Assembly: GCF_025857195.1 (NCBI RefSeq)
Contig: NZ_CP109787.1
Span: 3,041,501-3,105,500, forward strand
Direction of reading: 5' to 3'
DNA: 64,000 nucleotides
From: Leisingera thetidis
Lineage (GTDB): Bacteria; Pseudomonadota; Alphaproteobacteria; Rhodobacterales; Rhodobacteraceae
Position numbers and translations under genes: made by a program. The notes under the pieces were generated by a model. The model saw nothing but the letters and a program-made list of their open reading frames with translations, was not told the DNA's origin and did not search any database. Positions 1-64,000 of this stretch are shown here, in pieces (position 1 is the stretch's first letter; every line of letters begins with the position of its first letter).

Positions 1-420
1 GAACGGCTCAGCCGGGTTGTCGAATGCCTCAGCCGGGGCGTTCAGCGTAACGGACAGCATGTAGGTGGTGCCGGTCAGCGAGCCGCCCATGCCGTAGTTT
101 TCTTTCGGGGCTTCGGCGATGCGGCCATCACCATTGGTCAGGCGGCCATCCATACCTGCGGTATAGACCTCATCCATGTATTTCTTGAACGACCACGGTA
201 CACCCATCCAGTTTACCGGGAACTGCATGATGACGGTGTCGGCCCATTGGTGGCTGGCGATTTCCTGCTCGACATCATAGCCTTCGGCGATCTTAGTCAC
301 ACGCACGTCGTGTCCGGCGGCTTTCAGGTACGCGGTGGCACGGTCAATCAGCGCTGCGTTCAGTTCACCCTTGGCAAAGGGATAGGGCTGGTGGCCGTTG
401 AGGATCAGAATATTGCTCAT
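1..420 (-). CDS. mdaB: MdaB-like NAD(P)H:quinone oxidoreductase (3' end outside window)
   Basis: Translating the minus strand from the ATG at 420 gives 140 residues with no stop before the window edge, so the C-terminus is missing. The start MSNILILNGHQPYPFAKGEL, the segment WADTVIMQFPVNWMGVPW, the FKKYMDEV helix and the NAPAEAF motif match the flavodoxin-fold MdaB/NQO family. These soluble FAD enzymes reduce quinones by two electrons and protect against electrophiles. The gene diverges from the HxlR-family regulator at 726, the usual arrangement for quinone- or aldehyde-sensing regulators and the reductase they control. The family call is firm. The exact substrate is not known. Confidence 0.85.
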   Translation of the reverse strand, partial: MSNILILNGHQPYPFAKGELNAALIDRATAYLKAAGHDVRVTKIAEGYDVEQEIASHQWADTVIMQFPVNWMGVPWSFKKYMDEVYTAGMDGRLTNGDGRIAEAPKENYGMGGSLTGTTYMLSVTLNAPAEAFDNPAEPF

Positions 421-506
421 GGTGTCTTCCTTGCGATTTCCTGCGGCGTGGCGGGATCAGCCGCCGCACAGCCTGCAATCTGGACACGACGAAACATTCC
501 GCAACT

Positions 507-525
507 AGTATACTTTTGGTAACCT
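507..525. promoter_or_regulatory. 19-bp element, copy 1 (candidate HxlR operator)
   Basis: The sequence AGTATACTTTTGGTAACCT lies in the 305-bp mdaB/hxlR divergent promoter, about 87 bp upstream of mdaB. An identical 19-mer occurs at 45539-45557. Two GTA-N-AC half sites 11 bp apart (GTATAC and GTAACC) suggest a direct-repeat protein-binding site. Binding by the adjacent HxlR protein is inference. The rest of this intergenic region shows nothing else clear. Confidence 0.45.
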
Positions 526-725
526 CCACCAAAATCAGCACGGAAGGATGGGGCGGTTTCGCAGATGACCCGACTAAGGCCATGAAATAAGACCGGAAAA
601 CTTCCGCGCCCCGCCCGCGTTGACAAATTTGGACAATTGTGAAATTTGTTTCCCAAGCAACGAAAAGTGACCTGATCACTTTTCCTGCCGGCCCGAATCC
701 ACTCCGGAAACCCATGGAGGCAATG

Positions 726-1100
726 ATGCGAGCACGCGTGGAAGAAGACGACCAAGGCCGCCGCAACGCCTACGACGCCTGTTTTGAACCCTGCGCAATC
801 GAGCGCGGCATGCGGATCATCGGCGGCAAGTGGACCGGCTCCATCCTGTGGCACCTGAAAGACGAACCCGTCCGGTTCAACGATCTCGCCCGCATGGTCG
901 GCGGTGCCAGCAAGAAGATGATCACCGAACGCCTGCGCCAGCTCGAAGCACAGGGTCTTGTGACCCGCCAGGTTCTGGATACCGCACCGGTGTCGGTGCA
1001 ATACGCGATCACGGATCTTGGCCGCACCGCACTGGGGTTCCTGGACGAGTTGCGCAAATGGAGTGAAGGACTGCCGCAGCATATAACGGCAGAGGCCTGA
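726..1100 (+). CDS. HxlR-family transcriptional regulator
   Basis: This 124-residue winged-helix protein carries the HxlR signature: a cysteine motif near the N-terminus (C19 and C23, CFEPC), then IGGKWTGSILWHL, RFNDLARMVGG, KKMITERLRQLEAQGLV and YAITDLGRTAL. HxlR proteins bind DNA as dimers, and those with N-terminal cysteines often sense quinones, aldehydes or disulfide stress. The start at 726 was chosen because GGAGG at 716-720 sits 5 nt upstream. An in-frame ATG at 723 and longer upstream starts exist but have poorer spacing. It diverges from mdaB and is followed after 1 nt by a DehI-like gene, suggesting an operon. Autoregulation and control of mdaB are inferred. Confidence 0.85.
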   Translation: MRARVEEDDQGRRNAYDACFEPCAIERGMRIIGGKWTGSILWHLKDEPVRFNDLARMVGGASKKMITERLRQLEAQGLVTRQVLDTAPVSVQYAITDLGRTALGFLDELRKWSEGLPQHITAEA

Positions 1101-1101
1101 C

Positions 1102-1968
1102 GTGCTGAAGCGGCTGAAACCGTCCCCGCTGCCGCCCATCCGCCCCTTGCCCGAACGCGCCGCAACCGGCGAACTGGCGGAAATCTACGAGCGCACCAAA
1201 CGCGGGCTGGGCGTGCCTTGGATGGGGGTCGTGGCGATGGCTTTTGCCCGTTATCCAAGCTTCTACAAAACGTTCTGGAAAGCGCTGGAGCCGGTGGCCG
1301 CGACAGAGGCCTTCGTCGCGGCCTGTCAGGACCTGCGCAACTTCGCGGAAATGCGGGCAGGCTCGTTCTCCCCGCCGCCCATCAAGACACGGCTCGAGGA
1401 CGCGGGCTATGACGCGGCGGAACTGGAGCAGATCATCGCCTGCAACGAGGTCTTCTCTGCCGGCAACATGCCCTATCTGCTGATGGCGTCGCTGGCCCGG
1501 ACGCTGCTGGAAGGCCAGGCTTGGACCGCGCAAGGCGAGGCCGCACCCCGGTCCGCGCTGGCGGCAGCAGGCGAACACCCGGTCCTGATGGAGGCCCATC
1601 ATGCCAGCCCGGACACCGCGGCGCTTTACGCCGACTTGCGCGAGACGCTTGGGTTGCCGTTTGTAAATACCGATTACCGCGCCTTTGCCCGCTGGCCGAG
1701 TTATATTGCGGCGGCTTGGGAAGATCTCAAGCCCGTGATCCGGTCCGGCGGATACGAACCCGCGGCCCAGGACATTCACGAACGGGCGGTGGAACTGGCA
1801 CTTGGCCTGCCAAACGCCACCGGTCTCACGCCGGATGCTCTGGAAGCCGCTGCGGCACAGGATGCGGACCCGAATGAAGTTCTCGCCGTCGTGCGGTTGT
1901 TCCAATGGCTTCTGCCTGGTCTTGCGTTCAACGTCGCCTTCCTGCGCGCGCAGCTTGTGACCGGCTGA
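1102..1968 (+). CDS. DehI-family (DL-2-haloacid dehalogenase-like) protein
   Basis: This 288-residue protein has the internal duplication typical of group I haloacid dehalogenases. A repeat around residues 20-60 (ELAEIYERTKRGLGVPW, FARYPSFYKTFW) recurs around 175-215 (LYADLRETLGLPF, FARWPSYIAAAW). In DehI of Pseudomonas a catalytic Asp activates water to displace halide from 2-haloacids. Here D191 in NTDYRAFARWP aligns with that Asp by its surrounding motif, and an Asn before PYLLM may match the second active-site residue. The start is GTG at 1102, 1 nt after the HxlR stop, and no ATG candidate lies nearby. Many DehI homologues have no tested function, so true dehalogenase activity is open. 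Confidence 0.75.
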   Translation: MLKRLKPSPLPPIRPLPERAATGELAEIYERTKRGLGVPWMGVVAMAFARYPSFYKTFWKALEPVAATEAFVAACQDLRNFAEMRAGSFSPPPIKTRLEDAGYDAAELEQIIACNEVFSAGNMPYLLMASLARTLLEGQAWTAQGEAAPRSALAAAGEHPVLMEAHHASPDTAALYADLRETLGLPFVNTDYRAFARWPSYIAAAWEDLKPVIRSGGYEPAAQDIHERAVELALGLPNATGLTPDALEAAAAQDADPNEVLAVVRLFQWLLPGLAFNVAFLRAQLVTG

Positions 1969-2089
1969 CCACCGCCAGACGGCATGTCTATTGCGTCGGG
2001 TTAAAATCGGTGACGGCAACAGAGGCGAGCGTCATTCAAGCGACCTTGTCGGGTGTATCCCAGGCTGGTGAAGCAACTTTACGGTGCCC

Positions 2090-2569
2090 TCATCCCGCCT
2101 GCCGCCCGCCTTGCAGCCCAATCGAGCGCGAGCGGTGTTTCAATTTATGGCGCTCCGACGCTGATATCTTCGCAGCTTGCAGGCGGCGCAGGATATCAGA
2201 CGGGATCGCCGTCGCGTGCGGTTCCGGCTTCTGCTGAACGTGAAGTTCCATGAACTCACCTGCGGCTGCAATTTTGTCGCCGGCTAGCATTTGCATGTGC
2301 AGGTGAAAACGCTTGCCGTCGCAGTCCAGCAGCCGCGTTTCGACACGGACACGGTCCCCTTCCTTCACCTCGCGCAGGAAAAACTTGTGATCCTCAAGCA
2401 GATAGATCGTGCAGCCGGTCCGTTTGCGATAGTCGGCGTCGAACCCGACCTCATCCTGCATCGCATCAACGGCCAGGCTGAACACCAGCCCATAGTAGCT
2501 GTCCCGCATATGGCCGTTATAGTCGATCCATTCGGGCACAACCTTGGTCTCAAAGGCAAAGATCGTCAC
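2090..2569 (-). CDS. 4-hydroxybenzoyl-CoA thioesterase-like hot-dog protein
   Basis: This 159-residue protein begins with a beta strand and VVPEWIDYNGHMRDSYYG, the hot-dog-fold thioesterase signature in which the Asp before YNGHM is the catalytic candidate. A central segment (FFLREVKEGDRVRVETRLLD) and a later beta strand fit 4HBT/YbgC-type acyl-CoA thioesterases of about 140-160 residues. It is last in a three-gene minus-strand operon. Its ATG overlaps the stop of the amidohydrolase gene (ATGA at 2566-2569), which indicates translational coupling. The product is probably cytoplasmic and may hydrolyse a CoA thioester made in the pathway. The actual substrate is unknown. Confidence 0.75.
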   Translation of the reverse strand: MTIFAFETKVVPEWIDYNGHMRDSYYGLVFSLAVDAMQDEVGFDADYRKRTGCTIYLLEDHKFFLREVKEGDRVRVETRLLDCDGKRFHLHMQMLAGDKIAAAGEFMELHVQQKPEPHATAIPSDILRRLQAAKISASERHKLKHRSRSIGLQGGRQAG

Positions 2570-3453
2570 TGTGGTGCCTCCAGATTGTAGAACCGGGCCG
2601 CGGTGCCGCGAAACACGGCGCTGTGCATCTCTGCCGGGACCAGCCCGCGATAGGCCTGCGCCAGAGTGCGGTAATCAGAATACAGCTTGTCGACCGGGAA
2701 GTTCGACCCGAACATCACCCGATCGGCGCCGAACTGCGCCAGGCAGGTCTCGACAATCGGACGGATGCTGACCACTGTCCAATTGTGTTCGAACATGCCC
2801 AGACCTGACAGTTTGCAAGTGACATGGGGCAGACGCGAGAAGTGCTTCAGTTCCTTCCCCCAAGCCGTCAGCCCCTCGGCGGAGCGGTCATGGGGTGAGC
2901 CTGCATGACACAGCGCCACCGGGGTATCCGGGGCCTGCGCCAGAACCCTTGCGGTTTTCTCCATCAGTTCCGGGATCAGCTGCAGATCAAAGCTGAGCCC
3001 CCGCTGTCCCGCCTCTTGCAATCCTGCCAGAAACCGCGGGTCATCCAGCAGCGTATTGGTGCCGGTTTGCGCGTCTTCGCCCGGTGCGCGGCCGATGATC
3101 TGGCGCACACCGCGCACGGTTTGCAGGCTCTGGAACCGGTCGAGCTGTTCGGACAGGTCCGGCGCGGTCAGGTCACAAAACACCACTTGTGCCATCGGCC
3201 AGTCCGGATTCGCTTCTGCCACCGACTGCACCCAGCGCGCCTCTGCCAGACAGTCCTCGGCGCCCACCTGGATATGCACCGATGCAATGACACCTTCGAC
3301 TGCGGCCTCGGTGCGGAATTCTTCCAGCAGGTAATCCCGCTGGATCGGCGCCGGATCGCCAAAGAACCGTGTCTCCCCCTTGGCCATCAGCCAGGGATAG
3401 CGAACCGCCCCAAGATCCCACAGGTGGTGATGCGCGTCGATCCACCCGGTCAT
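2566..3453 (-). CDS. amidohydrolase-2 family (fuconolactonase/PDC-hydrolase-like) hydrolase
   Basis: This 295-residue TIM-barrel metal hydrolase starts with the metal-binding motif IDAHHHLWD (residues 5-13). It carries VHIQVGAED, CHAGSP and, near the C-terminus, RVMFGSNFPVDKL, where the conserved Asp equivalent supports catalysis. This is the COG3618 pattern seen in L-fucono-1,5-lactonase and 2-pyrone-4,6-dicarboxylate lactonase relatives. Such enzymes open lactones, so a lactone intermediate is plausible. The start at 3453 overlaps the stop of the upstream SnoaL gene as ATGA and was preferred over a longer in-frame start at 3801 that would run through that gene. It is the middle gene of a coupled operon divergent from the ABC transporter. 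Confidence 0.8.
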   Translation of the reverse strand: MTGWIDAHHHLWDLGAVRYPWLMAKGETRFFGDPAPIQRDYLLEEFRTEAAVEGVIASVHIQVGAEDCLAEARWVQSVAEANPDWPMAQVVFCDLTAPDLSEQLDRFQSLQTVRGVRQIIGRAPGEDAQTGTNTLLDDPRFLAGLQEAGQRGLSFDLQLIPELMEKTARVLAQAPDTPVALCHAGSPHDRSAEGLTAWGKELKHFSRLPHVTCKLSGLGMFEHNWTVVSIRPIVETCLAQFGADRVMFGSNFPVDKLYSDYRTLAQAYRGLVPAEMHSAVFRGTAARFYNLEAPQ

Positions 3454-4454
3454 GTGCGCGGCACCTCTGCCATCCGGGCCAGTATGTCGACGCCCTGCTG
3501 GTTCCAGAAATGCAGCAGATCGATGAAAATCCAGTTCTCGGCCAGCTTGTCCCCCTCGCGGCGGTAGATGTCGATCACCCGGAATTCGCCCGCCTTGCCG
3601 GTGGCGGGCATCCCCATGAAACCCCCGGTGGGGCGGGAGGTGAAATTCGGCCAGCCGAAGAATCCGCCATAGCTGCCCTCGGCCAGACGGCAGAGGTGAT
3701 TGGTCTTGGAGCGGCCTGTGAAACCCGCACGGAACGGCCCCGAGTGCTGCTTGGCATAGCGTTCGATCGTATAGGTGGCGCCGATCCCCGCAGGGCCCCA
3801 CCAGATCATGTCCTCGGCCCAGGTCCGGCGCAGCTCATCCTCCAGGCTCAGCCCGCTTTTCCACTGGCCGAGGTCGGAGATCATTGCGTTGATCGTTGCA
3901 AGGGTCTTTTCGCCCTCCTCCGGCGGCTGCGGGTCGAACATCAGCCCGTCATGGGTCATCGGTCCGGGCTGCACCAGATGCGCGGCGGTCTGCGGCGGGA
4001 ACGGCTGCAAGCCCGCCTGCATCATCAGATGCGGAATGTCGAAGTACATCGCCGTTTCGGTAACCTTGCCATCTTCAACCTTGTTGAACTCGCAATAGCG
4101 CAGGAATGCCATCTTGCCGGTCGGGGCGATCCCCAGCCAGGGCGCATCGAACAGCCCCATCAGATGCCCCATCGAGACCACCCAGACCGAAGCGAACCCG
4201 TCCATCTCGTTGGCGCCCGCCATAAAGATGTCCTCACGCCTCTGCATATTCTTCAGTGACCCGCGCAAGGGGGTCCAGAACACGTCAGCGACCGCTTCTG
4301 CGCCCTGCTGCTCATGGAACGGATGGTAGCCGCGCCAGATATGATTCGAGGCGTAGTACCGCGCAAGCACCTCGCCTGCTTGCCCTGCCTTCGACCTGTC
4401 CAAATCGGTGTAAAGGTTTCGGATTAATTGCTTTTCCGCTGAAAAGTCAGTCAT
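3450..4454 (-). CDS. two-domain SnoaL/NTF2-fold (ester-cyclase-like) protein
   Basis: This 334-residue protein has two SnoaL-like domains in tandem. The first half ends in FLRYCEFNKVEDGKVTETAM, and the second in FRVIDIYRREGDKLAENWIF followed by LHFWNQQGVDIL, the usual terminal strands of the fold. SnoaL proteins are small cone-shaped alpha+beta barrels that include polyketide cyclases, limonene-epoxide hydrolase relatives and isomerases. Which chemistry applies here is not known. Three paralogues lie in the divergent operon (9123, 10974, 13814). The start at 4454 places the gene just outside the first LacI-type operator. An in-frame ATG at 4505 would put the operator inside the coding region. 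Confidence 0.75.
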   Translation of the reverse strand: MTDFSAEKQLIRNLYTDLDRSKAGQAGEVLARYYASNHIWRGYHPFHEQQGAEAVADVFWTPLRGSLKNMQRREDIFMAGANEMDGFASVWVVSMGHLMGLFDAPWLGIAPTGKMAFLRYCEFNKVEDGKVTETAMYFDIPHLMMQAGLQPFPPQTAAHLVQPGPMTHDGLMFDPQPPEEGEKTLATINAMISDLGQWKSGLSLEDELRRTWAEDMIWWGPAGIGATYTIERYAKQHSGPFRAGFTGRSKTNHLCRLAEGSYGGFFGWPNFTSRPTGGFMGMPATGKAGEFRVIDIYRREGDKLAENWIFIDLLHFWNQQGVDILARMAEVPRT

Positions 4455-4467
4455 GAGAGGTTGCCCC

Positions 4468-4483
4468 TTGCATACGTGTGCAA
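4468..4483. promoter_or_regulatory. LacI-type operator 1
   Basis: TTGCATACGTGTGCAA is a 16-bp palindrome with one mismatched pair and a central CG, the form typical of LacI/GalR-family operators. It sits 14 bp upstream of the minus-strand SnoaL gene (start 4454). A second, near-identical palindrome lies 55 bp away. The LacI-family gene at 12798 in the same locus is the obvious candidate ligand-responsive repressor. Binding is inferred from symmetry and context. Confidence 0.7.
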
Positions 4484-4522
4484 AAAAGTCTTGCCAAAAA
4501 GTCATCTATAAGTCTACCCTCT

Positions 4523-4538
4523 TTGCATTCGTATGCAA
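4523..4538. promoter_or_regulatory. LacI-type operator 2
   Basis: TTGCATTCGTATGCAA is a 16-bp palindrome with a single mismatched pair, sharing TTGCAT..CGT.TGCAA with operator 1. It lies 33 bp before the transporter ATPase start at 4571. The centre-to-centre distance of 55 bp to operator 1 would allow cooperative binding or looping over the divergent promoters. A TATAAG-like hexamer at 4507-4512 lies between the two sites. Confidence 0.7.
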
Positions 4539-4570
4539 AACGGCCGGTCACAGCCGGCAGAGGGGAAGCC

Positions 4571-5623
4571 ATGGCCGAGATACAACTGCAGAATGTTGGC
4601 AAGCGCTGGGGGTCGTTCGTCGGCGTCGACAACTTCGACCTGACCATCGCCGACAAGGAGTTCCTGGTGCTGCTAGGGCCTTCGGGCTGTGGCAAGACCA
4701 CCACCATGCGGATGATCGCAGGGCTGGAGGAAGCCTCTGAGGGCGACATTCTGATCGACGGTCAGCGCGTCAACGACATGGAACCCAAGGACCGCGACGT
4801 GGCGATGGTATTCCAGTCCTACGCGCTCTACCCCAATATGAACGTCTACGAGAACATCCGTTTTCCGCTGAAGGTCCGCGGCATCGACCCCAAGACTCAT
4901 GATGAGAAGGTCCGCCGCGCCTCGGCGATGGTGGAACTGGACGACTTTTTGCACCGCAAGCCGGCCGAACTCTCCGGCGGCCAGCGCCAGCGCGTTGCTT
5001 TGGCCCGCGCCATTGTGCGCGAACCCAATGTCTTCCTGATGGATGAGCCGCTGTCAAACCTCGATGCCAAGCTCCGCGTCTCCACCCGCGCCCAGATCAA
5101 GAACCTCAGCCACGAGCTGGCTGTGACCACGATCTACGTGACCCACGACCAGATCGAGGCGATGACCCTGGCCGACCGCGTCGTGGTGATGAAAAAGGGC
5201 GTGGTTCAGCAGGTGGGCTCACCGACCGAAATCTACGACCGGCCCGCTAATACTTTTGTCGCCAGCTTCATCGGCAACCCGGCGATGAACCTGATGGAGG
5301 GCGAGATCCAGGGCGGCACCTTCCGGGCAAAGAACGTGGAAATCAACGGGCTGAACGCCTCGGACGGACCGCTCACACTGGGTTTCCGGGCCGAGGACGC
5401 CAGCATCGCGGCACCCGGCGAAGGCCAGATCAACGCGCCGATCTACACGATGGAACTGCTGGGCGACGCAACGATGATCTCGGTGCGCGTGGGCGGGGCT
5501 CTGGTTTCGGTAAAGGCGGACAAGAATTTCCGGGCTGAAATCGGCCAGACAGTGTCGATCTCCGTGCCGCAGGGCATCTGCCACCTGTTTGACGGTCAAA
5601 CCGGCGCGCGGCTCGGGGGCTGA
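4571..5623 (+). CDS. sugar-type ABC transporter ATP-binding protein (UgpC/MalK-like)
   Basis: This 350-residue ATPase shows Walker A GPSGCGKTT (residues 36-44), the Q-loop in VFQSYALYPNM, signature LSGGQRQRVALARA, Walker B VFLMDEPLSNLDAKLR, H-loop YVTHDQIEA, and a C-terminal TOBE/MalK-type regulatory region. It energises the CUT1-type importer encoded just downstream (binding protein 5714, permeases 7025 and 8067). The start at 4571 has AGGGGAAG upstream and begins MAEIQLQNVGKRWGSF, in the family position. An in-frame start at 4478 would span the operators. As first gene of the plus-strand operon it is probably controlled by the LacI-type operators immediately upstream. Confidence 0.92.
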   Translation: MAEIQLQNVGKRWGSFVGVDNFDLTIADKEFLVLLGPSGCGKTTTMRMIAGLEEASEGDILIDGQRVNDMEPKDRDVAMVFQSYALYPNMNVYENIRFPLKVRGIDPKTHDEKVRRASAMVELDDFLHRKPAELSGGQRQRVALARAIVREPNVFLMDEPLSNLDAKLRVSTRAQIKNLSHELAVTTIYVTHDQIEAMTLADRVVVMKKGVVQQVGSPTEIYDRPANTFVASFIGNPAMNLMEGEIQGGTFRAKNVEINGLNASDGPLTLGFRAEDASIAAPGEGQINAPIYTMELLGDATMISVRVGGALVSVKADKNFRAEIGQTVSISVPQGICHLFDGQTGARLGG

Positions 5624-5713
5624 GTGCCCCCGCCTGCCGGCGCTTCCGCCGCTGCGGTCCATCGAACGGGTCAAGCCGCCTGCATCCATTCCAGATAAAA
5701 CAGGGAGAATAAT

Positions 5714-6958
5714 ATGTTACTGAAACGACTTGCCGCAGCATCGCTGTTTACCGGGCTGATGGGCTCGGCAGCTTTCGCGGCCAATTGCGGCCCCGAGGGC
5801 CAGTCGATCCGCATCCTAGCCAGCGACTTCCCGGCAATCCACGCCGTGGTCGGTGCAGCTGAAGCCAATTGCGCAGGCTCGGCGGAGGAGTTTTCTGCCA
5901 ACCACACCACCGAAGCGCGCCAGATCATGAACGCGGCGCTGACGCCGAACCCGGCGGAATACACCTCGGTGATCCTCGCCAACGCCACGCTGACCCAGCT
6001 GATGAACGATGGGCTGGTCCGGCCGCTGAATGACCTGGTCGAGAAATACAAGGACAGCATCCCGCCGAATGTGCTGATCACCATCGACGGCAACGTGATG
6101 GCGGTTGCCTTCATGGCCAACTCGCAGCACCTGTTCTCGCGCAAGGATATCCTGCAGCAAGCGGGTGTTGACAGCATCCCCACATCCTATGAGGAAGTGC
6201 TGGAGGCCGCAGAGAAGATCCGCGCTGCGGGCATCATGGAACATCCCATCGCGATGAACCTGCAGACTGGCTGGAACGTAGGCGAAGTCTTCAACATGAT
6301 CTACCTCGGCCACGGCGGCGAGTTCTTCGCACCCGGCTCAGCCGAACCTTCGATCAACAATGAGCAGGGCATCGCCACGCTGGAAACCATGAAGGCACTT
6401 GCCGAATACGCCCACCCGGACCACCTGACCCATGCCTCCAACGAGACCCAGGGCCTGTGGGAATCCGGTCAGGCAGCGCTGGCCGTCATGTGGGGCTCGC
6501 GCGGTGCGCCGATCCTGGATGACGAAGGCTCCACCGAGGAAGTGACCTCTAACACCGTCCTGTCCGCGGCCCCCACCGTCGGCGGCGGCTCGATCCCGGC
6601 GGCCACCCTGTGGTGGGATGGCATCTCCATTGCCTCCAATGTCTCCGATGAAGAAGCTGAGGCAACCTTCGCCGCGCTGATCAGCGGCCTGACCCCCGAA
6701 ATGGTTGCGGAGAACAACGACGACGCGGTCTGGCTGCTGCCGGGTTTTGAACCCGGACCGGCAGCAGCGGGCGTGGCCGGAACCGTGCAGGGCGGGGCCC
6801 GGCCCTATCCGATGATCCCGCAGATCGGCCTGCTGCACGCAGCACTCGGCTCCGAGCTCACCGACTTCCTGAAGGGTGGTGAAAGTGCCGAGCAGGCGCT
6901 GTCGGATGTCGAGACCGCCTACCGGACCTCGGCCAAGGAAGCCGGCTTCCTCAAGTAA
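5714..6958 (+). CDS. ABC transporter periplasmic solute-binding protein (CUT1-type)
   Basis: This 414-residue protein has a clear signal peptide: KR, a hydrophobic core, and AFA before ANC at about residue 22. It is followed by a type-2 periplasmic binding fold of the family-1 extracellular solute-binding class. Aromatic-rich ligand segments such as NLQTGWNVG, VMWGSRGAP and TLWWDGISIASN are visible. It should capture the locus substrate for the permease pair downstream. The class suggests a carbohydrate, polyol or glycoside-like ligand, but the ligand is not predictable from sequence. An SD-like AGGGAGAAT precedes the ATG. A hairpin terminator follows the gene and may lower expression of the downstream permeases relative to this protein. 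Confidence 0.9.
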   Translation: MLLKRLAAASLFTGLMGSAAFAANCGPEGQSIRILASDFPAIHAVVGAAEANCAGSAEEFSANHTTEARQIMNAALTPNPAEYTSVILANATLTQLMNDGLVRPLNDLVEKYKDSIPPNVLITIDGNVMAVAFMANSQHLFSRKDILQQAGVDSIPTSYEEVLEAAEKIRAAGIMEHPIAMNLQTGWNVGEVFNMIYLGHGGEFFAPGSAEPSINNEQGIATLETMKALAEYAHPDHLTHASNETQGLWESGQAALAVMWGSRGAPILDDEGSTEEVTSNTVLSAAPTVGGGSIPAATLWWDGISIASNVSDEEAEATFAALISGLTPEMVAENNDDAVWLLPGFEPGPAAAGVAGTVQGGARPYPMIPQIGLLHAALGSELTDFLKGGESAEQALSDVETAYRTSAKEAGFLK

Positions 6959-6971
6959 ACCTCCCCGACTG

Positions 6972-6997
6972 GAGGGGGCTCCGGCCCCCTCTCTTTT
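6972..6997 (+). terminator. hairpin terminator/attenuator after the binding-protein gene
   Basis: GAGGGGGC (6972-6979), loop TCCG and GCCCCCTC (6984-6991) form a perfect 8-bp GC-rich stem, followed by TCTTTT. It sits between the binding-protein stop and the first permease. Such partial terminators are common in ABC operons and keep the binding protein in excess. Read-through to the permeases is assumed because no separate promoter is obvious. Confidence 0.75.
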
Positions 6998-7024
6998 CCC
7001 GGACTGAACACCGAGACCCACACC

Positions 7025-8056
7025 ATGAAGCACCGCACATTTTTCTGGTTCATCCTGCCGACTCTTTCCGCGATGATCCTCTTCATCGCGCTGCCCATCG
7101 TCTCGGTTTTCCTCCAGTCGCTGTTTGTCGAGCACGAGCAGGTTCTGGTGGTTTCCGAGAGCTGCGGCCCGTTCGGCTGCACGCCCACCACCACTGTTGA
7201 TACCGCGGCCACAGCCGCACTGCAGGAAGAGCAGCCCCTGGGCCGGTACAACGGGCTCAACACTTACATCAACCGCTCGCACCTGGCCTTCGTCGAGGTC
7301 GGCGAGGCCTGGAGCAGCACGGAAACTTTCGGCGCGTTCTGGAAACAGATCATCAATCTGCCCTTCTACCGCGCGCTAATTTTCACGCTGACTTACACGG
7401 CAGTGGTCACTCCGGTCGTTATCACGCTTGGCCTGGCAATTGCTGTGGGCGTCAACAACCTGCCCCGCATCCTCAAGGGCCCGTCGATCTTCATCTCGCT
7501 GCTGCCGTTCCTTGTCACACCGCTGGTTGGCTCCCTGATCCTGTTCTGGATGGTCGACAGCGACGGCGTCATCGGCGCCACCATCCAGCGGATTTTCAAC
7601 GATCCCTCGCTCAGCCTCAAGGCCTCCACCGCGCTGACCTGGACCATGCTGATTGTCTATGGCGTCTGGCACACCCTGCCGTTCAGCTTCATCACCTTTT
7701 ACGCAGGCCTCCAGACTGTGCCCGAGGACACCATGGAGGCGGCGATGATTGACGGCGCGTCGAAGTGGCAGCGCATGATCCATGTGGTCGTGCCGCATCT
7801 GGCACCGCTGATGTCCTTCGTGACGCTGATGCTTTTGATGGACAACTTCCGCGTCTTCGAGCCGATCGTCAGCTTCAAGGCCGAGGCCCACGCCACCTCG
7901 CTCAGCTGGATCATCTACAACGACCTGCGCGAAAGCGGCAATCCGCTCTACGGCTCGGCCGGGGCGACCTCGATGATGACCATCATCGGCGTGGTCATCC
8001 TGCTGACCCCGGTGCTGATCCGCACCTGGCGCGACTTTTCCCGCAAAGCACACTGA
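7025..8056 (+). CDS. sugar ABC transporter permease 1
   Basis: This 343-residue inner-membrane protein has an N-terminal hydrophobic segment (FFWFILPTLSAMILFIALPI) and then an unusually long hydrophilic stretch, about residues 35-115. That stretch includes two Cys (CGPFGC). A block of further transmembrane helices follows. The EAA loop that docks on the ATPase reads MEAAMIDGASKWQRMIHVVVP. The order and spacing fit MalF/UgpA-like subunits, whose extended first periplasmic loop contacts the binding protein. The Cys pair in the loop is not typical and could form a disulfide. Permease 2 starts 10 bp downstream. Confidence 0.9.
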   Translation: MKHRTFFWFILPTLSAMILFIALPIVSVFLQSLFVEHEQVLVVSESCGPFGCTPTTTVDTAATAALQEEQPLGRYNGLNTYINRSHLAFVEVGEAWSSTETFGAFWKQIINLPFYRALIFTLTYTAVVTPVVITLGLAIAVGVNNLPRILKGPSIFISLLPFLVTPLVGSLILFWMVDSDGVIGATIQRIFNDPSLSLKASTALTWTMLIVYGVWHTLPFSFITFYAGLQTVPEDTMEAAMIDGASKWQRMIHVVVPHLAPLMSFVTLMLLMDNFRVFEPIVSFKAEAHATSLSWIIYNDLRESGNPLYGSAGATSMMTIIGVVILLTPVLIRTWRDFSRKAH

Positions 8057-8066
8057 GGGCACGATC

Positions 8067-8987
8067 ATGGCAACCAATGCACAATCCTCCATCGCAGTCC
8101 CGGCAGTGAACCCGAAATCCCGCTCCCGCGTCCCTCTGCTCACAGTGGTTTCGCTGGCGCTCGTGGCGCTTTGGCTGATCATCGCTGCTTTCCCCTTCTT
8201 CTGGACCTTCTGGGGCAGCTTCAAGGTGCAGTCGGACTTCTTCTCCAAGACCGACTGGCAGAACGCCATCTACGGGGTCAACACGATCCAGCAGACCGGC
8301 AGCGCCTTCACGCTCGAAGGCTACCAGGGCGCCTGGGTGGACGAGGAATTCTGGCGCAACGTCATCAACTCCGGGATCGTGGTGTTTTTCACCGTGGTGA
8401 TCTCACTCACCTTCGGCACTCTGGGCGGCTACGCCCTCGCCCGCTCCGGCCGCCGCTATGCCTTCTGGCTCCTGATGGCCGCGCTAGTGTTCCGCGCCAT
8501 GCCGCATATCACCCTGGTTTCGGGCTACCTGCTGCCGTTCTTCGAGTGGAACATCTGGGGCATCCTGCCGACCACAATCATCGTGCTGGTGGCAATCAAC
8601 CAGCCTTTCACCCTGTGGATGCTGCACTCCTTCTTCCTCAACATCCCCAAGGACATGGACGAAAGTGCCATGGTCGACGGCTGCACCCGCTTCCAGGCCT
8701 TCCGCCACGTGATTATTCCGGTGATGTGGCCCGGCGTTATCACCACCGGCCTGTTCAGCTTCCTGCTCGCCTACAACGACTTCGCGGTGACCGCGATGCT
8801 GCTCAGCTCGGAGAACGAGACCATCATCCCCGCGATCAACAGTTTCCTCGGGACCACACAGGTCGAAGGCAAGGTGATGTACGCCGTCGCCGCCGTGGTC
8901 TCCGCCACCGCCCCGCTGTTCGTGTTGATCCTGTTCTTCCAGCGACAGATCGTCAGCGGCCTGACCGCCGGCGCGGTGAAAGGCTGA
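8067..8987 (+). CDS. sugar ABC transporter permease 2
   Basis: This 306-residue inner-membrane subunit of the MalG/UgpE type has an N-terminal helix around residues 20-45, a periplasmic loop, then five further hydrophobic segments. The EAA motif is MDESAMVDGCTRFQAFRHVIIP. It pairs with the permease encoded 10 bp upstream to form the channel of the importer. The cytoplasmic EAA loop binds the ATPase encoded at 4571. The final helix ends shortly before the stop. A 135-bp spacer to the next gene contains only a 32-codon open frame with no recognisable product. Confidence 0.9.
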   Translation: MATNAQSSIAVPAVNPKSRSRVPLLTVVSLALVALWLIIAAFPFFWTFWGSFKVQSDFFSKTDWQNAIYGVNTIQQTGSAFTLEGYQGAWVDEEFWRNVINSGIVVFFTVVISLTFGTLGGYALARSGRRYAFWLLMAALVFRAMPHITLVSGYLLPFFEWNIWGILPTTIIVLVAINQPFTLWMLHSFFLNIPKDMDESAMVDGCTRFQAFRHVIIPVMWPGVITTGLFSFLLAYNDFAVTAMLLSSENETIIPAINSFLGTTQVEGKVMYAVAAVVSATAPLFVLILFFQRQIVSGLTAGAVKG

Positions 8988-9122
8988 TGAGCAGCGCCGC
9001 AAGACATAATGCCGTTGCGCGCCACCCGGCGCTCAACCGGATGCCAAGGGATTTTCTGACAGGCGGCCGTCTCCTCCTCGTCTGATCACATCATCCCTTG
9101 GCAACAAATTAAGGAACAGAGC

Positions 9123-9653
9123 ATGAAAGGCTCCCGCCCCGAACAAGCCGTGCTGACCAAAAACACGGACATGAGCAAGACTGAAGAAACCCGCCGCGTG
9201 ATCGAAAACATGGTGGACGGGCTGAACGACCACCGGATCAGCGACATCGGCGAATTCTTCTCCGAAGGCTTCCGCTGGATGGGCAACCAGGGCTGCGGCA
9301 CCAAGACCGGGCTGAAGGAATTCCAGGACAACTGGCAGCGCCCGTTCCAGGCTGCCTTCTCTGACAAGGTCTGCATCGACAAAGCCCGCCTCTATATGGG
9401 CGAATGGGCCGCCGCATTCGGCCGCCAGGAGGCCACTCACTCCGGCACGTTCCTAGGCATCGAACCCACCGGCAAGCGAGTCGAGATCCGCTACATGGAC
9501 TTCTGGAAAGTCGTCGACGGCAAGATCGTCGACAACTGGGTGAACGTCGATTTTGCCCATGTAGCCGCTCAGCTCGGCGTTGACCTGTTCAACGGCGAAG
9601 GCTGGGAAGCATTTGACCGCGGCGAGAAAGTGCCGCCGCGCCCCGAAAACTGA
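9123..9653 (+). CDS. single-domain SnoaL/NTF2-fold (ester-cyclase-like) protein
   Basis: This 176-residue protein has one SnoaL domain, ending in [20 protein letters not shown] and then [10 protein letters not shown]. Those terminal strands are shared with the three larger paralogues in the locus, and AAGGAAC lies upstream as a ribosome site. A later in-frame ATG at 9171 ([10 protein letters not shown]) could also be used. SnoaL-fold enzymes catalyse cyclisation, hydration, isomerisation or epoxide opening using polar pocket residues. No catalytic triad is assignable here. It is followed after 10 bp by the HisD-like dehydrogenase, so they are probably co-translated. Confidence 0.75.
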
Positions 9654-9663
9654 GGACCTGACC

Positions 9664-10977
9664 ATGACCATCGAATACCTGAAACGCGGCAAGCCTGAAG
9701 CGGACCGTGCCGAGGACGACGCCAAGACCCGCGCCGTGGTCGAAGCGACGCTGAAGGATATCGAAACCCGCGGCGATGCCGCCGTGCGGGAGCTGTCCGA
9801 GAAATTCGACAACTACAGCCCCGAAAGCTTCCGCCTCAGCCAGCAAGAAATCGACGCGCTGATCGCCTCGCTGAGCGAGCGCGAGCTGGAGGATATCAAA
9901 TTCGCGCAGAAGCAGGTGATGAATTTCGCCCAGGCGCAGCGCGATTCCATGCTGGACATCGAGGTGGAGACTCTGCCCGGTGTCATCCTCGGCCACAAGA
10001 ACATCCCCGTCCAATCGGTCGGCTGCTACGTGCCCGGCGGCAAGTTCCCGATGGTGGCTTCGGCGCATATGTCCGTCGCCACCGCCAAGGTCGCGGGCGT
10101 GCCGCGCATCATCGCCTGCACCCCGCCTTTCAACGGCAAGCCCAACGCCGCTGTGATTGCCGCGATGCACTTGGGCGGTGCCCATGAGATCTACGTGATG
10201 GGCGGCATCCAGGCGATTGGCGCAATGGCGATCGGCACCGAAACGATCGATCCTGTCCACATGCTCGTCGGCCCCGGCAACGCCTTTGTGGCGGAGGCCA
10301 AGCGCCAGCTGTTCGGCCGCGTCGGCATCGACCTCTTTGCCGGCCCGACCGAGACCATGGTGATCGCGGACGAGACCGCCGCAGACGCCGAGCTCTGCGC
10401 CACCGACCTCTTGGGCCAGGCCGAGCACGGTTACAACTCCCCCTGCGTGCTGCTGACCAACTCGCGCAAGCTGGCCGAGGAGACGCTGAGCGAGATCGAC
10501 CGGCTGCTGAACATCCTGCCGACCGCCGGCACCGCCAAGGTGTCGTGGGAGGAATACGGCGAGGTGATCGTCTGCGACACCTATGAGGAGATGCTCCAGG
10601 TCGCCGATGACATTGCCTCCGAGCATGTGCAGGTTATGACGGACCGCGACGACTGGTTCCTGGAAAACATGACCTGCTACGGCGCGCTGTTCCTCGGCCC
10701 GCGTACCAATGTCTCCAACGGCGACAAGGTCATCGGCACCAACCACACCCTGCCGACCAAGAAGGCGGGGCGCTACACCGGCGGTCTCTGGGTGGGCAAG
10801 TTCCTGAAAACCCACAGCTATCAGAAGGTCACCACCGACGAGGCCGCCACCATGATCGGCGAATACGGCTCGCGACTGTGCATGCTCGAAGGCTTCGTCG
10901 GCCACGCCGAGCAGTGCAACATCCGCGTCCGCCGCTACGGCGGCAAGAATGTGCCTTACGGGACCGCTGCAGAATGA
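9664..10977 (+). CDS. HisD-family zinc alcohol dehydrogenase (non-histidine paralogue, HpsN-like)
   Basis: This 437-residue protein of the histidinol-dehydrogenase superfamily shows [45 protein letters not shown] (zinc-ligand Gln and His), the catalytic SEH pair, the [11 protein letters not shown] segment and a C-terminal EGFVGHAEQ His. The family oxidises an alcohol to a carboxylate in two NAD-dependent steps. The motifs QAEHGYNSP and [12 protein letters not shown] resemble the catabolic branch that includes sulfopropanediol 3-dehydrogenase HpsN rather than biosynthetic HisD. No other his genes are near. It probably oxidises a primary alcohol of the imported compound. Whether that is a sulfonate is unknown, and the usual hps genes are absent here. 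Confidence 0.85.
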
Positions 10978-12029
10978 CCACCGATATTCACACCCGGAAC
11001 AAGGCGCTGATCGCCCCGATGCGGGACGCGATGCGCGACTTCACCGAAAAAGGCGTGCGCGCCGCGCTGGAGGAACTGATCGCGCCGGACGCGGTGGTGC
11101 ATATGTGCCACCCGTTCGGCGACCTGACCGGCCCCGCAGAACTCTATGAAGCCTGCTACGCCCCGTTGCTGAACGCCATGCCGGACCTGGAGCGCCGCGA
11201 CTGGATCGTCATGGGTGGCCGTACCGAGCACGGCGGCGACTGGATCGGCTGCGGCGGCCACTACTTTGGCACTTTCGTGAAGCCCTGGCTCGACATTCCG
11301 CCAACCGGCCATCTGACCCACATGCGCTACCACGAGTTCTACCGCTTTGAGGAAGGCCGCGTGGTGGAAATCCAGACCATTTGGGACATCCCCGAGGTGA
11401 TGATGCAGGCAAAGGCCTGGCCGATGGCGCCGTCGCTGGGCCTTGAATTCTGCATCCCTGGCCCGGCAACGCATGACGGCATCGTCCCCGGCCCCTGGGA
11501 CGAGGAGAAGTCGCAGGCCTCCTGCAGCCACATCGTCGACATGCTGACCCACTTGAAGAAGCACCCGAGCCAGGGCGGCCCGGAAGTGATGGAGATGCCG
11601 AAATTCTGGCATGAGCGGATGAACTGGTACGGCCCTGCCGGCATCGGCACCGGCCGCGGCATCGCAGGCTTCCGCAACTGGCACCAGATCCCGTTCCTGA
11701 ACGGCATGCCCGACCGCGGCCAGTATCTGGACGAGATCACCTATCACTTCTTCGGCGACGGTGAATACGCCGCGGTGACTGGCTGGCCGAACATGATCCA
11801 GACCGTCACCCACGACGGCTGGATGGGCATCGCCCCCTCGGGCCAGCGCATCACCATGCGAAGCGTCGATTTCTGGAGGCTGGAGAACGGCAAGATCCGG
11901 GAAAACTGGGTCACGGTGGACATTCTGGACGCCTACCGGCAGTTGGGCGTAGATGTCTTTGCCCGCCTGCGCGAGTTCAACAAGGCCCGCGTGGCTGGCG
12001 AAATCCCCTTCCCTGTCAGCGAGGTTTGA
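10974..12029 (+). CDS. two-domain SnoaL/NTF2-fold protein
   Basis: This 351-residue protein begins at an ATGA overlap with the HisD-like stop. The first SnoaL domain contains [30 protein letters not shown] and the second [34 protein letters not shown] and [15 protein letters not shown]. The motif [10 protein letters not shown] matches FDIPHLMMQA of the paralogue at 3450, so the two share ancestry and perhaps related substrates. Conserved Trp, His and Asp pairs ([13 protein letters not shown] here, DMIWWGPAGIG there) mark the start of the second domain. The function is not assigned beyond the fold. Confidence 0.75.
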
Positions 12030-12030
12030 C

Positions 12031-12798
12031 ATGCCCACCTTCCCCAGCACCCCCAGTTTCAGCCTAGAGGGCAAGCGCGCCCTGGTTGCCGGCGCGTCTT
12101 CCGGCATCGGCACGGCCTGTGCCGTGGCCCTGGCAGAACGGGGTGCTGAGGTCACTCTTGCAGCGCGCCGCACTGACGCGCTGCAGGACATCGCAGCGGA
12201 AATGACCGCCCGCGGCTGGAAAGCCAGGGTGCTGAAACTGGATGTCGCCGATGTTGCGGCAACGGCGGAGGCGGTGGCCGCAAACGGCCCCTTCGACATC
12301 CTGGTCAACTCGGCAGGCCTTGCCCGCCACGGCAAGGCCACCGACACCTCGACAGAGGATTTCGACGCGGTAATGCAAGTCAACGTCCGCGGCGCCTACT
12401 TTCTGACCCAAGCGGTAGCCAAGGGATTGCTGGCAGCCGGCCGCCCCGGCTCTCTCATCAACATCTCCAGCCAGATGGGCCACGTCGGCGGCCGCGAGCG
12501 CGCAGTCTACTGTGCCTCCAAATTCGCGGTCGAAGGCTTCACCAAGGCGATGGCGCTGGAGTTCGGCCCGGACAAGATCCGCGTCAACACGATCTGTCCG
12601 ACTTTTATCCTCACCGATCTGACCCGGCCGACCTTTGACGACCCGGAAAAACGGGCCTGGGTACTGGATAAAATCAAGCTCGGCCGCCCGGGAGAGATCG
12701 AAGACATCATGGGGGCCGCTGTCTACCTGGCCTCAGACGCGTCTGCCCTGGTGACCGGAACCGCGATGATGGTTGATGGAGGTTGGACGGCAGACTGA
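12031..12798 (+). CDS. SDR-family NAD(P)-dependent oxidoreductase
   Basis: This 255-residue classical short-chain dehydrogenase has the nucleotide motif GASSGIG (residues 21-27), NSAG (NNAG equivalent), catalytic Ser in INISSQMG, and YCASK as the YxxxK pair. The C-terminal ALVTGTAMMVDGGW is typical of FabG/gluconate-5-dehydrogenase-like members. AAR following the second strand (LAARR) suggests NADP(H). The start at 12031 lies 1 nt after the preceding stop, and an in-frame start at 11953 would overlap the SnoaL gene. It likely interconverts a hydroxyl and a keto group of the pathway intermediate. Confidence 0.88.
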   Translation: MPTFPSTPSFSLEGKRALVAGASSGIGTACAVALAERGAEVTLAARRTDALQDIAAEMTARGWKARVLKLDVADVAATAEAVAANGPFDILVNSAGLARHGKATDTSTEDFDAVMQVNVRGAYFLTQAVAKGLLAAGRPGSLINISSQMGHVGGRERAVYCASKFAVEGFTKAMALEFGPDKIRVNTICPTFILTDLTRPTFDDPEKRAWVLDKIKLGRPGEIEDIMGAAVYLASDASALVTGTAMMVDGGWTAD

Positions 12799-13817
12799 TG
12801 GGAGCAAGCAAGGTCACCTCAATGGACGTCGCCCGCCTGGCGGGTGTCAGCCAATCTGCGGTCAGCCGGGTGTTCACCCCTGGCGCGTCCGCCTCTAAGA
12901 AAACGATCGAGAAAGTCCGCAAAGCGGCCGAGGAGCTCGGCTACCGGCCGAACGTGCTCGCCCGCGCAATGGTGTCCGGAAAAAGCGGCATCATCGGGCT
13001 GGTCGTTGCCTATCTGAACAACCAGTATTACCCCGAAGCACTCGAAAAACTGACCAATGCCCTGCAGGACCGGGGCTACCACGTGCTGGTCTTCCTTGCG
13101 TCGCACGCTGCGGGCAACATCGACCGCGTGGTCGAGGAGATCCTGGATTTCCAGGTCGACGGCATCATCGCGGCCTCGGTTGCGCTCTCCTCCGACCTCT
13201 CCGCCCGCTGCCAGACAGCCGGCGTGCCGATGGTGCTGTTCAACCGCGCGCAGGACGACCAGTCGATGTCGGCCGTGACCTCCGACAATATCGCCGGCGG
13301 GCGCAAGGCCGCGGAATTTCTGCTGGCAGGCGGCCACGAGAAAATCGGCTATATCGCCGGTTGGGAGGGCGCCTCGACCCAGCGCGACCGGGAGGCCGGC
13401 TTTACCGCCGAACTGGCCGCCGCCGGCAAGACGCTGCATGCCCGCGAGGTCGGCAATTTCGTAACCGAAGAAGCCCAGGCCGCCACCCGCCGCATGTTTG
13501 CAAACGACCCGCCGGATGCTGTCTTTGTGGCCAATGACCACATGGCCATCGCCGTGATGGACACCCTGCGCTTCGAGCTCGGCCTCAGTGTGCCGGACGA
13601 CGTTTCCGTCATTGGCTACGACGATGTCACCGTTGCATCCTGGCCCACTTACAACCTCACAACCGTGCGGCAGCCTGCCAACCGTATGGTGGCGGAAACC
13701 GTCGATATTCTCCTCGCCAAGATCGAAGGCCCCGACGCCGGGCCGCGCCGGGTTGAGATCGACGGCCCTCTTATCGTTCGCGGCTCGGCCCGCATACCTG
13801 AAGGATGGAAGACATGA
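12798..13817 (+). CDS. LacI-family transcriptional regulator of the locus
   Basis: This 339-residue protein has an N-terminal LacI helix-turn-helix (VTSMDVARLAGVSQSAVSRVF, about residues 6-26) and the hinge region (ELGYRPNVLARAM). The type-1 periplasmic-binding-like effector domain carries GIIGLVVAYLNNQYYPE, VDGIIAASV, AVFVANDHMAIAVMD and SVIGYDDVTVASW. Its ATG overlaps the SDR stop (TGATG at 12796-12800). It probably represses both divergent operons through the palindromes at 4468 and 4523 until the imported compound or a metabolite binds. Being inside the operon it controls would give autoregulation. Confidence 0.9.
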   Translation: MGASKVTSMDVARLAGVSQSAVSRVFTPGASASKKTIEKVRKAAEELGYRPNVLARAMVSGKSGIIGLVVAYLNNQYYPEALEKLTNALQDRGYHVLVFLASHAAGNIDRVVEEILDFQVDGIIAASVALSSDLSARCQTAGVPMVLFNRAQDDQSMSAVTSDNIAGGRKAAEFLLAGGHEKIGYIAGWEGASTQRDREAGFTAELAAAGKTLHAREVGNFVTEEAQAATRRMFANDPPDAVFVANDHMAIAVMDTLRFELGLSVPDDVSVIGYDDVTVASWPTYNLTTVRQPANRMVAETVDILLAKIEGPDAGPRRVEIDGPLIVRGSARIPEGWKT

Positions 13818-14788
13818 AGGGATTTGACCCCAAATTCAAGGATTTACCCGACTACATCATTGGCATTACCAAGGAAATCTGGGAAGATCGCGGCATCGCC
13901 ACGCTGCATGATTACTACGCGCCCGATATCGTCGTGCGTTCGCCGGCTTCGGTTGTTGTCGGCAACCAGGGCGTGATCGCCGCCACCATGGCAACCCTGG
14001 CCGAATTCCCCGACCGCACCCTTCTGGGCGAGGACGTGATCTGGTCAGGTACGCCCGAGGAGGGCATGCTGTCCTCGCACCGGCTGCTCTCAACCGCGAC
14101 GCACCTGGGCGACGGGGTCTACGGCAAGGCAACCGGCAAGAAGCTCACCTACCGCATCCTGGCCGACTGTCACGCGATCAACAACCAGATCAACGATGAA
14201 TGGCTGATCCGCGACCAGGGCGCCATCGTGCGCCAGATGGGCTGGGACCCCAAGGAATACGCCCGCGATCTGATCGCGCGCGAGGGCGGCCCCGAGGCTT
14301 GCGTGCAGCCCTATACCCCCGCCAACGAGCAACCCGGCCCTTACAAAGGCAACGGCAACGACAATGAATGGGGCCAGAAATACGCCGATATCCTGACGCG
14401 GATCATGAATGCCGACATGCGCGCGATTGAATCCGAATACGACCGCGCAGTGCAGTCGGAATATCCCGGCGGCATCACCGGCCACAGCTGGGGTCCGGTG
14501 GACCGCTTCTGGATGGGGCTGCGCGCCTCCTTCCCGAACGTCGAGTTCAAGATCCACCACCAGATCGGCCGCGACGATCCAATGATGCCGCCCCGCGCTG
14601 CGTTGCGCTGGACGCTGCATGGCAAGCACGACGGCTGGGGCGTCTTCGGCAAACCGACCGGCGCCGAGGTCTTCGTGCTGGGCGCCAGCCACGCCGAATT
14701 CGGCCCCTGGGGACTGCGCCGCGAATACGCGCTGTTTGACGAAACCTCGGTCTGGAAACAGATCCTGCTGCAGACCGGCGATCTCTGA
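13814..14788 (+). CDS. two-domain SnoaL/NTF2-fold protein
   Basis: This 324-residue protein starts at an ATGA overlap with the LacI stop. GAAGGA about 9 nt upstream supports 13814 over the ATG at 13805. Domain one includes ITKEIWEDRGIATLHDYYAPDIVVRSP and ILADCHAINNQINDEWLIRDQGAIVRQMG. Domain two includes ALRWTLHGKHDGWGVFGKPTGAEVFVLGASHAEF. The pattern is more divergent than in the paralogues at 3450 and 10974. The role is unknown beyond membership in the SnoaL fold. Its position after the regulator indicates that it still belongs to the operon. Confidence 0.72.
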   Translation: MKGFDPKFKDLPDYIIGITKEIWEDRGIATLHDYYAPDIVVRSPASVVVGNQGVIAATMATLAEFPDRTLLGEDVIWSGTPEEGMLSSHRLLSTATHLGDGVYGKATGKKLTYRILADCHAINNQINDEWLIRDQGAIVRQMGWDPKEYARDLIAREGGPEACVQPYTPANEQPGPYKGNGNDNEWGQKYADILTRIMNADMRAIESEYDRAVQSEYPGGITGHSWGPVDRFWMGLRASFPNVEFKIHHQIGRDDPMMPPRAALRWTLHGKHDGWGVFGKPTGAEVFVLGASHAEFGPWGLRREYALFDETSVWKQILLQTGDL

Positions 14789-14944
14789 ATGCGGCCCGGT
14801 GCCTCTCCTCTGAACGCCAGTCAGGCGGCCCGGCGGTATCACGCCCACCGCGCCAGCCTGCGCGCACGGCGGCTGAACAACCACCCGCCCGGTTGCGGGC
14901 GCTGACTCAGCCGTTTCAAACCAGATTTCAAGAGGATACGAGAT

Positions 14945-15904
14945 ATGAGCACCATCCAAGAACGCATCGTCCGCTACGGCGAATTGAAACCCTGTAAGAC
15001 CGCCTTCATCGACGCCCACACCCCGGGCTCCGACCAGAAGGAAAACTTCACCATCATCGGCGGCGGCGTCAGTGAAAGCCCGGACCAGCATGTCCACATC
15101 ACCGACAAGATCGGCTTCAACATCGGCGCCGCGGGCCAGCCGCCGAAATGCCGCAACTCGCTGCACAGCCACACCACCGCCGAAGTGTTCTTTGTCGCCA
15201 AGGGCCGCTGGCGCTTCTTCTGGGGCCGCTACGGAACCGCGGGTGAGTTCATCGCCGAGGAAGGCGATATCTTCAACATCCCCACCGGCATCTTCCGCGG
15301 CTTTGAAAACGTCGGCCAGGACTATGGCATGATCATGTCGATCCTTGGCGGCGACGATGCCGGTGGCGGCGTCACCTGGGCGCCGCAAGTGATCCAGGAC
15401 GCGCAGGCCCACGGCCTGATGCTGGGCAACAATGGCGTGCTGTATGACAGCAAGAAGGGCCAGGAACTGCCGCACAACGTGCAACCGATGCCGGTGCTGA
15501 CCGAAGAGCAGATGAAGGCTTACCCCGAGGTCCCGGTCGAGGACGTCGTTGGCAAATACGTGGCCCGCTACTGGGACCTGATGGCGCTGGCGGCGGGCAA
15601 ACCGGCTGTGGTTATCGGCGAGAACGGCCTGATCAAGGACAAGCCGGGCTTTGAGGTCGATTTCCTGGCCCGCGGCTCTGCCGTAGCGGATCAGGTCAAG
15701 GCGGAAAAGCCGGTGGTTCTGATGCCCGCCAGCGGCCATTGGCGGACCACCATCAACGAGGTCGAGACCACCCTATCCAACGGCGACACCGCGCTGGTGC
15801 TGCCTGGCGAAAGCTACAGCGCCGAACCGTCGATGACCGGGAACGCGGGCCTCTACCGCATCACCGCAACCGACGATCCTGCCGGCGCCACCTGGCAGGG
15901 CTGA
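14945..15904 (+). CDS. two-cupin (gentisate-dioxygenase-like fold) protein
   Basis: This 319-residue bicupin has a metal-type N-terminal cupin: LHSHTTAEVFFVAKGRWRFF contains the H-x-H and downstream E and G of cupin motif 1, and GDIFNIPTGIFRGFEN forms motif 2. The C-terminal half (MPASGHWRTTINEV, NGDTALVLPGESY) is a degenerate second cupin with one His. Such proteins can be ring-cleaving dioxygenases, isomerases or sugar-acid epimerases. It follows a 156-bp gap without evident features and an AAGAGGA-like ribosome site. Together with the three downstream genes it may form a second transcription unit of the locus. Confidence 0.72.
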   Translation: MSTIQERIVRYGELKPCKTAFIDAHTPGSDQKENFTIIGGGVSESPDQHVHITDKIGFNIGAAGQPPKCRNSLHSHTTAEVFFVAKGRWRFFWGRYGTAGEFIAEEGDIFNIPTGIFRGFENVGQDYGMIMSILGGDDAGGGVTWAPQVIQDAQAHGLMLGNNGVLYDSKKGQELPHNVQPMPVLTEEQMKAYPEVPVEDVVGKYVARYWDLMALAAGKPAVVIGENGLIKDKPGFEVDFLARGSAVADQVKAEKPVVLMPASGHWRTTINEVETTLSNGDTALVLPGESYSAEPSMTGNAGLYRITATDDPAGATWQG

Positions 15905-15995
15905 TGACCGAAATTCCTCCTGTGCGGCGCCGTCCGCTGCACAGGGGGTGTACAGGGGGGGTACGCATGGCACCCCCTGAAATCAGGGAGATTGG

Positions 15996-17117
15996 ATGAT
16001 GGTCAAGACAACCCATGTAGGCTCGCTGCCCCGGACCCGGGAGGTGGTGGATTTCATCTTCGCCCGCGAGCGGAAGGAACCTTTTGACCAGGCGGAATTC
16101 GACGCCTGCATGTCGGCTGCCGTTTCTGAAACTGTCCGCAAACAGGTTGCCGCGGGGGTAGATATCGTCAGCGACGGCGAGACCTCCAAGATCTCCTATG
16201 CCACCTACGTCAAGGACCGCTACACCGGTTTTTCCGGCGACAGCCCGCGCAATGCGCCTGCCGATCTGAAGATGTTTCCGGGCTTCCTGCAACGGCTGGC
16301 AGACGACGGCGGCACGCCGCAATATGCCCGCCCCATGTGTACCGGCGAGGTGCGCTCCAAGGGCCAGGCTGAGCTGGAAAAGGACATCGCCAACCTCAAG
16401 ACTGCCATGGCAGAGCACGGCATGGAACACGGTTTCATGAACGCGGCGTCGCCCGGGGTCATCTCGCTGTTTTTGCGGAACGATTTCTATCCCACACGCG
16501 AGGCGTACCTGGCCGCGCTGGCCGATGCGATGAAGGCTGAATATGAGACCATCGTGGCCGCCGGGCTGGATCTGCAGCTCGACTGCCCCGACCTGGCGCT
16601 GTCGCGGCATATGCTGTTCAATGACTTGTCCGACGCGGAGTTCATCAAGATCGCAGACATGCATGTGGAGGCGTTGAACCACGCGCTGCAAAACGTGCCG
16701 CAGGAGCGCGTCCGGGTGCATATCTGCTGGGGCAACTACGAAGGCCCGCATTGCTGTGACATTCCGATGGACACAGTGTTCACCACTCTGATGAACACCA
16801 AATCGCGCTATGTTCTGTTTGAAACCTCCAATCCGCGCCACGCCCATGAATGGACCGTGTTCCACGACCGCAAGGCAGAGATCCCGGAGGACAAGGTGCT
16901 GGTGCCCGGCGTGGTAGATACTACCACCAATTTTGTAGAACACCCGGAACTGGTCGCGCAGCGCATTGAAAGATATACGGAAGTCGTCGGCTCTGACCGG
17001 GTGATCGCGGGCTCGGACTGCGGCTTTGGTACCTTTGCAGGCTTTGGCGCAGTGGACCCGGACATCGCCTATGCCAAGCTCGCCGCGCTGTCGGAGGGGG
17101 CACGGCGCGTCAAATGA
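15996..17117 (+). CDS. MetE C-terminal-domain-like zinc methyl/alkyl transferase homologue
   Basis: This 373-residue TIM-barrel protein is related to the C-terminal domain of cobalamin-independent methionine synthase. Zinc ligands of the family are visible: H and C in VHICWGNYEGPH, E in LFETSNPRH and C in AGSDCGFG. It begins TTHVGSLPRT and has SDGETSK, as in the short MetE-like branch that also contains epoxyalkane:coenzyme M transferase. These enzymes activate a thiol on zinc for alkylation. The reaction here could be demethylation or thiol addition to the pathway compound. AGGGAG lies upstream, and ATG codons at 15996 and 15999 are both possible. It overlaps the next gene by ATGA. Confidence 0.78.
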   Translation: MMVKTTHVGSLPRTREVVDFIFARERKEPFDQAEFDACMSAAVSETVRKQVAAGVDIVSDGETSKISYATYVKDRYTGFSGDSPRNAPADLKMFPGFLQRLADDGGTPQYARPMCTGEVRSKGQAELEKDIANLKTAMAEHGMEHGFMNAASPGVISLFLRNDFYPTREAYLAALADAMKAEYETIVAAGLDLQLDCPDLALSRHMLFNDLSDAEFIKIADMHVEALNHALQNVPQERVRVHICWGNYEGPHCCDIPMDTVFTTLMNTKSRYVLFETSNPRHAHEWTVFHDRKAEIPEDKVLVPGVVDTTTNFVEHPELVAQRIERYTEVVGSDRVIAGSDCGFGTFAGFGAVDPDIAYAKLAALSEGARRVK

Positions 17118-17809
17118 CACCGCTTGTCCTGATCCCCGGCATGATGTGCGATGCGCGGCTGTTCAACCCGCAGATTGCAGCGCTGTCCGGCAGCGTTCCG
17201 ATCGTAACCGCGCCAATCGGCGGTCATGGCACAATGGCGGCGCTGGCAGCGGAGCTGCTCTCTTACGCGCCGCCGCGCTTTGCTCTGGCGGGCCTGTCGA
17301 TGGGCGGCATCCTGGCGATGGAAATCCTCCGCCAGGCGCCAGAGCGGATCGCAGGCTTGGCGCTGATGGACACCAACCCGCTGGCCGAGCGGGATGAGGT
17401 CAAGGCCCGCCGCGCGCCGCAGATCGAAGCTGTCCGCCAAGGCGGGCTGCGCCGGGTAATGGCCGAGGAGATGAAGCCGAACTACTTGACGGAAGGGCCC
17501 AACCGGGCCGCGATCCTTGATCTGTGCATGGACATGGCCTTGGATCTGGGTCCGGACGTTTTCATCAATCAGTCCATAGCCTTGCGCGACCGCATCGACC
17601 AATGCGAAACGCTGCGCGCCTTCACCGGCCCGGCGCTGGTGCTGTGCGGTCGCGACGACATCACCTGCCCCGTCGCCCGGCATGAGCTGATGCACGAATT
17701 GATGCCGCAAAGCCGGCTGGAAATCATCGGAAACGCCGGCCATCTGCCGGTTCTGGAACAACCTGAACAAACCACGGCGGCACTTAACCGCTGGCTGGAG
17801 ACGATATGA
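17114..17809 (+). CDS. alpha/beta hydrolase
   Basis: This 231-residue protein has the alpha/beta-hydrolase fold: oxyanion region LVLIPGMMCDARLFNPQ, nucleophile elbow GLSMGG (Ser near residue 62), Asp in LCGRDDITCP and His in GNAGHLPVLEQPE. Substrates of the family include esters, lactones and C-C bonds in ring-cleavage products. It is embedded between the MetE-like and RraA-like genes with 4-bp overlaps on both sides, so it is translated with them. The exact bond cleaved is unknown. Confidence 0.85.
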   Translation: MTPLVLIPGMMCDARLFNPQIAALSGSVPIVTAPIGGHGTMAALAAELLSYAPPRFALAGLSMGGILAMEILRQAPERIAGLALMDTNPLAERDEVKARRAPQIEAVRQGGLRRVMAEEMKPNYLTEGPNRAAILDLCMDMALDLGPDVFINQSIALRDRIDQCETLRAFTGPALVLCGRDDITCPVARHELMHELMPQSRLEIIGNAGHLPVLEQPEQTTAALNRWLETI

Positions 17810-18501
17810 AACCATCGCTGCTAAACCTGCTGAATAAGGTCGACACGCCCACCGTCTGCAACGCCATCGAAGTGGCTGAGGGAAAGCGCGGTTTCAACGC
17901 CTTCACCCGCGGCACCATGCTGTGTTCGGACCCGGATGCCGGCGCCATGGTGGGCTATGCCCGCACCGCCAAGATTGCCGCGGTGAACCCGCCGGAAGAA
18001 CCGCCCGAAGTGATCCGCAAGCGCCGCATGGACTACTACCGGCACATGGCTCTCGGCACCGGGCCTTCGATCACCGTGGTCGAGGATCTGGACTTCCCCC
18101 ATTGCATCGGCGCCTACTGGGGCGAGATCAACACCACCGTGCATAAAGGCTTCGGCATCAACGGCGCGCTGACCAACGGCGTGATGCGGGATCTGGGCGA
18201 TCTGCCCGAGGGCTTCCCGGTTGTTGCTGGCTCCATTGGCCCCAGCCACGGGTTCGTACACGTCAAGGAAGTCGGAACACCCGTCAACATCTTCGGCCTG
18301 GAAATCAATGACGGCGATCTGGTGCATGCGGACCGTCACGGCGCACTGGTGATCCCCCCAGAGGTGTTGGGTGATCTCGAACAGGCCATCCTCAAACTGC
18401 TCGAAACAGAGAAACTGATCCTGGAGCCTGCGCGCAAGCCCGGGTTCGACTTCGACGCATTCGAGGAAGCATGGCAAGCGTTTGAAGCGGCCAGGACTTA
18501 G
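17806..18501 (+). CDS. RraA-family protein (HMG/CHA aldolase-like or regulator-like fold)
   Basis: This 231-residue protein of the RraA/dimethylmenaquinone-methyltransferase-like fold shows DTPTVCNAI near the start, IGAYWGEINTTVHKGFGINGALTNGVMRD, and VNIFGLEINDGDLVHADRHGALVIP. The G-x-x-T-N-G-x-x-R-D segment corresponds to the Mg-pyruvate site of 4-hydroxy-4-methyl-2-oxoglutarate aldolases, and the Arg-Asp pair is intact. In a catabolic operon an aldolase or oxaloacetate-decarboxylase role is more likely than RNase E inhibition. It is the last gene. The 243 bp after it hold only non-coding sequence that may be a decayed IS end. Confidence 0.82.
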   Translation: MKPSLLNLLNKVDTPTVCNAIEVAEGKRGFNAFTRGTMLCSDPDAGAMVGYARTAKIAAVNPPEEPPEVIRKRRMDYYRHMALGTGPSITVVEDLDFPHCIGAYWGEINTTVHKGFGINGALTNGVMRDLGDLPEGFPVVAGSIGPSHGFVHVKEVGTPVNIFGLEINDGDLVHADRHGALVIPPEVLGDLEQAILKLLETEKLILEPARKPGFDFDAFEEAWQAFEAART

Positions 18502-18744
18502 GTTAGGACCCATTAATCCTACACCATTGCTTTCGCCGCTTTCGACTTGGCTGCGTAACAACTACTGGCCGTAGAACAAGCAGTCCGCGGAGGCCGTTTC
18601 TGACCTTGGAGTTGTTGAGCAGGCAGCGAGGTCTATGGCTGGGCTCATTGGCGTAAGGCACCTTCTGCGTTTAATCGCGATGGTACCACACAGCTGCGCT
18701 GTGACCAGCTTGGCCTGATTTGGTCCCATTGCCGCAGTCTGAAT

Positions 18745-19743
18745 TTAGTGTGCGAGCACGGCCTTTTCGAAACGGGGAGTGATGCCAAATTGCCTCTTGT
18801 AGTGTTTCGAGAAGTGGCTGACCGATGAGAAACCGCAGGCAGTCGCGACATCAATCACGCGCATCTGCGTTTGCTGCAAAAGCGCGCGCGCTCGCTCGAG
18901 CCTGAGAACCGTCATATAGCTCTTTGGACTGTTTCCCAAATGCTGGCTGAAGAGCCTTTCGAGCTGCCGCGTCGAAATACCAACCTGTTCAGCGATGATT
19001 GACGGCGAAACAGGATCCTCCAAGCATTCCTGCATATAGCCTATTGCCTTTGACAGTTTTTCATTCCTGAATTCGACGCGCCGGAGACTGGCCACAACCT
19101 GGCGGCTGCTCCCTTCCCGCACAGATGCACTGAGGAGCTGATCAGCAACTTGAGTGGAGGCTTCCGGGCCGGCCTTCTGACAGATCAGCTCGGAAAAAAG
19201 GTCTAGCGTTGCAGCGCCGCCGCCGCAGGAGACAACGTTGGCTGCCTCCTCAAAAATCGTGCAGACAGGATCCAGTTCAAGAAAGCTCTCTTGAAAAATG
19301 GGTTTCATCCTCCAGTGCGAGCTGATCCGCCCGCCTTTTGCAATGCCGATCCGGGCAAGAAACAGCGCTCCGCCCCCCAGCCCGCAAAGCCGCGCCCCAA
19401 TTCTTGCGGCCTGCCGCAGCCAGGCCGCGGTTCTGCCGGACTTGGGGTAGTTTTGGGAATTGAAAGCGCAGCAAATGACGATGCAATCCTCGCGGCGCAC
19501 CTCCGGCAAAGCGCTGTCAACCGCGGCAGTCAGCCCCGATGAGGAGGTAACGCTGCCGCCCGTTTCGCTGACAATTTTCCACTGAAAAAGCGTCTTTCCC
19601 GATGTTTCGTTTGCGGCGGCCAAAGAATCGATACCGGATCCCAAGTCCAAAGCTGAGAACCCCGGCATCAGCAAGAACACAAAGCGGTTCATTGTAACCG
19701 GATCGCATCGTTCCATGCCTATTTTCTTCTCTGGCCGCCCCAT
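18745..19743 (-). CDS. GlxA-family AraC-type regulator (GbdR-like)
   Basis: This 332-residue protein has an N-terminal DJ-1/PfpI-like domain (FVFLLMPGFSALDLGS, GLGGGALFLARIGI) and a C-terminal AraC double helix-turn-helix (DPVSPSIIAEQVGISTRQLERLFSQHLG, RVIDVATACGFSSVSHFSKHYKRQFG). This architecture includes GbdR and CdhR, which activate glycine betaine and carnitine catabolism. It lies 15 bp downstream of the dimethylglycine-dehydrogenase-like gene on the same strand, so it is probably the activator of the mttB-dmgdh operon. Starts at 19716 or 19692 are possible alternatives. None has a convincing Shine-Dalgarno. Confidence 0.85.
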   Translation of the reverse strand: MGRPEKKIGMERCDPVTMNRFVFLLMPGFSALDLGSGIDSLAAANETSGKTLFQWKIVSETGGSVTSSSGLTAAVDSALPEVRREDCIVICCAFNSQNYPKSGRTAAWLRQAARIGARLCGLGGGALFLARIGIAKGGRISSHWRMKPIFQESFLELDPVCTIFEEAANVVSCGGGAATLDLFSELICQKAGPEASTQVADQLLSASVREGSSRQVVASLRRVEFRNEKLSKAIGYMQECLEDPVSPSIIAEQVGISTRQLERLFSQHLGNSPKSYMTVLRLERARALLQQTQMRVIDVATACGFSSVSHFSKHYKRQFGITPRFEKAVLAH

Positions 19744-19758
19744 AGTCCTAGTCCCGAG

Positions 19759-22209
19759 TTAGGAACGCATGTTTGCGCCGTTGGCGTCATAGGCCGGGCC
19801 CGCCAAGACCAGCGCATCATAGAAGTTGCCGAGGATTTCCACCTGAAGCTTGGTTCCGGGATCCGCGAATTCGGCGGCAACATAGCCCATCGCCATCGAC
19901 TTGCCGACATGATGCGCATAGCCGCCCGAACTGACATAGCCGACCGGTTCGCCGTCTTTCAGGATCGCCTCGTCATGGGCCACGTCGATCCCCTCAACGT
20001 CGATGGTCATTGTCACCAGCTTCTGGGAGACACCTTCATCGCGGGCCTTCAGCGTTGCCTCTTTGCCGACAAAGTCCTTTTTCCAGTTGATGAAGACATC
20101 CATCCCGGATTCGACCGCGTCAAAGTCGGGACGGTATTCCATCGTCCAGACACCCCAGCCCTTTTCGAGCCGCATCGATAGCAGTGCGCGTGCGCCGTAC
20201 CAGCGATAGCCCAGATCCGCGCCGGCCTCTTCGATGGCGTCTGCCAGGCGCATCAGATATTGCGGCTTGCAGTAGATCTCATAGCCCAGTTCACCGGAGA
20301 AACTGATCCGGTTGATAATCACCGGCACGCCGCCGACAAAAGTCTGGCGCAGGTCGCGGAACTTGAAGGCTTCGGCTGAAACATCGTCGCGCGTGATCCG
20401 GGCAAGCAGTTCCCGCGATTTCGGGCCTGACAGGGCGATGCCGTGCCAGTCGTCCGAAACATTGGCATAGGAAATGCCTGCGGGCAGGTCTTTTTCGAAC
20501 CAGCGGCGGTGCGCCTCCTGCATCGCGCCAGAACCGAACAGCATAAAGTGATCCTCGGCCAGACAAGCCACGGTCAGGTCTCCGTAAAGCTTGCCCTTCG
20601 GTGTTAGCATCGGTGTCAGCGCCAAGCGTCCGGGTTTGGGGACAAAACCGGCCAGGATATGGTTCAGGTATTCGCGAACGCCCTCGCCCTTGAACTCATG
20701 CTTGGCAAAGTTGGCAATCTCGATGCCGCCGACAGCTTCGCGCACGGCCTTGATTTCCCGCGCGACATAGTCGTGCGACCGGTTGCGCTCGAAGGATGGA
20801 ACCTCATGCGCATCCTCGGGACCGTCGGCAAACCACAGCACATGTTCCAAGCCGAACCCCTGGTCCATCACCGCCCCCTTGGCGATCATGCGGTCATAGA
20901 GCGCAGTTGTCTTTTGCTTGCGGCCCTTGGGCAGGGTTTCGTTCGGGAAGGTCATCACGAAGCGGCGTTCGTAGTTCTCCGACGACTTGATGGTACCCCA
21001 GTCAGGTGTCGCGAACTCGCCAAACCGTGCTACGTCCATCGCCCAGACATCGATGGAGGGTTCGCCGTCGATCATCCACTCCGCCAAGGTCAGGCCCACG
21101 CCGCCGCCCTGGCAAAAGCCCGCCATGACACCAACAGCCACCCAGTAGTTCTTCATGCCCGGAACAGGACCGATCAGCGGGTTGCCGTCTGGACCAAACG
21201 TGAACGGGCCGTTGATCACATCCTTGATGCCGGCATTGGCCATCGCCGGGAGACGTTCGAATGCGGTTTCCAGGCGGTCTGCCACTCGGTCCAGATCCGG
21301 CGGCAGCAGTTCATGGCCGAAGTCCCAGGGCGTCCCGCCGACTTTCCACGGGGTCGCCTGGGCCTCGTAGGTGCCCAGCAGCATGCCCTGCCCTTCCTGG
21401 CGGCAATAGACGTTGGCCTCGAAGTCGATCCCGTGCGGCAGTTGCTGACCGAAGTTCACAACTTCATCCATGCGCTCAGTGATCAGGTAATGGTGCTCCA
21501 TCGGCTGAACCGGCAATTGAATGCCCGCCATATGACCCACCTCACGCGCCCACAGACCGCCGCAGTTCACGACATGCTCTGCGTTGATCGTGCCCTTGGG
21601 GGTGACGATGTCCCAGCTGCCGTCCGGGCGCTGCGTCATACCGGTTGCGCCGCAGTGGGTGAAATACTGTGCGCCATGCGCCTTGGCCGCCTTGGCAAAA
21701 GCATATGTCGTGCCGGACGGGTCCAGATGGCCGTCCTGCGCATCCCACAGAACCGCGTGATAGTGGTCCGGATCGATCAGCGGGTGACGCTCGGCCAGTT
21801 CCTTGGGCGAGATGAATTCCTGATCCAGGCCCATGTAACGCGCCTTCGAACGCTCGCCCTTCAGGTAGTCATACCATTCCTTGGTGGAAGCAGCGTAGAA
21901 ACCACCGGTCTGATGCAAACCGACGGATTGGCCTGACAGTTCCTCGATTTCTTTATAAAGGTTGATCGTATATGACTGCAGGCGCGAGATGTTAGGGTCA
22001 GAGCTGATGGTATGGATGCCCCCGGCCGCGTGCCAGGAGGAACCGGATGTCAGCTCGTCACGCTCAAGCAGCACCGCATCTTTCCAGCCAAATTTTGCAA
22101 GGTGGAACAGGATTGAGCAGCCAACAACGCCGCCGCCAATAACAACGACTTTGGCGTGGGACGGAAGTTTCTTGCCGCCTGTGGTCTCTTCGGTCTGAAT
22201 AGTAGGCAT
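19759..22209 (-). CDS. dimethylglycine/sarcosine dehydrogenase-like flavoprotein
   Basis: This 816-residue protein has an N-terminal DAO-type FAD domain (GGGVVG at residues 25-30, then SSWHAAGG, where H60 matches the His that binds FAD covalently in this family). A linker domain follows, and the C-terminal half is a GcvT-like folate-binding domain (GPKSRELLARITRDD, SFSGELGYEIYC, EKGWGVWTMEY, DFVGKEA). The architecture and length fit dimethylglycine or sarcosine dehydrogenase, which oxidises an N-methyl group and passes the one-carbon unit to tetrahydrofolate. With the adjacent MttB-like enzyme it suggests stepwise demethylation of a betaine. The 172-bp gap to mttB contains a 14-bp perfect palindrome at 22256-22269. 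Confidence 0.88.
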   Translation of the reverse strand: MPTIQTEETTGGKKLPSHAKVVVIGGGVVGCSILFHLAKFGWKDAVLLERDELTSGSSWHAAGGIHTISSDPNISRLQSYTINLYKEIEELSGQSVGLHQTGGFYAASTKEWYDYLKGERSKARYMGLDQEFISPKELAERHPLIDPDHYHAVLWDAQDGHLDPSGTTYAFAKAAKAHGAQYFTHCGATGMTQRPDGSWDIVTPKGTINAEHVVNCGGLWAREVGHMAGIQLPVQPMEHHYLITERMDEVVNFGQQLPHGIDFEANVYCRQEGQGMLLGTYEAQATPWKVGGTPWDFGHELLPPDLDRVADRLETAFERLPAMANAGIKDVINGPFTFGPDGNPLIGPVPGMKNYWVAVGVMAGFCQGGGVGLTLAEWMIDGEPSIDVWAMDVARFGEFATPDWGTIKSSENYERRFVMTFPNETLPKGRKQKTTALYDRMIAKGAVMDQGFGLEHVLWFADGPEDAHEVPSFERNRSHDYVAREIKAVREAVGGIEIANFAKHEFKGEGVREYLNHILAGFVPKPGRLALTPMLTPKGKLYGDLTVACLAEDHFMLFGSGAMQEAHRRWFEKDLPAGISYANVSDDWHGIALSGPKSRELLARITRDDVSAEAFKFRDLRQTFVGGVPVIINRISFSGELGYEIYCKPQYLMRLADAIEEAGADLGYRWYGARALLSMRLEKGWGVWTMEYRPDFDAVESGMDVFINWKKDFVGKEATLKARDEGVSQKLVTMTIDVEGIDVAHDEAILKDGEPVGYVSSGGYAHHVGKSMAMGYVAAEFADPGTKLQVEILGNFYDALVLAGPAYDANGANMRS

Positions 22210-22381
22210 GTTTCGTTCATCCTCAGGGATTCAGCTCTCATAGCGCCAGGGAATAGGGTGCGCGCACCCCGTTTGAATTCCAGGCCATCTCTGAATGAAA
22301 GCGGGGTTTCTGATTGTTAATGAATTGCGGGTCGGCAGCGCGATCACGTCCTTTGCGACCCGCGAACCGATCCTGTAAGCG

Positions 22382-23941
22382 TTAGAAGTCCGTCGCTGAG
22401 CCACCCTCGGCCTTGCGCTTGGCGACAAAAGCGTCCAGCTCGTCTCGGATCGCCGGATCCAGGACCGGAGCCTCGTATGAGGCAAGCCGCTTCTTCCACT
22501 CCGCGTTTGCACGCTCGATCGCAATCGGCGATCCAGCCTCTTGCCAGGTTTCAAAGTTACGCCAATCGCTCAGGATTGGTGAATAGAAGGCATCGCGGTA
22601 ACGCGCCTGGGTGTGTTCAGTGCCAAAGAAGTGACCCGCCGGCCCGACCTCATTAATGGCTTCCAGCGCCAGATCGTCAATGCTGGTCGAAACCGGTTGC
22701 AGGAATTCTGAAATCATCTGCAGCAGGTCGATATCGAGGATCACCTTCTCATACGAGCAGCACAGGCCCCCTTCGAGCCAGCCGGCCCCATGCATGAGCA
22801 TGTTTGCGCCGCCATTGATGGCGCCCCAAAGCGAGAAAACCGCCTCATATGCAGCCTGCGAGTCGACCGTATTGGCCGCGCATACATTCGATGAGCGATA
22901 AGGAATGCCATAGCGCCGCGCCAGCTGGCCGCCGATATGCTGCGCCTTCATGTATTCCGGCGTGCCAAACGCCGGTGAGCCGGTCTTCATGTCCACATTG
23001 GACGTGAAACCGCCATACATCACCGGCGCGCCCGGGCGCACCATCTGGGTAAAGGCCACCCCCGCCAATGCCTCGGCATTCTGCAATGTCACGGCCCCGG
23101 CAATCGTAACCGGCGCCATTGCCCCGGCCAGCGTGAAGGGTGTGATCACGACAGGCTGGCCCATCTCGGACAAAGCCATCACCCCCTGCATCATCGGAAT
23201 ATCGAGCTGCAGAGGAGAGTTCGTGTTGATGATCGAGAACATACACGCCTGATCACGCATCTGCTCGTGTGTCAGACCATGGGCAATCCGTGTCATCTCG
23301 ATCGCATCGGACACACGCTCCTCGCCTAGCGAGTAGATACAATACGCCTTGTCGGTCAGCGTGATGTAATCCTGGATGCAATCAAGATGGCGGACAGAGG
23401 CGTGAATATCGACAGGTTCGACAGGATACCCGCCGGTCACGTTCAGCACATTGTGCATCTGGGCCAATCGCAGGAAATTGCGATAGTCTTCCTGATTGCC
23501 AGCACGCCGTCCCCGGTCCGTATCAGAGCAATTCGGCGCACTTGCCATCATGTTGAAAACAATATTGTTCCCACCCATAACAACGTTGTGCTGGGGGTTG
23601 CGCGCGTGCAGCGTGAACTCCGACGGAGCACTTGCAACGGCTTGGTTAATCAGATCCGGATCGAAGCGCACGCGCACTTCGCCATCCCTGACATCTGCAC
23701 CCGCCTTTTTCATCACGGCGCGCGCGTCATCGTGCAAAACGTCCAAGCCGGTTTCTGAAAGCAGTTTCAGGGATGCCTGGTGAATATGTTCGACCTGATC
23801 ATCCGAAATGAGCTCAACGGCCGGATAAGGACGCTTAAGCTGGGTGAAGGGCCGCTGCACGATTGCTGGGGCCGGCGCCCCGCCATCACGGCGGCGTCCG
23901 CGGCGTCCGCGCGCTCCTTGGGACAGTTGATCAGTAGACAT
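22382..23941 (-). CDS. MttB-family (non-pyrrolysine) trimethylamine/betaine methyltransferase
   Basis: This 519-residue TIM-barrel protein of the COG5598 family contains DTDRGRRAGNQEDYRNFLRLAQ, GGYPVEPVDI and NVCAANTVDSQAAYEA, the segment in which true MttB enzymes carry pyrrolysine. Here the frame is open without an amber codon, so it belongs to the MtgB-like branch that demethylates quaternary amines such as glycine betaine using a corrinoid protein. No corrinoid protein gene is seen nearby, so the methyl acceptor is not explained by this window. The N-terminus is Arg/Gly-rich (RGRRGRRRDGG). It is first of the mttB-dmgdh-glxA unit and preceded by palindromic sites near 24150. Confidence 0.87.
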   Translation of the reverse strand: MSTDQLSQGARGRRGRRRDGGAPAPAIVQRPFTQLKRPYPAVELISDDQVEHIHQASLKLLSETGLDVLHDDARAVMKKAGADVRDGEVRVRFDPDLINQAVASAPSEFTLHARNPQHNVVMGGNNIVFNMMASAPNCSDTDRGRRAGNQEDYRNFLRLAQMHNVLNVTGGYPVEPVDIHASVRHLDCIQDYITLTDKAYCIYSLGEERVSDAIEMTRIAHGLTHEQMRDQACMFSIINTNSPLQLDIPMMQGVMALSEMGQPVVITPFTLAGAMAPVTIAGAVTLQNAEALAGVAFTQMVRPGAPVMYGGFTSNVDMKTGSPAFGTPEYMKAQHIGGQLARRYGIPYRSSNVCAANTVDSQAAYEAVFSLWGAINGGANMLMHGAGWLEGGLCCSYEKVILDIDLLQMISEFLQPVSTSIDDLALEAINEVGPAGHFFGTEHTQARYRDAFYSPILSDWRNFETWQEAGSPIAIERANAEWKKRLASYEAPVLDPAIRDELDAFVAKRKAEGGSATDF

Positions 23942-24130
23942 CCAATAGCACCTTCATGGCCGGAATTGAGCTTGAGAACGAGAGGCTTGGGTTCAAGCCC
24001 TCAAGTCCGTTTCTGCGGGTGGAAGCTGGATGAAGAACCAAGCCGCAGGCCGCCGCTCAAACTTGCGGAGGCTGGCGGGCTTGCCGGCCCGCCAGAGCCC
24101 GGAGGCACCAGACGAAGGTTCTTTTTATGT

Positions 24131-24167
24131 ATTCCAATATACCGCATTGAATCCGATATATAGGAAT
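24131..24167. promoter_or_regulatory. candidate XRE operator in mttB upstream region
   Basis: ATTCC (24131) and GGAAT (24163-24167) bracket TTCCAATATA and the 14-bp palindrome TCCGATATATAGGA (24152-24165, one mismatched pair). Similar TCC-N-ATAT elements occur at 24808 and 24856 on the other side of the XRE-cupin gene. The remaining 265 bp between mttB and the regulator show nothing else. Binding by the XRE-cupin protein is inferred from repetition. Confidence 0.5.
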
Positions 24168-24206
24168 GATGCAAAGATTCGGTCAAGCCCTTCTGCGGCC
24201 CTCCCC

Positions 24207-24800
24207 TCAAACTGACGCGGTCGGCTCCTGATACTGAGTCGGCTGGGCCACGAGAAGGATCGCCTCCGTTTCCCCGTCCGCCTCATTGCTAATGCGATGA
24301 TTGCAGTCACTGCGGTACCGCAGTGTATCACCAGCCTCAGCCCGGACAGTACGATCGCCAACCGTTACCGACAGTGACCCAGACAAGCAGGTCAGGTGTT
24401 CAAAGGTGCCAGGGGCATGAGGCTTTGAATCTAGCTCTGCTCCAGGCTTCATGAGCAGCCTGTGCCATTCAACAGGAAGAACCGTTCGCCGCGGACTGAG
24501 CATATACAACTCACATTTCCCATCCGCGCTGCGCCGCATTGGCGTGGAATAGTGATGAAGATGCTCAATTGGCTCCTCTTTACCAGGCCCGCTTTCCAGC
24601 AAGCTGAGATCAATCCCAAGCGCTTGAGAAAGAGCCCAGACGATGGAGAAGGTCGGGTTTGTGGCGCCCCGCTCAATGGCAGACAGCATTGACCGGGACA
24701 CCCCGGTGCGCTCAGAGAGCCGCTCCAAAGTCAGGCCAAGCGACTTTCTGGCCTCCTTCATGATTTTTCCGATATCTGGAGTGGCTGCGTGTGTGTTCAT
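24207..24800 (-). CDS. XRE-family regulator with C-terminal cupin domain
   Basis: This 197-residue protein has an N-terminal helix-turn-helix (GKIMKEARKSLGLTLERLSERTGVSRSMLSAIERG, about residues 10-45) and a C-terminal cupin (PGTFEHLTCLSGSLSVTVGDRTV, EAGDTLRYRSDCNHRISNE). Proteins of this type, such as PuuR-like regulators, sense small metabolites in the cupin pocket. The start at 24800 (MNTHAATPDIG) was chosen because the longer in-frame start at 24860 would place the operator-like palindrome at 24808 inside the gene. It lies between mttB and the threonine-synthase paralogue and may control both. Confidence 0.85.
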   Translation of the reverse strand: MNTHAATPDIGKIMKEARKSLGLTLERLSERTGVSRSMLSAIERGATNPTFSIVWALSQALGIDLSLLESGPGKEEPIEHLHHYSTPMRRSADGKCELYMLSPRRTVLPVEWHRLLMKPGAELDSKPHAPGTFEHLTCLSGSLSVTVGDRTVRAEAGDTLRYRSDCNHRISNEADGETEAILLVAQPTQYQEPTASV

Positions 24801-24807
24801 TCTCAAT

Positions 24808-24823
24808 ATCCAATATATTAGAT
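24808..24823. promoter_or_regulatory. palindromic operator candidate upstream of XRE gene
   Basis: ATCCAATATATTAGAT is a 16-bp palindrome with one mismatched pair, 8 bp upstream of the XRE-cupin start. It would overlap the ribosome-binding or core promoter region and fits autorepression. It shares ATCC-N-ATATAT with the site at 24152. Confidence 0.55.
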
Positions 24824-24855
24824 TTTTCTTTACTGACTGCTGAAGCCTTGCTAAG

Positions 24856-24869
24856 TCCACAATATTGGA
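24856..24869. promoter_or_regulatory. TCC-N-AATATT-GGA element upstream of threonine-synthase paralogue
   Basis: TCCACAATATTGGA lies 17 bp before the threonine-synthase-like start. Its reverse complement carries TCCAATATT, the same core as the sites at 24132 and 24808, so all three may bind the XRE-cupin regulator. Confidence 0.45.
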
Positions 24870-24885
24870 AATCCAGGGGAATGCT

Positions 24886-26283
24886 ATGCTCTACTCCAGC
24901 ACTCGCGGGAACGCACCCGCTCGATCCCTCCGGGAATTGCTAAGCCGTGGCACTGCTGAGGATGGCGGTCTTTACGTGCCCGGGACCTGGCCCGAACTCA
25001 CACCCGGCGAACTGACTACGCTGGGCGGGCAGCCCTACGACCAGATTGCATCGGATGTTCTGGCGCTATTTGGCGGAGCCGAGTGGCAGAAGGGCGATTT
25101 CACCGCAGGCATAAGACATGCACTGGCCGGTTTTGAACGCAATGATGGCCCGCCCCTGACCCGCCTGAATGACCAGCTATGGAGCATGGAGCTATTCCAT
25201 GGTCCCACACTCGCCTTCAAGGATTACGCCCTCGCTCCTCTGGCGGAAGCGATCGACCGGGAACTCGCACTCACCGGGAAACGGGCTACAGTACTCTGCG
25301 CAACGTCCGGAGATACCGGCGCAGCTACGGCTAACGCCTTTGCGGGGCGTTCGCGCGCCAATGCAGTAATTCTGTTTCCGGAGGGCCGCGTATCTGACGT
25401 GCAGCGCAAGCAGATGACCTGTCTGGGAGCGGAAAATGTCCAGGCCATCAGCGTCCGGGGAGACTTCGATGACTGTCAAAGCATAGTCAAAAGCCTGTAT
25501 CAGAGCGAAGCTTCCAAAGAATATAGCTACACGGCTGTTAATTCGATCAACCTGGCCCGGATCCTCCTTCAGACGTCCTATTACATTTACGCCTCGGTGA
25601 AGATCCACAACGATTGCGGCCAGCCTGTGAACTTTGCTGTGCCGAGCGGAAATTTTGGCAATATCTTTGCGGGCTATATCGCGAAGCAAATGGGTGCTCC
25701 CATCGGGAAGCTGATCGTCACCTCAAACGAGAATGACGTCCTTCCCCGGCTGTTCGACACTGGACGGATGTCGAAAGCCGAGACCATTCCAACAATCTCA
25801 CCCAGCATGGACATTCAGGTTTCAAGCAACTTTGAACGCATGCTGTGGCTTTTGAAAGGACGCGACGGGAACGCAACGCGCGATATGCAAAAACAGCTGG
25901 CTGAACAGTCTTACTACGAACTCACGCAAGCCGAGCGTTCCGCACTGACCGAGAACTTCGGAGCGATGAAATGCGGCAAAGGCGACGCCCTGGACACCAT
26001 GCGCCAGCTCCACAAGCAGTTCGGCAAGATCATTTGCCCGCATTCAGCAACCGGATATTTCGCGGCAGATCAGCTGAAGGCAACGCTTGACGGTCCCATT
26101 GTTGTCGCTGAAACAGCCCATCCGGCAAAATTCCCGACGGCTGTCGAAGAAGCGCTCGGCACACTTCCGGATACGCCTGCGCGGCTGATGGACCTGTTTG
26201 CCCGTGAAGAGGAGTTCGCAACCGTCGATCCGACGGTTGAAGCGGTGCAAAGCGTGATCGACGGAAAATTCGGAACGCCATGA
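24886..26283 (+). CDS. threonine-synthase-like PLP enzyme (ThrC paralogue)
   Basis: This 465-residue fold-type II PLP enzyme has the ThrC N-terminal segment (YSSTRGNAPARSLRELL, DGGLYVP), PLP lysine K112 in HGPTLAFKDYA, CATSGDTGAATANAF, GRVSDVQRKQMT, VPSGNFGNIFAGYIAKQMG and SNENDVLPR. Threonine synthase converts O-phosphohomoserine to threonine. It is not beside homoserine dehydrogenase or other threonine genes. Instead it overlaps a P-loop kinase gene by ATGA, followed by an SDR. This suggests a paralogue acting on a phosphorylated hydroxy amino acid. The start at 24886 follows CCAGGGG at good spacing, and a TTG at 24865 is less likely. Confidence 0.85.
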   Translation: MLYSSTRGNAPARSLRELLSRGTAEDGGLYVPGTWPELTPGELTTLGGQPYDQIASDVLALFGGAEWQKGDFTAGIRHALAGFERNDGPPLTRLNDQLWSMELFHGPTLAFKDYALAPLAEAIDRELALTGKRATVLCATSGDTGAATANAFAGRSRANAVILFPEGRVSDVQRKQMTCLGAENVQAISVRGDFDDCQSIVKSLYQSEASKEYSYTAVNSINLARILLQTSYYIYASVKIHNDCGQPVNFAVPSGNFGNIFAGYIAKQMGAPIGKLIVTSNENDVLPRLFDTGRMSKAETIPTISPSMDIQVSSNFERMLWLLKGRDGNATRDMQKQLAEQSYYELTQAERSALTENFGAMKCGKGDALDTMRQLHKQFGKIICPHSATGYFAADQLKATLDGPIVVAETAHPAKFPTAVEEALGTLPDTPARLMDLFAREEEFATVDPTVEAVQSVIDGKFGTP

Positions 26284-27101
26284 AACTGACGTGCTTGCCC
26301 CCGGAGGTTCAATCTCTTCTGAATGAACCGCGTGACATCCTCTTGATCGGGATGTCGGGAATCGGAAAAACGCTCCTTTCGAGCTATTTGAACCAATCCG
26401 GGGCGTGGCACTATGTGTCGGTAGACGCCCAAATCCAAGAGCGGTATTTGCGCGAGCAGATTCTTGATGCCTTCAATGCCGAGGTCAGCAAGGGTGCAAT
26501 GCTGTCCAAGCTGAAAGAACTAGGCATTCTCAGCCTGGACAATGAATTGTGCAAGGACACGCTTGCGCCTTTGACGTCCTATTTGGGGATGCCCGGCAAC
26601 CCGGACAAAGGCGGGATCGAATTCAACGAATATGTGAAACGGCAAAACTTGCATCGGTTGGCTGAACGCACGGCGGTCGAGGACCTTCTTCGGCTAGGTG
26701 CCGATCAGCCAATTCTGGCTGATTCCAGCGGATCGTTCTGCGAATTGTTCACTGCCGGTGACCCCACATTTGCTGCTTTGAAAGACAGGTTCCTTGTGGT
26801 GTCGCTGAGGGAGAACGACGAACTCGTCGAAAACCTGATAGCGAGATATGTTGCGAACCCGAAACCAATTTACTATCCGCCGGACCTGCTTTCTGAATAC
26901 TGGGCTGAGTTTTCGGCTACGGCTGGAAACCGGGACAGGGATGTCGACCCGAGGAAGTTTGCACTCTGGTCGTATAAAAAGTTGGTTTCTGTCAGGCGGA
27001 ACAAGTTTGCGGCACTGGCCAAACACAGTGACATAACAATTAATGCTGCGGACTTGCGATACGCCTATGAGGTCGCGGATGCCGTTTCGGAGGGAAAATG
27101 A
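26280..27101 (+). CDS. P-loop NTPase/kinase of unknown substrate
   Basis: This 273-residue protein has a Walker A motif GMSGIGKT (residues 24-31) after a hydrophobic strand, followed by SYLNQSGAWHYVSVDAQIQERY, a shape resembling shikimate-kinase or adenylate-kinase-type small-molecule kinases. A possible Walker B-like segment is PILADSSGSF. ERTAVEDLLRLG and FLVVSLRENDELVENLIARYV resemble lid and core helices. It overlaps the ThrC-like gene by 4 bp, so the two proteins are made together. It may phosphorylate the hydroxyl group that the PLP enzyme then eliminates. No exact family is recognised. GC content looks lower than in neighbouring genes. Confidence 0.65.
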   Translation: MKLTCLPPEVQSLLNEPRDILLIGMSGIGKTLLSSYLNQSGAWHYVSVDAQIQERYLREQILDAFNAEVSKGAMLSKLKELGILSLDNELCKDTLAPLTSYLGMPGNPDKGGIEFNEYVKRQNLHRLAERTAVEDLLRLGADQPILADSSGSFCELFTAGDPTFAALKDRFLVVSLRENDELVENLIARYVANPKPIYYPPDLLSEYWAEFSATAGNRDRDVDPRKFALWSYKKLVSVRRNKFAALAKHSDITINAADLRYAYEVADAVSEGK

Positions 27102-27102
27102 C

Positions 27103-27849
27103 ATGAGCGGGACTTTTGCATCCGGCAGCGTCGCACTGATCACCGGCGCCAGCAGCGGCATCGGTGCCGCCACCGCGCGGCACTTGGCCGAACGCGGGGC
27201 GCGCGTGATCGGCACCGGACGCAACCGCGACCGATTAGAAGGGCTGGCGGCGGAGCTGGGCGACAGCGGCCTGATGATCGAATTAGACGTGCGCGACGAG
27301 GCCGACGTCACCGCCGCTCTGGCCGGGTTACCCGCACCTTGGCGCGACATCGACATCCTGATTAACAATGCCGGCCATGATGCCGGCGGCTGGCAGGTCT
27401 TTCAGGATCTCGACCGGGCCGCGAGCGACGATGTCATCGACACCAACGTCACCGGCCTGATCCGCATGACCTCGCATATCGTGCCAGGGATGATTGCCCG
27501 AAACCGGGGCCATATCGTCAACATCGGGTCCATCAGTTCATTCTCGCCCTATCAGAAGTCCGCCGTCTACTGCGCCAGCAAATTCGCCGTGGATGGATTC
27601 ACGCAATCGCTGCGAATGGACATGGCCGACACCTTGATCCGGGTCACTCAGATCGACCCGGGCGTTGTGCTGACCGGGTTCTAGCTAAACCGTTACAAGG
27701 GCGATCAGGCCGCAGCGGATGCGTTTGTCGAAAGCTACCCGACCGGGCTGACGCCGGACGATGTGGCACGCTCTATCTGCTTTGCTCTGGAGCAACCTGC
27801 CGGTGTAATGATCGACCAGATTATTTTGGAACCAACGCTCGGCACCTAA
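27103..27849 (+). pseudogene. YdfG-like SDR dehydrogenase interrupted by an in-frame TAG
   Basis: The frame opens 1 nt after the kinase stop with a typical SDR: GASSGIG, ATGRN-like TGRNRDRLEGL, INNAGH, NIGSIS and YCASKFAVDGF. It stops at TAG 27682-27684 (codon 194) after VVLTGF. The same frame then continues without another stop to TAA at 27849, giving LNRYKGDQAAADAF and LTPDDVARSICFAL. Those match the C-terminal part of YdfG-type serine/allo-threonine/3-hydroxy acid dehydrogenases, where TEFS followed by a KGD segment is usual. The TAG thus probably replaced a Ser codon (TCG to TAG). Either the gene is recently inactivated or a shortened 193-residue protein is made. Confidence 0.8.
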
Positions 27850-27958
27850 GCGATGCTGCTTGGGAAATTCAGTTGCTAGTCATTCGAGATCTGGTACTTC
27901 GAGGCATGTTGATAAATCGAAACTCACCGAGTTTGGTGCGCGGTATCTTAGTCTTGCT

Positions 27959-28840
27959 TTAAAACGCACCCGCCGTTAGGCCCGCCACGCCTCTGAGCCA
28001 TCGAAAGAACTGCACCGAGCGGGTTTTGGCTTGTTGCTCTTCTGAAATCTCAAGCCAGTATCCGTTTGGCCCAACCACAGTTGTTGGAGAAATCTGGACA
28101 AGGCTGCCTGCGTTGAGTTCATATTCAATCATATTGCGGTCGACCACGGCGACGCCGACCGAATTTTTGGCTGCCTGAATGGCAAGCTCAAGCGTTGCAA
28201 ATTCCATGGATGTCCCGCTGGGAATATCCGGGTTGTCCGGCTCAAGTGCCAGCCAGTCCTCCCACAAAGGAAAGCGCACACCTTTGTCAAAGACATGCAA
28301 AAGGCAGCTGGCGCGCATGGCCTCACGGTCCTCAAAAAGTGCCGGCGAACAGACGGCAATGTGCTGTTCCACCAGCAGCTGCACATGTTCGGATCCTGCG
28401 GTGGGATGTGCGCCAAATTGAACGACGCAATCCATGCGGATATCAGGCCATGGCTCGGTGTGGACGGCCAATTCAACACCCGGAAACCGTTGTGGGTAGG
28501 ATGACAGGCGCCGTGTCAGCCAACGGGACGCCAAGGTGGGTGGCGCCAGCAGGTTGATTTTATGCCGTTGAAGGGATCCGGTGGCTTCGCCCACGGCGTT
28601 TTCCAGAAGGCCAAATGTCTCGAAAATCCGCTGATGGAAGACCCGGCCCTCTTCCGTCAACGAAATGCTGTTGCCGACCCGATCAAACAGCTTGAGATCC
28701 AATGCATCCTCCAGCGCTCTTATCTGCCTGCTAACAGCGCTCTGGGTGACGCCAAGCTGCTTGGCCGCGCCGGTAACGCTCAGACAGTTGCCAACAACCG
28801 AAAAGGCCCGGAGCGAGGTGAGACTTGGGGAATTATTCAT
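27959..28840 (-). CDS. LysR-family transcriptional regulator (GcvA-like)
   Basis: This protein of about 293 residues has an N-terminal LysR helix-turn-helix (SLTSLRAFSVVGNCLSVTGAAKQLGVTQSAVSRQIRALED) and a substrate-binding domain (LLAPPTLASRWLTRRLSSY, VELAVHTEPWPD, WEDWLALE). Start 28840 puts the HTH at the usual distance from the N-terminus, and an in-frame ATG at 28876 adds 12 residues. It diverges from the aspartase-family gene and the DMSP operon, with a perfect 15-bp inverted repeat at 28906-28939 between them. It probably regulates that operon in response to DMSP or acrylate-derived metabolites, by inference from position. Confidence 0.87.
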   Translation of the reverse strand: MNNSPSLTSLRAFSVVGNCLSVTGAAKQLGVTQSAVSRQIRALEDALDLKLFDRVGNSISLTEEGRVFHQRIFETFGLLENAVGEATGSLQRHKINLLAPPTLASRWLTRRLSSYPQRFPGVELAVHTEPWPDIRMDCVVQFGAHPTAGSEHVQLLVEQHIAVCSPALFEDREAMRASCLLHVFDKGVRFPLWEDWLALEPDNPDIPSGTSMEFATLELAIQAAKNSVGVAVVDRNMIEYELNAGSLVQISPTTVVGPNGYWLEISEEQQAKTRSVQFFRWLRGVAGLTAGAF

Positions 28841-28905
28841 TGGTGCGATGCGCAAGCCACTGTGGGATAGTGCCATGCAACTTAGTCAGTTCTCGCGCCA
28901 ACGTC

Positions 28906-28939
28906 ATTACAAAAAGGAATGCTTATTCCTTTTTGTAAT
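28906..28939. promoter_or_regulatory. perfect 34-bp inverted repeat in the divergent promoter
   Basis: The left arm ATTACAAAAAGGAAT (28906-28920), spacer GCTT and right arm ATTCCTTTTTGTAAT (28925-28939) form a perfect 15-bp inverted repeat. It lies between the LysR gene and the aspartase-family gene. It contains T-N11-A arrangements expected of LysR sites, but its perfect dyad is longer than usual. It could be a LysR operator or a bidirectional hairpin. It has no GC-rich stem core, which argues against a classical terminator. Confidence 0.75.
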
Positions 28940-29001
28940 TTGCCTGAATCCCTGAATTTCACCAAAGACACGCCACGACAGCTCGACACGAGGGAGGCGT
29001 G

Positions 29002-30372
29002 GTGTCCGTGGATCACTTCAGGACGGAGCATGATACCCTTGGCTCGGTATCTGTGCCTGCGAATGCCCGCTATGGCGCTCAAACACAGCGCTCCGCAGAA
29101 CTTTTCCCCTTATTTGGCGCGCAAAAGTTATCTGCTTATCCGCAGTTGATCGAGGCGATGCTGCATGTCAAACGCGCGGCTGCGCAGACCAACGTGTCCA
29201 TCGGAGCCATGCCGGAGGACGTGGGAGAAGCGATCAGCGCGGCCATAGACCATTTGTTGACACAGCCTCTGGAGACGGATTTCCCCATACATTCATTTCA
29301 TGGGGGTGGCGGAATCGGCATCAACATGAACGTCAACGAAGTGCTGGCCAATCTCGCCAACCATCAGCGATTTGGCACGTCTTTTGGCAGCAACGCACCG
29401 CTGCATCCGAATGATCACCTTAACCTCAATCATTCCACCAGCGACTGCCTGTCAACCGCCTGCCACATCGCGGCCCGTGCCGCCTGGGCGGGGCTGGAAA
29501 CCGAGCTGCTGGGGCTGGTGGATGACCTCGGTCAGAGCGCGGCCCGGATGGGAGACCAGCCCAAACTGGCACGCACCTGCCTGCAGGATGCGGTGGATAT
29601 TCGCGCCGGGGACTATTTCGGCGGGGTTGCGCATAATCTGCGCAAGCTGACGGCGCGCGCCGGCGCAGACGCCAGCGATCTGGCAGCCGTGAACCTGGGC
29701 GGCAATATCATCGGGCGGTCTGATGATTGTGACCCGGATTTCTTCAATCAGGTCATCCATCAGTTGAATACGGTTCTGGAACAGGCAGGCCTGGCCCATG
29801 ATCTGCGCCGCACCGACAATCTGTTTGCCGCGTCGCAAGCTCATGATCCGCTGCAAAACCTGGTGTCCTCGCTGGAACAGATCGCCCGGACGCTTATCCG
29901 GTTTGGCGGGGATCTGCGGCTGATGGCGTCAGGGCCCAATGCAGGCTTTGGCGAAATCCGCCTGCCGGTAAAGCAGCCCGGCTCATCGGCCATTCCGGGC
30001 AAGATCAATCCGACGGTCCCCGAATTCACTATGCAATGCGCCATGATGGCCTGTGGCCGTGCGGCGACGGTGCGCATGACCCAGGATCACGGGGAACTGG
30101 ATTACAACCCGTGGCAGATGCTGGTCGTGATCGCCCTGCTTGACATGATTGCCCTGTTGCAGAGCGGGGTGTCCTCGCTGCGCCGCAACTGTGTACAGGG
30201 GCTGGAATTGAACTCCCAGCGCAACACCGAAAATGCGCAAGGGCTGGGCCCGAGCCTCATGCAGGTCAAACGCAAATATGGCTACAGCCGTGCCTCGGCC
30301 GTAGCGAAACAGGCCGCGGGCGATGTGTCCATCGTTCGCGCAGCTCTTTCCGGAATAGAGGAAGTACAATGA
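29002..30372 (+). CDS. aspartase/fumarase-superfamily lyase
   Basis: This lyase of about 456 residues carries the superfamily signature GSSAIPGKINPTVPE, the N-terminal TLGSVSVPANARYGAQTQRS, and HPNDHLNLNHSTSD, which resembles the NxxxSxND region of class II fumarases and aspartases. Enzymes of this group add or remove ammonia or water across a fumarate-like double bond. AGGGAGG at 28991-28997 precedes GTG codons at 28999, 29002 and 29008. 29002 has the most usual spacing, while 29008 (starting at the DHFRTEHDTLG segment) best fits the family N-terminus. It is first of the operon leading to dddP. Its substrate in DMSP or acrylate metabolism is not established. Confidence 0.82.
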   Translation: MSVDHFRTEHDTLGSVSVPANARYGAQTQRSAELFPLFGAQKLSAYPQLIEAMLHVKRAAAQTNVSIGAMPEDVGEAISAAIDHLLTQPLETDFPIHSFHGGGGIGINMNVNEVLANLANHQRFGTSFGSNAPLHPNDHLNLNHSTSDCLSTACHIAARAAWAGLETELLGLVDDLGQSAARMGDQPKLARTCLQDAVDIRAGDYFGGVAHNLRKLTARAGADASDLAAVNLGGNIIGRSDDCDPDFFNQVIHQLNTVLEQAGLAHDLRRTDNLFAASQAHDPLQNLVSSLEQIARTLIRFGGDLRLMASGPNAGFGEIRLPVKQPGSSAIPGKINPTVPEFTMQCAMMACGRAATVRMTQDHGELDYNPWQMLVVIALLDMIALLQSGVSSLRRNCVQGLELNSQRNTENAQGLGPSLMQVKRKYGYSRASAVAKQAAGDVSIVRAALSGIEEVQ

Positions 30373-31862
30373 CACTCGAAGCAGATCTGAGCTGGGCCAA
30401 AACCTGGCTAAAGGCAGAAAAGAAGCAGTATATCAACGGCCAGTGGGTGGCCGGTGCAGGTCAGGCTTGGGATGTGAAGAACCCCGCCACAGGCGAAACC
30501 CTCAGCACCATCGCGCTGGCCGATGCGGGTCAGGCGGATGCCGCCGCAGCTGCCGCCCACCGCTGCCATCAAAGCGATGTCTGGAGCCGCAAGACCACCC
30601 GCAAACAACGCGCCGATGTGCTCAATACCATCGCCCGGCTGATCCGCGAGAACACGCAAAAGCTGGCTATTCTGGAAAGCCTGCCGAACGGCAAGCTGCT
30701 GTCCGAGGCCATGGTGGACGACATCCCGACCTGCGCCGAGATCTTCGAATACTACGCCGGCTGGACCGACAAGTTCTACGGTGAGGTCTCGCCGGTTGAA
30801 GACGGGTTTCTGAACTTCACCAACAAGGAACCCGTGGGCGTCTGCGCCCTGATCGCACCGTGGAACTTTCCGCTCTATCAGGCCAGCCTGAAAATCGCGC
30901 CTGCGCTGGCCATGGGCAACACGGTGGTGATGAAACCCTCCGAATACACGCCGCTGGCCACGCAATTTCTGTTCGAACTGATCGACCGAGAGCTTGACCT
31001 GCCCGCCGGGCTCTTGAACCTGCTGGTTTGTGACGGGCCGGTGGCCAACCACCTGACGGTCAGCCGCGACGTCCACAAGGTGTCCTTTACCGGCAGCACC
31101 AATGTGGGCCGTCAGATCGTGCAGAACTCGGGTCAGTCTAACCTTAAGGCAGTGACCCTGGAACTGGGCGGCAAATCGCCTTGCATCATCTTCGACGACA
31201 CGCCGGATCTGGACGCAGCGATCGACCGCGCCTTTACCGTCATGTTCTCGCACAAGGGCGAGAAATGCTCCGAGCCGACCCGCTTCCTGATCCAGAAAGG
31301 CAGCTATGACTATGTCATGAGCCGCCTGATCGAGAAGGCCGAGGCGGTGCGCTGCGGCGATCCGCTGTCCGCAGATGCGCAACAGGGCCCGCAATGCAAC
31401 GCGGCACAGTTCAAGCGCATCATGGATTACATCGAAATCGGCAAAGGTGAAGCCGAACTGGTCGCTGGCGGTCATGCGGATCAGCAAGGTGACAACGCCA
31501 ACGGCCTGTTCATCCGCCCGACAATTTTTGCGAATGTGCCAGGTTCCGCACGCATTGCTCAGGAGGAAATCTTCGGGCCGGTTCTGTCCTGTACGCCTTT
31601 TGATACCGCCGAAGAGGCGCTGACCCTGGCAAATGACACCACCTATGGCCTGGCCGCCGGGGTCTATACCGCCAACATCAACGTGGCGCACCAAATGGCG
31701 GATCGCTTGGATGCGGGCATGATCTTTGTGAACCGCTATGGCTGTTACGGCCTGTCCAGCCCGTTCGGCGGATTCAAGGAAAGCGGCTGGGGCAAGGAAA
31801 TGGCCATCCATTCGCTGAGTTCCTACACCAAAACCAAAGGGGTCTGGATCGCCTACGGGTGA
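30369..31862 (+). CDS. NAD(P)-dependent aldehyde dehydrogenase
   Basis: This 497-residue ALDH-superfamily enzyme shows APWNFPLYQASLKIAPALAMGN, the nucleotide-site FTGSTNVGRQI, catalytic Glu in LELGGKSP, nucleophile Cys in HKGEKCSEPTR and EEIFGPVLS. It begins at an ATGA overlap with the lyase gene, so they are co-translated. In the DMSP context it could oxidise malonate semialdehyde, 3-hydroxypropionaldehyde or betaine aldehyde. The sequence alone does not choose among these, and the residues around Cys differ from the common GQVC motif. Confidence 0.9.
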   Translation: MTLEADLSWAKTWLKAEKKQYINGQWVAGAGQAWDVKNPATGETLSTIALADAGQADAAAAAAHRCHQSDVWSRKTTRKQRADVLNTIARLIRENTQKLAILESLPNGKLLSEAMVDDIPTCAEIFEYYAGWTDKFYGEVSPVEDGFLNFTNKEPVGVCALIAPWNFPLYQASLKIAPALAMGNTVVMKPSEYTPLATQFLFELIDRELDLPAGLLNLLVCDGPVANHLTVSRDVHKVSFTGSTNVGRQIVQNSGQSNLKAVTLELGGKSPCIIFDDTPDLDAAIDRAFTVMFSHKGEKCSEPTRFLIQKGSYDYVMSRLIEKAEAVRCGDPLSADAQQGPQCNAAQFKRIMDYIEIGKGEAELVAGGHADQQGDNANGLFIRPTIFANVPGSARIAQEEIFGPVLSCTPFDTAEEALTLANDTTYGLAAGVYTANINVAHQMADRLDAGMIFVNRYGCYGLSSPFGGFKESGWGKEMAIHSLSSYTKTKGVWIAYG

Positions 31863-31913
31863 TCCTTCTCCAACCTCTCCACCATCAATTCATTCACTAG
31901 GAAAGACTGTAGA

Positions 31914-33011
31914 ATGAAATACACACGCCTTGGCAATTCGGGCCTGCGCGTCTCTCGGCTGTGCCTTGGAACAATGAACATGGGTTCCAAGGATTGGAAG
32001 CCGTGGATCTTTGACGAAGCCGAAAGCGAGCCGCTGATCGGCCACGCACTGGACAACGGGATCAACTTTGTCGATCTGGCGGACTTTTACTCGGCGGGCG
32101 AAGGCGAAGCTGTGGTGGGCAATATCCTGCGCCGCCTGGCGCGCCGGGATGAGCTGATCCTGACAACCAAACTGGGCTACCAGATCGGTCAGGACGTGAA
32201 CTCTTACGGAACGTCGCGCAAGCATATCCTCGATGCCATCAATGGCTCACTGCAGCGTTTGAAGATGGACTACATCGATATCTACATGCTGCATTACTTC
32301 GACACCGAAACCCCGGTCGAAGAAACCATGGAAGCCCTGAACGACGTCGTACGCAGCGGTAAGGCGCGTTACATCGGCGTGTCGACCATGTACACATGGC
32401 AATTCGCCAAGATCCTGAATGTCTGCGAAAAAAATGGCTGGACCAAGCCGGTCAACATGCAGCTTCAGCTGAATTGCGCCTACCGTGAAGAAGAGCGCGA
32501 AATGATCCCCTACTGCATGGATCAGGGGATTGGTGTGTCGTCCTTCAGCCCGCTGGCGCGGGGCACCCTGGCCAATGATCCCAACTCGACCCGCAACAAG
32601 ACCGACTTCTTTACCGCGCAGATGTACAATGACCAGGCGTCCTATGACATCGCCTGTTCCGTGCAGCGTGTGGCCGAGGCCAAAGGCATCACTTCCTCGC
32701 AGGTGGCGCAGGCCTGGGTTCTGCGCAAGCCAGAGATTTCGTCGATGCTGGTCGGTGCGGACAGTGTTGCCCAACTCGACACTGCCTTTGCGGCGCTTGA
32801 GACAGAACTCGATGCAGAGGATTTGCACGAGATCGAACGCAACTACACGCCCTGTGACCTGATCAACGACTACACAGCAGAAAAGCGCACCCCGCGCACC
32901 CCGCGTGCAGCCATCGGCAAATATGCCGGCCAGACACCGGAAAACCACGACCTGAGCATCCCGAGTACGGCCATCGGCCAATACTCGGATCAGGCGGCAA
33001 ACGTGGCTTGA
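31914..33011 (+). CDS. aldo/keto reductase
   Basis: This 365-residue TIM-barrel AKR starts MKYTRLGNSGLRVSRLCLGTMNMG and contains NFVDLADFYSAGEGE (Asp and Tyr of the tetrad), TTKLGY (Lys), MLHYFD (His position), and the NADPH-site segments ISSMLVGADSVAQLD. Such enzymes reduce aldehydes or ketones with NADPH. The C-terminus is extended by about 40 residues with a loose repeat (PRAAIGKYAGQ and PSTAIGQYSDQ), which is unusual. It sits between the aldehyde dehydrogenase gene and dddP. Its function in DMSP catabolism is unproven. Confidence 0.88.
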   Translation: MKYTRLGNSGLRVSRLCLGTMNMGSKDWKPWIFDEAESEPLIGHALDNGINFVDLADFYSAGEGEAVVGNILRRLARRDELILTTKLGYQIGQDVNSYGTSRKHILDAINGSLQRLKMDYIDIYMLHYFDTETPVEETMEALNDVVRSGKARYIGVSTMYTWQFAKILNVCEKNGWTKPVNMQLQLNCAYREEEREMIPYCMDQGIGVSSFSPLARGTLANDPNSTRNKTDFFTAQMYNDQASYDIACSVQRVAEAKGITSSQVAQAWVLRKPEISSMLVGADSVAQLDTAFAALETELDAEDLHEIERNYTPCDLINDYTAEKRTPRTPRAAIGKYAGQTPENHDLSIPSTAIGQYSDQAANVA

Positions 33012-33084
33012 TCCACTGCCCGCGTGCCTCAAGCACGCGGGCATGTTTTCGCATGTCTCCAAGCTTCTGAAAGGGATGCACAGA

Positions 33085-34422
33085 ATGAACACGCATTACA
33101 GGGATCACCGGAAGATCGACCCAAGCCAGGGCGCACGCCTTGGCGACGGGACGGAAAATGACGGCAACCGGGTCGAGATCGGACCAACCGCGCTCGCCCA
33201 TGCCGAATGGCGCGAGGCGGGTCTGGAACTGCCTGACCTGGCCGAGATGCGCAAAGCCCGCCATAAGCGCCTGACCGACGCCATCGTCGCGCGCGGCTAT
33301 GGCGGCCTTCTGATGTTCGACCCTTTGAACATCCGCTACGCAACCGACACGACGAACATGCAATTGTGGAACACCCACAACCCGTTCCGGGCCTGCCTGC
33401 TCTGCGCCGACGGTTACATGGTTATCTGGGACTACAAGAACGCGCCGTTCCTGGCCGAGTATAATCCGCTTGTCCGCGAGAGCCGGTCCGGCGCGGACAT
33501 GTTCTATTTCGCACGCGGCGACCGGATCGGCCCGGCGGCCGACGCCTTCGCCGCCGAGGTGGCGGACCTGCTTGCCACCCACGCACCGGGCCATACTCAG
33601 ATCGGCATCGACAAGATCCAGCCTGCCGGATTGGACGCGATCCGCCGCGCGGGGTTGGAGTATCGCGACGGCGAGGAAGTCACCGAACGCACGCGGGGAA
33701 TCAAGACCGAGCACGAGTTGCGCGCCATGCGCTGCGCCATCCATTCCTGCGAACGCGCCATGGCCGCAATGGAAGACTTCGCGCGCACGGAGATTCCGAA
33801 CGGCGGGGTGACCGAAGACGACGTCTGGGCCGTGCTGCATGCCGAAAACATCAAACGTGGCGGCGAATGGATCGAAACACGGCTGCTCACCTCGGGGCCG
33901 CGCACAAACCCCTGGTTCCAGGAATGCGGGCCTCGGGTCATCTCCGAGAATGAGATCCTCGCATTCGATACTGATCTGATCGGACCTTACGGCATCTGCG
34001 CTGACCTCAGCCGCACATGGTGGATCGGCGACGACCTGGCGCCGGCCCATATGCGCGAGAGCTATGCCGAGGCCGTCGAACACATCCGCTACAACACGGC
34101 GCTCCTGCAGCCTGGCCTCCACATGGAGGACCTGACCCGCTCATTGCATGTGCTGCAGGACAAGTATCAGGCGCTCAAATACTCCTCGCCGATGCACGGG
34201 GTGGGGATGTGCGATGAGTGGCCTCTGATCGCCTATCCCGACCGTCTGGTGGAAGGTGCCTTCGACGCCGTTCTCGAGCCCGGCCTGACGCTGTGTGTCG
34301 AGGCGCTGGTGGGCGAGGTCGGCGGGGACCACATGGTCAAGCTGGAGGATCAGGGCGTGGTGACCGGCAGCGGGTTCGAGACGATCTCAACCTATCCGCT
34401 CGACGCGCGCCTGATGGGCTGA
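33085..34422 (+). CDS. dddP: DMSP lyase DddP (M24-peptidase fold)
   Basis: This 445-residue M24-fold protein cleaves dimethylsulfoniopropionate to dimethyl sulfide and acrylate. Counting from MNTHYRDHRKIDPS at 33085 puts the metal ligands exactly at the numbering known for DddP: D295 and D297 (FDTDLIG), D307 (CADLSRTWW), H371 (MHGVG), E406 (CVEAL) and E421 (LEDQ). Other DddP-type segments are DPLNIRYATDTTNMQLWNTH and NIKRGGEWIETRL. The length equals characterised roseobacter DddP. The start at 33085 has AAAGGGA upstream, and an in-frame ATG at 33043 lacks support. It is followed by a BCCT carrier gene that could import DMSP. Confidence 0.95.
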   Translation: MNTHYRDHRKIDPSQGARLGDGTENDGNRVEIGPTALAHAEWREAGLELPDLAEMRKARHKRLTDAIVARGYGGLLMFDPLNIRYATDTTNMQLWNTHNPFRACLLCADGYMVIWDYKNAPFLAEYNPLVRESRSGADMFYFARGDRIGPAADAFAAEVADLLATHAPGHTQIGIDKIQPAGLDAIRRAGLEYRDGEEVTERTRGIKTEHELRAMRCAIHSCERAMAAMEDFARTEIPNGGVTEDDVWAVLHAENIKRGGEWIETRLLTSGPRTNPWFQECGPRVISENEILAFDTDLIGPYGICADLSRTWWIGDDLAPAHMRESYAEAVEHIRYNTALLQPGLHMEDLTRSLHVLQDKYQALKYSSPMHGVGMCDEWPLIAYPDRLVEGAFDAVLEPGLTLCVEALVGEVGGDHMVKLEDQGVVTGSGFETISTYPLDARLMG

Positions 34423-34517
34423 GCAACCCAGTCAGAATTTGCAATGCGCAAATCCCGCCAGCAAACCCCAAACACAGTCTGCTGGCGGAACAGTTTTCAC
34501 AAACCAGGGAGGAAAGT

Positions 34518-36188
34518 ATGAAACCACCTTTAGGAGAATTGGACATTCCAGTTTCGGAGAGCGGCTTTTACGCCGGGTTTTCGAAAAACGTGGCCGTTGG
34601 CGCCAAGCTGCTCGTCACGGCGCTGATCGTATGGGCCGTAGCCTTTCCCGAGAGCGCTTCATCAGCGCTGGGATCCCTCAACACGCTCATTCTCGGAGTG
34701 TTTAACTACTGGTACATCTATGCAGTAGCCTTCTTCCTCATCCTTTGCCTGGTGCTGGCGCTCCTGCCGGTCTCCGGTCGCTTGCGGTTGGGACTAGACG
34801 GTGAAAAGCCGGAATTTTCGAATTTCTCATGGTTTTCCATGATGTTCAGCGCGGGGATCGGGATCGGGATGCTGACTTTTGCGACCGCTGAACCGATTTA
34901 CCATTTCCAGAACAACCCCAACGTGATCATGGGCGAAGTTGCCGGCACCTCGGCAGAAGCCGTACGCTCGGCCTATATCTGGTCCTTCGCGCATTGGGGG
35001 CTGTCGGCCTGGGGCGCATATGCAATTGCCGGGCTGGCCTTTGCCTATTTTTCCTACCGCCGCAATCTGCCGCTGACGGTGCGCACTGCATTGATCCCGC
35101 TGTTCGGCAAGTCGCTTTCGGGGCCGCTGGGGCATTTGGTCGACATCGTGTCGGTGGTCGCCATTGTTTTGGGCATTGCGCAGACGCTTGGGTTTGGTGT
35201 GGAACAATTCGTGGCCGGCCTGGCACGCGTTGGCGTCGGTGACTGGCTGCTGGTGGCCGACGGAAACGGCGGCCAGAAAGCCTCTTTCGCCGCGATCCTA
35301 TTCGCCCTTTTGGTCATTGTCGGCGCATCTACGCTGTCGGCCCTGTCCGGTGTCGGTCGCGGAATCAAATGGCTGTCGAACCTGAATATGGGGCTGAGCT
35401 TTTTCCTGTTGGCGTTCTTCCTGATCTTCGGATCCACGATGTTCGCTCTCGAAGTGTTTTTCGTCGGCATCTGGGACTACCTGCTCGCGCTGCCGGAAAT
35501 CAGTTTCACCGTGTGGTCTGATGATGGCACCGAGAAGGGTGCGGCTCTGGCCGGATGGCAAGGCGGCTGGACAGTGTTCTATTGGGCCTGGTGGATTGCC
35601 GTGACGCCGTTTGTCGGCCTGTTCCTGGCCCGGATTTCACGCGGTAGAACAGTGCGTGAATTCATTCTTGGCGCGATGATCATTCCGTCGATCATGTGCT
35701 TTATCTGGTTTGCCTTTATCGGTGGAACGGCCATTGATCTGGAACTGAGCGGCGCGGCCGAAAACGCGATCCTGGGCGTTGGGATTTCCGATCAGCTCTA
35801 TGCCACACTTGCGGTCCTGCTCAGCGACGGGCTGACCTGGGTTTTCTCGGTTATCGTCGTCGTATTGCTGCTGACCTATCTGGTGACATCCGCGGACTCG
35901 GCTGTGTTGATCATCAACACGATCAACGCGGCCGGTGACGATGGTCCAAAGGCGCGCCCCCATATCATCTTTTGGGGTATAGCGCTGGCATTGGTCGTTG
36001 GCGCCCTGCTCGTTGTCGGTGGCCTGAAAGCCATTCAAACCGCGATGGTCATCGCCGCGTTGCCGTTCAGCTTTGCGATGGTACTGATGGGCTTTGCACT
36101 GATCAAGGCGATCATCAACGATAGCCGCCGGAACGCGGCAGGAGTCGCATCGACAGTGGATGATGAGGATCCGTTACCGGCTGAGTAA
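34518..36188 (+). CDS. BCCT-family betaine/DMSP carrier
   Basis: This 556-residue membrane protein has about 12 transmembrane segments and the BCCT signature: FSAGIGIGMLTFATAEPIYHF, AHWGLSAWGAYAIAGL, the Trp-rich WTVFYWAWWIAVTPFVGLFLARISRGR and TYLVTSADSAV. BCCT carriers import glycine betaine, choline, carnitine or DMSP driven by sodium or protons. GGGAGGAAAGT precedes the ATG at 34518. Location directly after dddP and before a terminator makes DMSP the likely substrate, though betaine uptake for the mttB locus is also possible. The C-terminus is short, without an obvious osmosensing extension. Confidence 0.92.
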   Translation: MKPPLGELDIPVSESGFYAGFSKNVAVGAKLLVTALIVWAVAFPESASSALGSLNTLILGVFNYWYIYAVAFFLILCLVLALLPVSGRLRLGLDGEKPEFSNFSWFSMMFSAGIGIGMLTFATAEPIYHFQNNPNVIMGEVAGTSAEAVRSAYIWSFAHWGLSAWGAYAIAGLAFAYFSYRRNLPLTVRTALIPLFGKSLSGPLGHLVDIVSVVAIVLGIAQTLGFGVEQFVAGLARVGVGDWLLVADGNGGQKASFAAILFALLVIVGASTLSALSGVGRGIKWLSNLNMGLSFFLLAFFLIFGSTMFALEVFFVGIWDYLLALPEISFTVWSDDGTEKGAALAGWQGGWTVFYWAWWIAVTPFVGLFLARISRGRTVREFILGAMIIPSIMCFIWFAFIGGTAIDLELSGAAENAILGVGISDQLYATLAVLLSDGLTWVFSVIVVVLLLTYLVTSADSAVLIINTINAAGDDGPKARPHIIFWGIALALVVGALLVVGGLKAIQTAMVIAALPFSFAMVLMGFALIKAIINDSRRNAAGVASTVDDEDPLPAE

Positions 36189-36206
36189 CGGCACACAATA
36201 CTCCCA

Positions 36207-36240
36207 GAGCGCCCGCATGACCTGTTGCGGGCGCTCTTTC
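36207..36240 (+). terminator. rho-independent terminator of the DMSP operon
   Basis: GAGCGCCCGCA (36207-36217), an 8-nt loop and TGCGGGCGCTC (36226-36236) form a perfect 11-bp stem followed by TTTC, 18 bp after the BCCT stop. The further sequence up to 36486 shows no gene. Confidence 0.9.
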
Positions 36241-36486
36241 AGCAATCAATCTGGGGAGGGCTTTGTCAGGTTCTCTGCTCGATGAAGGCGGATTTTTGCC
36301 CCGACAGCCGCACACCAGGTCCGCGCGCATTGGCAACGAACTCCGGCCCATAGCACGTCGGGAAGATTAGCCGCTGAGAGGCTATGGCCACGCGCGCAGC
36401 CCTCAAATCGCGCAGCGGGTAGCCAAAACCGGGTCTCAGGTCTCAACAGTGGTTTTTTGTAAACCACACCGCGGAGGAGGCCGGGT

Positions 36487-36591
36487 ATGACCGCCACCTA
36501 TTCTACTGCGCCGACCTTACTGGTCGCCATCGACATTTCCAAACACCGCCACGAAGTTCTGATCGGTGATCCCGGCAAGAAGCGCCGCCGC
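36487..36591 (+). pseudogene. IS110-family transposase N-terminal fragment
   Basis: From the ATG at 36487 the frame reads MTATYSTAPTLLVAIDISKH and HEVLIGDPGKKRRR, the DEDD-type N-terminus of IS110 transposases (first Asp in VAIDISKHRHE). After about 35 codons similarity to the family stops. The frame runs on to 36924 only by chance, through sequence that belongs to another IS on the opposite strand. It is a truncated remnant. Confidence 0.7.
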
Positions 36592-36711
36592 CACAGCCGC
36601 TCGATCCAACTGAAACTGACCTGCCAGACTGGATCTCGCAGCGGCACGGCGCCCCCCCCGATATCGGAAGCTGCCATCTTGCCGGACCAGCTCGGTCATT
36701 TCAGCAACCAG

Positions 36712-37026
36712 TCAGCCCTGGTATTCCCGACCCCTTGGACGATGCCGCTGCGCCACCGGCGGGCACATGTTGAGCGCTTGACGCGGACGTGTGTGGTTGT
36801 ATTGCCTGACGCATCAATCAATGACGATCTGCGCCTGTTTTGTGGTCTTCAACCGTTCGGCATTGGGCATCTCACGGCGAAGCGTTCCATTGAAACGTTC
36901 GCTGTATTCGTTCTCCTAGGGTGATCCCGGAAAGATCCGAATTGGGGTCACACCGACCTTCTCGAGCCAGCTCCGGGTTGCCTGGGATGCAAACTTCGGG
37001 CCGCAGCCGGTTTCGAGGGTGTGCCG
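36712..37026 (-). pseudogene. IS3-family integrase-core fragment with two nonsense codons
   Basis: The minus strand reads GPKFASQATRSWLEKVGVTP, IRIFPGSP, a TAG (36916-36918), ENEYSERFNGTLRREMPNAE, KQAQIVID, a TGA (36814-36816), and CVRQYNHTRPRQALNMCPPV, ending at TGA 36712-36714. This is the C-terminal part of a DDE transposase, with Trp codons apparently mutated to stops at both positions (PW-ENGY and EW-VRQYNH in intact relatives). No N-terminal part is seen. It is a decayed, non-functional element. Confidence 0.75.
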
Positions 37027-37080
37027 TGACCAGATGCGGAAGCGCATAATTGTCCCGGTTGCGTCAGGCGTATTATCGAG

Positions 37081-37338
37081 CTCAGGATTTCTCCCGTGCG
37101 TTAGGACCTAAGCATCAGGGCCCTATTTCTCCGCGCTGAATGCCAGCTGGCCGCATCGGTAAGGAGCACGGCGCAGAAACATTTGAATGGGGTTTTCCAC
37201 ATTCCCGTTGTCTCCGGCCATCCCGATTTTCGCCTTCCTGGCCTATATTTGTCCAGATATCGGAGATCAGCAGGACTGGGCCTGAACACGCGTTTGCGCG
37301 AACGGGAAAGGCTTGCCCCAGGAACAGAAGGACAGGTC
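37081..37338. other. non-coding leader of the mobilisation genes (possible oriT region)
   Basis: This 258-bp stretch between IS debris and the MobC-like gene holds no convincing gene. Transfer origins usually lie directly upstream of such relaxosome genes, so a nic site may be here. I see no inverted repeat strong enough to place it. Confidence 0.25.
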
Positions 37339-37626
37339 ATGACCGAACGCAGGACCCACATGGTCAAGTTCCGCTTGAGCGAGACTGAGAATCAGCAGCT
37401 GGAACAGATTGCCAGGCAGAGCGGCTTTGCAACAAAAGCAGGTTATCTGCGCCATGCAGCGCTGGAGGCAGGCGGTGGTGATGCGGCCCTTGCAGAGGAG
37501 ATCGGAAAACTCGGTCTGGCGGTCAACGCCCTGCACGGCCGTGTGCCCGCCTCCCGGATCGGCCGTCTCGCCGAAGCGGTCTGCCAGCTGGCCGAGGCTT
37601 TGGCCATGCGCGGGGCGGCACGCTGA
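37339..37626 (+). CDS. MobC-like relaxosome accessory protein
   Basis: This 95-residue protein starts MTERRTHMVKFRLSETENQQ and has a ribbon-helix-helix beginning (VKFRLSETENQQLEQIARQSGF, KAGYLRHAAL), followed by a helical tail (IGRLAEAVCQLAEALAMRG). Small proteins of this type bind oriT and recruit the relaxase on mobilisable plasmids. The start at 37339 follows AGGACAGGTC, and a longer frame from 37183 has no support. Its stop overlaps the relaxase start (TGATG at 37624-37628), marking a mobilisation operon inside the IS-rich zone. Confidence 0.7.
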   Translation: MTERRTHMVKFRLSETENQQLEQIARQSGFATKAGYLRHAALEAGGGDAALAEEIGKLGLAVNALHGRVPASRIGRLAEAVCQLAEALAMRGAAR

Positions 37627-38996
37627 TGCGCCCATACGTGACCTTCCACAAAACCGCCCAAGCCGCCGTCGCTTACATTTTCGACGATGGCGCGGAAATT
37701 ATTGGCGGCACGATCCCGGTTCTGCCCCGGCGTCGGCTTAGTCAGTATCTCGAACATCTCGCGGCGGGTCATGACATCATTCATATGACGCTGTCCTTGC
37801 CCGAAGGCTTGCGCGCAAGCAGCGGCCAATGGACCCGGATTTTCCTGACGGCGCTGCGCGAAACAGGTTTCCCGGAATTCGCAACCCCATGGCTGGCCGC
37901 GCGCCACCCCGGCAAAAGTTGCGACCATGTCCATTCGGCCATCGTATCCAGGACCTTTTCAGGGTGGGTGGTGAGGCCCCGGGTATCCCGAAGAAACACC
38001 GACCGGGTGCATGGGATGCTGGCGCGACATCTGGGCCTCGAAAGGCCTGTATATTTCGATCCGAAAATCCCCGACCTGACCCCGCCAGTGCCGCAGCGCA
38101 ACCTGACCACCGACCTCCGCCGCCAGTTACATACCGACCTCGGCTCAGTGTTCCGGCACCAGCAGCCACGGTCCCTCCCCGAGCTAGACGCCGCCATGGG
38201 TCTTGCCCCCGGTGAGTTTCGGCGCACCCGGACCCTAAACACGCACAGGACCAAAAGCGATCTCTGGGTGAATGGTGCAGGCAGCGTGCTAGGCGGAAAT
38301 CTCGGTCCGGCTTGGGAACCACGGCACCTGCGCAGCCGCCTCGAATTCGCCCGCAAATTGGACGAAGCACGAAGGTTTCTGGAAGCCGCTAGTTTTTTCA
38401 ATGCCCTTAACCAATACAGACCCGAATTCACGGAGTTCATACATGACCACATCCGTACCGAAAACGCTTCACCTGCCCGAGGACCATCAGGTGCTTCTCG
38501 ACCAATTGATCCGAAACGAGGAACACATCAGAGTGTTGCACCCGCTACTCGCGCTTCTGGAAACGCCCGAGCGGGACTCCAAGACTCTGGCGCAAGGGCT
38601 TCTGTCAGCGCTTCTACAGGTCTCCGAGGACCTGCGCCTTGGCCGTCAGCAGCAGGAAGCCAACCAGCAGCAGATGGCCGCCCTCGAACGAAAGCTCGAC
38701 AGCGTGCTGACCATCCTGAACCTGCCCCTGGAGTGACATTTGGCATCCTCTTGCGGCATGTCATCGCCTGCATCGGCGCAGGTCGCGGTTCTTGGCAGAT
38801 TGCCCGCCAAGACGGGGAACTCCCTCTTCGCATCATGTTCGGCGATGGCAGCTTTGCCGCCGCCGGACCCCGCAGGGCTCTCGTGCGCGGCCCAGGAGGT
38901 GAGGCTGAGCAATTCTGCTTGTCCTTTGCCCCCTTGATTGCGCCTTCCCTTAAGATCCCTGTCCCGGAGGAGTACAGCGGCCCGTCGCTCGAGTGA
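37626..38996 (+). CDS. relaxase/mobilisation nuclease-like protein
   Basis: This 456-codon frame has an N-terminal relaxase-like domain with HMTLSLPEGLRASSGQWTR and CDHVHSAIVSRTFSG, the latter resembling the metal-binding H-x-H motif III of MobA/VirD2-type nicking enzymes. A Tyr-containing segment lies early (VAYIFDDG). Up to about residue 272 the codon pattern is normal. From about 38443 to 38736 the frame is Ala/Arg/Pro/Gly-rich and the good codon usage switches to another frame, which carries a nested gene. After 38733 the frame again looks coding. The true C-terminus is therefore uncertain: it may be one 456-residue protein or a relaxase plus a separate gene starting at GTG 38733. Confidence 0.65.
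   Translation: MRPYVTFHKTAQAAVAYIFDDGAEIIGGTIPVLPRRRLSQYLEHLAAGHDIIHMTLSLPEGLRASSGQWTRIFLTALRETGFPEFATPWLAARHPGKSCDHVHSAIVSRTFSGWVVRPRVSRRNTDRVHGMLARHLGLERPVYFDPKIPDLTPPVPQRNLTTDLRRQLHTDLGSVFRHQQPRSLPELDAAMGLAPGEFRRTRTLNTHRTKSDLWVNGAGSVLGGNLGPAWEPRHLRSRLEFARKLDEARRFLEAASFFNALNQYRPEFTEFIHDHIRTENASPARGPSGASRPIDPKRGTHQSVAPATRASGNARAGLQDSGARASVSASTGLRGPAPWPSAAGSQPAADGRPRTKARQRADHPEPAPGVTFGILLRHVIACIGAGRGSWQIARQDGELPLRIMFGDGSFAAAGPRRALVRGPGGEAEQFCLSFAPLIAPSLKIPVPEEYSGPSLE
38443..38736 (+). CDS. small protein nested in the relaxase frame (MobB-like position)
   Basis: This 97-residue frame starts MTTSVPKTLHLPEDHQ and ends with an amphipathic helical part (LRLGRQQQEANQQQMAALER, LDSVLTILNLPLE). It lies wholly within the relaxase frame but in frame +1 relative to it. 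Its codons end mostly in G or C, unlike the overlapping relaxase frame, which argues that this frame is translated. In RSF1010-type plasmids mobB is nested inside mobA in the same way. The Gln-rich coiled-coil-like tail suggests a small accessory mobilisation protein. Its stop (TGA 38734-38736) overlaps a GTG at 38733. Confidence 0.55.
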   Translation: MTTSVPKTLHLPEDHQVLLDQLIRNEEHIRVLHPLLALLETPERDSKTLAQGLLSALLQVSEDLRLGRQQQEANQQQMAALERKLDSVLTILNLPLE

Positions 38997-39027
38997 TTGG
39001 GCCCATCCGGAGGATTGGAAGCTGCTT

Positions 39028-39189
39028 TTAGGCTGCAGCCCGACCGAGATAGGATGTGACTTCCTCCGGTCTGTTGAACCGTTCGGGTAAGAACAGCTCT
39101 GCAGAAAAATGCGCCGCCGCCGTTTCGCCTACGCCGATGACCGAGGTGAGGTGCTTGAACCAAGCCGCCAGGCGGCGGTCCTGGCTAAT
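39028..39189 (-). pseudogene. IS110-family transposase C-terminal-domain fragment
   Basis: The minus strand reads DRRLAAWFKHLTSVIGVGET, AAHFSAELFLPERFNRPEEV and TSYLG, then leaves the family and stops at TAA 39028-39030. This matches the Transposase_20 helix-hairpin-helix region of IS110 elements (usual form IPGVG...FAELG...SYLGLAP). Both ends are missing. The remaining sequence between 38997 and 39491 shows no other recognisable gene. Confidence 0.55.
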
Positions 39190-39491
39190 ACTGCCTCCTG
39201 CACCGTTGGCAGCGAAGCGCAGGAAGCACCATTTGCAAAGTCGGCCGTTTGACGCAACCAGCCGAGGTTTTGTGCTGCAGCGCAGCCCGCCGTTTCTGCC
39301 GTTCGCTGCGACTGCGAGGTGCTGGAGCCGGTGAACTCACACTGCGCCGGACGCAAGCTGTCGTTCGCCGCGGCTGCAGCATGGGTTGCCAAATACATCT
39401 GCTTGGCACAGGGAGCCGACATTGGTGCCATATGCAGCGGACGGCAGGAGCGAGACCAATGTCGAATTCTGCGCCTGCCGCCGAGTGACTG

Positions 39492-39516
39492 TGACCTGCC
39501 CCCCGCAAAATCCCTC
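39492..39516 (+). repeat. left terminal inverted repeat of the IS3-family element
   Basis: Starts TGACCTGCCCCCCGC and ends CCCTC, pairing with the inverted copy at 40721-40744. Confidence 0.85.
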
Positions 39517-39558
39517 ACCATGAAGTAGAGTCTGCCCAACCTATGTAGGAGCAGACGA

Positions 39559-39822
39559 ATGCGTAAGAGCCGTTTCACCGAGGCGCAAATCATCGGGATG
39601 ATCAAAGAGCAGGAAGCCGGGATGCCGACAGCGGAGGTGTGCCGCCGGCACGGCCTGAGCCCGGCAACCTTTTACAAGCTGAAGTCCAAGTATGGCGGCA
39701 TGGAGGTATCGGAGGCCGCGCGGCTGAAGGCGCTGGAAGATGAGAATGCCAAGCTGAAGCGGCTGCTGGCAGACACGATGCTCGACAACGTGGTTTTGAA
39801 AGACCTGCTGGGAAAAAGCTGA
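39559..39822 (+). CDS. IS3-family transposase OrfA
   Basis: This 87-residue protein starts [20 protein letters not shown] and has a helix-turn-helix ([26 protein letters not shown]) followed by a leucine-zipper-like coiled coil ([20 protein letters not shown]). This is the DNA-binding half of IS407-type transposases. Near its end GGAAAAAGC offers an A-rich slippery site. A -1 shift there continues as [20 protein letters not shown] into OrfB without interruption, giving the usual OrfAB fusion transposase. Confidence 0.9.
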
Positions 39823-39860
39823 CGACACCGAAAGAGCGGCGAGAGGCAGCGCTCAATGCA

Positions 39861-40718
39861 ATGCGGGATCATGACATCTCGCAGCGCAGGGCCTGCCGGC
39901 TTGTCGGCGTCGACCCCAAGACGGTCCGGCGCGAACGCCCGCCGGACCATCCTGAGATCCGCCAGGAGATGAAGGAGATCGCTGGCAAACGCCGCCGGTT
40001 CGGCTACCGGCGGATCGGCGTGCTGCTTGAGCGAAAAGGCATGATCATGAACCACAAAAAGCTTTACCGCCTCTACCGGGAGGAGGGCCTTGCAGTGAAA
40101 CGGCGGCGGAGGCGCAAACGCGCCCGGGGCTCGAGAACGCCGATGCCCGAAGCCACCCAGCCCAACCAGCGCTGGTCCCTGGATTTCCTGGCAGACAGCT
40201 TCGGCGCGCCGCGGAAGTTTCGCATCCTGGCCGTGAATGACGACTGCTGCCGGGAAAACCTGTGCCTGGCGGCAGACACCAGTATTTCAGGTGAGCGTGT
40301 TGCCCGGGAGCTGGACGCGCTCGTCCGGCTCTACGGAAAACCTGCTTGCATTGTCAGCAACAACGGCACGGAATTCACCAGCCGGACAATCCTGAAATGG
40401 GCCGACAGGAACGGCGTGGATTGGCATTACATCGACCCCGGAAAACCGCAGCAGAATGCCTTTATCGAGTCATTCAACGGCAGCCTGCGGGACGAGCTTC
40501 TCAATGAAGAACTGTTCGATACCCTGGACGATGCCCGCCGCAAGCTGGCGCTGTGGCGCTACGATTACAACAACGTCAGGCCGCACTCTTCGCTGGGGAA
40601 CAGAACGCCAAAGCAAGCGCGGCAGGCGCTTGAGCTATTTGAGGGCTCCGCGCTTGCCGCGCTTGCCAAGCCCGAGACCGACGATTACCAAAACCAAACC
40701 CGCAGACTCTCCTCATGA
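39861..40718 (+). CDS. IS3-family transposase OrfB (catalytic half, second Asp replaced)
   Basis: The visible ATG frame has 285 residues. In vivo translation probably enters by -1 frameshift from OrfA. It has the HTH_21 region ([18 protein letters not shown]) and the rve integrase core with the first Asp in [10 protein letters not shown] and the Glu in [14 protein letters not shown]. The second catalytic position reads [10 protein letters not shown], where family members have SDNG, so the DDE triad appears as D-N-E. This change would be expected to abolish strand transfer, so the copy is probably inactive unless complemented in trans. Confidence 0.88.
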
Positions 40719-40720
40719 GC

Positions 40721-40744
40721 GAGGGACCAACGGGGGGCAGGTCA
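40721..40744 (-). repeat. right terminal inverted repeat of the IS3-family element
   Basis: On the minus strand it starts TGACCTGCCCCCCGTTGG and ends CCCTC, matching the left end. Confidence 0.85.
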
Positions 40745-40859
40745 AAGGCACGGTCGCGGCGAAGTCGCCGGCAATCTCGGGGATGAGGCCGACGATGACG
40801 AACTCGGTCGTGCCGATCGCGAAGGCCGCGATGGCCAGGGCAAAAACTGCGATGGACAT
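40745..40859 (-). pseudogene. N-terminal fragment of an MFS transporter cut by the IS
   Basis: From an ATG at 40859, with GAGG at proper spacing, the minus strand encodes MSIAVFALAIAAFAIGTTEF and VIVGLIPEIAGDFAATVPL. This is the first transmembrane helix and conserved GTTEFVIVGL motif of AraJ/YdhP-type drug-efflux MFS proteins. It runs straight into the right end of the IS3-family element at 40744, and no downstream portion is found in the window. It lies 12 bp after the DUF336 remnant, so both once formed one operon. Confidence 0.75.
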
Positions 40860-40871
40860 GATAACCTCATC

Positions 40872-41184
40872 TTACCGGAGAGCCGCGGCGACGGCCTGCG
40901 CGATGTCTTCATCGCCCTCGACAGTGGCACCGGCCACGCCGACCGCGCCAAGGAAGGTGCCTTCCTCGTCACGGAGTCCGACCCCACCACCGAAGCTGAT
41001 CAGCCCGCCATTGGTGTTCTCGATCGTGTAGATCGCGCCCGAGGGGCGCGCCCCTGCGCCAAGCGCGATGCTGTCGGTCTGGAACAGGGCCGCGGTGCGG
41101 GCTTTTTTCTGTGCCACGTCGATGGCGCCGAGAACCGCGCCTTCCATACGCTCGAACCCGGCGAGCTGGGCGCTGGCATCAACG
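40872..41184 (-). pseudogene. C-terminal part of a DUF336 (GlcG/HbpS-like) heme-binding-type protein
   Basis: The minus strand encodes DASAQLAGFERMEGAVLGAI, DVAQKKARTAALF, GGLISFGGGVGL and LGAVGVAGATVEGDEDIAQA, ending at TAA 40872-40874. These are the C-terminal two thirds of DUF336/GlcG proteins, small cofactor-binding proteins. The N-terminal third is absent here, and the frame upstream of 41184 is unrelated. The missing part (MHQNIIRTVIDTARAKAAQD and following) is found at 55084-55204 on the same strand. The two pieces share VDASAQLAGFER and would join to a normal protein of about 132 residues. Confidence 0.8.
41147..41184. repeat. 38-bp direct repeat, left copy (DUF336 gene junction)
   Basis: This sequence matches 55084-55121 at 37 of 38 positions (C versus T at 41166) and encodes part of VDASAQLAGFER in both DUF336 fragments. 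It marks the left boundary of the 13.9-kb block. Confidence 0.85.
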
Positions 41185-41271
41185 CAAGGTGGACAGGCGA
41201 CGACTCGCCCGCCCTTGGAACACGCGACCTCGTTTTCGCGCAAGATCGACTGCGACGTCGGTTCACTGGTT

Positions 41272-41766
41272 TCAGTCCAGATCCGACTCGGGAAGAACGA
41301 GGTAAATAAGAACCCCCAACATCGTCATGAAAATCCGGAAGGCACTTGGTACTCCATTCCAAGTCTCAGACATCCACATACCGAACCACTCGCCGCCCAT
41401 CGACATGAAGCCCACTTGCCACGTGAGAAACCCCAACGTCAGTCTAGCAATCGCCACCGCCTTGCTCTTATTGAATTCGACCGCTGGCGCGCTTCTGTTC
41501 GTCAGAAGTTTGAAGCCGCCGATCCAGCAGAGAAGCGCTGTCAAAGCCTCGAGAAGGATAATGAACAGATAGCCGGCGTGGTGCATCCAAGGAGATTCTA
41601 TTGCCCGATACTTGATACTGGCCTCCGGGAAAATCGTGTCCATCGAAAACACGTGCTGCACGAATGCGAAATTCGAGCCGTAGTCGGTGACATTCCCGAA
41701 CACGACGAGCGATGCGAAGAAAGCGATAGCCATGACTAGGAAGGATTTGGAAAGCCGTAGTATCAT
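41272..41766 (-). CDS. DUF2165-family small membrane protein
   Basis: This 164-residue protein has four hydrophobic segments and the DUF2165 pattern: LRLSKSFLVMAIAFFASLVV, FGNVTDYGSNFAFVQHVFSM, DTIFPEASIKYRAIESP and FMSMGGEWFGMWMSETWNG. The family sits in the inner membrane and has no assigned function. In-frame ATGs at 41781 and 41853 would lengthen it by 5 or 29 residues, and MILRLSKSFLV at 41766 best matches the family. It is the first gene inside the block bounded by the DUF336 halves, about 90 bp from the left junction. Confidence 0.75.
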   Translation of the reverse strand: MILRLSKSFLVMAIAFFASLVVFGNVTDYGSNFAFVQHVFSMDTIFPEASIKYRAIESPWMHHAGYLFIILLEALTALLCWIGGFKLLTNRSAPAVEFNKSKAVAIARLTLGFLTWQVGFMSMGGEWFGMWMSETWNGVPSAFRIFMTMLGVLIYLVLPESDLD

Positions 41767-41872
41767 ATCTTGCGGTCCCATATTTCGTATTTGGGCGTCT
41801 TCAAATGGCGTAGGGGCCGGATTGCAGGGCCCTGCTGACCATACGGCTCCCACGGCCGCTTGCTATCGAGGG

Positions 41873-43015
41873 TCACGACCGAAACTCCGCCTGCGCATCA
41901 GTCAGCCGCATCGCGAGGTACGCCAGCAGCGCGTAGATCAGTGCCAAGACCCAAAGAACCCGAAATTGCCCGGTAACATCAGACAGCGCGGCACCCATCT
42001 GGTTGATGCGCACGGCGGCGTCGATGCCGGAGGTTGACGGGACGAGGCTAGCCACCCACTGCAAGAGCTCGGGCATCGCCTCGCTCGGCCACGCGATACC
42101 GGCCATGAAAAACAGCGGCAATCCGAGCAGACTGCAAACAAGCTGGACGATCAAAGCATCCCGCAGAAGCGCTGCAAGGAACAGGCCAAGCGCCGACGCG
42201 GCTAGGCTGAACGGGATCGCGATCGCGAGGCTCGACCAGACATCGCCAATGCGCGGAATGTTATAGACGTAGGGGATGATGATCGTGGCCACTAGGTATA
42301 GGAACACGCCGGGGATCATGTAGGCGAGCAACTTGCCGGCAGTGGCAATGACCGGCGGGGCACTGACCCTTGGGGCTTCTGAAGGCAGGGTGTTCAGCAG
42401 ACCCACCCCCATCAGCAGAAGCTGCTGAACGATCAACAGAAAGACGGCCGGAACCACATAGCTGGCATAGCCGCCCTCGGGGTTGAACAGCGGGATCATG
42501 TTGATGCGTATTGGTGAAGCCACCGCGAGCGCCTCCTCCGGGTTCATCCCGTCGACGGCAAGCTGTCCGATCACCACGTTCGTCCCGAGCCGTTGAATGG
42601 CGGTGCCGATGGCCGATCGCAGCTTAGAGAAGATGAGGAAATAGCTGGCGTCTCCGTAAAAAGCGACCGCCGCCTGCCGTCCGCTCAACACCTCGCGTTC
42701 GAAATGCTGCGGAATGAAAAGATAGCCCGAGACCCTGCGCTCGAAGACGGCGCGCTCGGCCGAGGCCACATCGGGCAGCTTCATGACGACACGGGCGTTC
42801 TGCGACACGTCCACGTCGCGGGTGAGCTGCCGCGAGGAGGTCGTGTCGTCCCGGTCCACCACCGCGACCGCGACTTCTCGCAAGACCTCGGAACTGTAGG
42901 GTTGCGGATAATAAAGTCCGAGAATTGCGATTGCGATGAAGAAGATTGCGAAGATGCGGCCGTTGCTGACGAGGTTATCCAGTTCGCCACGCACGACAGA
43001 AAGAAAGGTTGTCAT
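41873..43015 (-). CDS. ABC-2-type transporter permease (YbhR/YhhJ-like)
   Basis: This 380-residue membrane protein has one N-terminal transmembrane helix (GRIFAIFFIAIAILGLYYP), a large periplasmic domain of about 150 residues (VAVVDRDDTTSSRQL, RRVSGYLFIPQHFEREVLSG) and five C-terminal helices with FFMAGIAWPSEAMPELLQWV. This is the YbhR/YbhS architecture of ABC-2 exporters. It follows a sister permease by 3 bp and a HlyD-type adaptor gene further upstream. No ATPase gene is adjacent. Transported compounds are unknown, probably drugs, lipids or toxic organics. Confidence 0.87.
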   Translation of the reverse strand: MTTFLSVVRGELDNLVSNGRIFAIFFIAIAILGLYYPQPYSSEVLREVAVAVVDRDDTTSSRQLTRDVDVSQNARVVMKLPDVASAERAVFERRVSGYLFIPQHFEREVLSGRQAAVAFYGDASYFLIFSKLRSAIGTAIQRLGTNVVIGQLAVDGMNPEEALAVASPIRINMIPLFNPEGGYASYVVPAVFLLIVQQLLLMGVGLLNTLPSEAPRVSAPPVIATAGKLLAYMIPGVFLYLVATIIIPYVYNIPRIGDVWSSLAIAIPFSLAASALGLFLAALLRDALIVQLVCSLLGLPLFFMAGIAWPSEAMPELLQWVASLVPSTSGIDAAVRINQMGAALSDVTGQFRVLWVLALIYALLAYLAMRLTDAQAEFRS

Positions 43016-43018
43016 GGA

Positions 43019-44236
43019 CTACATCTCCGGCGCCGCTGCTTGACCCGGCGGTTGCGTGCCCGCAGTGGCCGCTTTCCGTGTGATCCGGACGAGGATGAAA
43101 AGGAGGAACGACACTGCGACCGCGAGATAGACAAACTGGTGATGCAGGATCGCAAGCGACACGTCCACTGGCGCCCCTCTCACAGTCTGGTCGATCCGCA
43201 ATGAAACGTAAGGAGTCGCCGGAAAGATGTTGCCCCACCAGATCGAGAAGGCGTTCATCGCCTCGCGCGGGAACGAGACCCCGAGATAGCCGAACGAGGG
43301 AGAGACAGTCAGTGCCAGGACTGACAGCGCCGGCGGTGGCGACCCGATAAAAAGCGCGGCAAGCGCTCCCAGGATTTGACAGGAAAGAAGAAAGACCAGC
43401 GCCGACAGAGCCAGGAGCCAGCCCGAACCGTCGAGGGGCAATCCGAAATACCCGAACATGATAATGTCGCACACAGCGTGAACCAGGCAAGCGACGATCG
43501 TCAGTGGCAAGAGTTTGCCCAGGACGGCCGGCACGATGCCGCCGCCCAGACGGCGCAGGATTCTCAGGCTGTGGGGCGTTTCGACGTCCAGCGCAACGCT
43601 GTAGCAGGTCGCGAGCGACGTCGTCAGTTGCAACACCGCGACCACAAGTGCGGCGAGCAGGAAGTGGCTGTAATCGAGTGCGGGATTGAACAGGCCATGG
43701 GCGTCCATCGCAACCGGCTGAACGGCAATCGCCGCCTCATCTGCGGACATGCCGCGTGCCATGCGCGACGCCGCCTGAACCTGCGCCGCGATCGAAGGCA
43801 GGGCCGACGAAACGCCGCGCGCCGAGAGGTTGCCGGCAACCATCATCTGCGTGTTGTAGAAAAACGTGATCTCGGGCCGGCGGCCAGCCATGGCGTCGCG
43901 CGTGAAGTTTTCCGGAACCAAGAGCAGTCCCTGGTAGCTGCCGGAAAGTATCCCGCGTTTCGCTTCCTCCAGATCGACGACTTTCGTCTTGATCCGGATG
44001 TCCGGCGCGGCATCGACGAGATGCACAATCTGGCGAGAGCCGGGGCTGTCATCCTGATCGAGCACGGCGATGGGAAGTTCCGTCGCGATGCCGCGCGCAT
44101 AGACGCTCGCCAGGATCAAGAACATCGCAATCGGGATGATGCTTGCGAGCAGGACCAGAAACGGACGGCGGATGAGCCACCGGACTTCGCGCCTGAAGAC
44201 GAGCCAGAATCCGGGTCGGACAGTTTTCCTCCTCAT
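43019..44236 (-). CDS. ABC-2-type transporter permease (YbhS-like)
   Basis: This 405-residue protein has the same plan as its neighbour: an Arg-rich cytoplasmic start (RREVRWLIRRPFLVLLASII), first helix, a periplasmic domain (AVLDQDDSPGSRQIVHLVD, GILSGSYQGLLLVPENFTRD) and a C-terminal bundle with GYLGVSFPREAMNAFSIWWG. The two permeases are paralogues and likely form a heterodimeric channel. The gene starts 5 bp downstream of the HlyD adaptor stop, making a three-gene export operon on the minus strand. Confidence 0.87.
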   Translation of the reverse strand: MRRKTVRPGFWLVFRREVRWLIRRPFLVLLASIIPIAMFLILASVYARGIATELPIAVLDQDDSPGSRQIVHLVDAAPDIRIKTKVVDLEEAKRGILSGSYQGLLLVPENFTRDAMAGRRPEITFFYNTQMMVAGNLSARGVSSALPSIAAQVQAASRMARGMSADEAAIAVQPVAMDAHGLFNPALDYSHFLLAALVVAVLQLTTSLATCYSVALDVETPHSLRILRRLGGGIVPAVLGKLLPLTIVACLVHAVCDIIMFGYFGLPLDGSGWLLALSALVFLLSCQILGALAALFIGSPPPALSVLALTVSPSFGYLGVSFPREAMNAFSIWWGNIFPATPYVSLRIDQTVRGAPVDVSLAILHHQFVYLAVAVSFLLFILVRITRKAATAGTQPPGQAAAPEM

Positions 44237-44241
44237 CGGCC

Positions 44242-45228
44242 TTAGCGTTCCGTCACCGGGACGCTCACGACCGCGCTCATACCGGGCCGCAACCCTTCCA
44301 CCGGCTGGACAGGCTTGCCGCGAATTTCAAATGTGCGCAGGTCGAAATCGCCTGTCGCACGCGTGGCGCGCCATGCCGCGAACTGCCCCAGCACGTTCAT
44401 CAAGGTAACGCGCGCCACGACCTCCCTGTCGGCCAGGGCTGGCACCCGCACCGTGCGGACATCGCCGATCTCGATGCCTTCGAGAAAATCTTCGCGCACA
44501 TTGAACGTGAACCACAGATCATTCATATCGACGAGAGAGATCAGGGGGGCGCCCGGACTGAAGTTCTCGCCGATCTCGGCGACGCGCGTTGTCACGAGGC
44601 CGCCGACGGGTGCCTTGACCGAAAGCTCGCTGATCTGCGCTTGCACGGACTGCAGGGCCGCTTCGGCCTCTTCGACCCTCGCCCGGGCCAGTTGCCGATC
44701 CGCCTCGCTCGCCCCTTCTTTCGTCAGCTGCAGCGTCGCTTGCACAACGTCCCGCCGCTTCAGGGCGGAGTCGCGATTGCGCACTGCAACATCCAGCTGA
44801 GCTTGGGAGAAGGCGGGGGATTCGCGCAGCCTCTGCAAGCGTTCCAGTTCGTGCTCTCTCAGTCCCAGCTCGGCCTCGGCGGCTTCATGCTCCGCCTGCC
44901 GCGCGGCCACTTCCTCATCGCGCACGGTGATGATGCGCTCATAGTCGGCCCTGGCAACTTCGACGGTTGCCTTGCGAGTCTGCAGTGACGCCTGGAGTTC
45001 GGGAGATTCCAGCATCACCAGCAAATCGCCCTTCCCGACGGTGTCGCCGACATCTGCACCCAATTCCACGACGCGGCCCGAAACCCGCGCAGAGACATCG
45101 TAGCGATCGGCGGACACCTCTCCCTGAAGAATAATCGGATCGGGGCGCGTGGCGAACCACACCCCGAGACCGGCGATCGCCAACACGCCGATAAGGACCG
45201 TGAATTTCTTAGTTGAAGTACCTGCCAT
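44242..45228 (-). CDS. HlyD-family membrane-fusion/adaptor protein
   Basis: This 328-residue protein has an N-terminal membrane anchor (FTVLIGVLAIAGLGVWFATR), a lipoyl/barrel-sandwich half (SARVSGRVVELGADVGDTVGKGDLL), a long coiled coil of about 120 residues, a second lipoyl half (VKAPVGGLVTTRVAEIGENF) and a beta-barrel domain. It would connect the two ABC-2 permeases to an outer-membrane channel. No TolC-like gene is near. It is the first gene of the export operon. The promoter should lie in the 474-bp region upstream. Confidence 0.88.
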   Translation of the reverse strand: MAGTSTKKFTVLIGVLAIAGLGVWFATRPDPIILQGEVSADRYDVSARVSGRVVELGADVGDTVGKGDLLVMLESPELQASLQTRKATVEVARADYERIITVRDEEVAARQAEHEAAEAELGLREHELERLQRLRESPAFSQAQLDVAVRNRDSALKRRDVVQATLQLTKEGASEADRQLARARVEEAEAALQSVQAQISELSVKAPVGGLVTTRVAEIGENFSPGAPLISLVDMNDLWFTFNVREDFLEGIEIGDVRTVRVPALADREVVARVTLMNVLGQFAAWRATRATGDFDLRTFEIRGKPVQPVEGLRPGMSAVVSVPVTER

Positions 45229-45702
45229 TGCTTCGCCTTCGCTATTTCAGCTCTGAACTCATTTCAGGAAAGTTGATCGTCAAACGGCTCTCGGCCATCC
45301 CGGACCCAAGGATAGGGCAGTCCGGCGATACGTGACTCAGAACGATGACTTTCATCCAACCCTATTGAACAGTCTGCAGCAGTAGGTCGCGGCGCCCTTG
45401 GCCCCATGTCGCAGAGACAGGGCTGATGACCACTGTATAAAAAGCTTCGGCTCATGATTTCGTGCGGGAGCATATGGTGTCGCTCAGCGTTTCCTGCATT
45501 AGTCACGTACCTGCGGATGCCTGGTACGAAGTTCAACCAGTATACTTTTGGTAACCTGACGGTTGCGCAAGAAACTACGCACAGAGCGGCTTCAGCAAAT
45601 GAGCGGCAAAAGTTCGTGCGGCGCGGGGTGGTCGGCGTGACCGGCGCCATCCGCGTTGTCCCGCTTGAGTGTCAGCAGGTCATTAAAGAGGCCAGTTTTC
45701 AT
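45229..45702. other. 474-bp non-coding region upstream of the export operon
   Basis: The region between the HlyD start and the acyl-CoA ligase stop has no supported gene. Open frames on both strands lack family features. It contains the second copy of the 19-bp element at 45539-45557 and presumably the promoter of the HlyD operon. It may include remnants of a lost regulator gene, which I cannot identify. Confidence 0.5.
45539..45557. promoter_or_regulatory. 19-bp element, copy 2
   Basis: Identical to 507-525 (AGTATACTTTTGGTAACCT), 311 bp upstream of the HlyD start. No HxlR gene is near this copy. It may be a site for the regulator at 726 or for a lost local homologue. Confidence 0.45.
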
Positions 45703-47352
45703 TCACAGCAATACAACCTCGCTCTCTGCTGGCAAAGTCACGACAGTTTCATACTTTTCCTCAATCAATTCACGCTTGATCTTCATCGTCGGTGTCAAGA
45801 ACTCGTTTTCCACGGTCCATTCATCAGGCACGACGATGATCCGGCCCAACTGCTCGTGCCTCCCAAGCTGGGCATTGACCCTGTCCAGAGATTGGCTCAA
45901 CGATTGCCGAATTTCATGCTCCGGGACGCCATCAGTGGTTTCATGTGACAGGACGGCAAGGGCAACGGGCTGAGGTAGGCCGCTGCCGACCACGCAGACC
46001 TGCTCAATATGCTCGTCCTCGAACAACAGGCTTTCGATTGGCACCGGTGCAATGTATTTCCCTTTGGCTGTCTTGAAGATATCCTTCACGCGCCCGGTGA
46101 TCCGCAGGTATCCGTCACTGTCTATTTCGCCCTTGTCACCCGTGTGCAGCCATCCGTTCGACAAAACCTCTTCGGTTTTCGCAGGTTCCTTGTGATAGCA
46201 GGAAAACACCCCGTCCCCGCGCACAAGGATTTCGCCCTCGGCCGATATCTTGATTTCCGTTCCAGGAGTTGGGTCGCCAATCGTGCCCACCTTGTCGGAG
46301 CGATAGGGGTAGTTGACGGTCGAGGCCCCACCCGTCTCGGTCATGCCCCACCCTTCGCTTATGTTGATCCCCAGTCTTTCAAACCAATGCAGGATGGCCG
46401 GTGAAATCGGGGCCGAGCCGGAAATGCATATGCGGGCGTTCTGCAGGCCAAGCTGGGTCTTAATTTTCTTACGGACGACATTGCCCAAAACGGGAAGGCG
46501 CAGCAGGAGATCCAGTTTGCGTTGGGGCATTTTTCCCAAAACGCCCGAATGAAACTTCATCCAAAGACGCGGGACCGACTGGAAAACCGTCGGAGATGCA
46601 TTCCGCACATCTTCGGCGAAGGTATCGAGGGAGTCCACAAACGAAACCGAAGCTCCATGGTACAGACTGCCATGTTCAATCACGCCCCGCTCGAACGCAT
46701 GCGCCAGTGGCAGATACGAAATCAGGCGATCCTCGGGTCGCAGTTCCAGTTTCTCCATCGGAGCCTTGCCGCCATAGGCCATGTTGCGACAGGTCAATTC
46801 AACGCCCTTGGGTTTGCCGGTGGATCCGGACGTATAGACAATTGTCAAAAGATCGTTCAACGAAGCTCTCGCAACGGGCTGCAACGGATCATGCGACTTG
46901 ATCAGATCCTGCCACCGGTGATCGCAATGCAAGGTTAGATAGGTCATTGCAATTGTGGTGATATCCTTGGGCAATCCTGACTTGACCAGAGTCATGTCAT
47001 CCAGCTTGCCGATGAAAGCCACCTTGGATTCACTGTGTTCAAGGATATACCGGATCGTTTCCGACGATGCCGTCGGATAAACTGGCGCCGACACCAGCCC
47101 GGCGGCCTGGATCGCAAAATCTGCAATGAACCATTCAGCACTGTTCTTGGCGATGATGGCGACCCGGTCACCGGCTTCCAGCCCCATCGAGAGCAGAGCG
47201 CTAGCCATGCGACGTGTCTGATCCCAGACCGTTGCCCAGGTCATTTCGCGAATTTTTCCGTGTTCCGGCTGCCGCAGATAAACACTCTGAGGGCGTGTTC
47301 GCGCCCAGTGTTCCAACAAATCAATCGGGCATTTCAGGTCTGTAGCATTCAT
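45703..47352 (-). CDS. AMP-forming acyl-CoA ligase (long-chain/FadD15-like)
   Basis: This 549-residue ANL-superfamily enzyme has the P-loop TIVYTSGSTGKPKGVELT, the A5 motif GWGMTETGG, A7 WLHTGDKGEIDSDGYLRITGR and A8 KDIFKTAKGKYIAP. It activates a carboxylic acid with ATP and transfers it to CoA, the entry step of beta-oxidation. It reads from the minus strand 51 bp after the AMACR gene, so both may form one unit divergent from the LysR gene. The acid is unknown. Partnership with AMACR suggests a branched or 2-methyl acid. Confidence 0.9.
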   Translation of the reverse strand: MNATDLKCPIDLLEHWARTRPQSVYLRQPEHGKIREMTWATVWDQTRRMASALLSMGLEAGDRVAIIAKNSAEWFIADFAIQAAGLVSAPVYPTASSETIRYILEHSESKVAFIGKLDDMTLVKSGLPKDITTIAMTYLTLHCDHRWQDLIKSHDPLQPVARASLNDLLTIVYTSGSTGKPKGVELTCRNMAYGGKAPMEKLELRPEDRLISYLPLAHAFERGVIEHGSLYHGASVSFVDSLDTFAEDVRNASPTVFQSVPRLWMKFHSGVLGKMPQRKLDLLLRLPVLGNVVRKKIKTQLGLQNARICISGSAPISPAILHWFERLGINISEGWGMTETGGASTVNYPYRSDKVGTIGDPTPGTEIKISAEGEILVRGDGVFSCYHKEPAKTEEVLSNGWLHTGDKGEIDSDGYLRITGRVKDIFKTAKGKYIAPVPIESLLFEDEHIEQVCVVGSGLPQPVALAVLSHETTDGVPEHEIRQSLSQSLDRVNAQLGRHEQLGRIIVVPDEWTVENEFLTPTMKIKRELIEEKYETVVTLPAESEVVLL

Positions 47353-47403
47353 ATCACGTCCTCCCCACGTGTTTGTTTCTTGGTTCCGCGCATCAAGCGG
47401 GTG

Positions 47404-48501
47404 TCAGGTCGGCGAAATCCATTCGCCGAGGACCTCTTTGGTATGTTCGCCCGGCTTGGGTGCAGGTCGATCCGGACGGTTCGGTACATTGCGAAATCTG
47501 GGTGACGGTGCCGGATGCAGTTGCCCATCGAACTCCACGAAGGTCTCCCGCGCTATATTGTGAGGATGCGACGGAGCCTCTCCCAGCGACAGAACCGGCG
47601 CGAAACACACGTCAGTGCCCTCCATGATTTCGCACCACTCGTCACGCGACTTGCCCTTGATCACGCGTGCCAGCTTGTCTTTCATGTCCGGCCATCTGGC
47701 CGGGTTCATCTGCGTGGCAAAAACGGGATCATCAGACAGGCCGGTTTTCTCCATCAGAACTGCAAAAAACTGTGGTTCGATTGACCCGATGCTGATGTAT
47801 TTTCCGTCCGCACATTCATAGGTGTCATAGAAAGGCGCGGCGCCGTCGAGAAAGTTGGATCCGCGCTGATCCTGCCAACGCCCCATACCCTTGAGATCAT
47901 GGAACATGGCCATCAAAAGTGCGCTGCCATCGCTCATCGCAGCGTCGATCACCTGCCCCTCACCTGTGGTTTTCGCGCGCAATATCCCGGCAAGCATTCC
48001 CATGGCGAGGAACATCGCACCACCGCCATAGTCCCCCACAAGATTCAGCGGAGGCGAAGGCGGAAACTCTGGTTGCCCCATCGCGCCCAACGCACCGGAA
48101 ATCGCGATGTAGTTCAGGTCGTGCCCAGCCGCCTGCGATAGGGGGCCCTCCTGGCCCCATCCCGTCATGCGCCCGTATACCAACGCCGGGTTGCGCGCCA
48201 ACGCCACGTCCGGGCCAAGGCCCATGCGTTCCATCACACCGGGACGAAACCCTTCGAACATGGCGTCAGCAGTTTCAATCAGTTTGAGCGCCGTCTCAAC
48301 ACCGTCAGCGCTTTTCAAGTCCAGCGCCACCGAACGGCGGCCACGTCCCGTGACCGGCCCAACGCCTTGAGGTGTTACGCCGGGACGGTCGATCCGCACC
48401 ACGTCTGCCCCTAGGTCGGATAAAAGCATGCCGCAAAACGGGCCTGGCCCAATGCCAGCAAACTCCAGAATGCGAATGCCACTTAGCGGTTTCTCTTGCA
48501 T
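47404..48501 (-). CDS. alpha-methylacyl-CoA racemase (family III CoA-transferase fold)
   Basis: This 365-residue protein starts [20 protein letters not shown] and [13 protein letters not shown]. It contains [16 protein letters not shown] (catalytic His), [14 protein letters not shown] (catalytic Asp), [20 protein letters not shown] and SIEPQFF, all features of AMACR/MCR rather than plain CaiB transferases. The enzyme interconverts R and S 2-methylacyl-CoA thioesters so that beta-oxidation can proceed. Start 48501 has GGAGG 5 nt upstream, and 48504 and 48540 are in-frame alternatives. It is divergent from the LysR gene. Confidence 0.85.
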
Positions 48502-48598
48502 CATGTCCTCCGTTCCAACCCCGGCAAATTGCAAAGGCACCTGCTAACGGAAGGGAAGCCATAGACCGAACTGCAAATCCAATCTATTTTACAGTGGC

Positions 48599-48617
48599 AA
48601 TATCTAATTTAGGAATA
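48599..48617. promoter_or_regulatory. candidate LysR site in the AMACR/lysR divergent region
   Basis: AATATCTAATTTAGGAATA at 48599-48617 matches the reverse complement of 49541-49559 at 15 of 19 positions, with AATATCTAA and GAATA conserved. The two copies flank the LysR gene, at its own promoter and at the acyl-CoA dehydrogenase promoter. Confidence 0.45.
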
Positions 48618-48619
48618 CG

Positions 48620-49525
48620 ATGTTCACATCGACCAAGCTCCGGCAGATCGTTGCCATAGACAGGGCGGGATCGCTCTCCGCCGCATCAAAGGTTCTGAAT
48701 GTCAGCCAGTCGACGCTCACCAAGGCCGTTGCCGACGTGGAACAGGACCTTGGTCTGGTAATCTTTCACCGCACCGCCCGTGGGGTGTCAGCAACGCCTG
48801 AAGGACGGGAGTTTTTAAATCGAGCCGAAAGGATCGTCGCTGATTTCGACATGCTGGTTGAGGATACCCGATCCCAGAAGGAACAGATCGACCAGTTTCT
48901 GCGGGTTGGCATTTCTCCGGCCTCGCAGGAAGGTCTTTTTAACCGCGCCATTGCTCATTTGTTGAAAACCAGCCCGGATATTTGCCTGAACTTGGTGGGC
49001 CTGCCGGTTGAGCGTGGGGTCCGGATGTTGAAGCGCGGAGACCTCGATCTGCTGTTTGCTCCAACTGAAGACTTGGCACGAGAGCCAGACTTTTCCGTCG
49101 AAGAGCTAGGCACATTCCATCCCCGGCTCTTTTGCCGCAGAGGGCATCCCATTCTGTCAGAACCACAGATTTCGCTGGAACTGATCGGACGATACCGAGT
49201 GGTCTCGCCTGATTATCATGTCGGTTATGCGCAGCGCTTCGCCGAGTTTCTGTTGCAGGGCGAGGTCGATCCACGTCGCGGGCTGCACATCATCGAAAAC
49301 TTTGTCGTGACCCAAACGGCAGTCGCTGAATCCGACCTGATTGGCATTGTCAGCAGCACCTATGGCAGTACGCGCAGTTTCCAGAAGAACTTTGCGCTGC
49401 TTGATCTGGATGTCTTCCCTCCCCTGAATATGGGCGTTGCGCATCTGTCGCGCTGGCTGCCAAGCCGGGCCGTTCGCGCCTGTCTTGCCGCAGTTCGGAA
49501 ATTCCCGCCTGATGCTGACGCCTGA
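48620..49525 (+). CDS. LysR-family transcriptional regulator
   Basis: This 301-residue protein has an N-terminal winged helix-turn-helix (KLRQIVAIDRAGSLSAASKVLNVSQSTLTKAVADVE) and a periplasmic-binding-like sensor domain (FLRVGISPASQEGLFNRAI, RGDLDLLFAPTEDL). It sits between the AMACR/ligase unit and the acyl-CoA dehydrogenase/thiolase/FadJ unit, on the plus strand, and likely controls both through similar sites on each side. The start at 48620 lies just behind the first site, so autoregulation is plausible. Confidence 0.88.
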   Translation: MFTSTKLRQIVAIDRAGSLSAASKVLNVSQSTLTKAVADVEQDLGLVIFHRTARGVSATPEGREFLNRAERIVADFDMLVEDTRSQKEQIDQFLRVGISPASQEGLFNRAIAHLLKTSPDICLNLVGLPVERGVRMLKRGDLDLLFAPTEDLAREPDFSVEELGTFHPRLFCRRGHPILSEPQISLELIGRYRVVSPDYHVGYAQRFAEFLLQGEVDPRRGLHIIENFVVTQTAVAESDLIGIVSSTYGSTRSFQKNFALLDLDVFPPLNMGVAHLSRWLPSRAVRACLAAVRKFPPDADA

Positions 49526-49540
49526 AGACTTCTTCTGAGA

Positions 49541-49559
49541 TATTCATTTTTTAGATATT
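49541..49559. promoter_or_regulatory. candidate LysR site upstream of acyl-CoA dehydrogenase
   Basis: TATTCATTTTTTAGATATT is the inverted counterpart of the site at 48599. A second TATTCATTT follows at 49564-49572. Confidence 0.45.
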
Positions 49560-49632
49560 AAGGTATTCATTTCGATTTGAGTAAGGGTGCGCCCGATGTT
49601 TCTCTTCCAGCCAAATGGACTGGAGGACTCCA

Positions 49633-50784
49633 ATGTTGCACCGCACCCTCTTTGAACCGGAACACGACATGTTCCGCGAAGCGTTTCGCAAGTTCGTCGA
49701 AACCGAGATCACCCCACATCACGCGGCATGGGAGACTGACCAACATATCAGCCGGGATGCGTGGCGGAAGGCTGGCGAACAGGGTTTCCTATGCCCAACC
49801 ATCCCCGAGGAATATGGTGGCGCAGGCGTGGACCGCCGGTTCAGCCTCATCATCCTCGAAGAACTCTACGGGGCGAACGCGAGCGGTCCCGGTTTCGCGC
49901 TGCATTCCGACATTGTCGCCCCTTACATCCGGAATTACGGCACCCCGGAGCAAAAGCAAACCTGGTTGCCGAAAATGGCCACGGGCGAGGTCATCGGCGC
50001 CATCGCTATGACTGAACCGGGTACGGGGTCTGACCTGCAGGGCATCAAGACACGGGCCGTGGCGGATGGTGACGAACTGGTTCTGGATGGTGAGAAGATC
50101 TTCATCACCAACGGTTTCATGGCCGATCTTGTTATCGTCGCCGCACAGGTTGTTGATCCGACCGTGGGTGGCGCACCGAAACTGTCACTGGTGCTTGTCG
50201 AAGCCGGCCGCGACGGGTTCACCAAGGAAAAACCGTTGAAGAAACTGGGCCAAAAAGCTCAGGACACCTGTATCCTGAACTTCTCAGGCGCACGCGTTCC
50301 CAAATCAAACGTCCTTGGCGGAGAAAAGGCCGTCGGTGGCGGGTTGATGATGCTGTTTGGTGAACTTGCCTGGGAACGGCTCATGATCGCCATCGGCGCA
50401 GTAGCAGGTGCCAAGTTCTGTTACGAACAGGCACTTAGCTACACCAAAGAGCGCCAGGCCTTTGGACGCCCCTTGGCCGAGTTTCAGGATGTGCGGTTCA
50501 AGCTCGCTGACATGAAGGTCAAAATCTCAGCGGGACAGGCCATGGTTGACCAATGCATGACCAATCTTGCCCTCGACAAACTGCGGGCCGAAGACGCCGC
50601 CGGCGCCAAACTCTGGTGCAGCGAAATGGCGTTTGAAGTGGCGGACTCAGCGCTGCAAATGCATGGCGGCTATGGTTACATGCAGGAATACCCGATCACT
50701 CGCGCCTTTGCCGACATTCGGGCGCATCGCATCTACGGTGGCGCCAACGAGATAATGAAAGAACTGATCTCGCGCAAGCTCTGA
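49633..50784 (+). CDS. acyl-CoA dehydrogenase
   Basis: This 383-residue flavoenzyme shows the ACAD motifs: FLCPTIPEEYGGAGVDRRFS, AIAMTEPGTGSDLQGIKTRA (FAD and substrate binding), FITNGFMADLVIVAAQV, YTKERQAFGRPLAEFQDVRF and the C-terminal MHGGYGYMQEYPITRAFADI. The catalytic base should be the Glu of YMQEYPI-type segments, which is present. It oxidises an acyl-CoA to an enoyl-CoA. Start 49633 has TGGAGG about 8 nt upstream, and 49615 is an alternative. The thiolase gene follows after 38 bp. Confidence 0.9.
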   Translation: MLHRTLFEPEHDMFREAFRKFVETEITPHHAAWETDQHISRDAWRKAGEQGFLCPTIPEEYGGAGVDRRFSLIILEELYGANASGPGFALHSDIVAPYIRNYGTPEQKQTWLPKMATGEVIGAIAMTEPGTGSDLQGIKTRAVADGDELVLDGEKIFITNGFMADLVIVAAQVVDPTVGGAPKLSLVLVEAGRDGFTKEKPLKKLGQKAQDTCILNFSGARVPKSNVLGGEKAVGGGLMMLFGELAWERLMIAIGAVAGAKFCYEQALSYTKERQAFGRPLAEFQDVRFKLADMKVKISAGQAMVDQCMTNLALDKLRAEDAAGAKLWCSEMAFEVADSALQMHGGYGYMQEYPITRAFADIRAHRIYGGANEIMKELISRKL

Positions 50785-50822
50785 TCGCCAAAAGAAAAAC
50801 TCCGACACAAAGAGGTACTCTG

Positions 50823-52028
50823 ATGTCTCAGGCATATATTTATGACGCAGTGAGAACGCCGAGGTCCAAAGGCAAAGCGGGCGGCACGCTGAACGAAGTC
50901 AAACCGGTCCGATTGGCCGCAGGGCTGTTGGAGGCTCTGCAGGAACGCCATGACCTCGACACCGCGAAGGTCGAGGACGTCATCCTGGGATGCGTCGCCC
51001 CCTTGATGGATCAGGGCTCGTGCATCGCCAAGGCCGCTGCGATGTCCGCCGGATGGGACGAGGCCGTGCCCGGTATGCAGCTTGACCGGTTTTGCGGATC
51101 GGGGCTTGAGGCGGTGAACATCGCCGCCGCCAAGGTCGGCTCGGGCCAGCAGGACCTGGTCGTTGCGGGCGGTCTGGAATCGATGAGCCGCGTGCCGCTC
51201 GGATCCTCCGGCGGCCCAATGCTCTTTGACCCGGAATTCGTCATCGAAAACAAGTCCGCCCCGCAGGGGATCGGCGCTGATCTGATCGCCACGATCGACG
51301 GATACAGCCGCGAAGATGTCGACGCCTTTGCCGTGGAAAGCCAGCGCCGTGCGGCGCATGCGCGGCACAATGGCTGGTTCGACCGCTCGGTCGTGCCGGT
51401 CCGGGATGAGTCCGGTCTGGTCATTCAGCAACGTGACGATTTCATCAAACCCGGCACCGATATGCAGAAGCTGGGGTCGCTGAAGGCCTCGTTCGCGCAG
51501 ATGGGCGGCTTTGGTTTTGACGACATGGCGCTGGCGAAGTACCCCGAAGTACAGGCCATCAACCACGTCCACACGCCCGGCAACAGCTCGGGGATCGTTG
51601 ACGGGGCATCGGCGGTCATGATCGGCTCGGAACAGGCAGGCAAGGATCTGGGGATGGAGCCGCGCGGGCGGATCGTCGCCTCAACCGTCATTGCCACCGA
51701 CCCGGTCATCATGCTGGCCGGTCCGGGACCGGCGGCGCACAAGTGCCTGGAAAAGGCGGGACTGTCCGTCAAGGACATCGACATCTGGGAAATCAACGAA
51801 GCCTTCGCCTCGGTCGCCCTGCGCTACATGAAGGATCTGGGCATCGACCACGAGATCACAAACGTCAACGGCGGCGCGATCGCGTTGGGCCACCCGTTGG
51901 GCGCAACCGGCGGCATGCTGGTTTCCACCGTGCTGGACGAGCTTGAGCGGCGGGATGCCAAACGGGCAATGGTGTCGCTGTGCGTCGCCGGCGGCATGGG
52001 AATTTCCACGCTTATCGAGCGCGTTTGA
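50823..52028 (+). CDS. acetyl-CoA C-acyltransferase (thiolase)
   Basis: This 401-residue thiolase has nucleophile C91 in LDRFCGSGLEAV, EINEAFASVALRYMKDL, NVNGGAIALGHPLGATGGML (His) and LCVAGGMG (second Cys). It cleaves 3-ketoacyl-CoA to acetyl-CoA and a shortened acyl-CoA. It lies between the acyl-CoA dehydrogenase and the FadJ-like gene, completing a beta-oxidation operon. FadA-type is more likely than biosynthetic PhaA because of this context. Confidence 0.92.
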   Translation: MSQAYIYDAVRTPRSKGKAGGTLNEVKPVRLAAGLLEALQERHDLDTAKVEDVILGCVAPLMDQGSCIAKAAAMSAGWDEAVPGMQLDRFCGSGLEAVNIAAAKVGSGQQDLVVAGGLESMSRVPLGSSGGPMLFDPEFVIENKSAPQGIGADLIATIDGYSREDVDAFAVESQRRAAHARHNGWFDRSVVPVRDESGLVIQQRDDFIKPGTDMQKLGSLKASFAQMGGFGFDDMALAKYPEVQAINHVHTPGNSSGIVDGASAVMIGSEQAGKDLGMEPRGRIVASTVIATDPVIMLAGPGPAAHKCLEKAGLSVKDIDIWEINEAFASVALRYMKDLGIDHEITNVNGGAIALGHPLGATGGMLVSTVLDELERRDAKRAMVSLCVAGGMGISTLIERV

Positions 52029-52042
52029 GAAGGAAGAGTCAC

Positions 52043-54184
52043 ATGGGCGAATTTACATACGAAAAAGACGCAGACGGCATCGTGACCGTGACCATGAATA
52101 TGGACGGTCCCGTGAACTCGATGAGCAAAGAGTTCGGGCCGCTCTATGCCGACATGGTGAACAAGCTTGAGGCCGAAGCGGGGCTGAATGGCGTCATTCT
52201 GACCTCGGGCAAAGAAACGTTCTTTGCCGGGGGTGACCTCAAGCGGCTGGTGGCGATCGAGCAGGATCAGCTGCAGGACGTGTTTGACGAGGTCGAGGGC
52301 ATCAAGGCTGATATGCGCCGTCTGGAAAAGCTGCCGGTTCCGGTGGTCGCCGCGATCAACGGCGCGGCTTTGGGCGGCGGCTATGAGCTTTGCCTTGCAT
52401 CAAACCACCGTATCGCCGCGGAAAACCCGAAATCCAAGATCGGCCTGCCCGAGGTCACGCTGGGCCTGTTGCCCGGTGGCGGCGGCGTTGTGCGCCTGAC
52501 CTGGCTGCTGGGACTGGAAGCTGCGATGCCATTCCTGTTGGAAGGCAAGCAACTGGCCCCTGCCGCAGCCCTGAAGGCGGGGCTGGTGCAGGAAGTTGTC
52601 GAGGCTGACGCCCTGCTGACCCGCGCCCGCGAATGGATCCTCTCCGTTCAGGGCGACGAGACGGCGGCAAGGCAGCCCTGGGACACCGAGGGCTATTGCA
52701 TTCCCGGAGGCGGGTCGAACTCGCCCAAATTGGCCCCCAAGATTGCGGGCGCTTCGGCGATGCTGTTCCAGAAAACGCGCGGTCTGCTGCCTGCGCCGGC
52801 CAGGATTCTGGACGTCATGGTCGAAGCCGGCAAGCTGGATTTCGACACGGCGCTGCGCTATGAAACCCGCCAGTTCTGCGCGCTGCTTGTGTTGCCCGAA
52901 GCGAAGAACATGATTTCGACCTTCTTCTTTGGTCTCAATCAGGTCAATGGCGGCGCCAGCCGACCCAAGGACATCCCGCGCAGCAAGGTGGGCAAGCTGG
53001 GCATTCTGGGTGCAGGAATGATGGGACAGGGGATCGCCTATTCCTCGGCCATGGCCGGCATTGAGGTCGTGTTAAAGGATATGACGCAAGAGGCTGCTGA
53101 TCGCGGCAAAGCCTATACCGAGAAACTGCTGGCAAAACGTGTCCAGCGGGGCCGCATGGACGAGGCGAAAGCCGCCGAGGTTCTGGGCCGGATCAAAGCC
53201 AGCGCCGACATGGAAGACTTGCGCGGCTGCGACATGATTATCGAAGCTGTCTTTGAAAAGGTCGAAGTCAAGGACAAGGTGATCGCCGAGACCGAAGAGT
53301 ATCTGGCCGAGAACGGGGTCTGGGGCTCGAACACCTCGACCCTGCCGATCACGCGGCTGGGGTCTAAAGCGCAGAACCCGAAGAACTTTGTGGGCCTGCA
53401 CTTCTTCTCGCCAGTCGACAAGATGCCGCTGCTGGAGATCATCGCGGGCAAGGAAACCTCGGACGAGACGCAGGCGCGGGCGTTCGACTTTGCCCAGCAA
53501 ATCCGCAAGACGCCGATTATCGTCGGGGACAAGACGGGTTTCTTCACCTCGCGCACGATCGGCACGAAGATCATCGAAAGTGTGCAACTGGTTGCCGAGG
53601 GGCATGATCCCCAGCGGGTGGACAACCTGTCCAGACTGATCGGGATGCCCACCGGGATGCTGTCGCTGCTGGACGAGGTGCAGATCAAGCTGGTGACGGA
53701 CATCTATCGCACGCAGATCGAAATGGGCCTGCTGGACCCCGCCGAAGAACAAAACCCCGAGGCGCGGGCGATGCTGGCGGACATGCTTGACAATCACGAC
53801 CGCCATGGCCGCGCGACCGGCAAGGGGTTCTACGACTACGCAGACGGCGGCAAGGCGATCTGGTCCGGCCTGTCCAAGTGGCGTAAGGATGATGCCGAGA
53901 TTTCGGACCGGGACATTCAGGACCGCATCCTGTTCCGCCCGGTTCTGGAAAGCCTGCGGTGTCTCGAGGAGGGCGTTCTGCGCAGCGCCGCCGATGGCAA
54001 TATCGGGTCGATCATGGGTATCGGAGCGCCGGTCCACACCGGGGGATACATACAGTATGTGAACACCTATGGCATGGATCAGTTCATCGCGCGCTGTGAG
54101 GAACTGGCCGGGAAGTACGGCCCGCGCTTCCAGCCCCCCGCAATCCTGCGCGAATACGCTGCGGAAGGGCGCATGTTCCAATAA
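52043..54184 (+). CDS. FadJ/FadB-like multifunctional enoyl-CoA hydratase/3-hydroxyacyl-CoA dehydrogenase
   Basis: This 713-residue bifunctional enzyme has an N-terminal crotonase domain (AAINGAALGGGYELCLASNHRIA, GLPEVTLGLLPGGGGVVRLTW, including the Glu pair) and a C-terminal NAD domain from about residue 312 (KLGILGAGMMGQGIAYSSAMAG, VGLHFFSPVDKMPLLEI). Enoyl-CoA is hydrated and then oxidised to 3-ketoacyl-CoA, which the neighbouring thiolase cleaves. The start at 52043 follows AAGGAAGAG 14 bp after the thiolase stop. It is last in the operon, with a hairpin at 54212-54235. Confidence 0.92.
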   Translation: MGEFTYEKDADGIVTVTMNMDGPVNSMSKEFGPLYADMVNKLEAEAGLNGVILTSGKETFFAGGDLKRLVAIEQDQLQDVFDEVEGIKADMRRLEKLPVPVVAAINGAALGGGYELCLASNHRIAAENPKSKIGLPEVTLGLLPGGGGVVRLTWLLGLEAAMPFLLEGKQLAPAAALKAGLVQEVVEADALLTRAREWILSVQGDETAARQPWDTEGYCIPGGGSNSPKLAPKIAGASAMLFQKTRGLLPAPARILDVMVEAGKLDFDTALRYETRQFCALLVLPEAKNMISTFFFGLNQVNGGASRPKDIPRSKVGKLGILGAGMMGQGIAYSSAMAGIEVVLKDMTQEAADRGKAYTEKLLAKRVQRGRMDEAKAAEVLGRIKASADMEDLRGCDMIIEAVFEKVEVKDKVIAETEEYLAENGVWGSNTSTLPITRLGSKAQNPKNFVGLHFFSPVDKMPLLEIIAGKETSDETQARAFDFAQQIRKTPIIVGDKTGFFTSRTIGTKIIESVQLVAEGHDPQRVDNLSRLIGMPTGMLSLLDEVQIKLVTDIYRTQIEMGLLDPAEEQNPEARAMLADMLDNHDRHGRATGKGFYDYADGGKAIWSGLSKWRKDDAEISDRDIQDRILFRPVLESLRCLEEGVLRSAADGNIGSIMGIGAPVHTGGYIQYVNTYGMDQFIARCEELAGKYGPRFQPPAILREYAAEGRMFQ

Positions 54185-54211
54185 GAGCGTCGGCGAGTAC
54201 AGCTCCAATCT

Positions 54212-54235
54212 CCTTGGCCACTGTCGTGGCCAAGG
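54212..54235 (+). terminator. hairpin after the beta-oxidation operon
   Basis: CCTTGGCCAC (54212-54221), loop TGTC and GTGGCCAAGG (54226-54235) form a perfect 10-bp stem 27 bp after the FadJ-like stop. No T-tract follows, so termination efficiency is uncertain. Confidence 0.55.
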
Positions 54236-54368
54236 AAGCACCAACGCGGGGATGCCAAGCCGTCTGGGCGTTGTGATCAGGCCAAGAAAAGCAAAACCCC
54301 GAGGGGTGGAGACGGGTCCGATGCGCTAATGACGGAGAGCTGTGTTTGTCGTCGGCTTTGCTCCCCTA

Positions 54369-54857
54369 TCACGCAGCCTCCTGGAACAGTTTGTCGATGA
54401 AGGCGATCTCGTTGATCACCTTTGCATAGCTGTGCGCCTTGTCGGTGACGATTGTAAGCGGCTGATATCACCGAACGGTGTCTCGCGCTTGGCACAGAAA
54501 TGCCCTTGCTGCCTTGGCATCCCGCCGCGCCGTCAGGCGGAAATCGATCAGCTGGCCGAACTGATCCACGGCCCTCCAAAGGTAACGCCAGCGCCCGCCC
54601 ACACGAAGGTAGGCCTCATCGACATGCCATTGCAGTCCGCGCCAGGAGCGGTGCCGGGCTTGGGCCCGCTTCCGGTTTTCGGGACCAAACTTTCGCACCC
54701 ATCGGTGAACCGTCGAGGCATCAACAGCAACACCCCGCTTGGCAAGCATATCCCGTACGTCCCGGTACGAAAGCGGGTAGCGGCAGTACCAGCGCACCGC
54801 CAGTAGGATGACCTCGCGCAGAAACCGGTGCCGCTTGAACGGATTGCGCCGGGACAT
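54369..54857 (-). pseudogene. IS6-family transposase remnant (nonsense codon and internal deletion)
   Basis: The minus strand reads MSRRNPFKRHRFLREVILLA, the zinc/HTH N-terminus, VDASTVHRWVRKFGP, WHVDEAYLRVGGRWRYLWRA (first Asp) and FRLTARRDAKAARAFLCQAR. It then meets TGA where relatives have a Cys codon (VR-C-Y). The same frame continues YQPLTIVTDKAHSYAKVINE (second Asp), jumps directly to AFIDKLFQEAA and ends at TGA 54369-54371. About 80 residues with the catalytic Glu are missing. The element is therefore inactive. It lies about 230 bp inside the right boundary of the 13.9-kb block and might have taken part in forming it. Confidence 0.85.
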
Positions 54858-55083
54858 CGCTCACTCCTCAGCTTCGGGCAACGATGTCTCTGACATCTCG
54901 ATGGTTAATGCAACGGACTCCTATAGGACAAGTTCTCCGCGGCAACACCACAACTACGCACGCCATCAGAGCAGCAATAGAGCGATCGCAAGCTTCGAAC
55001 TCGGAACTGAGCATTGAGCTTGGAATAGCGAGGTTCGAACGCGTCGATCAGTTTGGCCCAGTGCTCTATTGAAGTCTCGAGCG

Positions 55084-55121
55084 TACGCTCGAACCCGGCG
55101 AGTTGGGCGCTGGCATCAACG
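55084..55121. repeat. 38-bp direct repeat, right copy
   Basis: Matches 41147-41184 at 37 of 38 positions, within the DUF336 N-terminal fragment. It marks the right boundary of the 13.9-kb block. Confidence 0.85.
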
Positions 55122-55204
55122 ACAGCGATATTAATCGCAAAGCCATCCTGTGCAGCCTTGGCGCGCGCCGTGTCGATGACGGTGCGAATGATGTTCTGAT
55201 GCAT
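55084..55204 (-). pseudogene. N-terminal part of the DUF336 (GlcG/HbpS-like) gene
   Basis: From ATG 55204 the minus strand encodes MHQNIIRTVIDTARAKAAQD, then GFAINIAVVDASAQLAGFER, the N-terminal third of DUF336 proteins. After the 38-bp repeat the frame continues to 54905 in unrelated sequence (TLETSIEHWAKLIDAF and so on). The remaining two thirds are at 40872-41184. GGAGA lies upstream of the ATG. The gene follows the IclR gene on the same strand, so it was probably part of an IclR-linked operon with the MFS fragment at 40745. Confidence 0.8.
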
Positions 55205-55307
55205 GGGATCGTCTCCTTGTCCTGCGGAGCGCCGCCCGCTTGCAAGGACCCACTTCGGACGTGACAGCCTTGTTGGAAAGGGGCGACCATGCGAGAGCGC
55301 AATTTAT

Positions 55308-56024
55308 TCAGTGTTGCTGAACTTCGGCCGAAATTCTCAACATTTTCCACGCCGCATCGCGCATCCGGGCTTCGGTAAGTTCGCCTTTGGGACCGGTAAT
55401 GGCGAGTGCAGCTCGAACCTCTCCCTGTTCCCTGACCGGGATCGAAACGCAGTGACGATCAGGCGTGAAGAATTCGAAGTCGAGTGCGAAGCCCAGACGG
55501 CGAACCTCCAATAATCGCGCGTCGGTCACTCCATCCTGCGACAGATCACGGCGATGCCGCACGCGTGTCTCCAACGCAGGCATGAAGGCAAGGAAGACAA
55601 GACCCACAGCCGTTCCTTCCAGTGGTTCCCGTCGGTCCACCGGCGAGTTCATGTCGTCAGCGCCCGGGCCGCACACATCAAGGTACAACGCTTGATCTCC
55701 GCTGGGAACCGCAAGATAGGAGGCAAATCCCGTCCACTCGGTGATCCGCACAAGCGCAGGCTGCAGCGATGCCCGCAAATGGTCGTCGTCGCCCGCGATC
55801 CGCGCAAGGTTGAGGATGCGCGCCCCGAGATAATAAGCACTATTACCGGAGCGGCGATGCAGGTAGCCGAGGTTCGAAAGCGTGCGAAGGATATTATGCA
55901 CTGTGGTCATTTTAAGACCAGTGATGTCGGAAATCACGGCGAGCTGGGCACTGCCGCCCTGGCGGGCGATGACCTCAAGGATCACCGTGGCGCGTTCTAC
56001 CGATTGAATGGTACTATCAGGCAT
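55308..56024 (-). CDS. IclR-family transcriptional regulator
   Basis: This 238-residue protein has an N-terminal winged helix (IQSVERATVILEVIARQGGS, LAVISDITGLKMTTVHNILRTL) and the IclR effector domain (GTAVGLVFLAFMP, GFALDFEFFTPDRHCVSIPV, ALAITGPKGEL). IclR proteins bind small aromatic or aliphatic acids. It lies upstream of the DUF336 fragment on the same strand. After the interruption its original target genes are separated or truncated. It could also act on the dioxygenase operon 2 kb away, but there is no direct evidence. Confidence 0.88.
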   Translation of the reverse strand: MPDSTIQSVERATVILEVIARQGGSAQLAVISDITGLKMTTVHNILRTLSNLGYLHRRSGNSAYYLGARILNLARIAGDDDHLRASLQPALVRITEWTGFASYLAVPSGDQALYLDVCGPGADDMNSPVDRREPLEGTAVGLVFLAFMPALETRVRHRRDLSQDGVTDARLLEVRRLGFALDFEFFTPDRHCVSIPVREQGEVRAALAITGPKGELTEARMRDAAWKMLRISAEVQQH

Positions 56025-56206
56025 AGGACCATATTCAGCAATGCTGGGCGTTTGTCACGCTCTTCCTGCCTCACAGCTCGGGGCGCGTGAACCATTCCAT
56101 TGTGGCTATGGTGAGCATCGGATGCTGGCCTCAAAATAATCGCCCTGACCTACGGGGTCGCACGATGGCCCGTTGGCATCGCAGACCGCAGGCGAAACGG
56201 CCTCGG

Positions 56207-56653
56207 CTACGAAGATGAAACTGCGGCGCGCAGGCGTTCCGTCAGGTCGGCAATTTGATCGCGAAGCGCCCCGATATCCGTATCACCCCGGTCGACGGCT
56301 CGGGTGACGCAAAGACCGATGTCATGCGCCCTGTCCTCGAGACGCTTGCCCTTTTCCGTCAAGGTGACGGCCACGCGGCGTTCATCTTGAGAGCTGCGGC
56401 GGCGTTGAACCATGCCCGCGACCTCCATCCGTTTCAGCAACGGGGTGAGCGTGTTGGTTTCCAGGAACAGCACCTTCCCCAGTTCACCAACGGTCTGGCC
56501 GTCACGTTCCCACAGGGCAAGGAGAACCAGGTATTGCGGGTAGGTAAGCCCGAACTCCGCCAGCACCGGCCGATAAAGTCGTCCCATCGCGCTATTCAGT
56601 GAATAGATCGCAAAGCAGAACTGCTGATTCAGAGGCAGGGCATGTTTTGTCAT
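56207..56653 (-). CDS. ohrR: OhrR-like MarR-family peroxide sensor
   Basis: This 148-residue protein starts MTKHALPLNQQFCFAIYSLN, with the reactive Cys at residue 13 in the position conserved in OhrR. The MarR winged helix shows LTYPQYLVLLALWERDGQTV, LFLETNTLTPLLKRMEVAGM and RRSSQDERRVAVTLTEKGK. Oxidation of this Cys by organic hydroperoxides releases the repressor from DNA. It diverges from the ohr gene, and the region between them contains four ATCGC-type half-site pairs. Start 56653 leaves the Cys at the family position, while 56668 adds five residues. Confidence 0.9.
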   Translation of the reverse strand: MTKHALPLNQQFCFAIYSLNSAMGRLYRPVLAEFGLTYPQYLVLLALWERDGQTVGELGKVLFLETNTLTPLLKRMEVAGMVQRRRSSQDERRVAVTLTEKGKRLEDRAHDIGLCVTRAVDRGDTDIGALRDQIADLTERLRAAVSSS

Positions 56654-56670
56654 CTTGTCGTCACACATAG

Positions 56671-56751
56671 ATCGCAGGCGATATTATCGCAAGCGGTTGA
56701 TCGATGCATAGCTACGCAATATATATCGCTCGCGATACAATCGCAGTCGAT
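56671..56751. promoter_or_regulatory. OhrR operator array
   Basis: The ohrR/ohr divergent region has ATCGCAGGCGAT (56671-56682, perfect dyad), ATCGCAAGCGGT (56686-56697), TATCGCTCGCGATA (56724-56737, perfect 6-bp arms) and ATCGCAGTCGAT (56740-56751). All fit ATCGC-NN-GCGAT. The pairs lie near both promoters and explain mutual control by OhrR. Confidence 0.75.
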
Positions 56752-56765
56752 AAAAGGAACTCTCA

Positions 56766-57194
56766 ATGTCTGTCTCCCCAATCTATACCGCCCATGGATC
56801 CGCAACCGGAGGCCGCGATGGCACAGCCAAGGTTGCCGGCACCGACCTGGTGCTGAACCTCGCCCCGCCGACCGAAATGGGCGGCAACGGCAATGGCTAC
56901 AACCCCGAGCAGCTGTTCGCTGCGGGGTATTCCGCCTGCTACATCGGCGCGATGAAATTCGCGACCACCCAGGACGCTAGCCTGCCGAAGGTGCCCAGCG
57001 ACGTGGAGGTCGAAACCGCTGTCGGCATCGGACCGCGCGACGCCGGGGGGTTTGGCCTGAAGGTCACGCTTGCCGTTTCGCTGCCCGGCGTCAACAAGGA
57101 AGCCGCCAAGCATCTAACCGACGCTGCTCACCAGCTTTGCCCCTATTCCAATTCAATCCGGGGCAACGTCGAGGTGACCACCGAAATCCGGTGA
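56766..57194 (+). CDS. ohr: organic hydroperoxide resistance protein Ohr
   Basis: This 142-residue OsmC/Ohr-family peroxidase has the two catalytic Cys, C58 in AAGYSACYIGAMKF and C125 in AHQLCPYSNSIRGNV, plus NGYNPEQLF with the conserved Glu near the active site. It reduces organic hydroperoxides with lipoylated or other dithiol donors. AAAAGGAAC precedes the ATG. It is divergent from ohrR and controlled through the operator array between them. Confidence 0.95.
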   Translation: MSVSPIYTAHGSATGGRDGTAKVAGTDLVLNLAPPTEMGGNGNGYNPEQLFAAGYSACYIGAMKFATTQDASLPKVPSDVEVETAVGIGPRDAGGFGLKVTLAVSLPGVNKEAAKHLTDAAHQLCPYSNSIRGNVEVTTEIR

Positions 57195-57603
57195 CCACAG
57201 GCGGCGGCAAATCGTTTTAAAGGGAAATAGCCCCTCAAGCTTCGGCCGTAACATCTCGGTGCGGCCGAACTTCCTGGCGGGGGTCATGCTGCAGTTCGAC
57301 CATGCCAAAGCCGTCGAAGGGACCGCCAGCACGGAAGTTGCGGCTGGCTCATCGCCCCCGGTTTCGCCTCGCGCGCCCCTCGCATCCTCTGGTCTGCCCC
57401 GCGCGGCCGCTTTAAGGGTAGACTGAGAACAAGGATGCACGTCTAACACCCGGTTGTGCAACGGTGCTCTGCCCCTGCAAAATCCAACTTTCGGTGACCC
57501 AAGCTTGGGGAGCAGCAAGAGTAGCCGAAAACTCTAGTTTCAGGCGGTCCACTTTCCAGGAGGCAAAGCATCTTCTGTCTTTGAAAGACCATGTGTCCAG
57601 AAC
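57195..57603. other. 409-bp region without a recognisable gene
   Basis: Between ohr and the YCII gene there are open frames on both strands but none with family features, a good ribosome site or consistent codon use. It may hold decayed coding sequence. No hairpin terminator with a T-tract is evident. Confidence 0.4.
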
Positions 57604-57912
57604 CTAGCCGCTGTCTCCCATTTTGTTTTGCCTTATCAACACCTTGCTAATACGGACAGTTTCCCAGACATTGGCGAGCCTCAGCGGATCCTGTGCAATC
57701 ATCTCATCGACCGCCTCTAGGTGCGGTGCTTCGAGCAGGAAGAAGCTACCGGTCATTGTTTCCTGATCCCCGATTGTGAGCGGCCCGGACAGCAGCACGG
57801 TCAGGCCGTGCGCGTCCGGTGCAGTATCCAGATAGGCGCGATGCGCAGCCAGGTGCGACAGGCGGCGCTCTACCGCATCCGGTTTATCGAGCGCATGGAC
57901 AACGACATGCAT
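57604..57912 (-). CDS. YCII-related domain protein
   Basis: This 102-residue protein starts MHVVVHALDKPDAVERRLSH and shows the YCII pattern: LAAHRAYLDTA, LLSGPLTIGDQETMTGSFFL and the AVDEMIAQDPLRLANVWETV segment. The conserved His in HRAYL and Asp in AQDP are the putative active-site pair. The family is related to muconolactone isomerase and chlorohydroxyquinol-type dehalogenation/isomerisation enzymes (TftG). In an operon with an intradiol dioxygenase such an isomerase or HX-lyase role is plausible. It starts 7 bp after the TRAP permease gene. Confidence 0.82.
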   Translation of the reverse strand: MHVVVHALDKPDAVERRLSHLAAHRAYLDTAPDAHGLTVLLSGPLTIGDQETMTGSFFLLEAPHLEAVDEMIAQDPLRLANVWETVRISKVLIRQNKMGDSG

Positions 57913-57919
57913 GATTTAC

Positions 57920-59878
57920 CTACCTGAAGAAAAGGCTCAGAGACGGGAAGAACATCAGGATCAGCGTCACGATTGACATCATGATCACAAAGGGGAACGT
58001 GCCGATGAAGATGTCTCCCAATGTCGTGTTACGGTCGGCGATTGTGGCCTTGACCACATAGACCGTCAGACCGAAAGGCGGGGTGAGAAGACCGATCTCG
58101 ACTGCGATCACCGTGACAATGCCGAACCAGACCAGGTCCCCACCCAGTTCCGGAACAATGGGCAGCGCCAGTGGCAGAAGGATCAGCATGATCGAGGTGC
58201 TGTCCAGGATCATTCCCATCACGATGACGATCGCCACATAGACCAGCAGAAAACCATAAAGCCCCAGCCCGGCGCTGGTGAAAAGCGCAGTGACTTCTTG
58301 CGGTATGGTCGAAAGCGTCAGCATCCTTGAGTACATCGAGGCCGCGATGATCAGCATCAAAATAGAGACGGAAACAAGCCCCGTTTCCACCAGAACGTTC
58401 CAGAAGCGCCGCAAGGTCAGCTTGCGCCGGGCGAGGGCCACGCCGATGGCGGCGGCGGCACCTGCTGCTCCGGCTTCGGTCGGAGTGAAAATACCGGAGT
58501 AGATGCCGCCAAGAACTATCAGCACCAGGACTGCAATCGGTGTCAGCTTGGTCACTGCGCTGCCCCAGGTTTCACCCTCGATCACTGTGGGGCGTTCGGA
58601 TTGCATAACCAGACGCGGCCGCAGGTGCGCCATCAGATAGATGCCTATGCCAAAGACTGCCGCGAGTAGTGCGCCGGGCACGATAGCTGCCAGGAACAGT
58701 GCGCCAACAGAGACCTCGGCCAACACGCCATAGATGATCAGCAGAAGGCTGGGGGGGATCAGCATTCCCAGCACCGAAGACCCCGCGACAACCCCCAGCG
58801 CAAAGCGGTTGTTGTAGCCGTTGGCGACCATCTGGGGGACTGCCACGCGGCTGAAAACCGCGGCAGAGGCAATCGAGATGCCCGTAATCGAGGCAAAGAC
58901 CGCGTTGGCCGCGACTGTCGCCATTCCCAGCCCGCCCTTGATTTTCTGCAAAAGCCAGGCCGCGACGCGAAAGGCATCTTTGCCGATGTCGGCAGCATCC
59001 ACAACCAGCCCCATCAAGACAAAAAGCGGGACGACGCCAAAGAGGTAGCGGTTGATTGCCCCGTCAGCTGCCAGCGCCAGGGAACGCATGGCCACATTCG
59101 GATTGTCGCGGATCAGCCAGATTCCAAGAAAGGAAAGCACGATCAGCGCGACGGCAATATGAGCGCCTGAAAAAATCAGAAGCAGCATGAAGGCAATTGC
59201 CACCAGACCTATCTGCACACGGCCAAGATCGGCTGAAAACAACAGATAGCCCAGGACCAGCAGGACAGCGAAAGCCGCAAAATAGCCCCAGCCCCGGGGC
59301 TGCACGGTCGGCGTGTGAAGGATCTTCAAGGGGGCAACGCGGCCGGAACCGGCCAGTGTTTTGATGTCGTGCAGCACCTGGATGGCAAAAGCCAGGCAGG
59401 TCAGAAGCGATCCGGCAAACAAACAGGCCTTGATCGGCCAAACCGGAGCCGTGAAAACGCCATGTGCGCCGAAAAACTCGTTCTCTATCCATGCATCGGC
59501 CAGTTTGGGCCAGGTGCCCGTGGCAATGACCGCAAACACGAAAATGCCGGCCATGTGGAAAACGATGCGGATCAGGGACGCCGCGAACGGGCGCTCCGCC
59601 TCCAGCCAGCCGATCAGGATATCCGTCCGGGTCATCCGGCCGCTCATCAAGGCGTGGGCGGCCTGCAGGAAAACGATGGCCACAATCGAGTTCGCCACGA
59701 TTTCACTGACACCCTGCAATGGCGTGTTCAGGACAGTGCGGCCAAAGATATCTCCGCAAATCAGGAGCATCAGGCAGAAAATCCAGATGGAGGCCGCGCC
59801 GCTGACGAAACCCGTCAGCGACCGGACACCTGCTTCGGCACGGTCGGTAGTGTGCCGGAATTGCCGTTCAGAGATCAT
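57920..59878 (-). CDS. fused TRAP transporter permease (DctQ-DctM)
   Basis: This 652-residue membrane protein has an N-terminal DctQ-like four-helix part (IWIFCLMLLICGDIFGRTVL, LMSGRMTRTDILIGWLEAER) to about residue 190. The DctM part follows, with FSGAHIAVALIVLSFLGIWL, GMLIPPSLLLIIYGVLAEVS, GIFTPTEAGAAGA and ILDSTSIMLILLPLALPIV. Fused QM subunits are known. Driven by an ion gradient, they import organic acids delivered by the DctP protein, whose gene ends 1 bp before this start. Confidence 0.9.
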   Translation of the reverse strand: MISERQFRHTTDRAEAGVRSLTGFVSGAASIWIFCLMLLICGDIFGRTVLNTPLQGVSEIVANSIVAIVFLQAAHALMSGRMTRTDILIGWLEAERPFAASLIRIVFHMAGIFVFAVIATGTWPKLADAWIENEFFGAHGVFTAPVWPIKACLFAGSLLTCLAFAIQVLHDIKTLAGSGRVAPLKILHTPTVQPRGWGYFAAFAVLLVLGYLLFSADLGRVQIGLVAIAFMLLLIFSGAHIAVALIVLSFLGIWLIRDNPNVAMRSLALAADGAINRYLFGVVPLFVLMGLVVDAADIGKDAFRVAAWLLQKIKGGLGMATVAANAVFASITGISIASAAVFSRVAVPQMVANGYNNRFALGVVAGSSVLGMLIPPSLLLIIYGVLAEVSVGALFLAAIVPGALLAAVFGIGIYLMAHLRPRLVMQSERPTVIEGETWGSAVTKLTPIAVLVLIVLGGIYSGIFTPTEAGAAGAAAAIGVALARRKLTLRRFWNVLVETGLVSVSILMLIIAASMYSRMLTLSTIPQEVTALFTSAGLGLYGFLLVYVAIVIVMGMILDSTSIMLILLPLALPIVPELGGDLVWFGIVTVIAVEIGLLTPPFGLTVYVVKATIADRNTTLGDIFIGTFPFVIMMSIVTLILMFFPSLSLFFR

Positions 59879-60925
59879 TTAACGTGCGTCCCAAGCGATC
59901 TTAGGTGTGATGCCTGCCGCGCGCACTTTTTTCATGTAGGCGGAAACAACCTCTTGCGCGCCTTTCGCAGCATTGGCCTCGGCCCATTCGCCGGCCAGGT
60001 TCGGCAGCCCTGTTTTCCAGGCCTTGATGTCAGCCTCGGGCAATTGGGTCACGGTAGCGCCAGCCTCGGGCAGTTTCGCCAAGAAGCTCTCGTAGCGGGC
60101 CATTACTTCTTCTGCATGGGCCACGGTGTATTCTTCGCCCAGTTCGGTCAGAACCTGCCGCACGTCATCCGACAGCCCATCCCAGACATCTTTGTTGATG
60201 CCAAACCCGCCGGTCATCTGCGCGCCGATCCCAACCAGGGTTACATAGGGTGCAACTTCGTAGTGCTTGTTTGGAAATGCGCCGGTGACGATGACAACGA
60301 CACCGTCGGCAACTCCGGTCTGAATCTGGTTGTAATAGGTGGGGAGCGCTCCGTTGACCGGCACCGCGCCAACGGACTTGATCCAGCTCGCCGAGGGACC
60401 CGGCGCAATGATCTTGCGGCCGTCCAGGTCAGCAAGAGAGTTGACCGGAAAGTTGGTGAACAGGTGATAGGTCTCGACCCCGCTTGCCCCGAGGAAGACG
60501 ATGTTCTGGTCGTCCCAGGCTTTCTGCAGTTGTGGCAGTTCGCGGTGGAGTTCGTTCATGATCTTGAGCGTGGCCACCAGATCGTCGCTCACGAAAGGCA
60601 TGAAATAGGTCATGTTCTGGAGCGGCATCTTGGACCCTTCCCAAAGCGTGCCGACCCAGCCTGCGTCGGTAAGGCCGTCGCCAACTGCCTCAAGTGTGTC
60701 CTTGAAGCCATAAAGCGCTCCGCCATAGGATTCCGTCCATTCGATGCGGTCCTCTGATCCCATCGCTTCAAGGCGTGCATTGGATTGTTCCACTACGGTC
60801 GTGGAAAGCTGCCCCACCCAGGGCAGCACCTCGGGATGGCTTGACGACATGGTGAGGTTGAAGGTCTCGGCCTGGGCTCCGGCGGCCGTCAGGGCGAATG
60901 CAAGAGCTGCAATACTATGTTTCAT
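59879..60925 (-). CDS. TRAP transporter solute-binding protein (DctP)
   Basis: This 348-residue periplasmic protein has a signal peptide (MKHSIAALAFALTAAGAQA, cleavage near residue 19) and DctP features: DGLTDAGWVGTLW, DLDGRKIIAPGPSASWIKSV (with the usual conserved region for the carboxylate-binding Arg) and GALPTYYNQIQTGVADGVV. Ligands of the class are usually carboxylates. In this operon an aromatic acid that leads to a dioxygenase substrate is likely. It lies 46 bp downstream of the nitroreductase gene. Confidence 0.9.
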   Translation of the reverse strand: MKHSIAALAFALTAAGAQAETFNLTMSSSHPEVLPWVGQLSTTVVEQSNARLEAMGSEDRIEWTESYGGALYGFKDTLEAVGDGLTDAGWVGTLWEGSKMPLQNMTYFMPFVSDDLVATLKIMNELHRELPQLQKAWDDQNIVFLGASGVETYHLFTNFPVNSLADLDGRKIIAPGPSASWIKSVGAVPVNGALPTYYNQIQTGVADGVVVIVTGAFPNKHYEVAPYVTLVGIGAQMTGGFGINKDVWDGLSDDVRQVLTELGEEYTVAHAEEVMARYESFLAKLPEAGATVTQLPEADIKAWKTGLPNLAGEWAEANAAKGAQEVVSAYMKKVRAAGITPKIAWDAR

Positions 60926-60971
60926 GATTTCTCCTCCTGTTTTGAGCGGCTCGGACTTGGGTCTTTGCCTT

Positions 60972-61628
60972 TCACAGCGTTTCGCATACGGACTCGTAGC
61001 CGAGCCGGGGCAAGCGCCTGAAAATCTTGGATGTGTCGGCGTATCCGAGGTTCACGAGAAAGTTCGACTTGATCGAAGTGCCGTGGAAGAACTCCTCATC
61101 CACCTTGGCGTTGTCGAAACCTGACATGGCGCCCACATCCAGCCCCACGGCCCGGGCGGCCAGCATGAAATAAGCACCCTGCAAAGTGCCATTGCGGAAG
61201 GCGTTGACTTGTGCCGCCGTGGCGTTGTTGCGGAAGATATCGCTGGCTTCCGGGTTCGGGGGGAACAGTTTGGGAAGCTCTTCCCAGAAGTTCAGGTCAT
61301 AGGCGACGATTGCCGTGACCGGAGCCGTGCGCATCTTGGGGCGGTTGCCCTCGAACAGGCAAGGCTCCAGCCGGTCCTTGGCGTCTTCCGAGCGGATGAA
61401 AAGCACCCGCATCGGCTGCTGGTTCATCGATGTTGGACCCATTTTCGCAATTTCATACAGTGCGCGCAGACTGTCGTCGCTGACGTCCCGGTCCTGCCAG
61501 CCATAATGGGTGCGGGCCTGGTGGAACAACAGCTGCAAGGTGGCTTCGTCTGCGGTCAGTGCGCGGTCCTGCAGAGCCTTGGCAGCAGTTCGGGCGGCAT
61601 CATCCGCCGCAATCACGGGGTCTGTCAT
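60972..61628 (-). CDS. nitroreductase-family protein (RutE/HadB-like)
   Basis: This 218-residue FMN enzyme has MGPTSMNQQPMRVLFIRSED, FRNGTLQGAYFMLAARAVGLDVGAMSGFD and SNFLVNLGYADTSKIFRRLPRL, the RutE/malonic-semialdehyde-reductase branch of the nitroreductase family. It reduces a substrate with NAD(P)H. Start 61628 follows GGAGAAACTG, and its ATG overlaps the BKACE stop (ATGA). An in-frame ATG at 61712 would extend into the BKACE gene. In this pathway it may reduce an enone or aldehyde intermediate of ring cleavage. Confidence 0.85.
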   Translation of the reverse strand: MTDPVIAADDAARTAAKALQDRALTADEATLQLLFHQARTHYGWQDRDVSDDSLRALYEIAKMGPTSMNQQPMRVLFIRSEDAKDRLEPCLFEGNRPKMRTAPVTAIVAYDLNFWEELPKLFPPNPEASDIFRNNATAAQVNAFRNGTLQGAYFMLAARAVGLDVGAMSGFDNAKVDEEFFHGTSIKSNFLVNLGYADTSKIFRRLPRLGYESVCETL

Positions 61629-62470
61629 CAGTTTCTCCTTTGGAAAGGGGGGAGCCCTAGTATCTCGCGCGCTTGATCCGGGGTTGCCACCGGGCGGCCG
61701 TTCTCTGCGCAAATCCCGGCGGTGAGCCGCACCAGCGCAGCGTTTGAAGGCGCCAGTGTGCCGCGGTCGATGCGAACATTGTCCTCAAGCCCGGTGCGGG
61801 CATGGCCGCCTGCGGCTATGGACCATTTGTTGATCTTCAACTGCTCGCGCCCGATGCCCGCAGCGCACCAAGGGGCGCCGGGGAACAGGCGGTTCACGGT
61901 TTCGACATAGAAATCAAAAACGTGACGATCCGCCGGCATGGCGTTTTTCACACCCATGACGAATTGCACATATGGCGTGTCCGCGATCTCACCAGCAGCG
62001 TGCATCTCGGCAGCTTTCAATATGTGGCTGAGATCAAAGGCCTCGATCTCGGGTTTGATGCCATGGGTCTTCATTTCGCTGGCAAGCCATGCAACCAGAT
62101 CCGGCGGATTCTCGTAGACGCGGGCCGGGAAGTTGTTGGAGCCAACCGAAAGCGATGCCATATCGGGACGCAAGGACAGCATGCCGCCCCGCGCCTGCCC
62201 GGCGCCGGAGCGCCCGCCGGTCGAGAACTGAATGATCATCCCGGGGCAATGCTTCTGCAGACCTTCCTGCAGGCGCGCGAACTTTTCCGGGTCGCTGGAC
62301 GGCGTCTGATCGTCGTTGCGCACATGGGCATGGCAGATGGTGGCGCCGGTTTCAAAGGCTTCGTGGGTGCTTTCGATCTGTTCGCTGATGGTGACCGGTA
62401 CTGCCGGGTTGTTCGCCTTGGTCGGCAGCGAGCCGGTGATCGCCACGCAGATGATACAGGGTTCCGCCAT
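61628..62470 (-). CDS. BKACE-family beta-keto acid cleavage enzyme (DUF849)
   Basis: This 280-residue TIM-barrel enzyme has zinc ligands H47 and H49 in TICHAHVRNDD, FSTGGRSGAGQARGG, the SVGSNNFPARVYENPPDL region, IEAFDLSHI and C-terminal HARTGLEDNVRID with the third zinc ligand. BKACE enzymes condense a beta-keto acid with acetyl-CoA to give acetoacetate and an acyl-CoA. Together with the dioxygenase 3 bp upstream it suggests beta-ketoadipate or a related keto acid as substrate. The specificity residues cannot be read with certainty. Confidence 0.9.
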   Translation of the reverse strand: MAEPCIICVAITGSLPTKANNPAVPVTISEQIESTHEAFETGATICHAHVRNDDQTPSSDPEKFARLQEGLQKHCPGMIIQFSTGGRSGAGQARGGMLSLRPDMASLSVGSNNFPARVYENPPDLVAWLASEMKTHGIKPEIEAFDLSHILKAAEMHAAGEIADTPYVQFVMGVKNAMPADRHVFDFYVETVNRLFPGAPWCAAGIGREQLKINKWSIAAGGHARTGLEDNVRIDRGTLAPSNAALVRLTAGICAENGRPVATPDQAREILGLPPFQRRN

Positions 62471-62473
62471 CTC

Positions 62474-63358
62474 TCAGGCTCCCTTCGGCGCCAGCACGAA
62501 ATCGTGCTCGACATCATAGTAAACACCGTCAAAGCCGTTCTCGGCCTGCTTGGCCGGATCTTCGACCGGCACAAACTTGGCCATCAGGCTTTCTTTCACG
62601 CCAAAGACCGCATCCGAGTTGATGTAGGGATCGTCCGGGTCAAAAATATGCGTGGTCAGAGGGTCAAAGCCGTCTTTTGCGATGATGTAGTGGAAGTGCG
62701 CCGGGCGGAACGGGTGGCGTTCCAGCTTGTAGAGCAGCTTGCCGACCGGCCCGTCATCGGGGATCGGATAGAACTTGGGCTTCACGGCCTTGAACCAGTA
62801 ACGCCCATCGGCACCGGTGGTGAATTTGCCTCTCAGGTTAAAGTCCGGCTGGATACCCTTCTGCTGCACGTCATAGAAACCCTCGTCATTTGCCTGCCAG
62901 ACATCAACGGAAACGCCTTCCAGCGGGTTGCCCTCGACATCAAGAATGCGGCCATGCACAAGCATCGGCTCGCCCTTGCCGTCCAGGCAGATGTTCGTTC
63001 CCATTTCGAGTTCCGGCACTCCGTCAACATGGAATGGCCCGAGCACGGTATTCTCGGAGGCCCCGGTGGGGCGGCGCGAATTGATGGCGTCCACCAGCAT
63101 TGAAATGCCCAAGGTGTCGCTCAGCAGAATGAATTCTTGCCGCCAGTCGTCGCACATGTGGCCGGTCTCGGTCAGGAACATGATGGCTTCCATCCATTCC
63201 TCACGGGTCGGTTCGATTTCTTTCACGGCAGCGTGAAGGTGCCGGATTATGACCGCCATAACCTCTTTCAGTCGCGGGTCAGTACATTTTTGCATGCGTC
63301 CAATCACGACTTCCGCGCTGTCGGCTTCGGTGAAAAATCCTTGTTCTTGGGCGTCCAT
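62474..63358 (-). CDS. intradiol ring-cleavage dioxygenase (hydroxyquinol 1,2-dioxygenase-like)
   Basis: This 294-residue enzyme has the intradiol N-terminal dimerisation domain (RMQKCTDPRLKEVMAVIIRH, MFLTETGHMCDDWRQEFILL), then TVLGPFHVDGVPE, and the non-heme iron ligands Tyr in GRYWFKAV, Tyr in KFYPIPDDGPVGKLL, and two His in HPFRPAHFHYI. The overall pattern fits hydroxyquinol or catechol 1,2-dioxygenase, which opens the ring to maleylacetate or muconate. Start 63358 has AGGAGGACAACC upstream, while a longer frame from 63454 overlaps the GST gene. Confidence 0.9.
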   Translation of the reverse strand: MDAQEQGFFTEADSAEVVIGRMQKCTDPRLKEVMAVIIRHLHAAVKEIEPTREEWMEAIMFLTETGHMCDDWRQEFILLSDTLGISMLVDAINSRRPTGASENTVLGPFHVDGVPELEMGTNICLDGKGEPMLVHGRILDVEGNPLEGVSVDVWQANDEGFYDVQQKGIQPDFNLRGKFTTGADGRYWFKAVKPKFYPIPDDGPVGKLLYKLERHPFRPAHFHYIIAKDGFDPLTTHIFDPDDPYINSDAVFGVKESLMAKFVPVEDPAKQAENGFDGVYYDVEHDFVLAPKGA

Positions 63359-63395
63359 TGGGTTGTCCTCCTTCTGGGGCGGGGCTGTGCCCCGG

Positions 63396-64000
63396 TCATT
63401 CGTTTGGCTTGCTTCCGGTGTGCCCGGGCAGGTCAGGTTCTTCCTTGGTCGCAAAGGCGAACCCCGGCCGCCGCCGCTGCCCTTCCATCCAGGCGCGCAA
63501 GGGATCCGGGATCGGGATCCCCAGCGACAGGCCCTGCATTCTGTTGAGGCCGATCGTCAGCGCGATATCGGCGAGAGAGAACTCAGGCCCTGCCATATAG
63601 GGAGACCTGGCGATCCGGCCCGCAGCGCGTTCGGTAAACGTCGCGGCCTTCTGAAGAGCCGCGCTGGCTGAAGGATCGTCGGGCGCAATCTTTTGGTCCC
63701 GCACGACATCCAGAAACAGCATTCTGATCGGCGGCCAGAAGACTAGGGCGAACCAGTCCAGCCAGCAGTCGACCTGCGCCATTGCGGTGGTGTCCGACCC
63801 GTAGAGCGCCCCACAGCGCCGTGCGAGGTGGCGCATGATTGCCTGGCTTTCGAACAGCACATGGTCTTCTTCCTGCCAGACAGGCACGGTGCCGTTCGGG
63901 TTCAGCGCAAGAAACCAGGCGGATTGATTGCCTCCATATTCGCCAGCCAGCGGGCGATGATCCAGACGAATACCCAACTCGGCGCACGTCCAGAGCACCT
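63396..64000 (-). CDS. glutathione S-transferase family protein (5' end outside window)
   Basis: At least 201 residues read to the window edge: VLWTCAELGIRLDHRP, NPNGTVPVWQEEDHVLFESQAIMRHLA (the ESxAI glutathione motif) and a helical C-terminal domain (EFSLADIALTIGLNRMQG). The start lies beyond 64000, since families of this kind begin about 15 residues before KVLWTC. GSTs beside ring-cleavage enzymes often act as maleylacetoacetate or maleylpyruvate isomerase, or dehalogenase. It is upstream of the dioxygenase by 37 bp. Confidence 0.88.
   Translation of the reverse strand, partial: VLWTCAELGIRLDHRPLAGEYGGNQSAWFLALNPNGTVPVWQEEDHVLFESQAIMRHLARRCGALYGSDTTAMAQVDCWLDWFALVFWPPIRMLFLDVVRDQKIAPDDPSASAALQKAATFTERAAGRIARSPYMAGPEFSLADIALTIGLNRMQGLSLGIPIPDPLRAWMEGQRRRPGFAFATKEEPDLPGHTGSKPNE

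Follow-up and report, generated by a model that had tools for sequence, protein, structure and literature searches.

Which compound might be degraded by a locus that places a sugar-type ABC importer and a LacI-family regulator beside four SnoaL-fold proteins, a histidinol dehydrogenase (HisD) paralogue, a bicupin and a MetE-like zinc protein? The locus lies at positions 2090-18501 of the window (the whole stretch of 64,000 nucleotides of Leisingera thetidis DNA that was analysed). Its seventeen genes form two divergent operons; all are intact open reading frames, mostly overlapping or closely spaced. A preliminary description had named these genes and their arrangement, in agreement with the Pfam domains found here. 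It had also noted that no described pathway is known to show the combination, and none appeared among the matches listed in a full-text search of open-licence PMC articles. The gene set is widespread in marine bacteria and very likely serves to import a small, sugar-like and probably methylated substrate and break it down to pyruvate.

Gene content and operator sites

The minus-strand operon comprises TE (2090..2569), a 4HBT_2 hot-dog thioesterase resembling the C-terminal part of carnitine 3-dehydrogenase, AMH (2566..3453), a fuconolactonase-like amidohydrolase (Amidohydro_2) that retains the HHH and SNFPVD motifs, and SnoA (3450..4454). The plus-strand operon opens with the importer genes ABCa (4571..5623), encoding a CUT1-type, UgpC-like ATP-binding subunit (ABC_tran), SBP (5714..6958), encoding a family-1 solute-binding protein (SBP_bac_1), and P1 (7025..8056) and P2 (8067..8987), encoding permeases (BPD_transp_1 in both). 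ABCa exceeded the NF008653 cut-off of 432 with 449.7 bits. The UgpC/MalK-type ATPase, the family-1 binding protein and the two permeases together constitute a CUT1 sugar importer and support the sugar-type uptake proposed earlier. The SBP position in related loci is occupied by two kinds of protein, at 40-58% or 66-99% identity. The remainder of the operon encodes SnoaL, Histidinol_dh, SDR, LacI, Cupin_2, Meth_synt_2, Abhydrolase and RraA-like domains, with the largest gaps of the strand between P2 and SnoB (about 180 bp) and between SnoD and CUP (about 160 bp).

The divergent promoter contains two predicted LacI-type operators at 4468..4483 (TTGCATACGTGTGCAA) and 4523..4538 (TTGCATTCGTATGCAA). 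The paired operators (TTGCAnnCGnnTGCAA) occur nowhere else in the 5.47-Mb genome, in which the strict pattern matched two sites, both at this locus, and a reversed-pattern control matched 0. This genome-wide scan for exact matches provides the decisive evidence. A loose scan of the window allowing 3 mismatches was uninformative (5 matches vs 6.1 expected by chance). Among relatives, 40 of the 45 divergent promoters, as cut, contained the pattern, and the remaining five had strict sites nearby. Judged by sequence, these are palindromic operators at the controlled promoter, as is characteristic of a LacI regulon. The regulator encoded at 12798..13817 (plus strand; 54/80 related loci) would bind there, and the locus probably forms one co-regulated, probably catabolic unit under LacI control, in line with the preliminary description. 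An operator pair confined to a single locus makes induction tests simple.

Conservation and limits of the system

Co-occurrence of the genes in other genomes, on which the claim of a single locus had been made to depend, was borne out both by 80 related loci and by a comparison of SnoC-positive with SnoC-negative family genomes. HisD was present at 51 of the 80 loci, some of them cut by contig ends and by the 10-kb flank; 50 of these 51 also carried LacI and all 51 carried the cupin and SnoD. Among family genomes, HisD was found in 40/40 SnoC-positive vs 9/40 SnoC-negative genomes (Fisher P 4e-14, kinship ignored) and the cupin in 39/40 vs 4/40 (P 9e-17, kinship likewise ignored). Across genera the genes stand for the most part in the same order, which together with the correlated presence within the family argues that the arrangement is not due to chance. 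Some HisD-bearing loci had no MetE (13/51), RraA (11/51) or AMH (22/51), some loci being cut by contig ends and the 10-kb flank. The core of the system extends from SnoA (3450) to RraA (18501). TE and AMH had been counted as members of the cluster, and both are indeed present here, but neither belongs to the core: AMH was found at 29/80 related loci, and TE was rejected as a core gene given its presence at just 4/80, some loci being cut by contig ends. The DMGDH and MttB genes at 19759-23941 were rejected as members as well, because relatives turned up in the vicinity of just 5 and 3 of the 80 loci and the L. thetidis genome has 24 GcvT-like matches.

SnoC (10974..12029, plus strand), a two-domain SnoaL protein, is the hallmark of the system and was found in 132 of 394 sampled family genomes, or about one third (E up to 1e-80, including the genome from which the window comes). 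Its two-domain family has 4944 homologues in public sequence (E up to 0.001). SAR116 genomes, Halomonas and Vibrio (importer and SnoaL genes) carry the system in whole or in part, and a haloarchaeon has a divergent form. Satellite loci also exist, which are LysR-linked and contain only importer, SnoC and SnoD genes. HisD alone is no marker of the pathway, since close relatives on Rhizobium johnstonii pRL8 and on a Sulfitobacter plasmid have no SnoaL gene within 8-12 kb. In two of ten HisD neighbourhoods from SnoC-negative genomes, HisD is accompanied by no more than one to two partners.

Active-site residues and replacements in distant loci

Pfam recognized SnoaL domains in four proteins of the locus. 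Three of these, SnoA (52/80 loci), SnoC and SnoD (13805..14788, plus strand; 65/80), have two domains and SnoB (9171..9653, plus strand, with a possible earlier ATG at 9123; 51/80) has one, giving seven SnoaL domains. The conserved Asp of SnoaL-like proteins (PF07366/PF12680) has a functional role. It was retained in 52/52 SnoB proteins, in both domains of 67/67 SnoD proteins, and in 47/47 and 45/47 (2 gaps) for the two SnoA domains. D138 and D316 of SnoC were invariant in 20 sequences, and a few distant SnoD proteins carry Asn at the position. Confidence in the SnoC structural model was low (mean pLDDT 65.7), hence only its N-terminal domain match was used. The catabolic lyases LdpA and PcfL offer a precedent for dehydration and deformylation within the NTF2-fold superfamily, as described in excerpts of PMC12997858.

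The HisD paralogue (9664..10977, plus strand) retains EH, QAEH, DK and H in 53/53 close and 28/28 distant proteins, corresponding to the catalytic Glu-His and Zn-ligand pattern of the superfamily, the letters being matched to roles by reading against excerpts of PMC11382572. The same excerpts define the HpsN motif as GRY[AS]H, ending in the sulfonate-binding His126, and the HisD motif as GSAPL (PMC11382572). Instead of either, aligned close proteins contain GKFPM (50/53) or GGYPM (3/53), and the His126 position is Met. GRYSH was found in one of 28 distant homologues. The protein scored 427.6 bits against TIGR00069 (hisD), above the 243.8 cut-off, despite the absent GSAPL. HpsN is the closest solved relative (E 1e-113), yet the lack of the HpsN substrate motif makes the earlier label 'HpsN-like' misleading. 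The paralogue appears to represent a third HisD subfamily with a third kind of substrate motif. The adjoining SDR (12031..12798, plus strand; 52/80 loci) had its best matches among models of sugar or sugar-acid dehydrogenases, all under their cut-offs.

CUP (14945..15904, plus strand; 53/80 loci) has a bicupin fold closest to gentisate/salicylate dioxygenase, and a PDB sequence search gave no convincing relative (best E 0.09). Bicupins of this type have a third metal-binding His in cupin motif 2. CUP retains HxH and Glu and has Arg at the third ligand position in 54/54 close proteins. The zinc ligands of MetE methionine synthase are His, Cys, Glu and Cys. The single-domain MetE-like protein (15996..17117, plus strand; 40/80 loci) matches this pattern, with HIC, E and C in 41/41 close proteins, and its best equivalog, NF003317, scored 96.9 bits, under the 406 cut-off. 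The PcaD/BioH-like alpha/beta hydrolase ABH (17114..17809, plus strand; 44/80 loci) has the nucleophile motif GLSMG in 45/45 proteins and was rejected as 3-oxoadipate enol-lactonase PcaD (TIGR02427, 94 bits vs 255.85). HMG/CHA aldolases and RraA proteins carry Asp at the first place of a D-X20-R-D pattern. RraA (17806..18501, plus strand; 42/80 loci) has Glu there in 42/42 close proteins, a conservative change. Its Arg-Asp, retained in 42/42 close and 3/3 distant proteins, is in keeping with this family. In the excerpted text of PMC5065237, Arg and Asp serve in pyruvate enolate and metal binding, and most homologues are described as having either of two such motifs and as likely pyruvate aldolases. 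RraA was rejected as the CHA aldolase LigK/PcmE (TIGR02798, 26.2 bits vs 304.5). AMH was rejected as L-fucono-1,5-lactonase (NF052480, 120.3 bits vs 400), which together with the failure to find it at 51/80 loci leaves the lactonase role suggested earlier weak.

Several distant loci have an HpaI-type aldolase at the place of RraA. Its neighbours in Pseudomonadota loci outside Alphaproteobacteria and on a Novosphingobium plasmid are HisD, SDR, cupin, hydrolase and LacI. The aldolase was identified by reading and BLAST outside Halobellus, Novosphingobium and Sulfitobacter, and profile-scored, under its cut-off, only in Halobellus. A plasmid of Halobellus limi combines five SnoaL proteins, a MetE homologue (41% identity), an ABC importer and an HpaI-type aldolase with an aldehyde dehydrogenase and a 3-hydroxyisobutyrate-dehydrogenase-like (alcohol-dehydrogenase-like) protein. 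This 29-kb stretch contained no HisD and no match to CUP, SDR, RraA, ABH or AMH, and encodes a DesA/LigM-like O-demethylase (470 bits, under the 800 cut-off). In Novosphingobium US6-1, homologues of MetE (52%) and ABH (34%) lie in a cluster with metF, purU, ligAB and a syringate O-demethylase scoring above cut-off (849.9 bits). The MetE-like gene, along with the syringate O-demethylase adjoining its homologue elsewhere, suggests a methylated substrate, and this context probably narrows the substrate to a methylated compound. The operators, satellite loci, aldolase and dehydrogenase replacements and methyl context were all absent from the preliminary description.

Candidate pathway and related systems

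We propose, with a probability of about 0.6, that the locus is a regulon repressed by LacI and devoted to the catabolism of a single compound, which would be small and polyhydroxylated and probably bears an O- or N-methyl group. This compound would enter through the CUT1 importer and be degraded with neither phosphorylation nor activation by CoA. Four-electron oxidation by the HisD paralogue might convert the primary alcohol of a CH(OH)-CH2OH group to a 2-hydroxy acid, and the SDR might act on a hydroxyl of the ring or chain. Cofactor-free acid-base steps such as dehydration, retro-aldol cleavage or hydrolysis could fall to the SnoaL proteins, while the MetE-like zinc protein would accept a methyl group. 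Opening and hydrolysis of the carbon skeleton would be the task of the bicupin and the alpha/beta hydrolase, joined by the amidohydrolase at loci that have it, and the RraA-type class II aldolase would release pyruvate as the terminal step. Mycosporines and gadusols are UV sunscreens, O-methylated, polyhydroxylated cyclohexenones with a ring CH2OH next to a tertiary alcohol. A dedicated catabolic pathway for such compounds is a speculative and rather unlikely specification of the substrate. HisD would then oxidise the ring CH2OH, SnoaL proteins would remove substituents and bring about dehydration and aromatisation of the ring, the methoxyl methyl would pass to the MetE-like protein, the bicupin would cleave the ring and the aldolase would yield pyruvate. 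Differing solute-binding proteins in otherwise equal clusters might serve different congeners. Mycosporines and gadusols would fit the methoxyl and aromatic neighbours in relatives as well as the habitats of carriers, namely corals, shellfish and the surface ocean. An excerpt of PMC3083659 records that bacteria form 4-deoxygadusol from shinorine and porphyra-334, and the literature search gave no matching pathway for mycosporine catabolism among the matches listed.

A doubtful but appreciable alternative is that a sugar, sugar alcohol or sugar acid is degraded by a Weimberg or De Ley-Doudoroff-like route, in which the SnoaL proteins would be sugar-acid dehydratases of a new kind and MetE would do no more than recycle methyl groups. 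The CUT1 importer, the LacI regulator, the sub-threshold SDR matches, the fuconolactonase-like AMH and the RraA and HpaI aldolases all agree with it. Related HisD genes adjoin SMP-30, Gfo/Idh and sugar-isomerase-like genes at locus L178 (read by eye), and two 2-hydroxyacid-dehydrogenase families and an L-2-hydroxyglutarate oxidase in Halomonas (L205). However, the Pfam domains of the 17 genes include no IlvD/Edd, enolase or SMP-30, and AMH was not found at most related loci (51/80). To our knowledge, known sugar routes need no four SnoaL proteins, bicupin, PcaD-like hydrolase or MetE. A glycoside, as suggested earlier, finds no support, with no glycoside hydrolase among the 17 genes (Pfam).

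The bicupin fold and the MetE and ABH homologues within the syringate/protocatechuate cluster could instead point to a methoxylated arylglycerol or lignin-type dimer, whose gamma-CH2OH HisD would oxidise. A sugar-type importer with LacI is unusual for aromatics, though. SAR116 genomes hold part or all of the system, and the L. thetidis genome has no LigB-type dioxygenase (PF02900, 0 matches) and no LigM above cut-off, which makes such a substrate improbable; gallate degradation via LigAB was rejected on the same PF02900 result. SnoaL proteins acting like LdpA/PcfL would accord with the NTF2-fold lyases of lignin-dimer pathways in the excerpted PMC12997858. That HisD is a DHPS dehydrogenase in a locus for a sulfonated compound has very little probability. 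Although HpsN is its nearest solved relative and the adjoining SDR recalls HpsO, this reading was rejected on the absent HpsN motif, with GKFPM or GGYPM in place of GRY[AS]H and Met in place of His126, and profile searches recognized no sulfonate-releasing enzyme among the 17 genes.

Naming the substrate of the proposed regulon would assign functions to several orphan families at once, namely the two-domain SnoaL proteins, the third HisD subfamily, the MetE-like subfamily and the bicupin. In clusters of this kind, the labels histidinol dehydrogenase, methionine synthase and ester cyclase may be wrong for the genes that bear them. Non-phosphorylative sugar acid pathways that end in HpaI-family aldolases share the logic of dehydrogenase, hydrolase and pyruvate aldolase as well as LacI and CUT1, but this locus lacks a classical dehydratase and adds a HisD-type oxidation, four SnoaL proteins, a bicupin and MetE. 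The sphingomonad DesA/MetF/PurU/LigAB cluster for O-demethylation and protocatechuate 4,5-cleavage shares the MetE homologue (52%) and the PcaD-like hydrolase (34%), and 4,5-cleavage pathways end in an aldolase of the RraA fold family. In contrast, L. thetidis lacks the LigB family and a LigM above cut-off, and the locus has a sugar importer, LacI, HisD and SnoaL proteins. HpsN and HisD share family, Zn/NAD active-site residues and a presumed four-electron alcohol oxidation with the paralogue, but differ in motif and gene context. LdpA and PcfL are also NTF2/SnoaL superfamily enzymes of catabolism, but the excerpts give lignin dimers as their substrates. Unlike the SnoaL, SnoaL2 and AknH polyketide cyclases and hydroxylases, the SnoaL proteins of this locus include tandem two-domain forms within a catabolic operon.

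Gene layout and predicted operators

Two divergent operons occupy the first 18.5 kb of the window. The minus-strand operon encodes the SnoaL-fold protein SnoA (3450-4454), an amidohydrolase (AMH, 2566-3453) and a thioesterase (TE, 2090-2569), with overlapping gene ends. The plus-strand genes (4571-18501) are ABCa, SBP, P1 and P2 (the importer), SnoB, HisD (a histidinol-dehydrogenase paralogue), SnoC, SDR (short-chain dehydrogenase), LacI, SnoD, CUP (bicupin), MetE (a MetE-like zinc protein), ABH (alpha/beta hydrolase) and RraA, in this order and for the most part with overlaps or short gaps. Domain assignment with Pfam and NCBIfam revealed seven SnoaL domains spread over four proteins.

Between the operons, the divergent promoter contains a pair of palindromes, TTGCATACGTGTGCAA and TTGCATTCGTATGCAA. 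The pattern nTGCAn6TGCAn recurs in 40 of 45 comparable divergent promoters, and 78 of its 118 occurrences in 1.53 Mb of scanned loci fall in those regions. The remaining five promoters were excised too short, and strict sites adjoin the excised piece. Across 80 related loci, the strict pattern TTGCAnnCGnnTGCAA has 84 matches. Most sites (82) lie within about 300 bases of a gene start, which is SnoA or ABCa in 81 cases and HisD in one (Halomonas); the last two lie 1.1-1.2 kb upstream of SBP in a locus where the ABCa start is unassigned (L027). In the organism's own 5.47-Mb genome, the strict pattern matches the two promoter sites only, and a reversed-pattern control had no match there. The natural reading is a LacI regulon confined to a single locus, with the palindromes as predicted operators.

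Co-occurrence and the short form of the locus

A SnoC profile (alignment A1) scanned against a collection with one genome per species gave at least 594 pattern matches. Among the matches listed, 554 were confirmed, and the best 80 of these form the set of related loci. Their ORFs were searched with the 17 window proteins (BLAST best hit, E up to 1e-8, 50% coverage). With some loci truncated by contig ends, the counts were SnoC 80, P1, P2 and SBP 73 each, SnoD 65, ABCa 60, LacI 54, CUP 53, SnoA and SDR 52 each, SnoB and HisD 51 each, ABH 44, RraA 42, MetE 40, AMH 29 and TE 4. SnoC, HisD, SnoD, CUP, SDR and LacI stand together in 48 of the 80 loci (at least 35% identity), and gene order is mostly that of the window, apart from rearrangements in the two Halomonas loci and in a small number of further ones. 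Within Rhodobacteraceae, SnoC occurs in 132 of 394 genomes (E up to 1e-80). The first 40 SnoC-positive and 40 SnoC-negative genomes by handle number were compared, ignoring kinship: HisD (E up to 1e-180) was present in 40 versus nine, and CUP (E up to 1e-60) in 39 versus four. SnoC and HisD lie at most 15 kb apart on the same contig in 36 of the 40 positive genomes.

HisD is missing from 29 of the 80 loci, some being truncated full clusters and many a short form, which consists of an importer with a divergent LysR gene, SnoC (sometimes in two copies) and often SnoD. Sixteen genomes, chosen by their mostly short or partial loci and including SnoC alone (L022) and a rearranged Halomonas cluster (L008), were searched for HisD (E up to 1e-150). 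It was present in 15, one SAR116 assembly being the only miss. Eight of ten HisD neighbourhoods fetched (L197-L201, L204-L206) contain much of the full gene set; the others hold HisD, LacI and SnoD only (L202) or HisD and CUP only (L203). Because of this recurrence of HisD and the content of the eight neighbourhoods, the short form is mostly a satellite to the full pathway.

Replacements between lineages and methyl-related neighbours

A partial gene set is regrouped in distant loci of the class and phylum and on a Novosphingobium plasmid, at about 25-85% identity and with different transporters (SSS, MFS, TRAP or TonB, some named by reading alone). Several of these loci carry an HpaI-type aldolase with no RraA seen, and a Halomonas locus (L205) carries both. 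Upstream of the cluster in L205 (Halomonas smyrnensis) lie a TAXI-TRAP importer (by reading), an L-2-hydroxyglutarate oxidase (585 bits, above cut-off), an Ldh2-family dehydrogenase, a D-2-hydroxyacid dehydrogenase and the HpaI-type aldolase. On the haloarchaeal Halobellus limi plasmid (L211), a MetE homologue (41%) and an ABC importer accompany four SnoaL proteins of two domains each (37-42% to SnoC) and a SnoaL-like protein with a single domain. Also encoded there are an HpaI-type aldolase, an aldehyde dehydrogenase, a 3-hydroxyisobutyrate-dehydrogenase-like protein, a DesA/LigM-like O-demethylase and an extradiol-dioxygenase-like VOC protein; none of the quoted profile scores reaches its equivalog cut-off. 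When this stretch was searched in six frames, no relatives of HisD, CUP, SDR, RraA, ABH or AMH were found. We read the two dehydrogenases as putative stand-ins for HisD, and the HpaI-type aldolase as one for RraA.

Most of the cluster also sits on a mobilizable plasmid, pOA238_160 of Octadecabacter arcticus (L217), with IS elements around and inside it, and SnoC copies occur on plasmids of Ruegeria, Tritonibacter, Paracoccus and Marinovum. Two kinds of SBP (40-58% or 66-99% identical) occur among related loci whose clusters are otherwise much alike, which would fit the uptake of different congeners.

The zinc-ligand pattern is retained in the MetE-like protein, which scores far below methionine synthase cut-offs. 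In Novosphingobium pentaromativorans, a 52% MetE homologue lies near syringate O-demethylase (above cut-off), metF, purU, ligAB and an ABH homologue. In Vibrio pelagius, SnoA, SnoC and SnoD homologues and an importer are followed by sarcosine oxidase and purU genes. Such methyl-metabolism genes are neighbours and do not amount to proof. The genes adjoining the cluster (18745-23941) encode a GbdR-like AraC regulator, an MttB-family protein and what reads as a GcvT fusion of dimethylglycine/sarcosine dehydrogenase type; in Ruegeria conchae (L235), the counterpart of this stretch (85% identity) is followed by a satellite SnoaL locus on the opposite side. MttB-family genes near other SnoaL loci (L201:2120-3667, L015, L022, L030) may be another hint of methylated substrates. 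In L046 (14974-15597) and 17 more of the 80 loci, mainly in Ruegeria, the gene after the CUP position is SAM-dependent methyltransferase-like.

Candidate substrates and the HisD paralogue

Taken together, the HisD type, the lineage replacements and the methyl-gene context point to non-phosphorylative catabolism, in which CH2OH oxidation would lead to a final pyruvate aldolase step, both reactions and order being predictions. Candidate substrates could include a methylated polyhydroxylated carbocycle or similar compound, an ordinary sugar or sugar acid, or an arylglycerol, with a sulfonate least probable. A mycosporine/gadusol-type substrate is a testable proposal that draws on the structure of 4-deoxygadusol. 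A gallate/LigAB exit is disfavoured in this organism, since its own genome has no LigB-family dioxygenases and no LigM above cut-off. At the window edge (61628-63454), an intradiol ring-cleavage dioxygenase-like gene neighbours that of a 3-oxoadipate:acetyl-CoA acetyltransferase (493 bits, above the 350 cut-off), and the two could belong to an aromatic exit pathway. Elsewhere in the window (33043-36188), the DMSP lyase DddP (803.5 bits, above the 600 cut-off) adjoins a BCCT transporter. Among the publications listed from the open PMC set, none joined these genes; print literature beyond them may differ.

The closest solved relatives of the window HisD are HpsN proteins (R-DHPS 3-dehydrogenases). 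The structural study PMC11382572 gives the HpsN motif as G-R-Y-A/S-H, whose final His126 contacts the sulfonate, and the HisD motif as G-S-A-P-L. At this position, 53 close HisD proteins have GKFPM (50) or GGYPM (3), and 28 distant ones have GKYPL (15), GKFPM (8), GRYPI (3), GKFPI (1) or GRYSH (1), with catalytic residues conserved despite this variation. The type also occurs without nearby SnoaL genes, for instance on pRL8 of R. johnstonii and in Sulfitobacter, where the gene run is LacI, TAXI-TRAP importer, HpaI-type aldolase, HisD and SDR. Judged by its motif, the paralogue is a third type beside HpsN and HisD. It has the Zn/NAD active-site residues in common with HpsN but carries GKFPM in place of G-R-Y-A/S-H.
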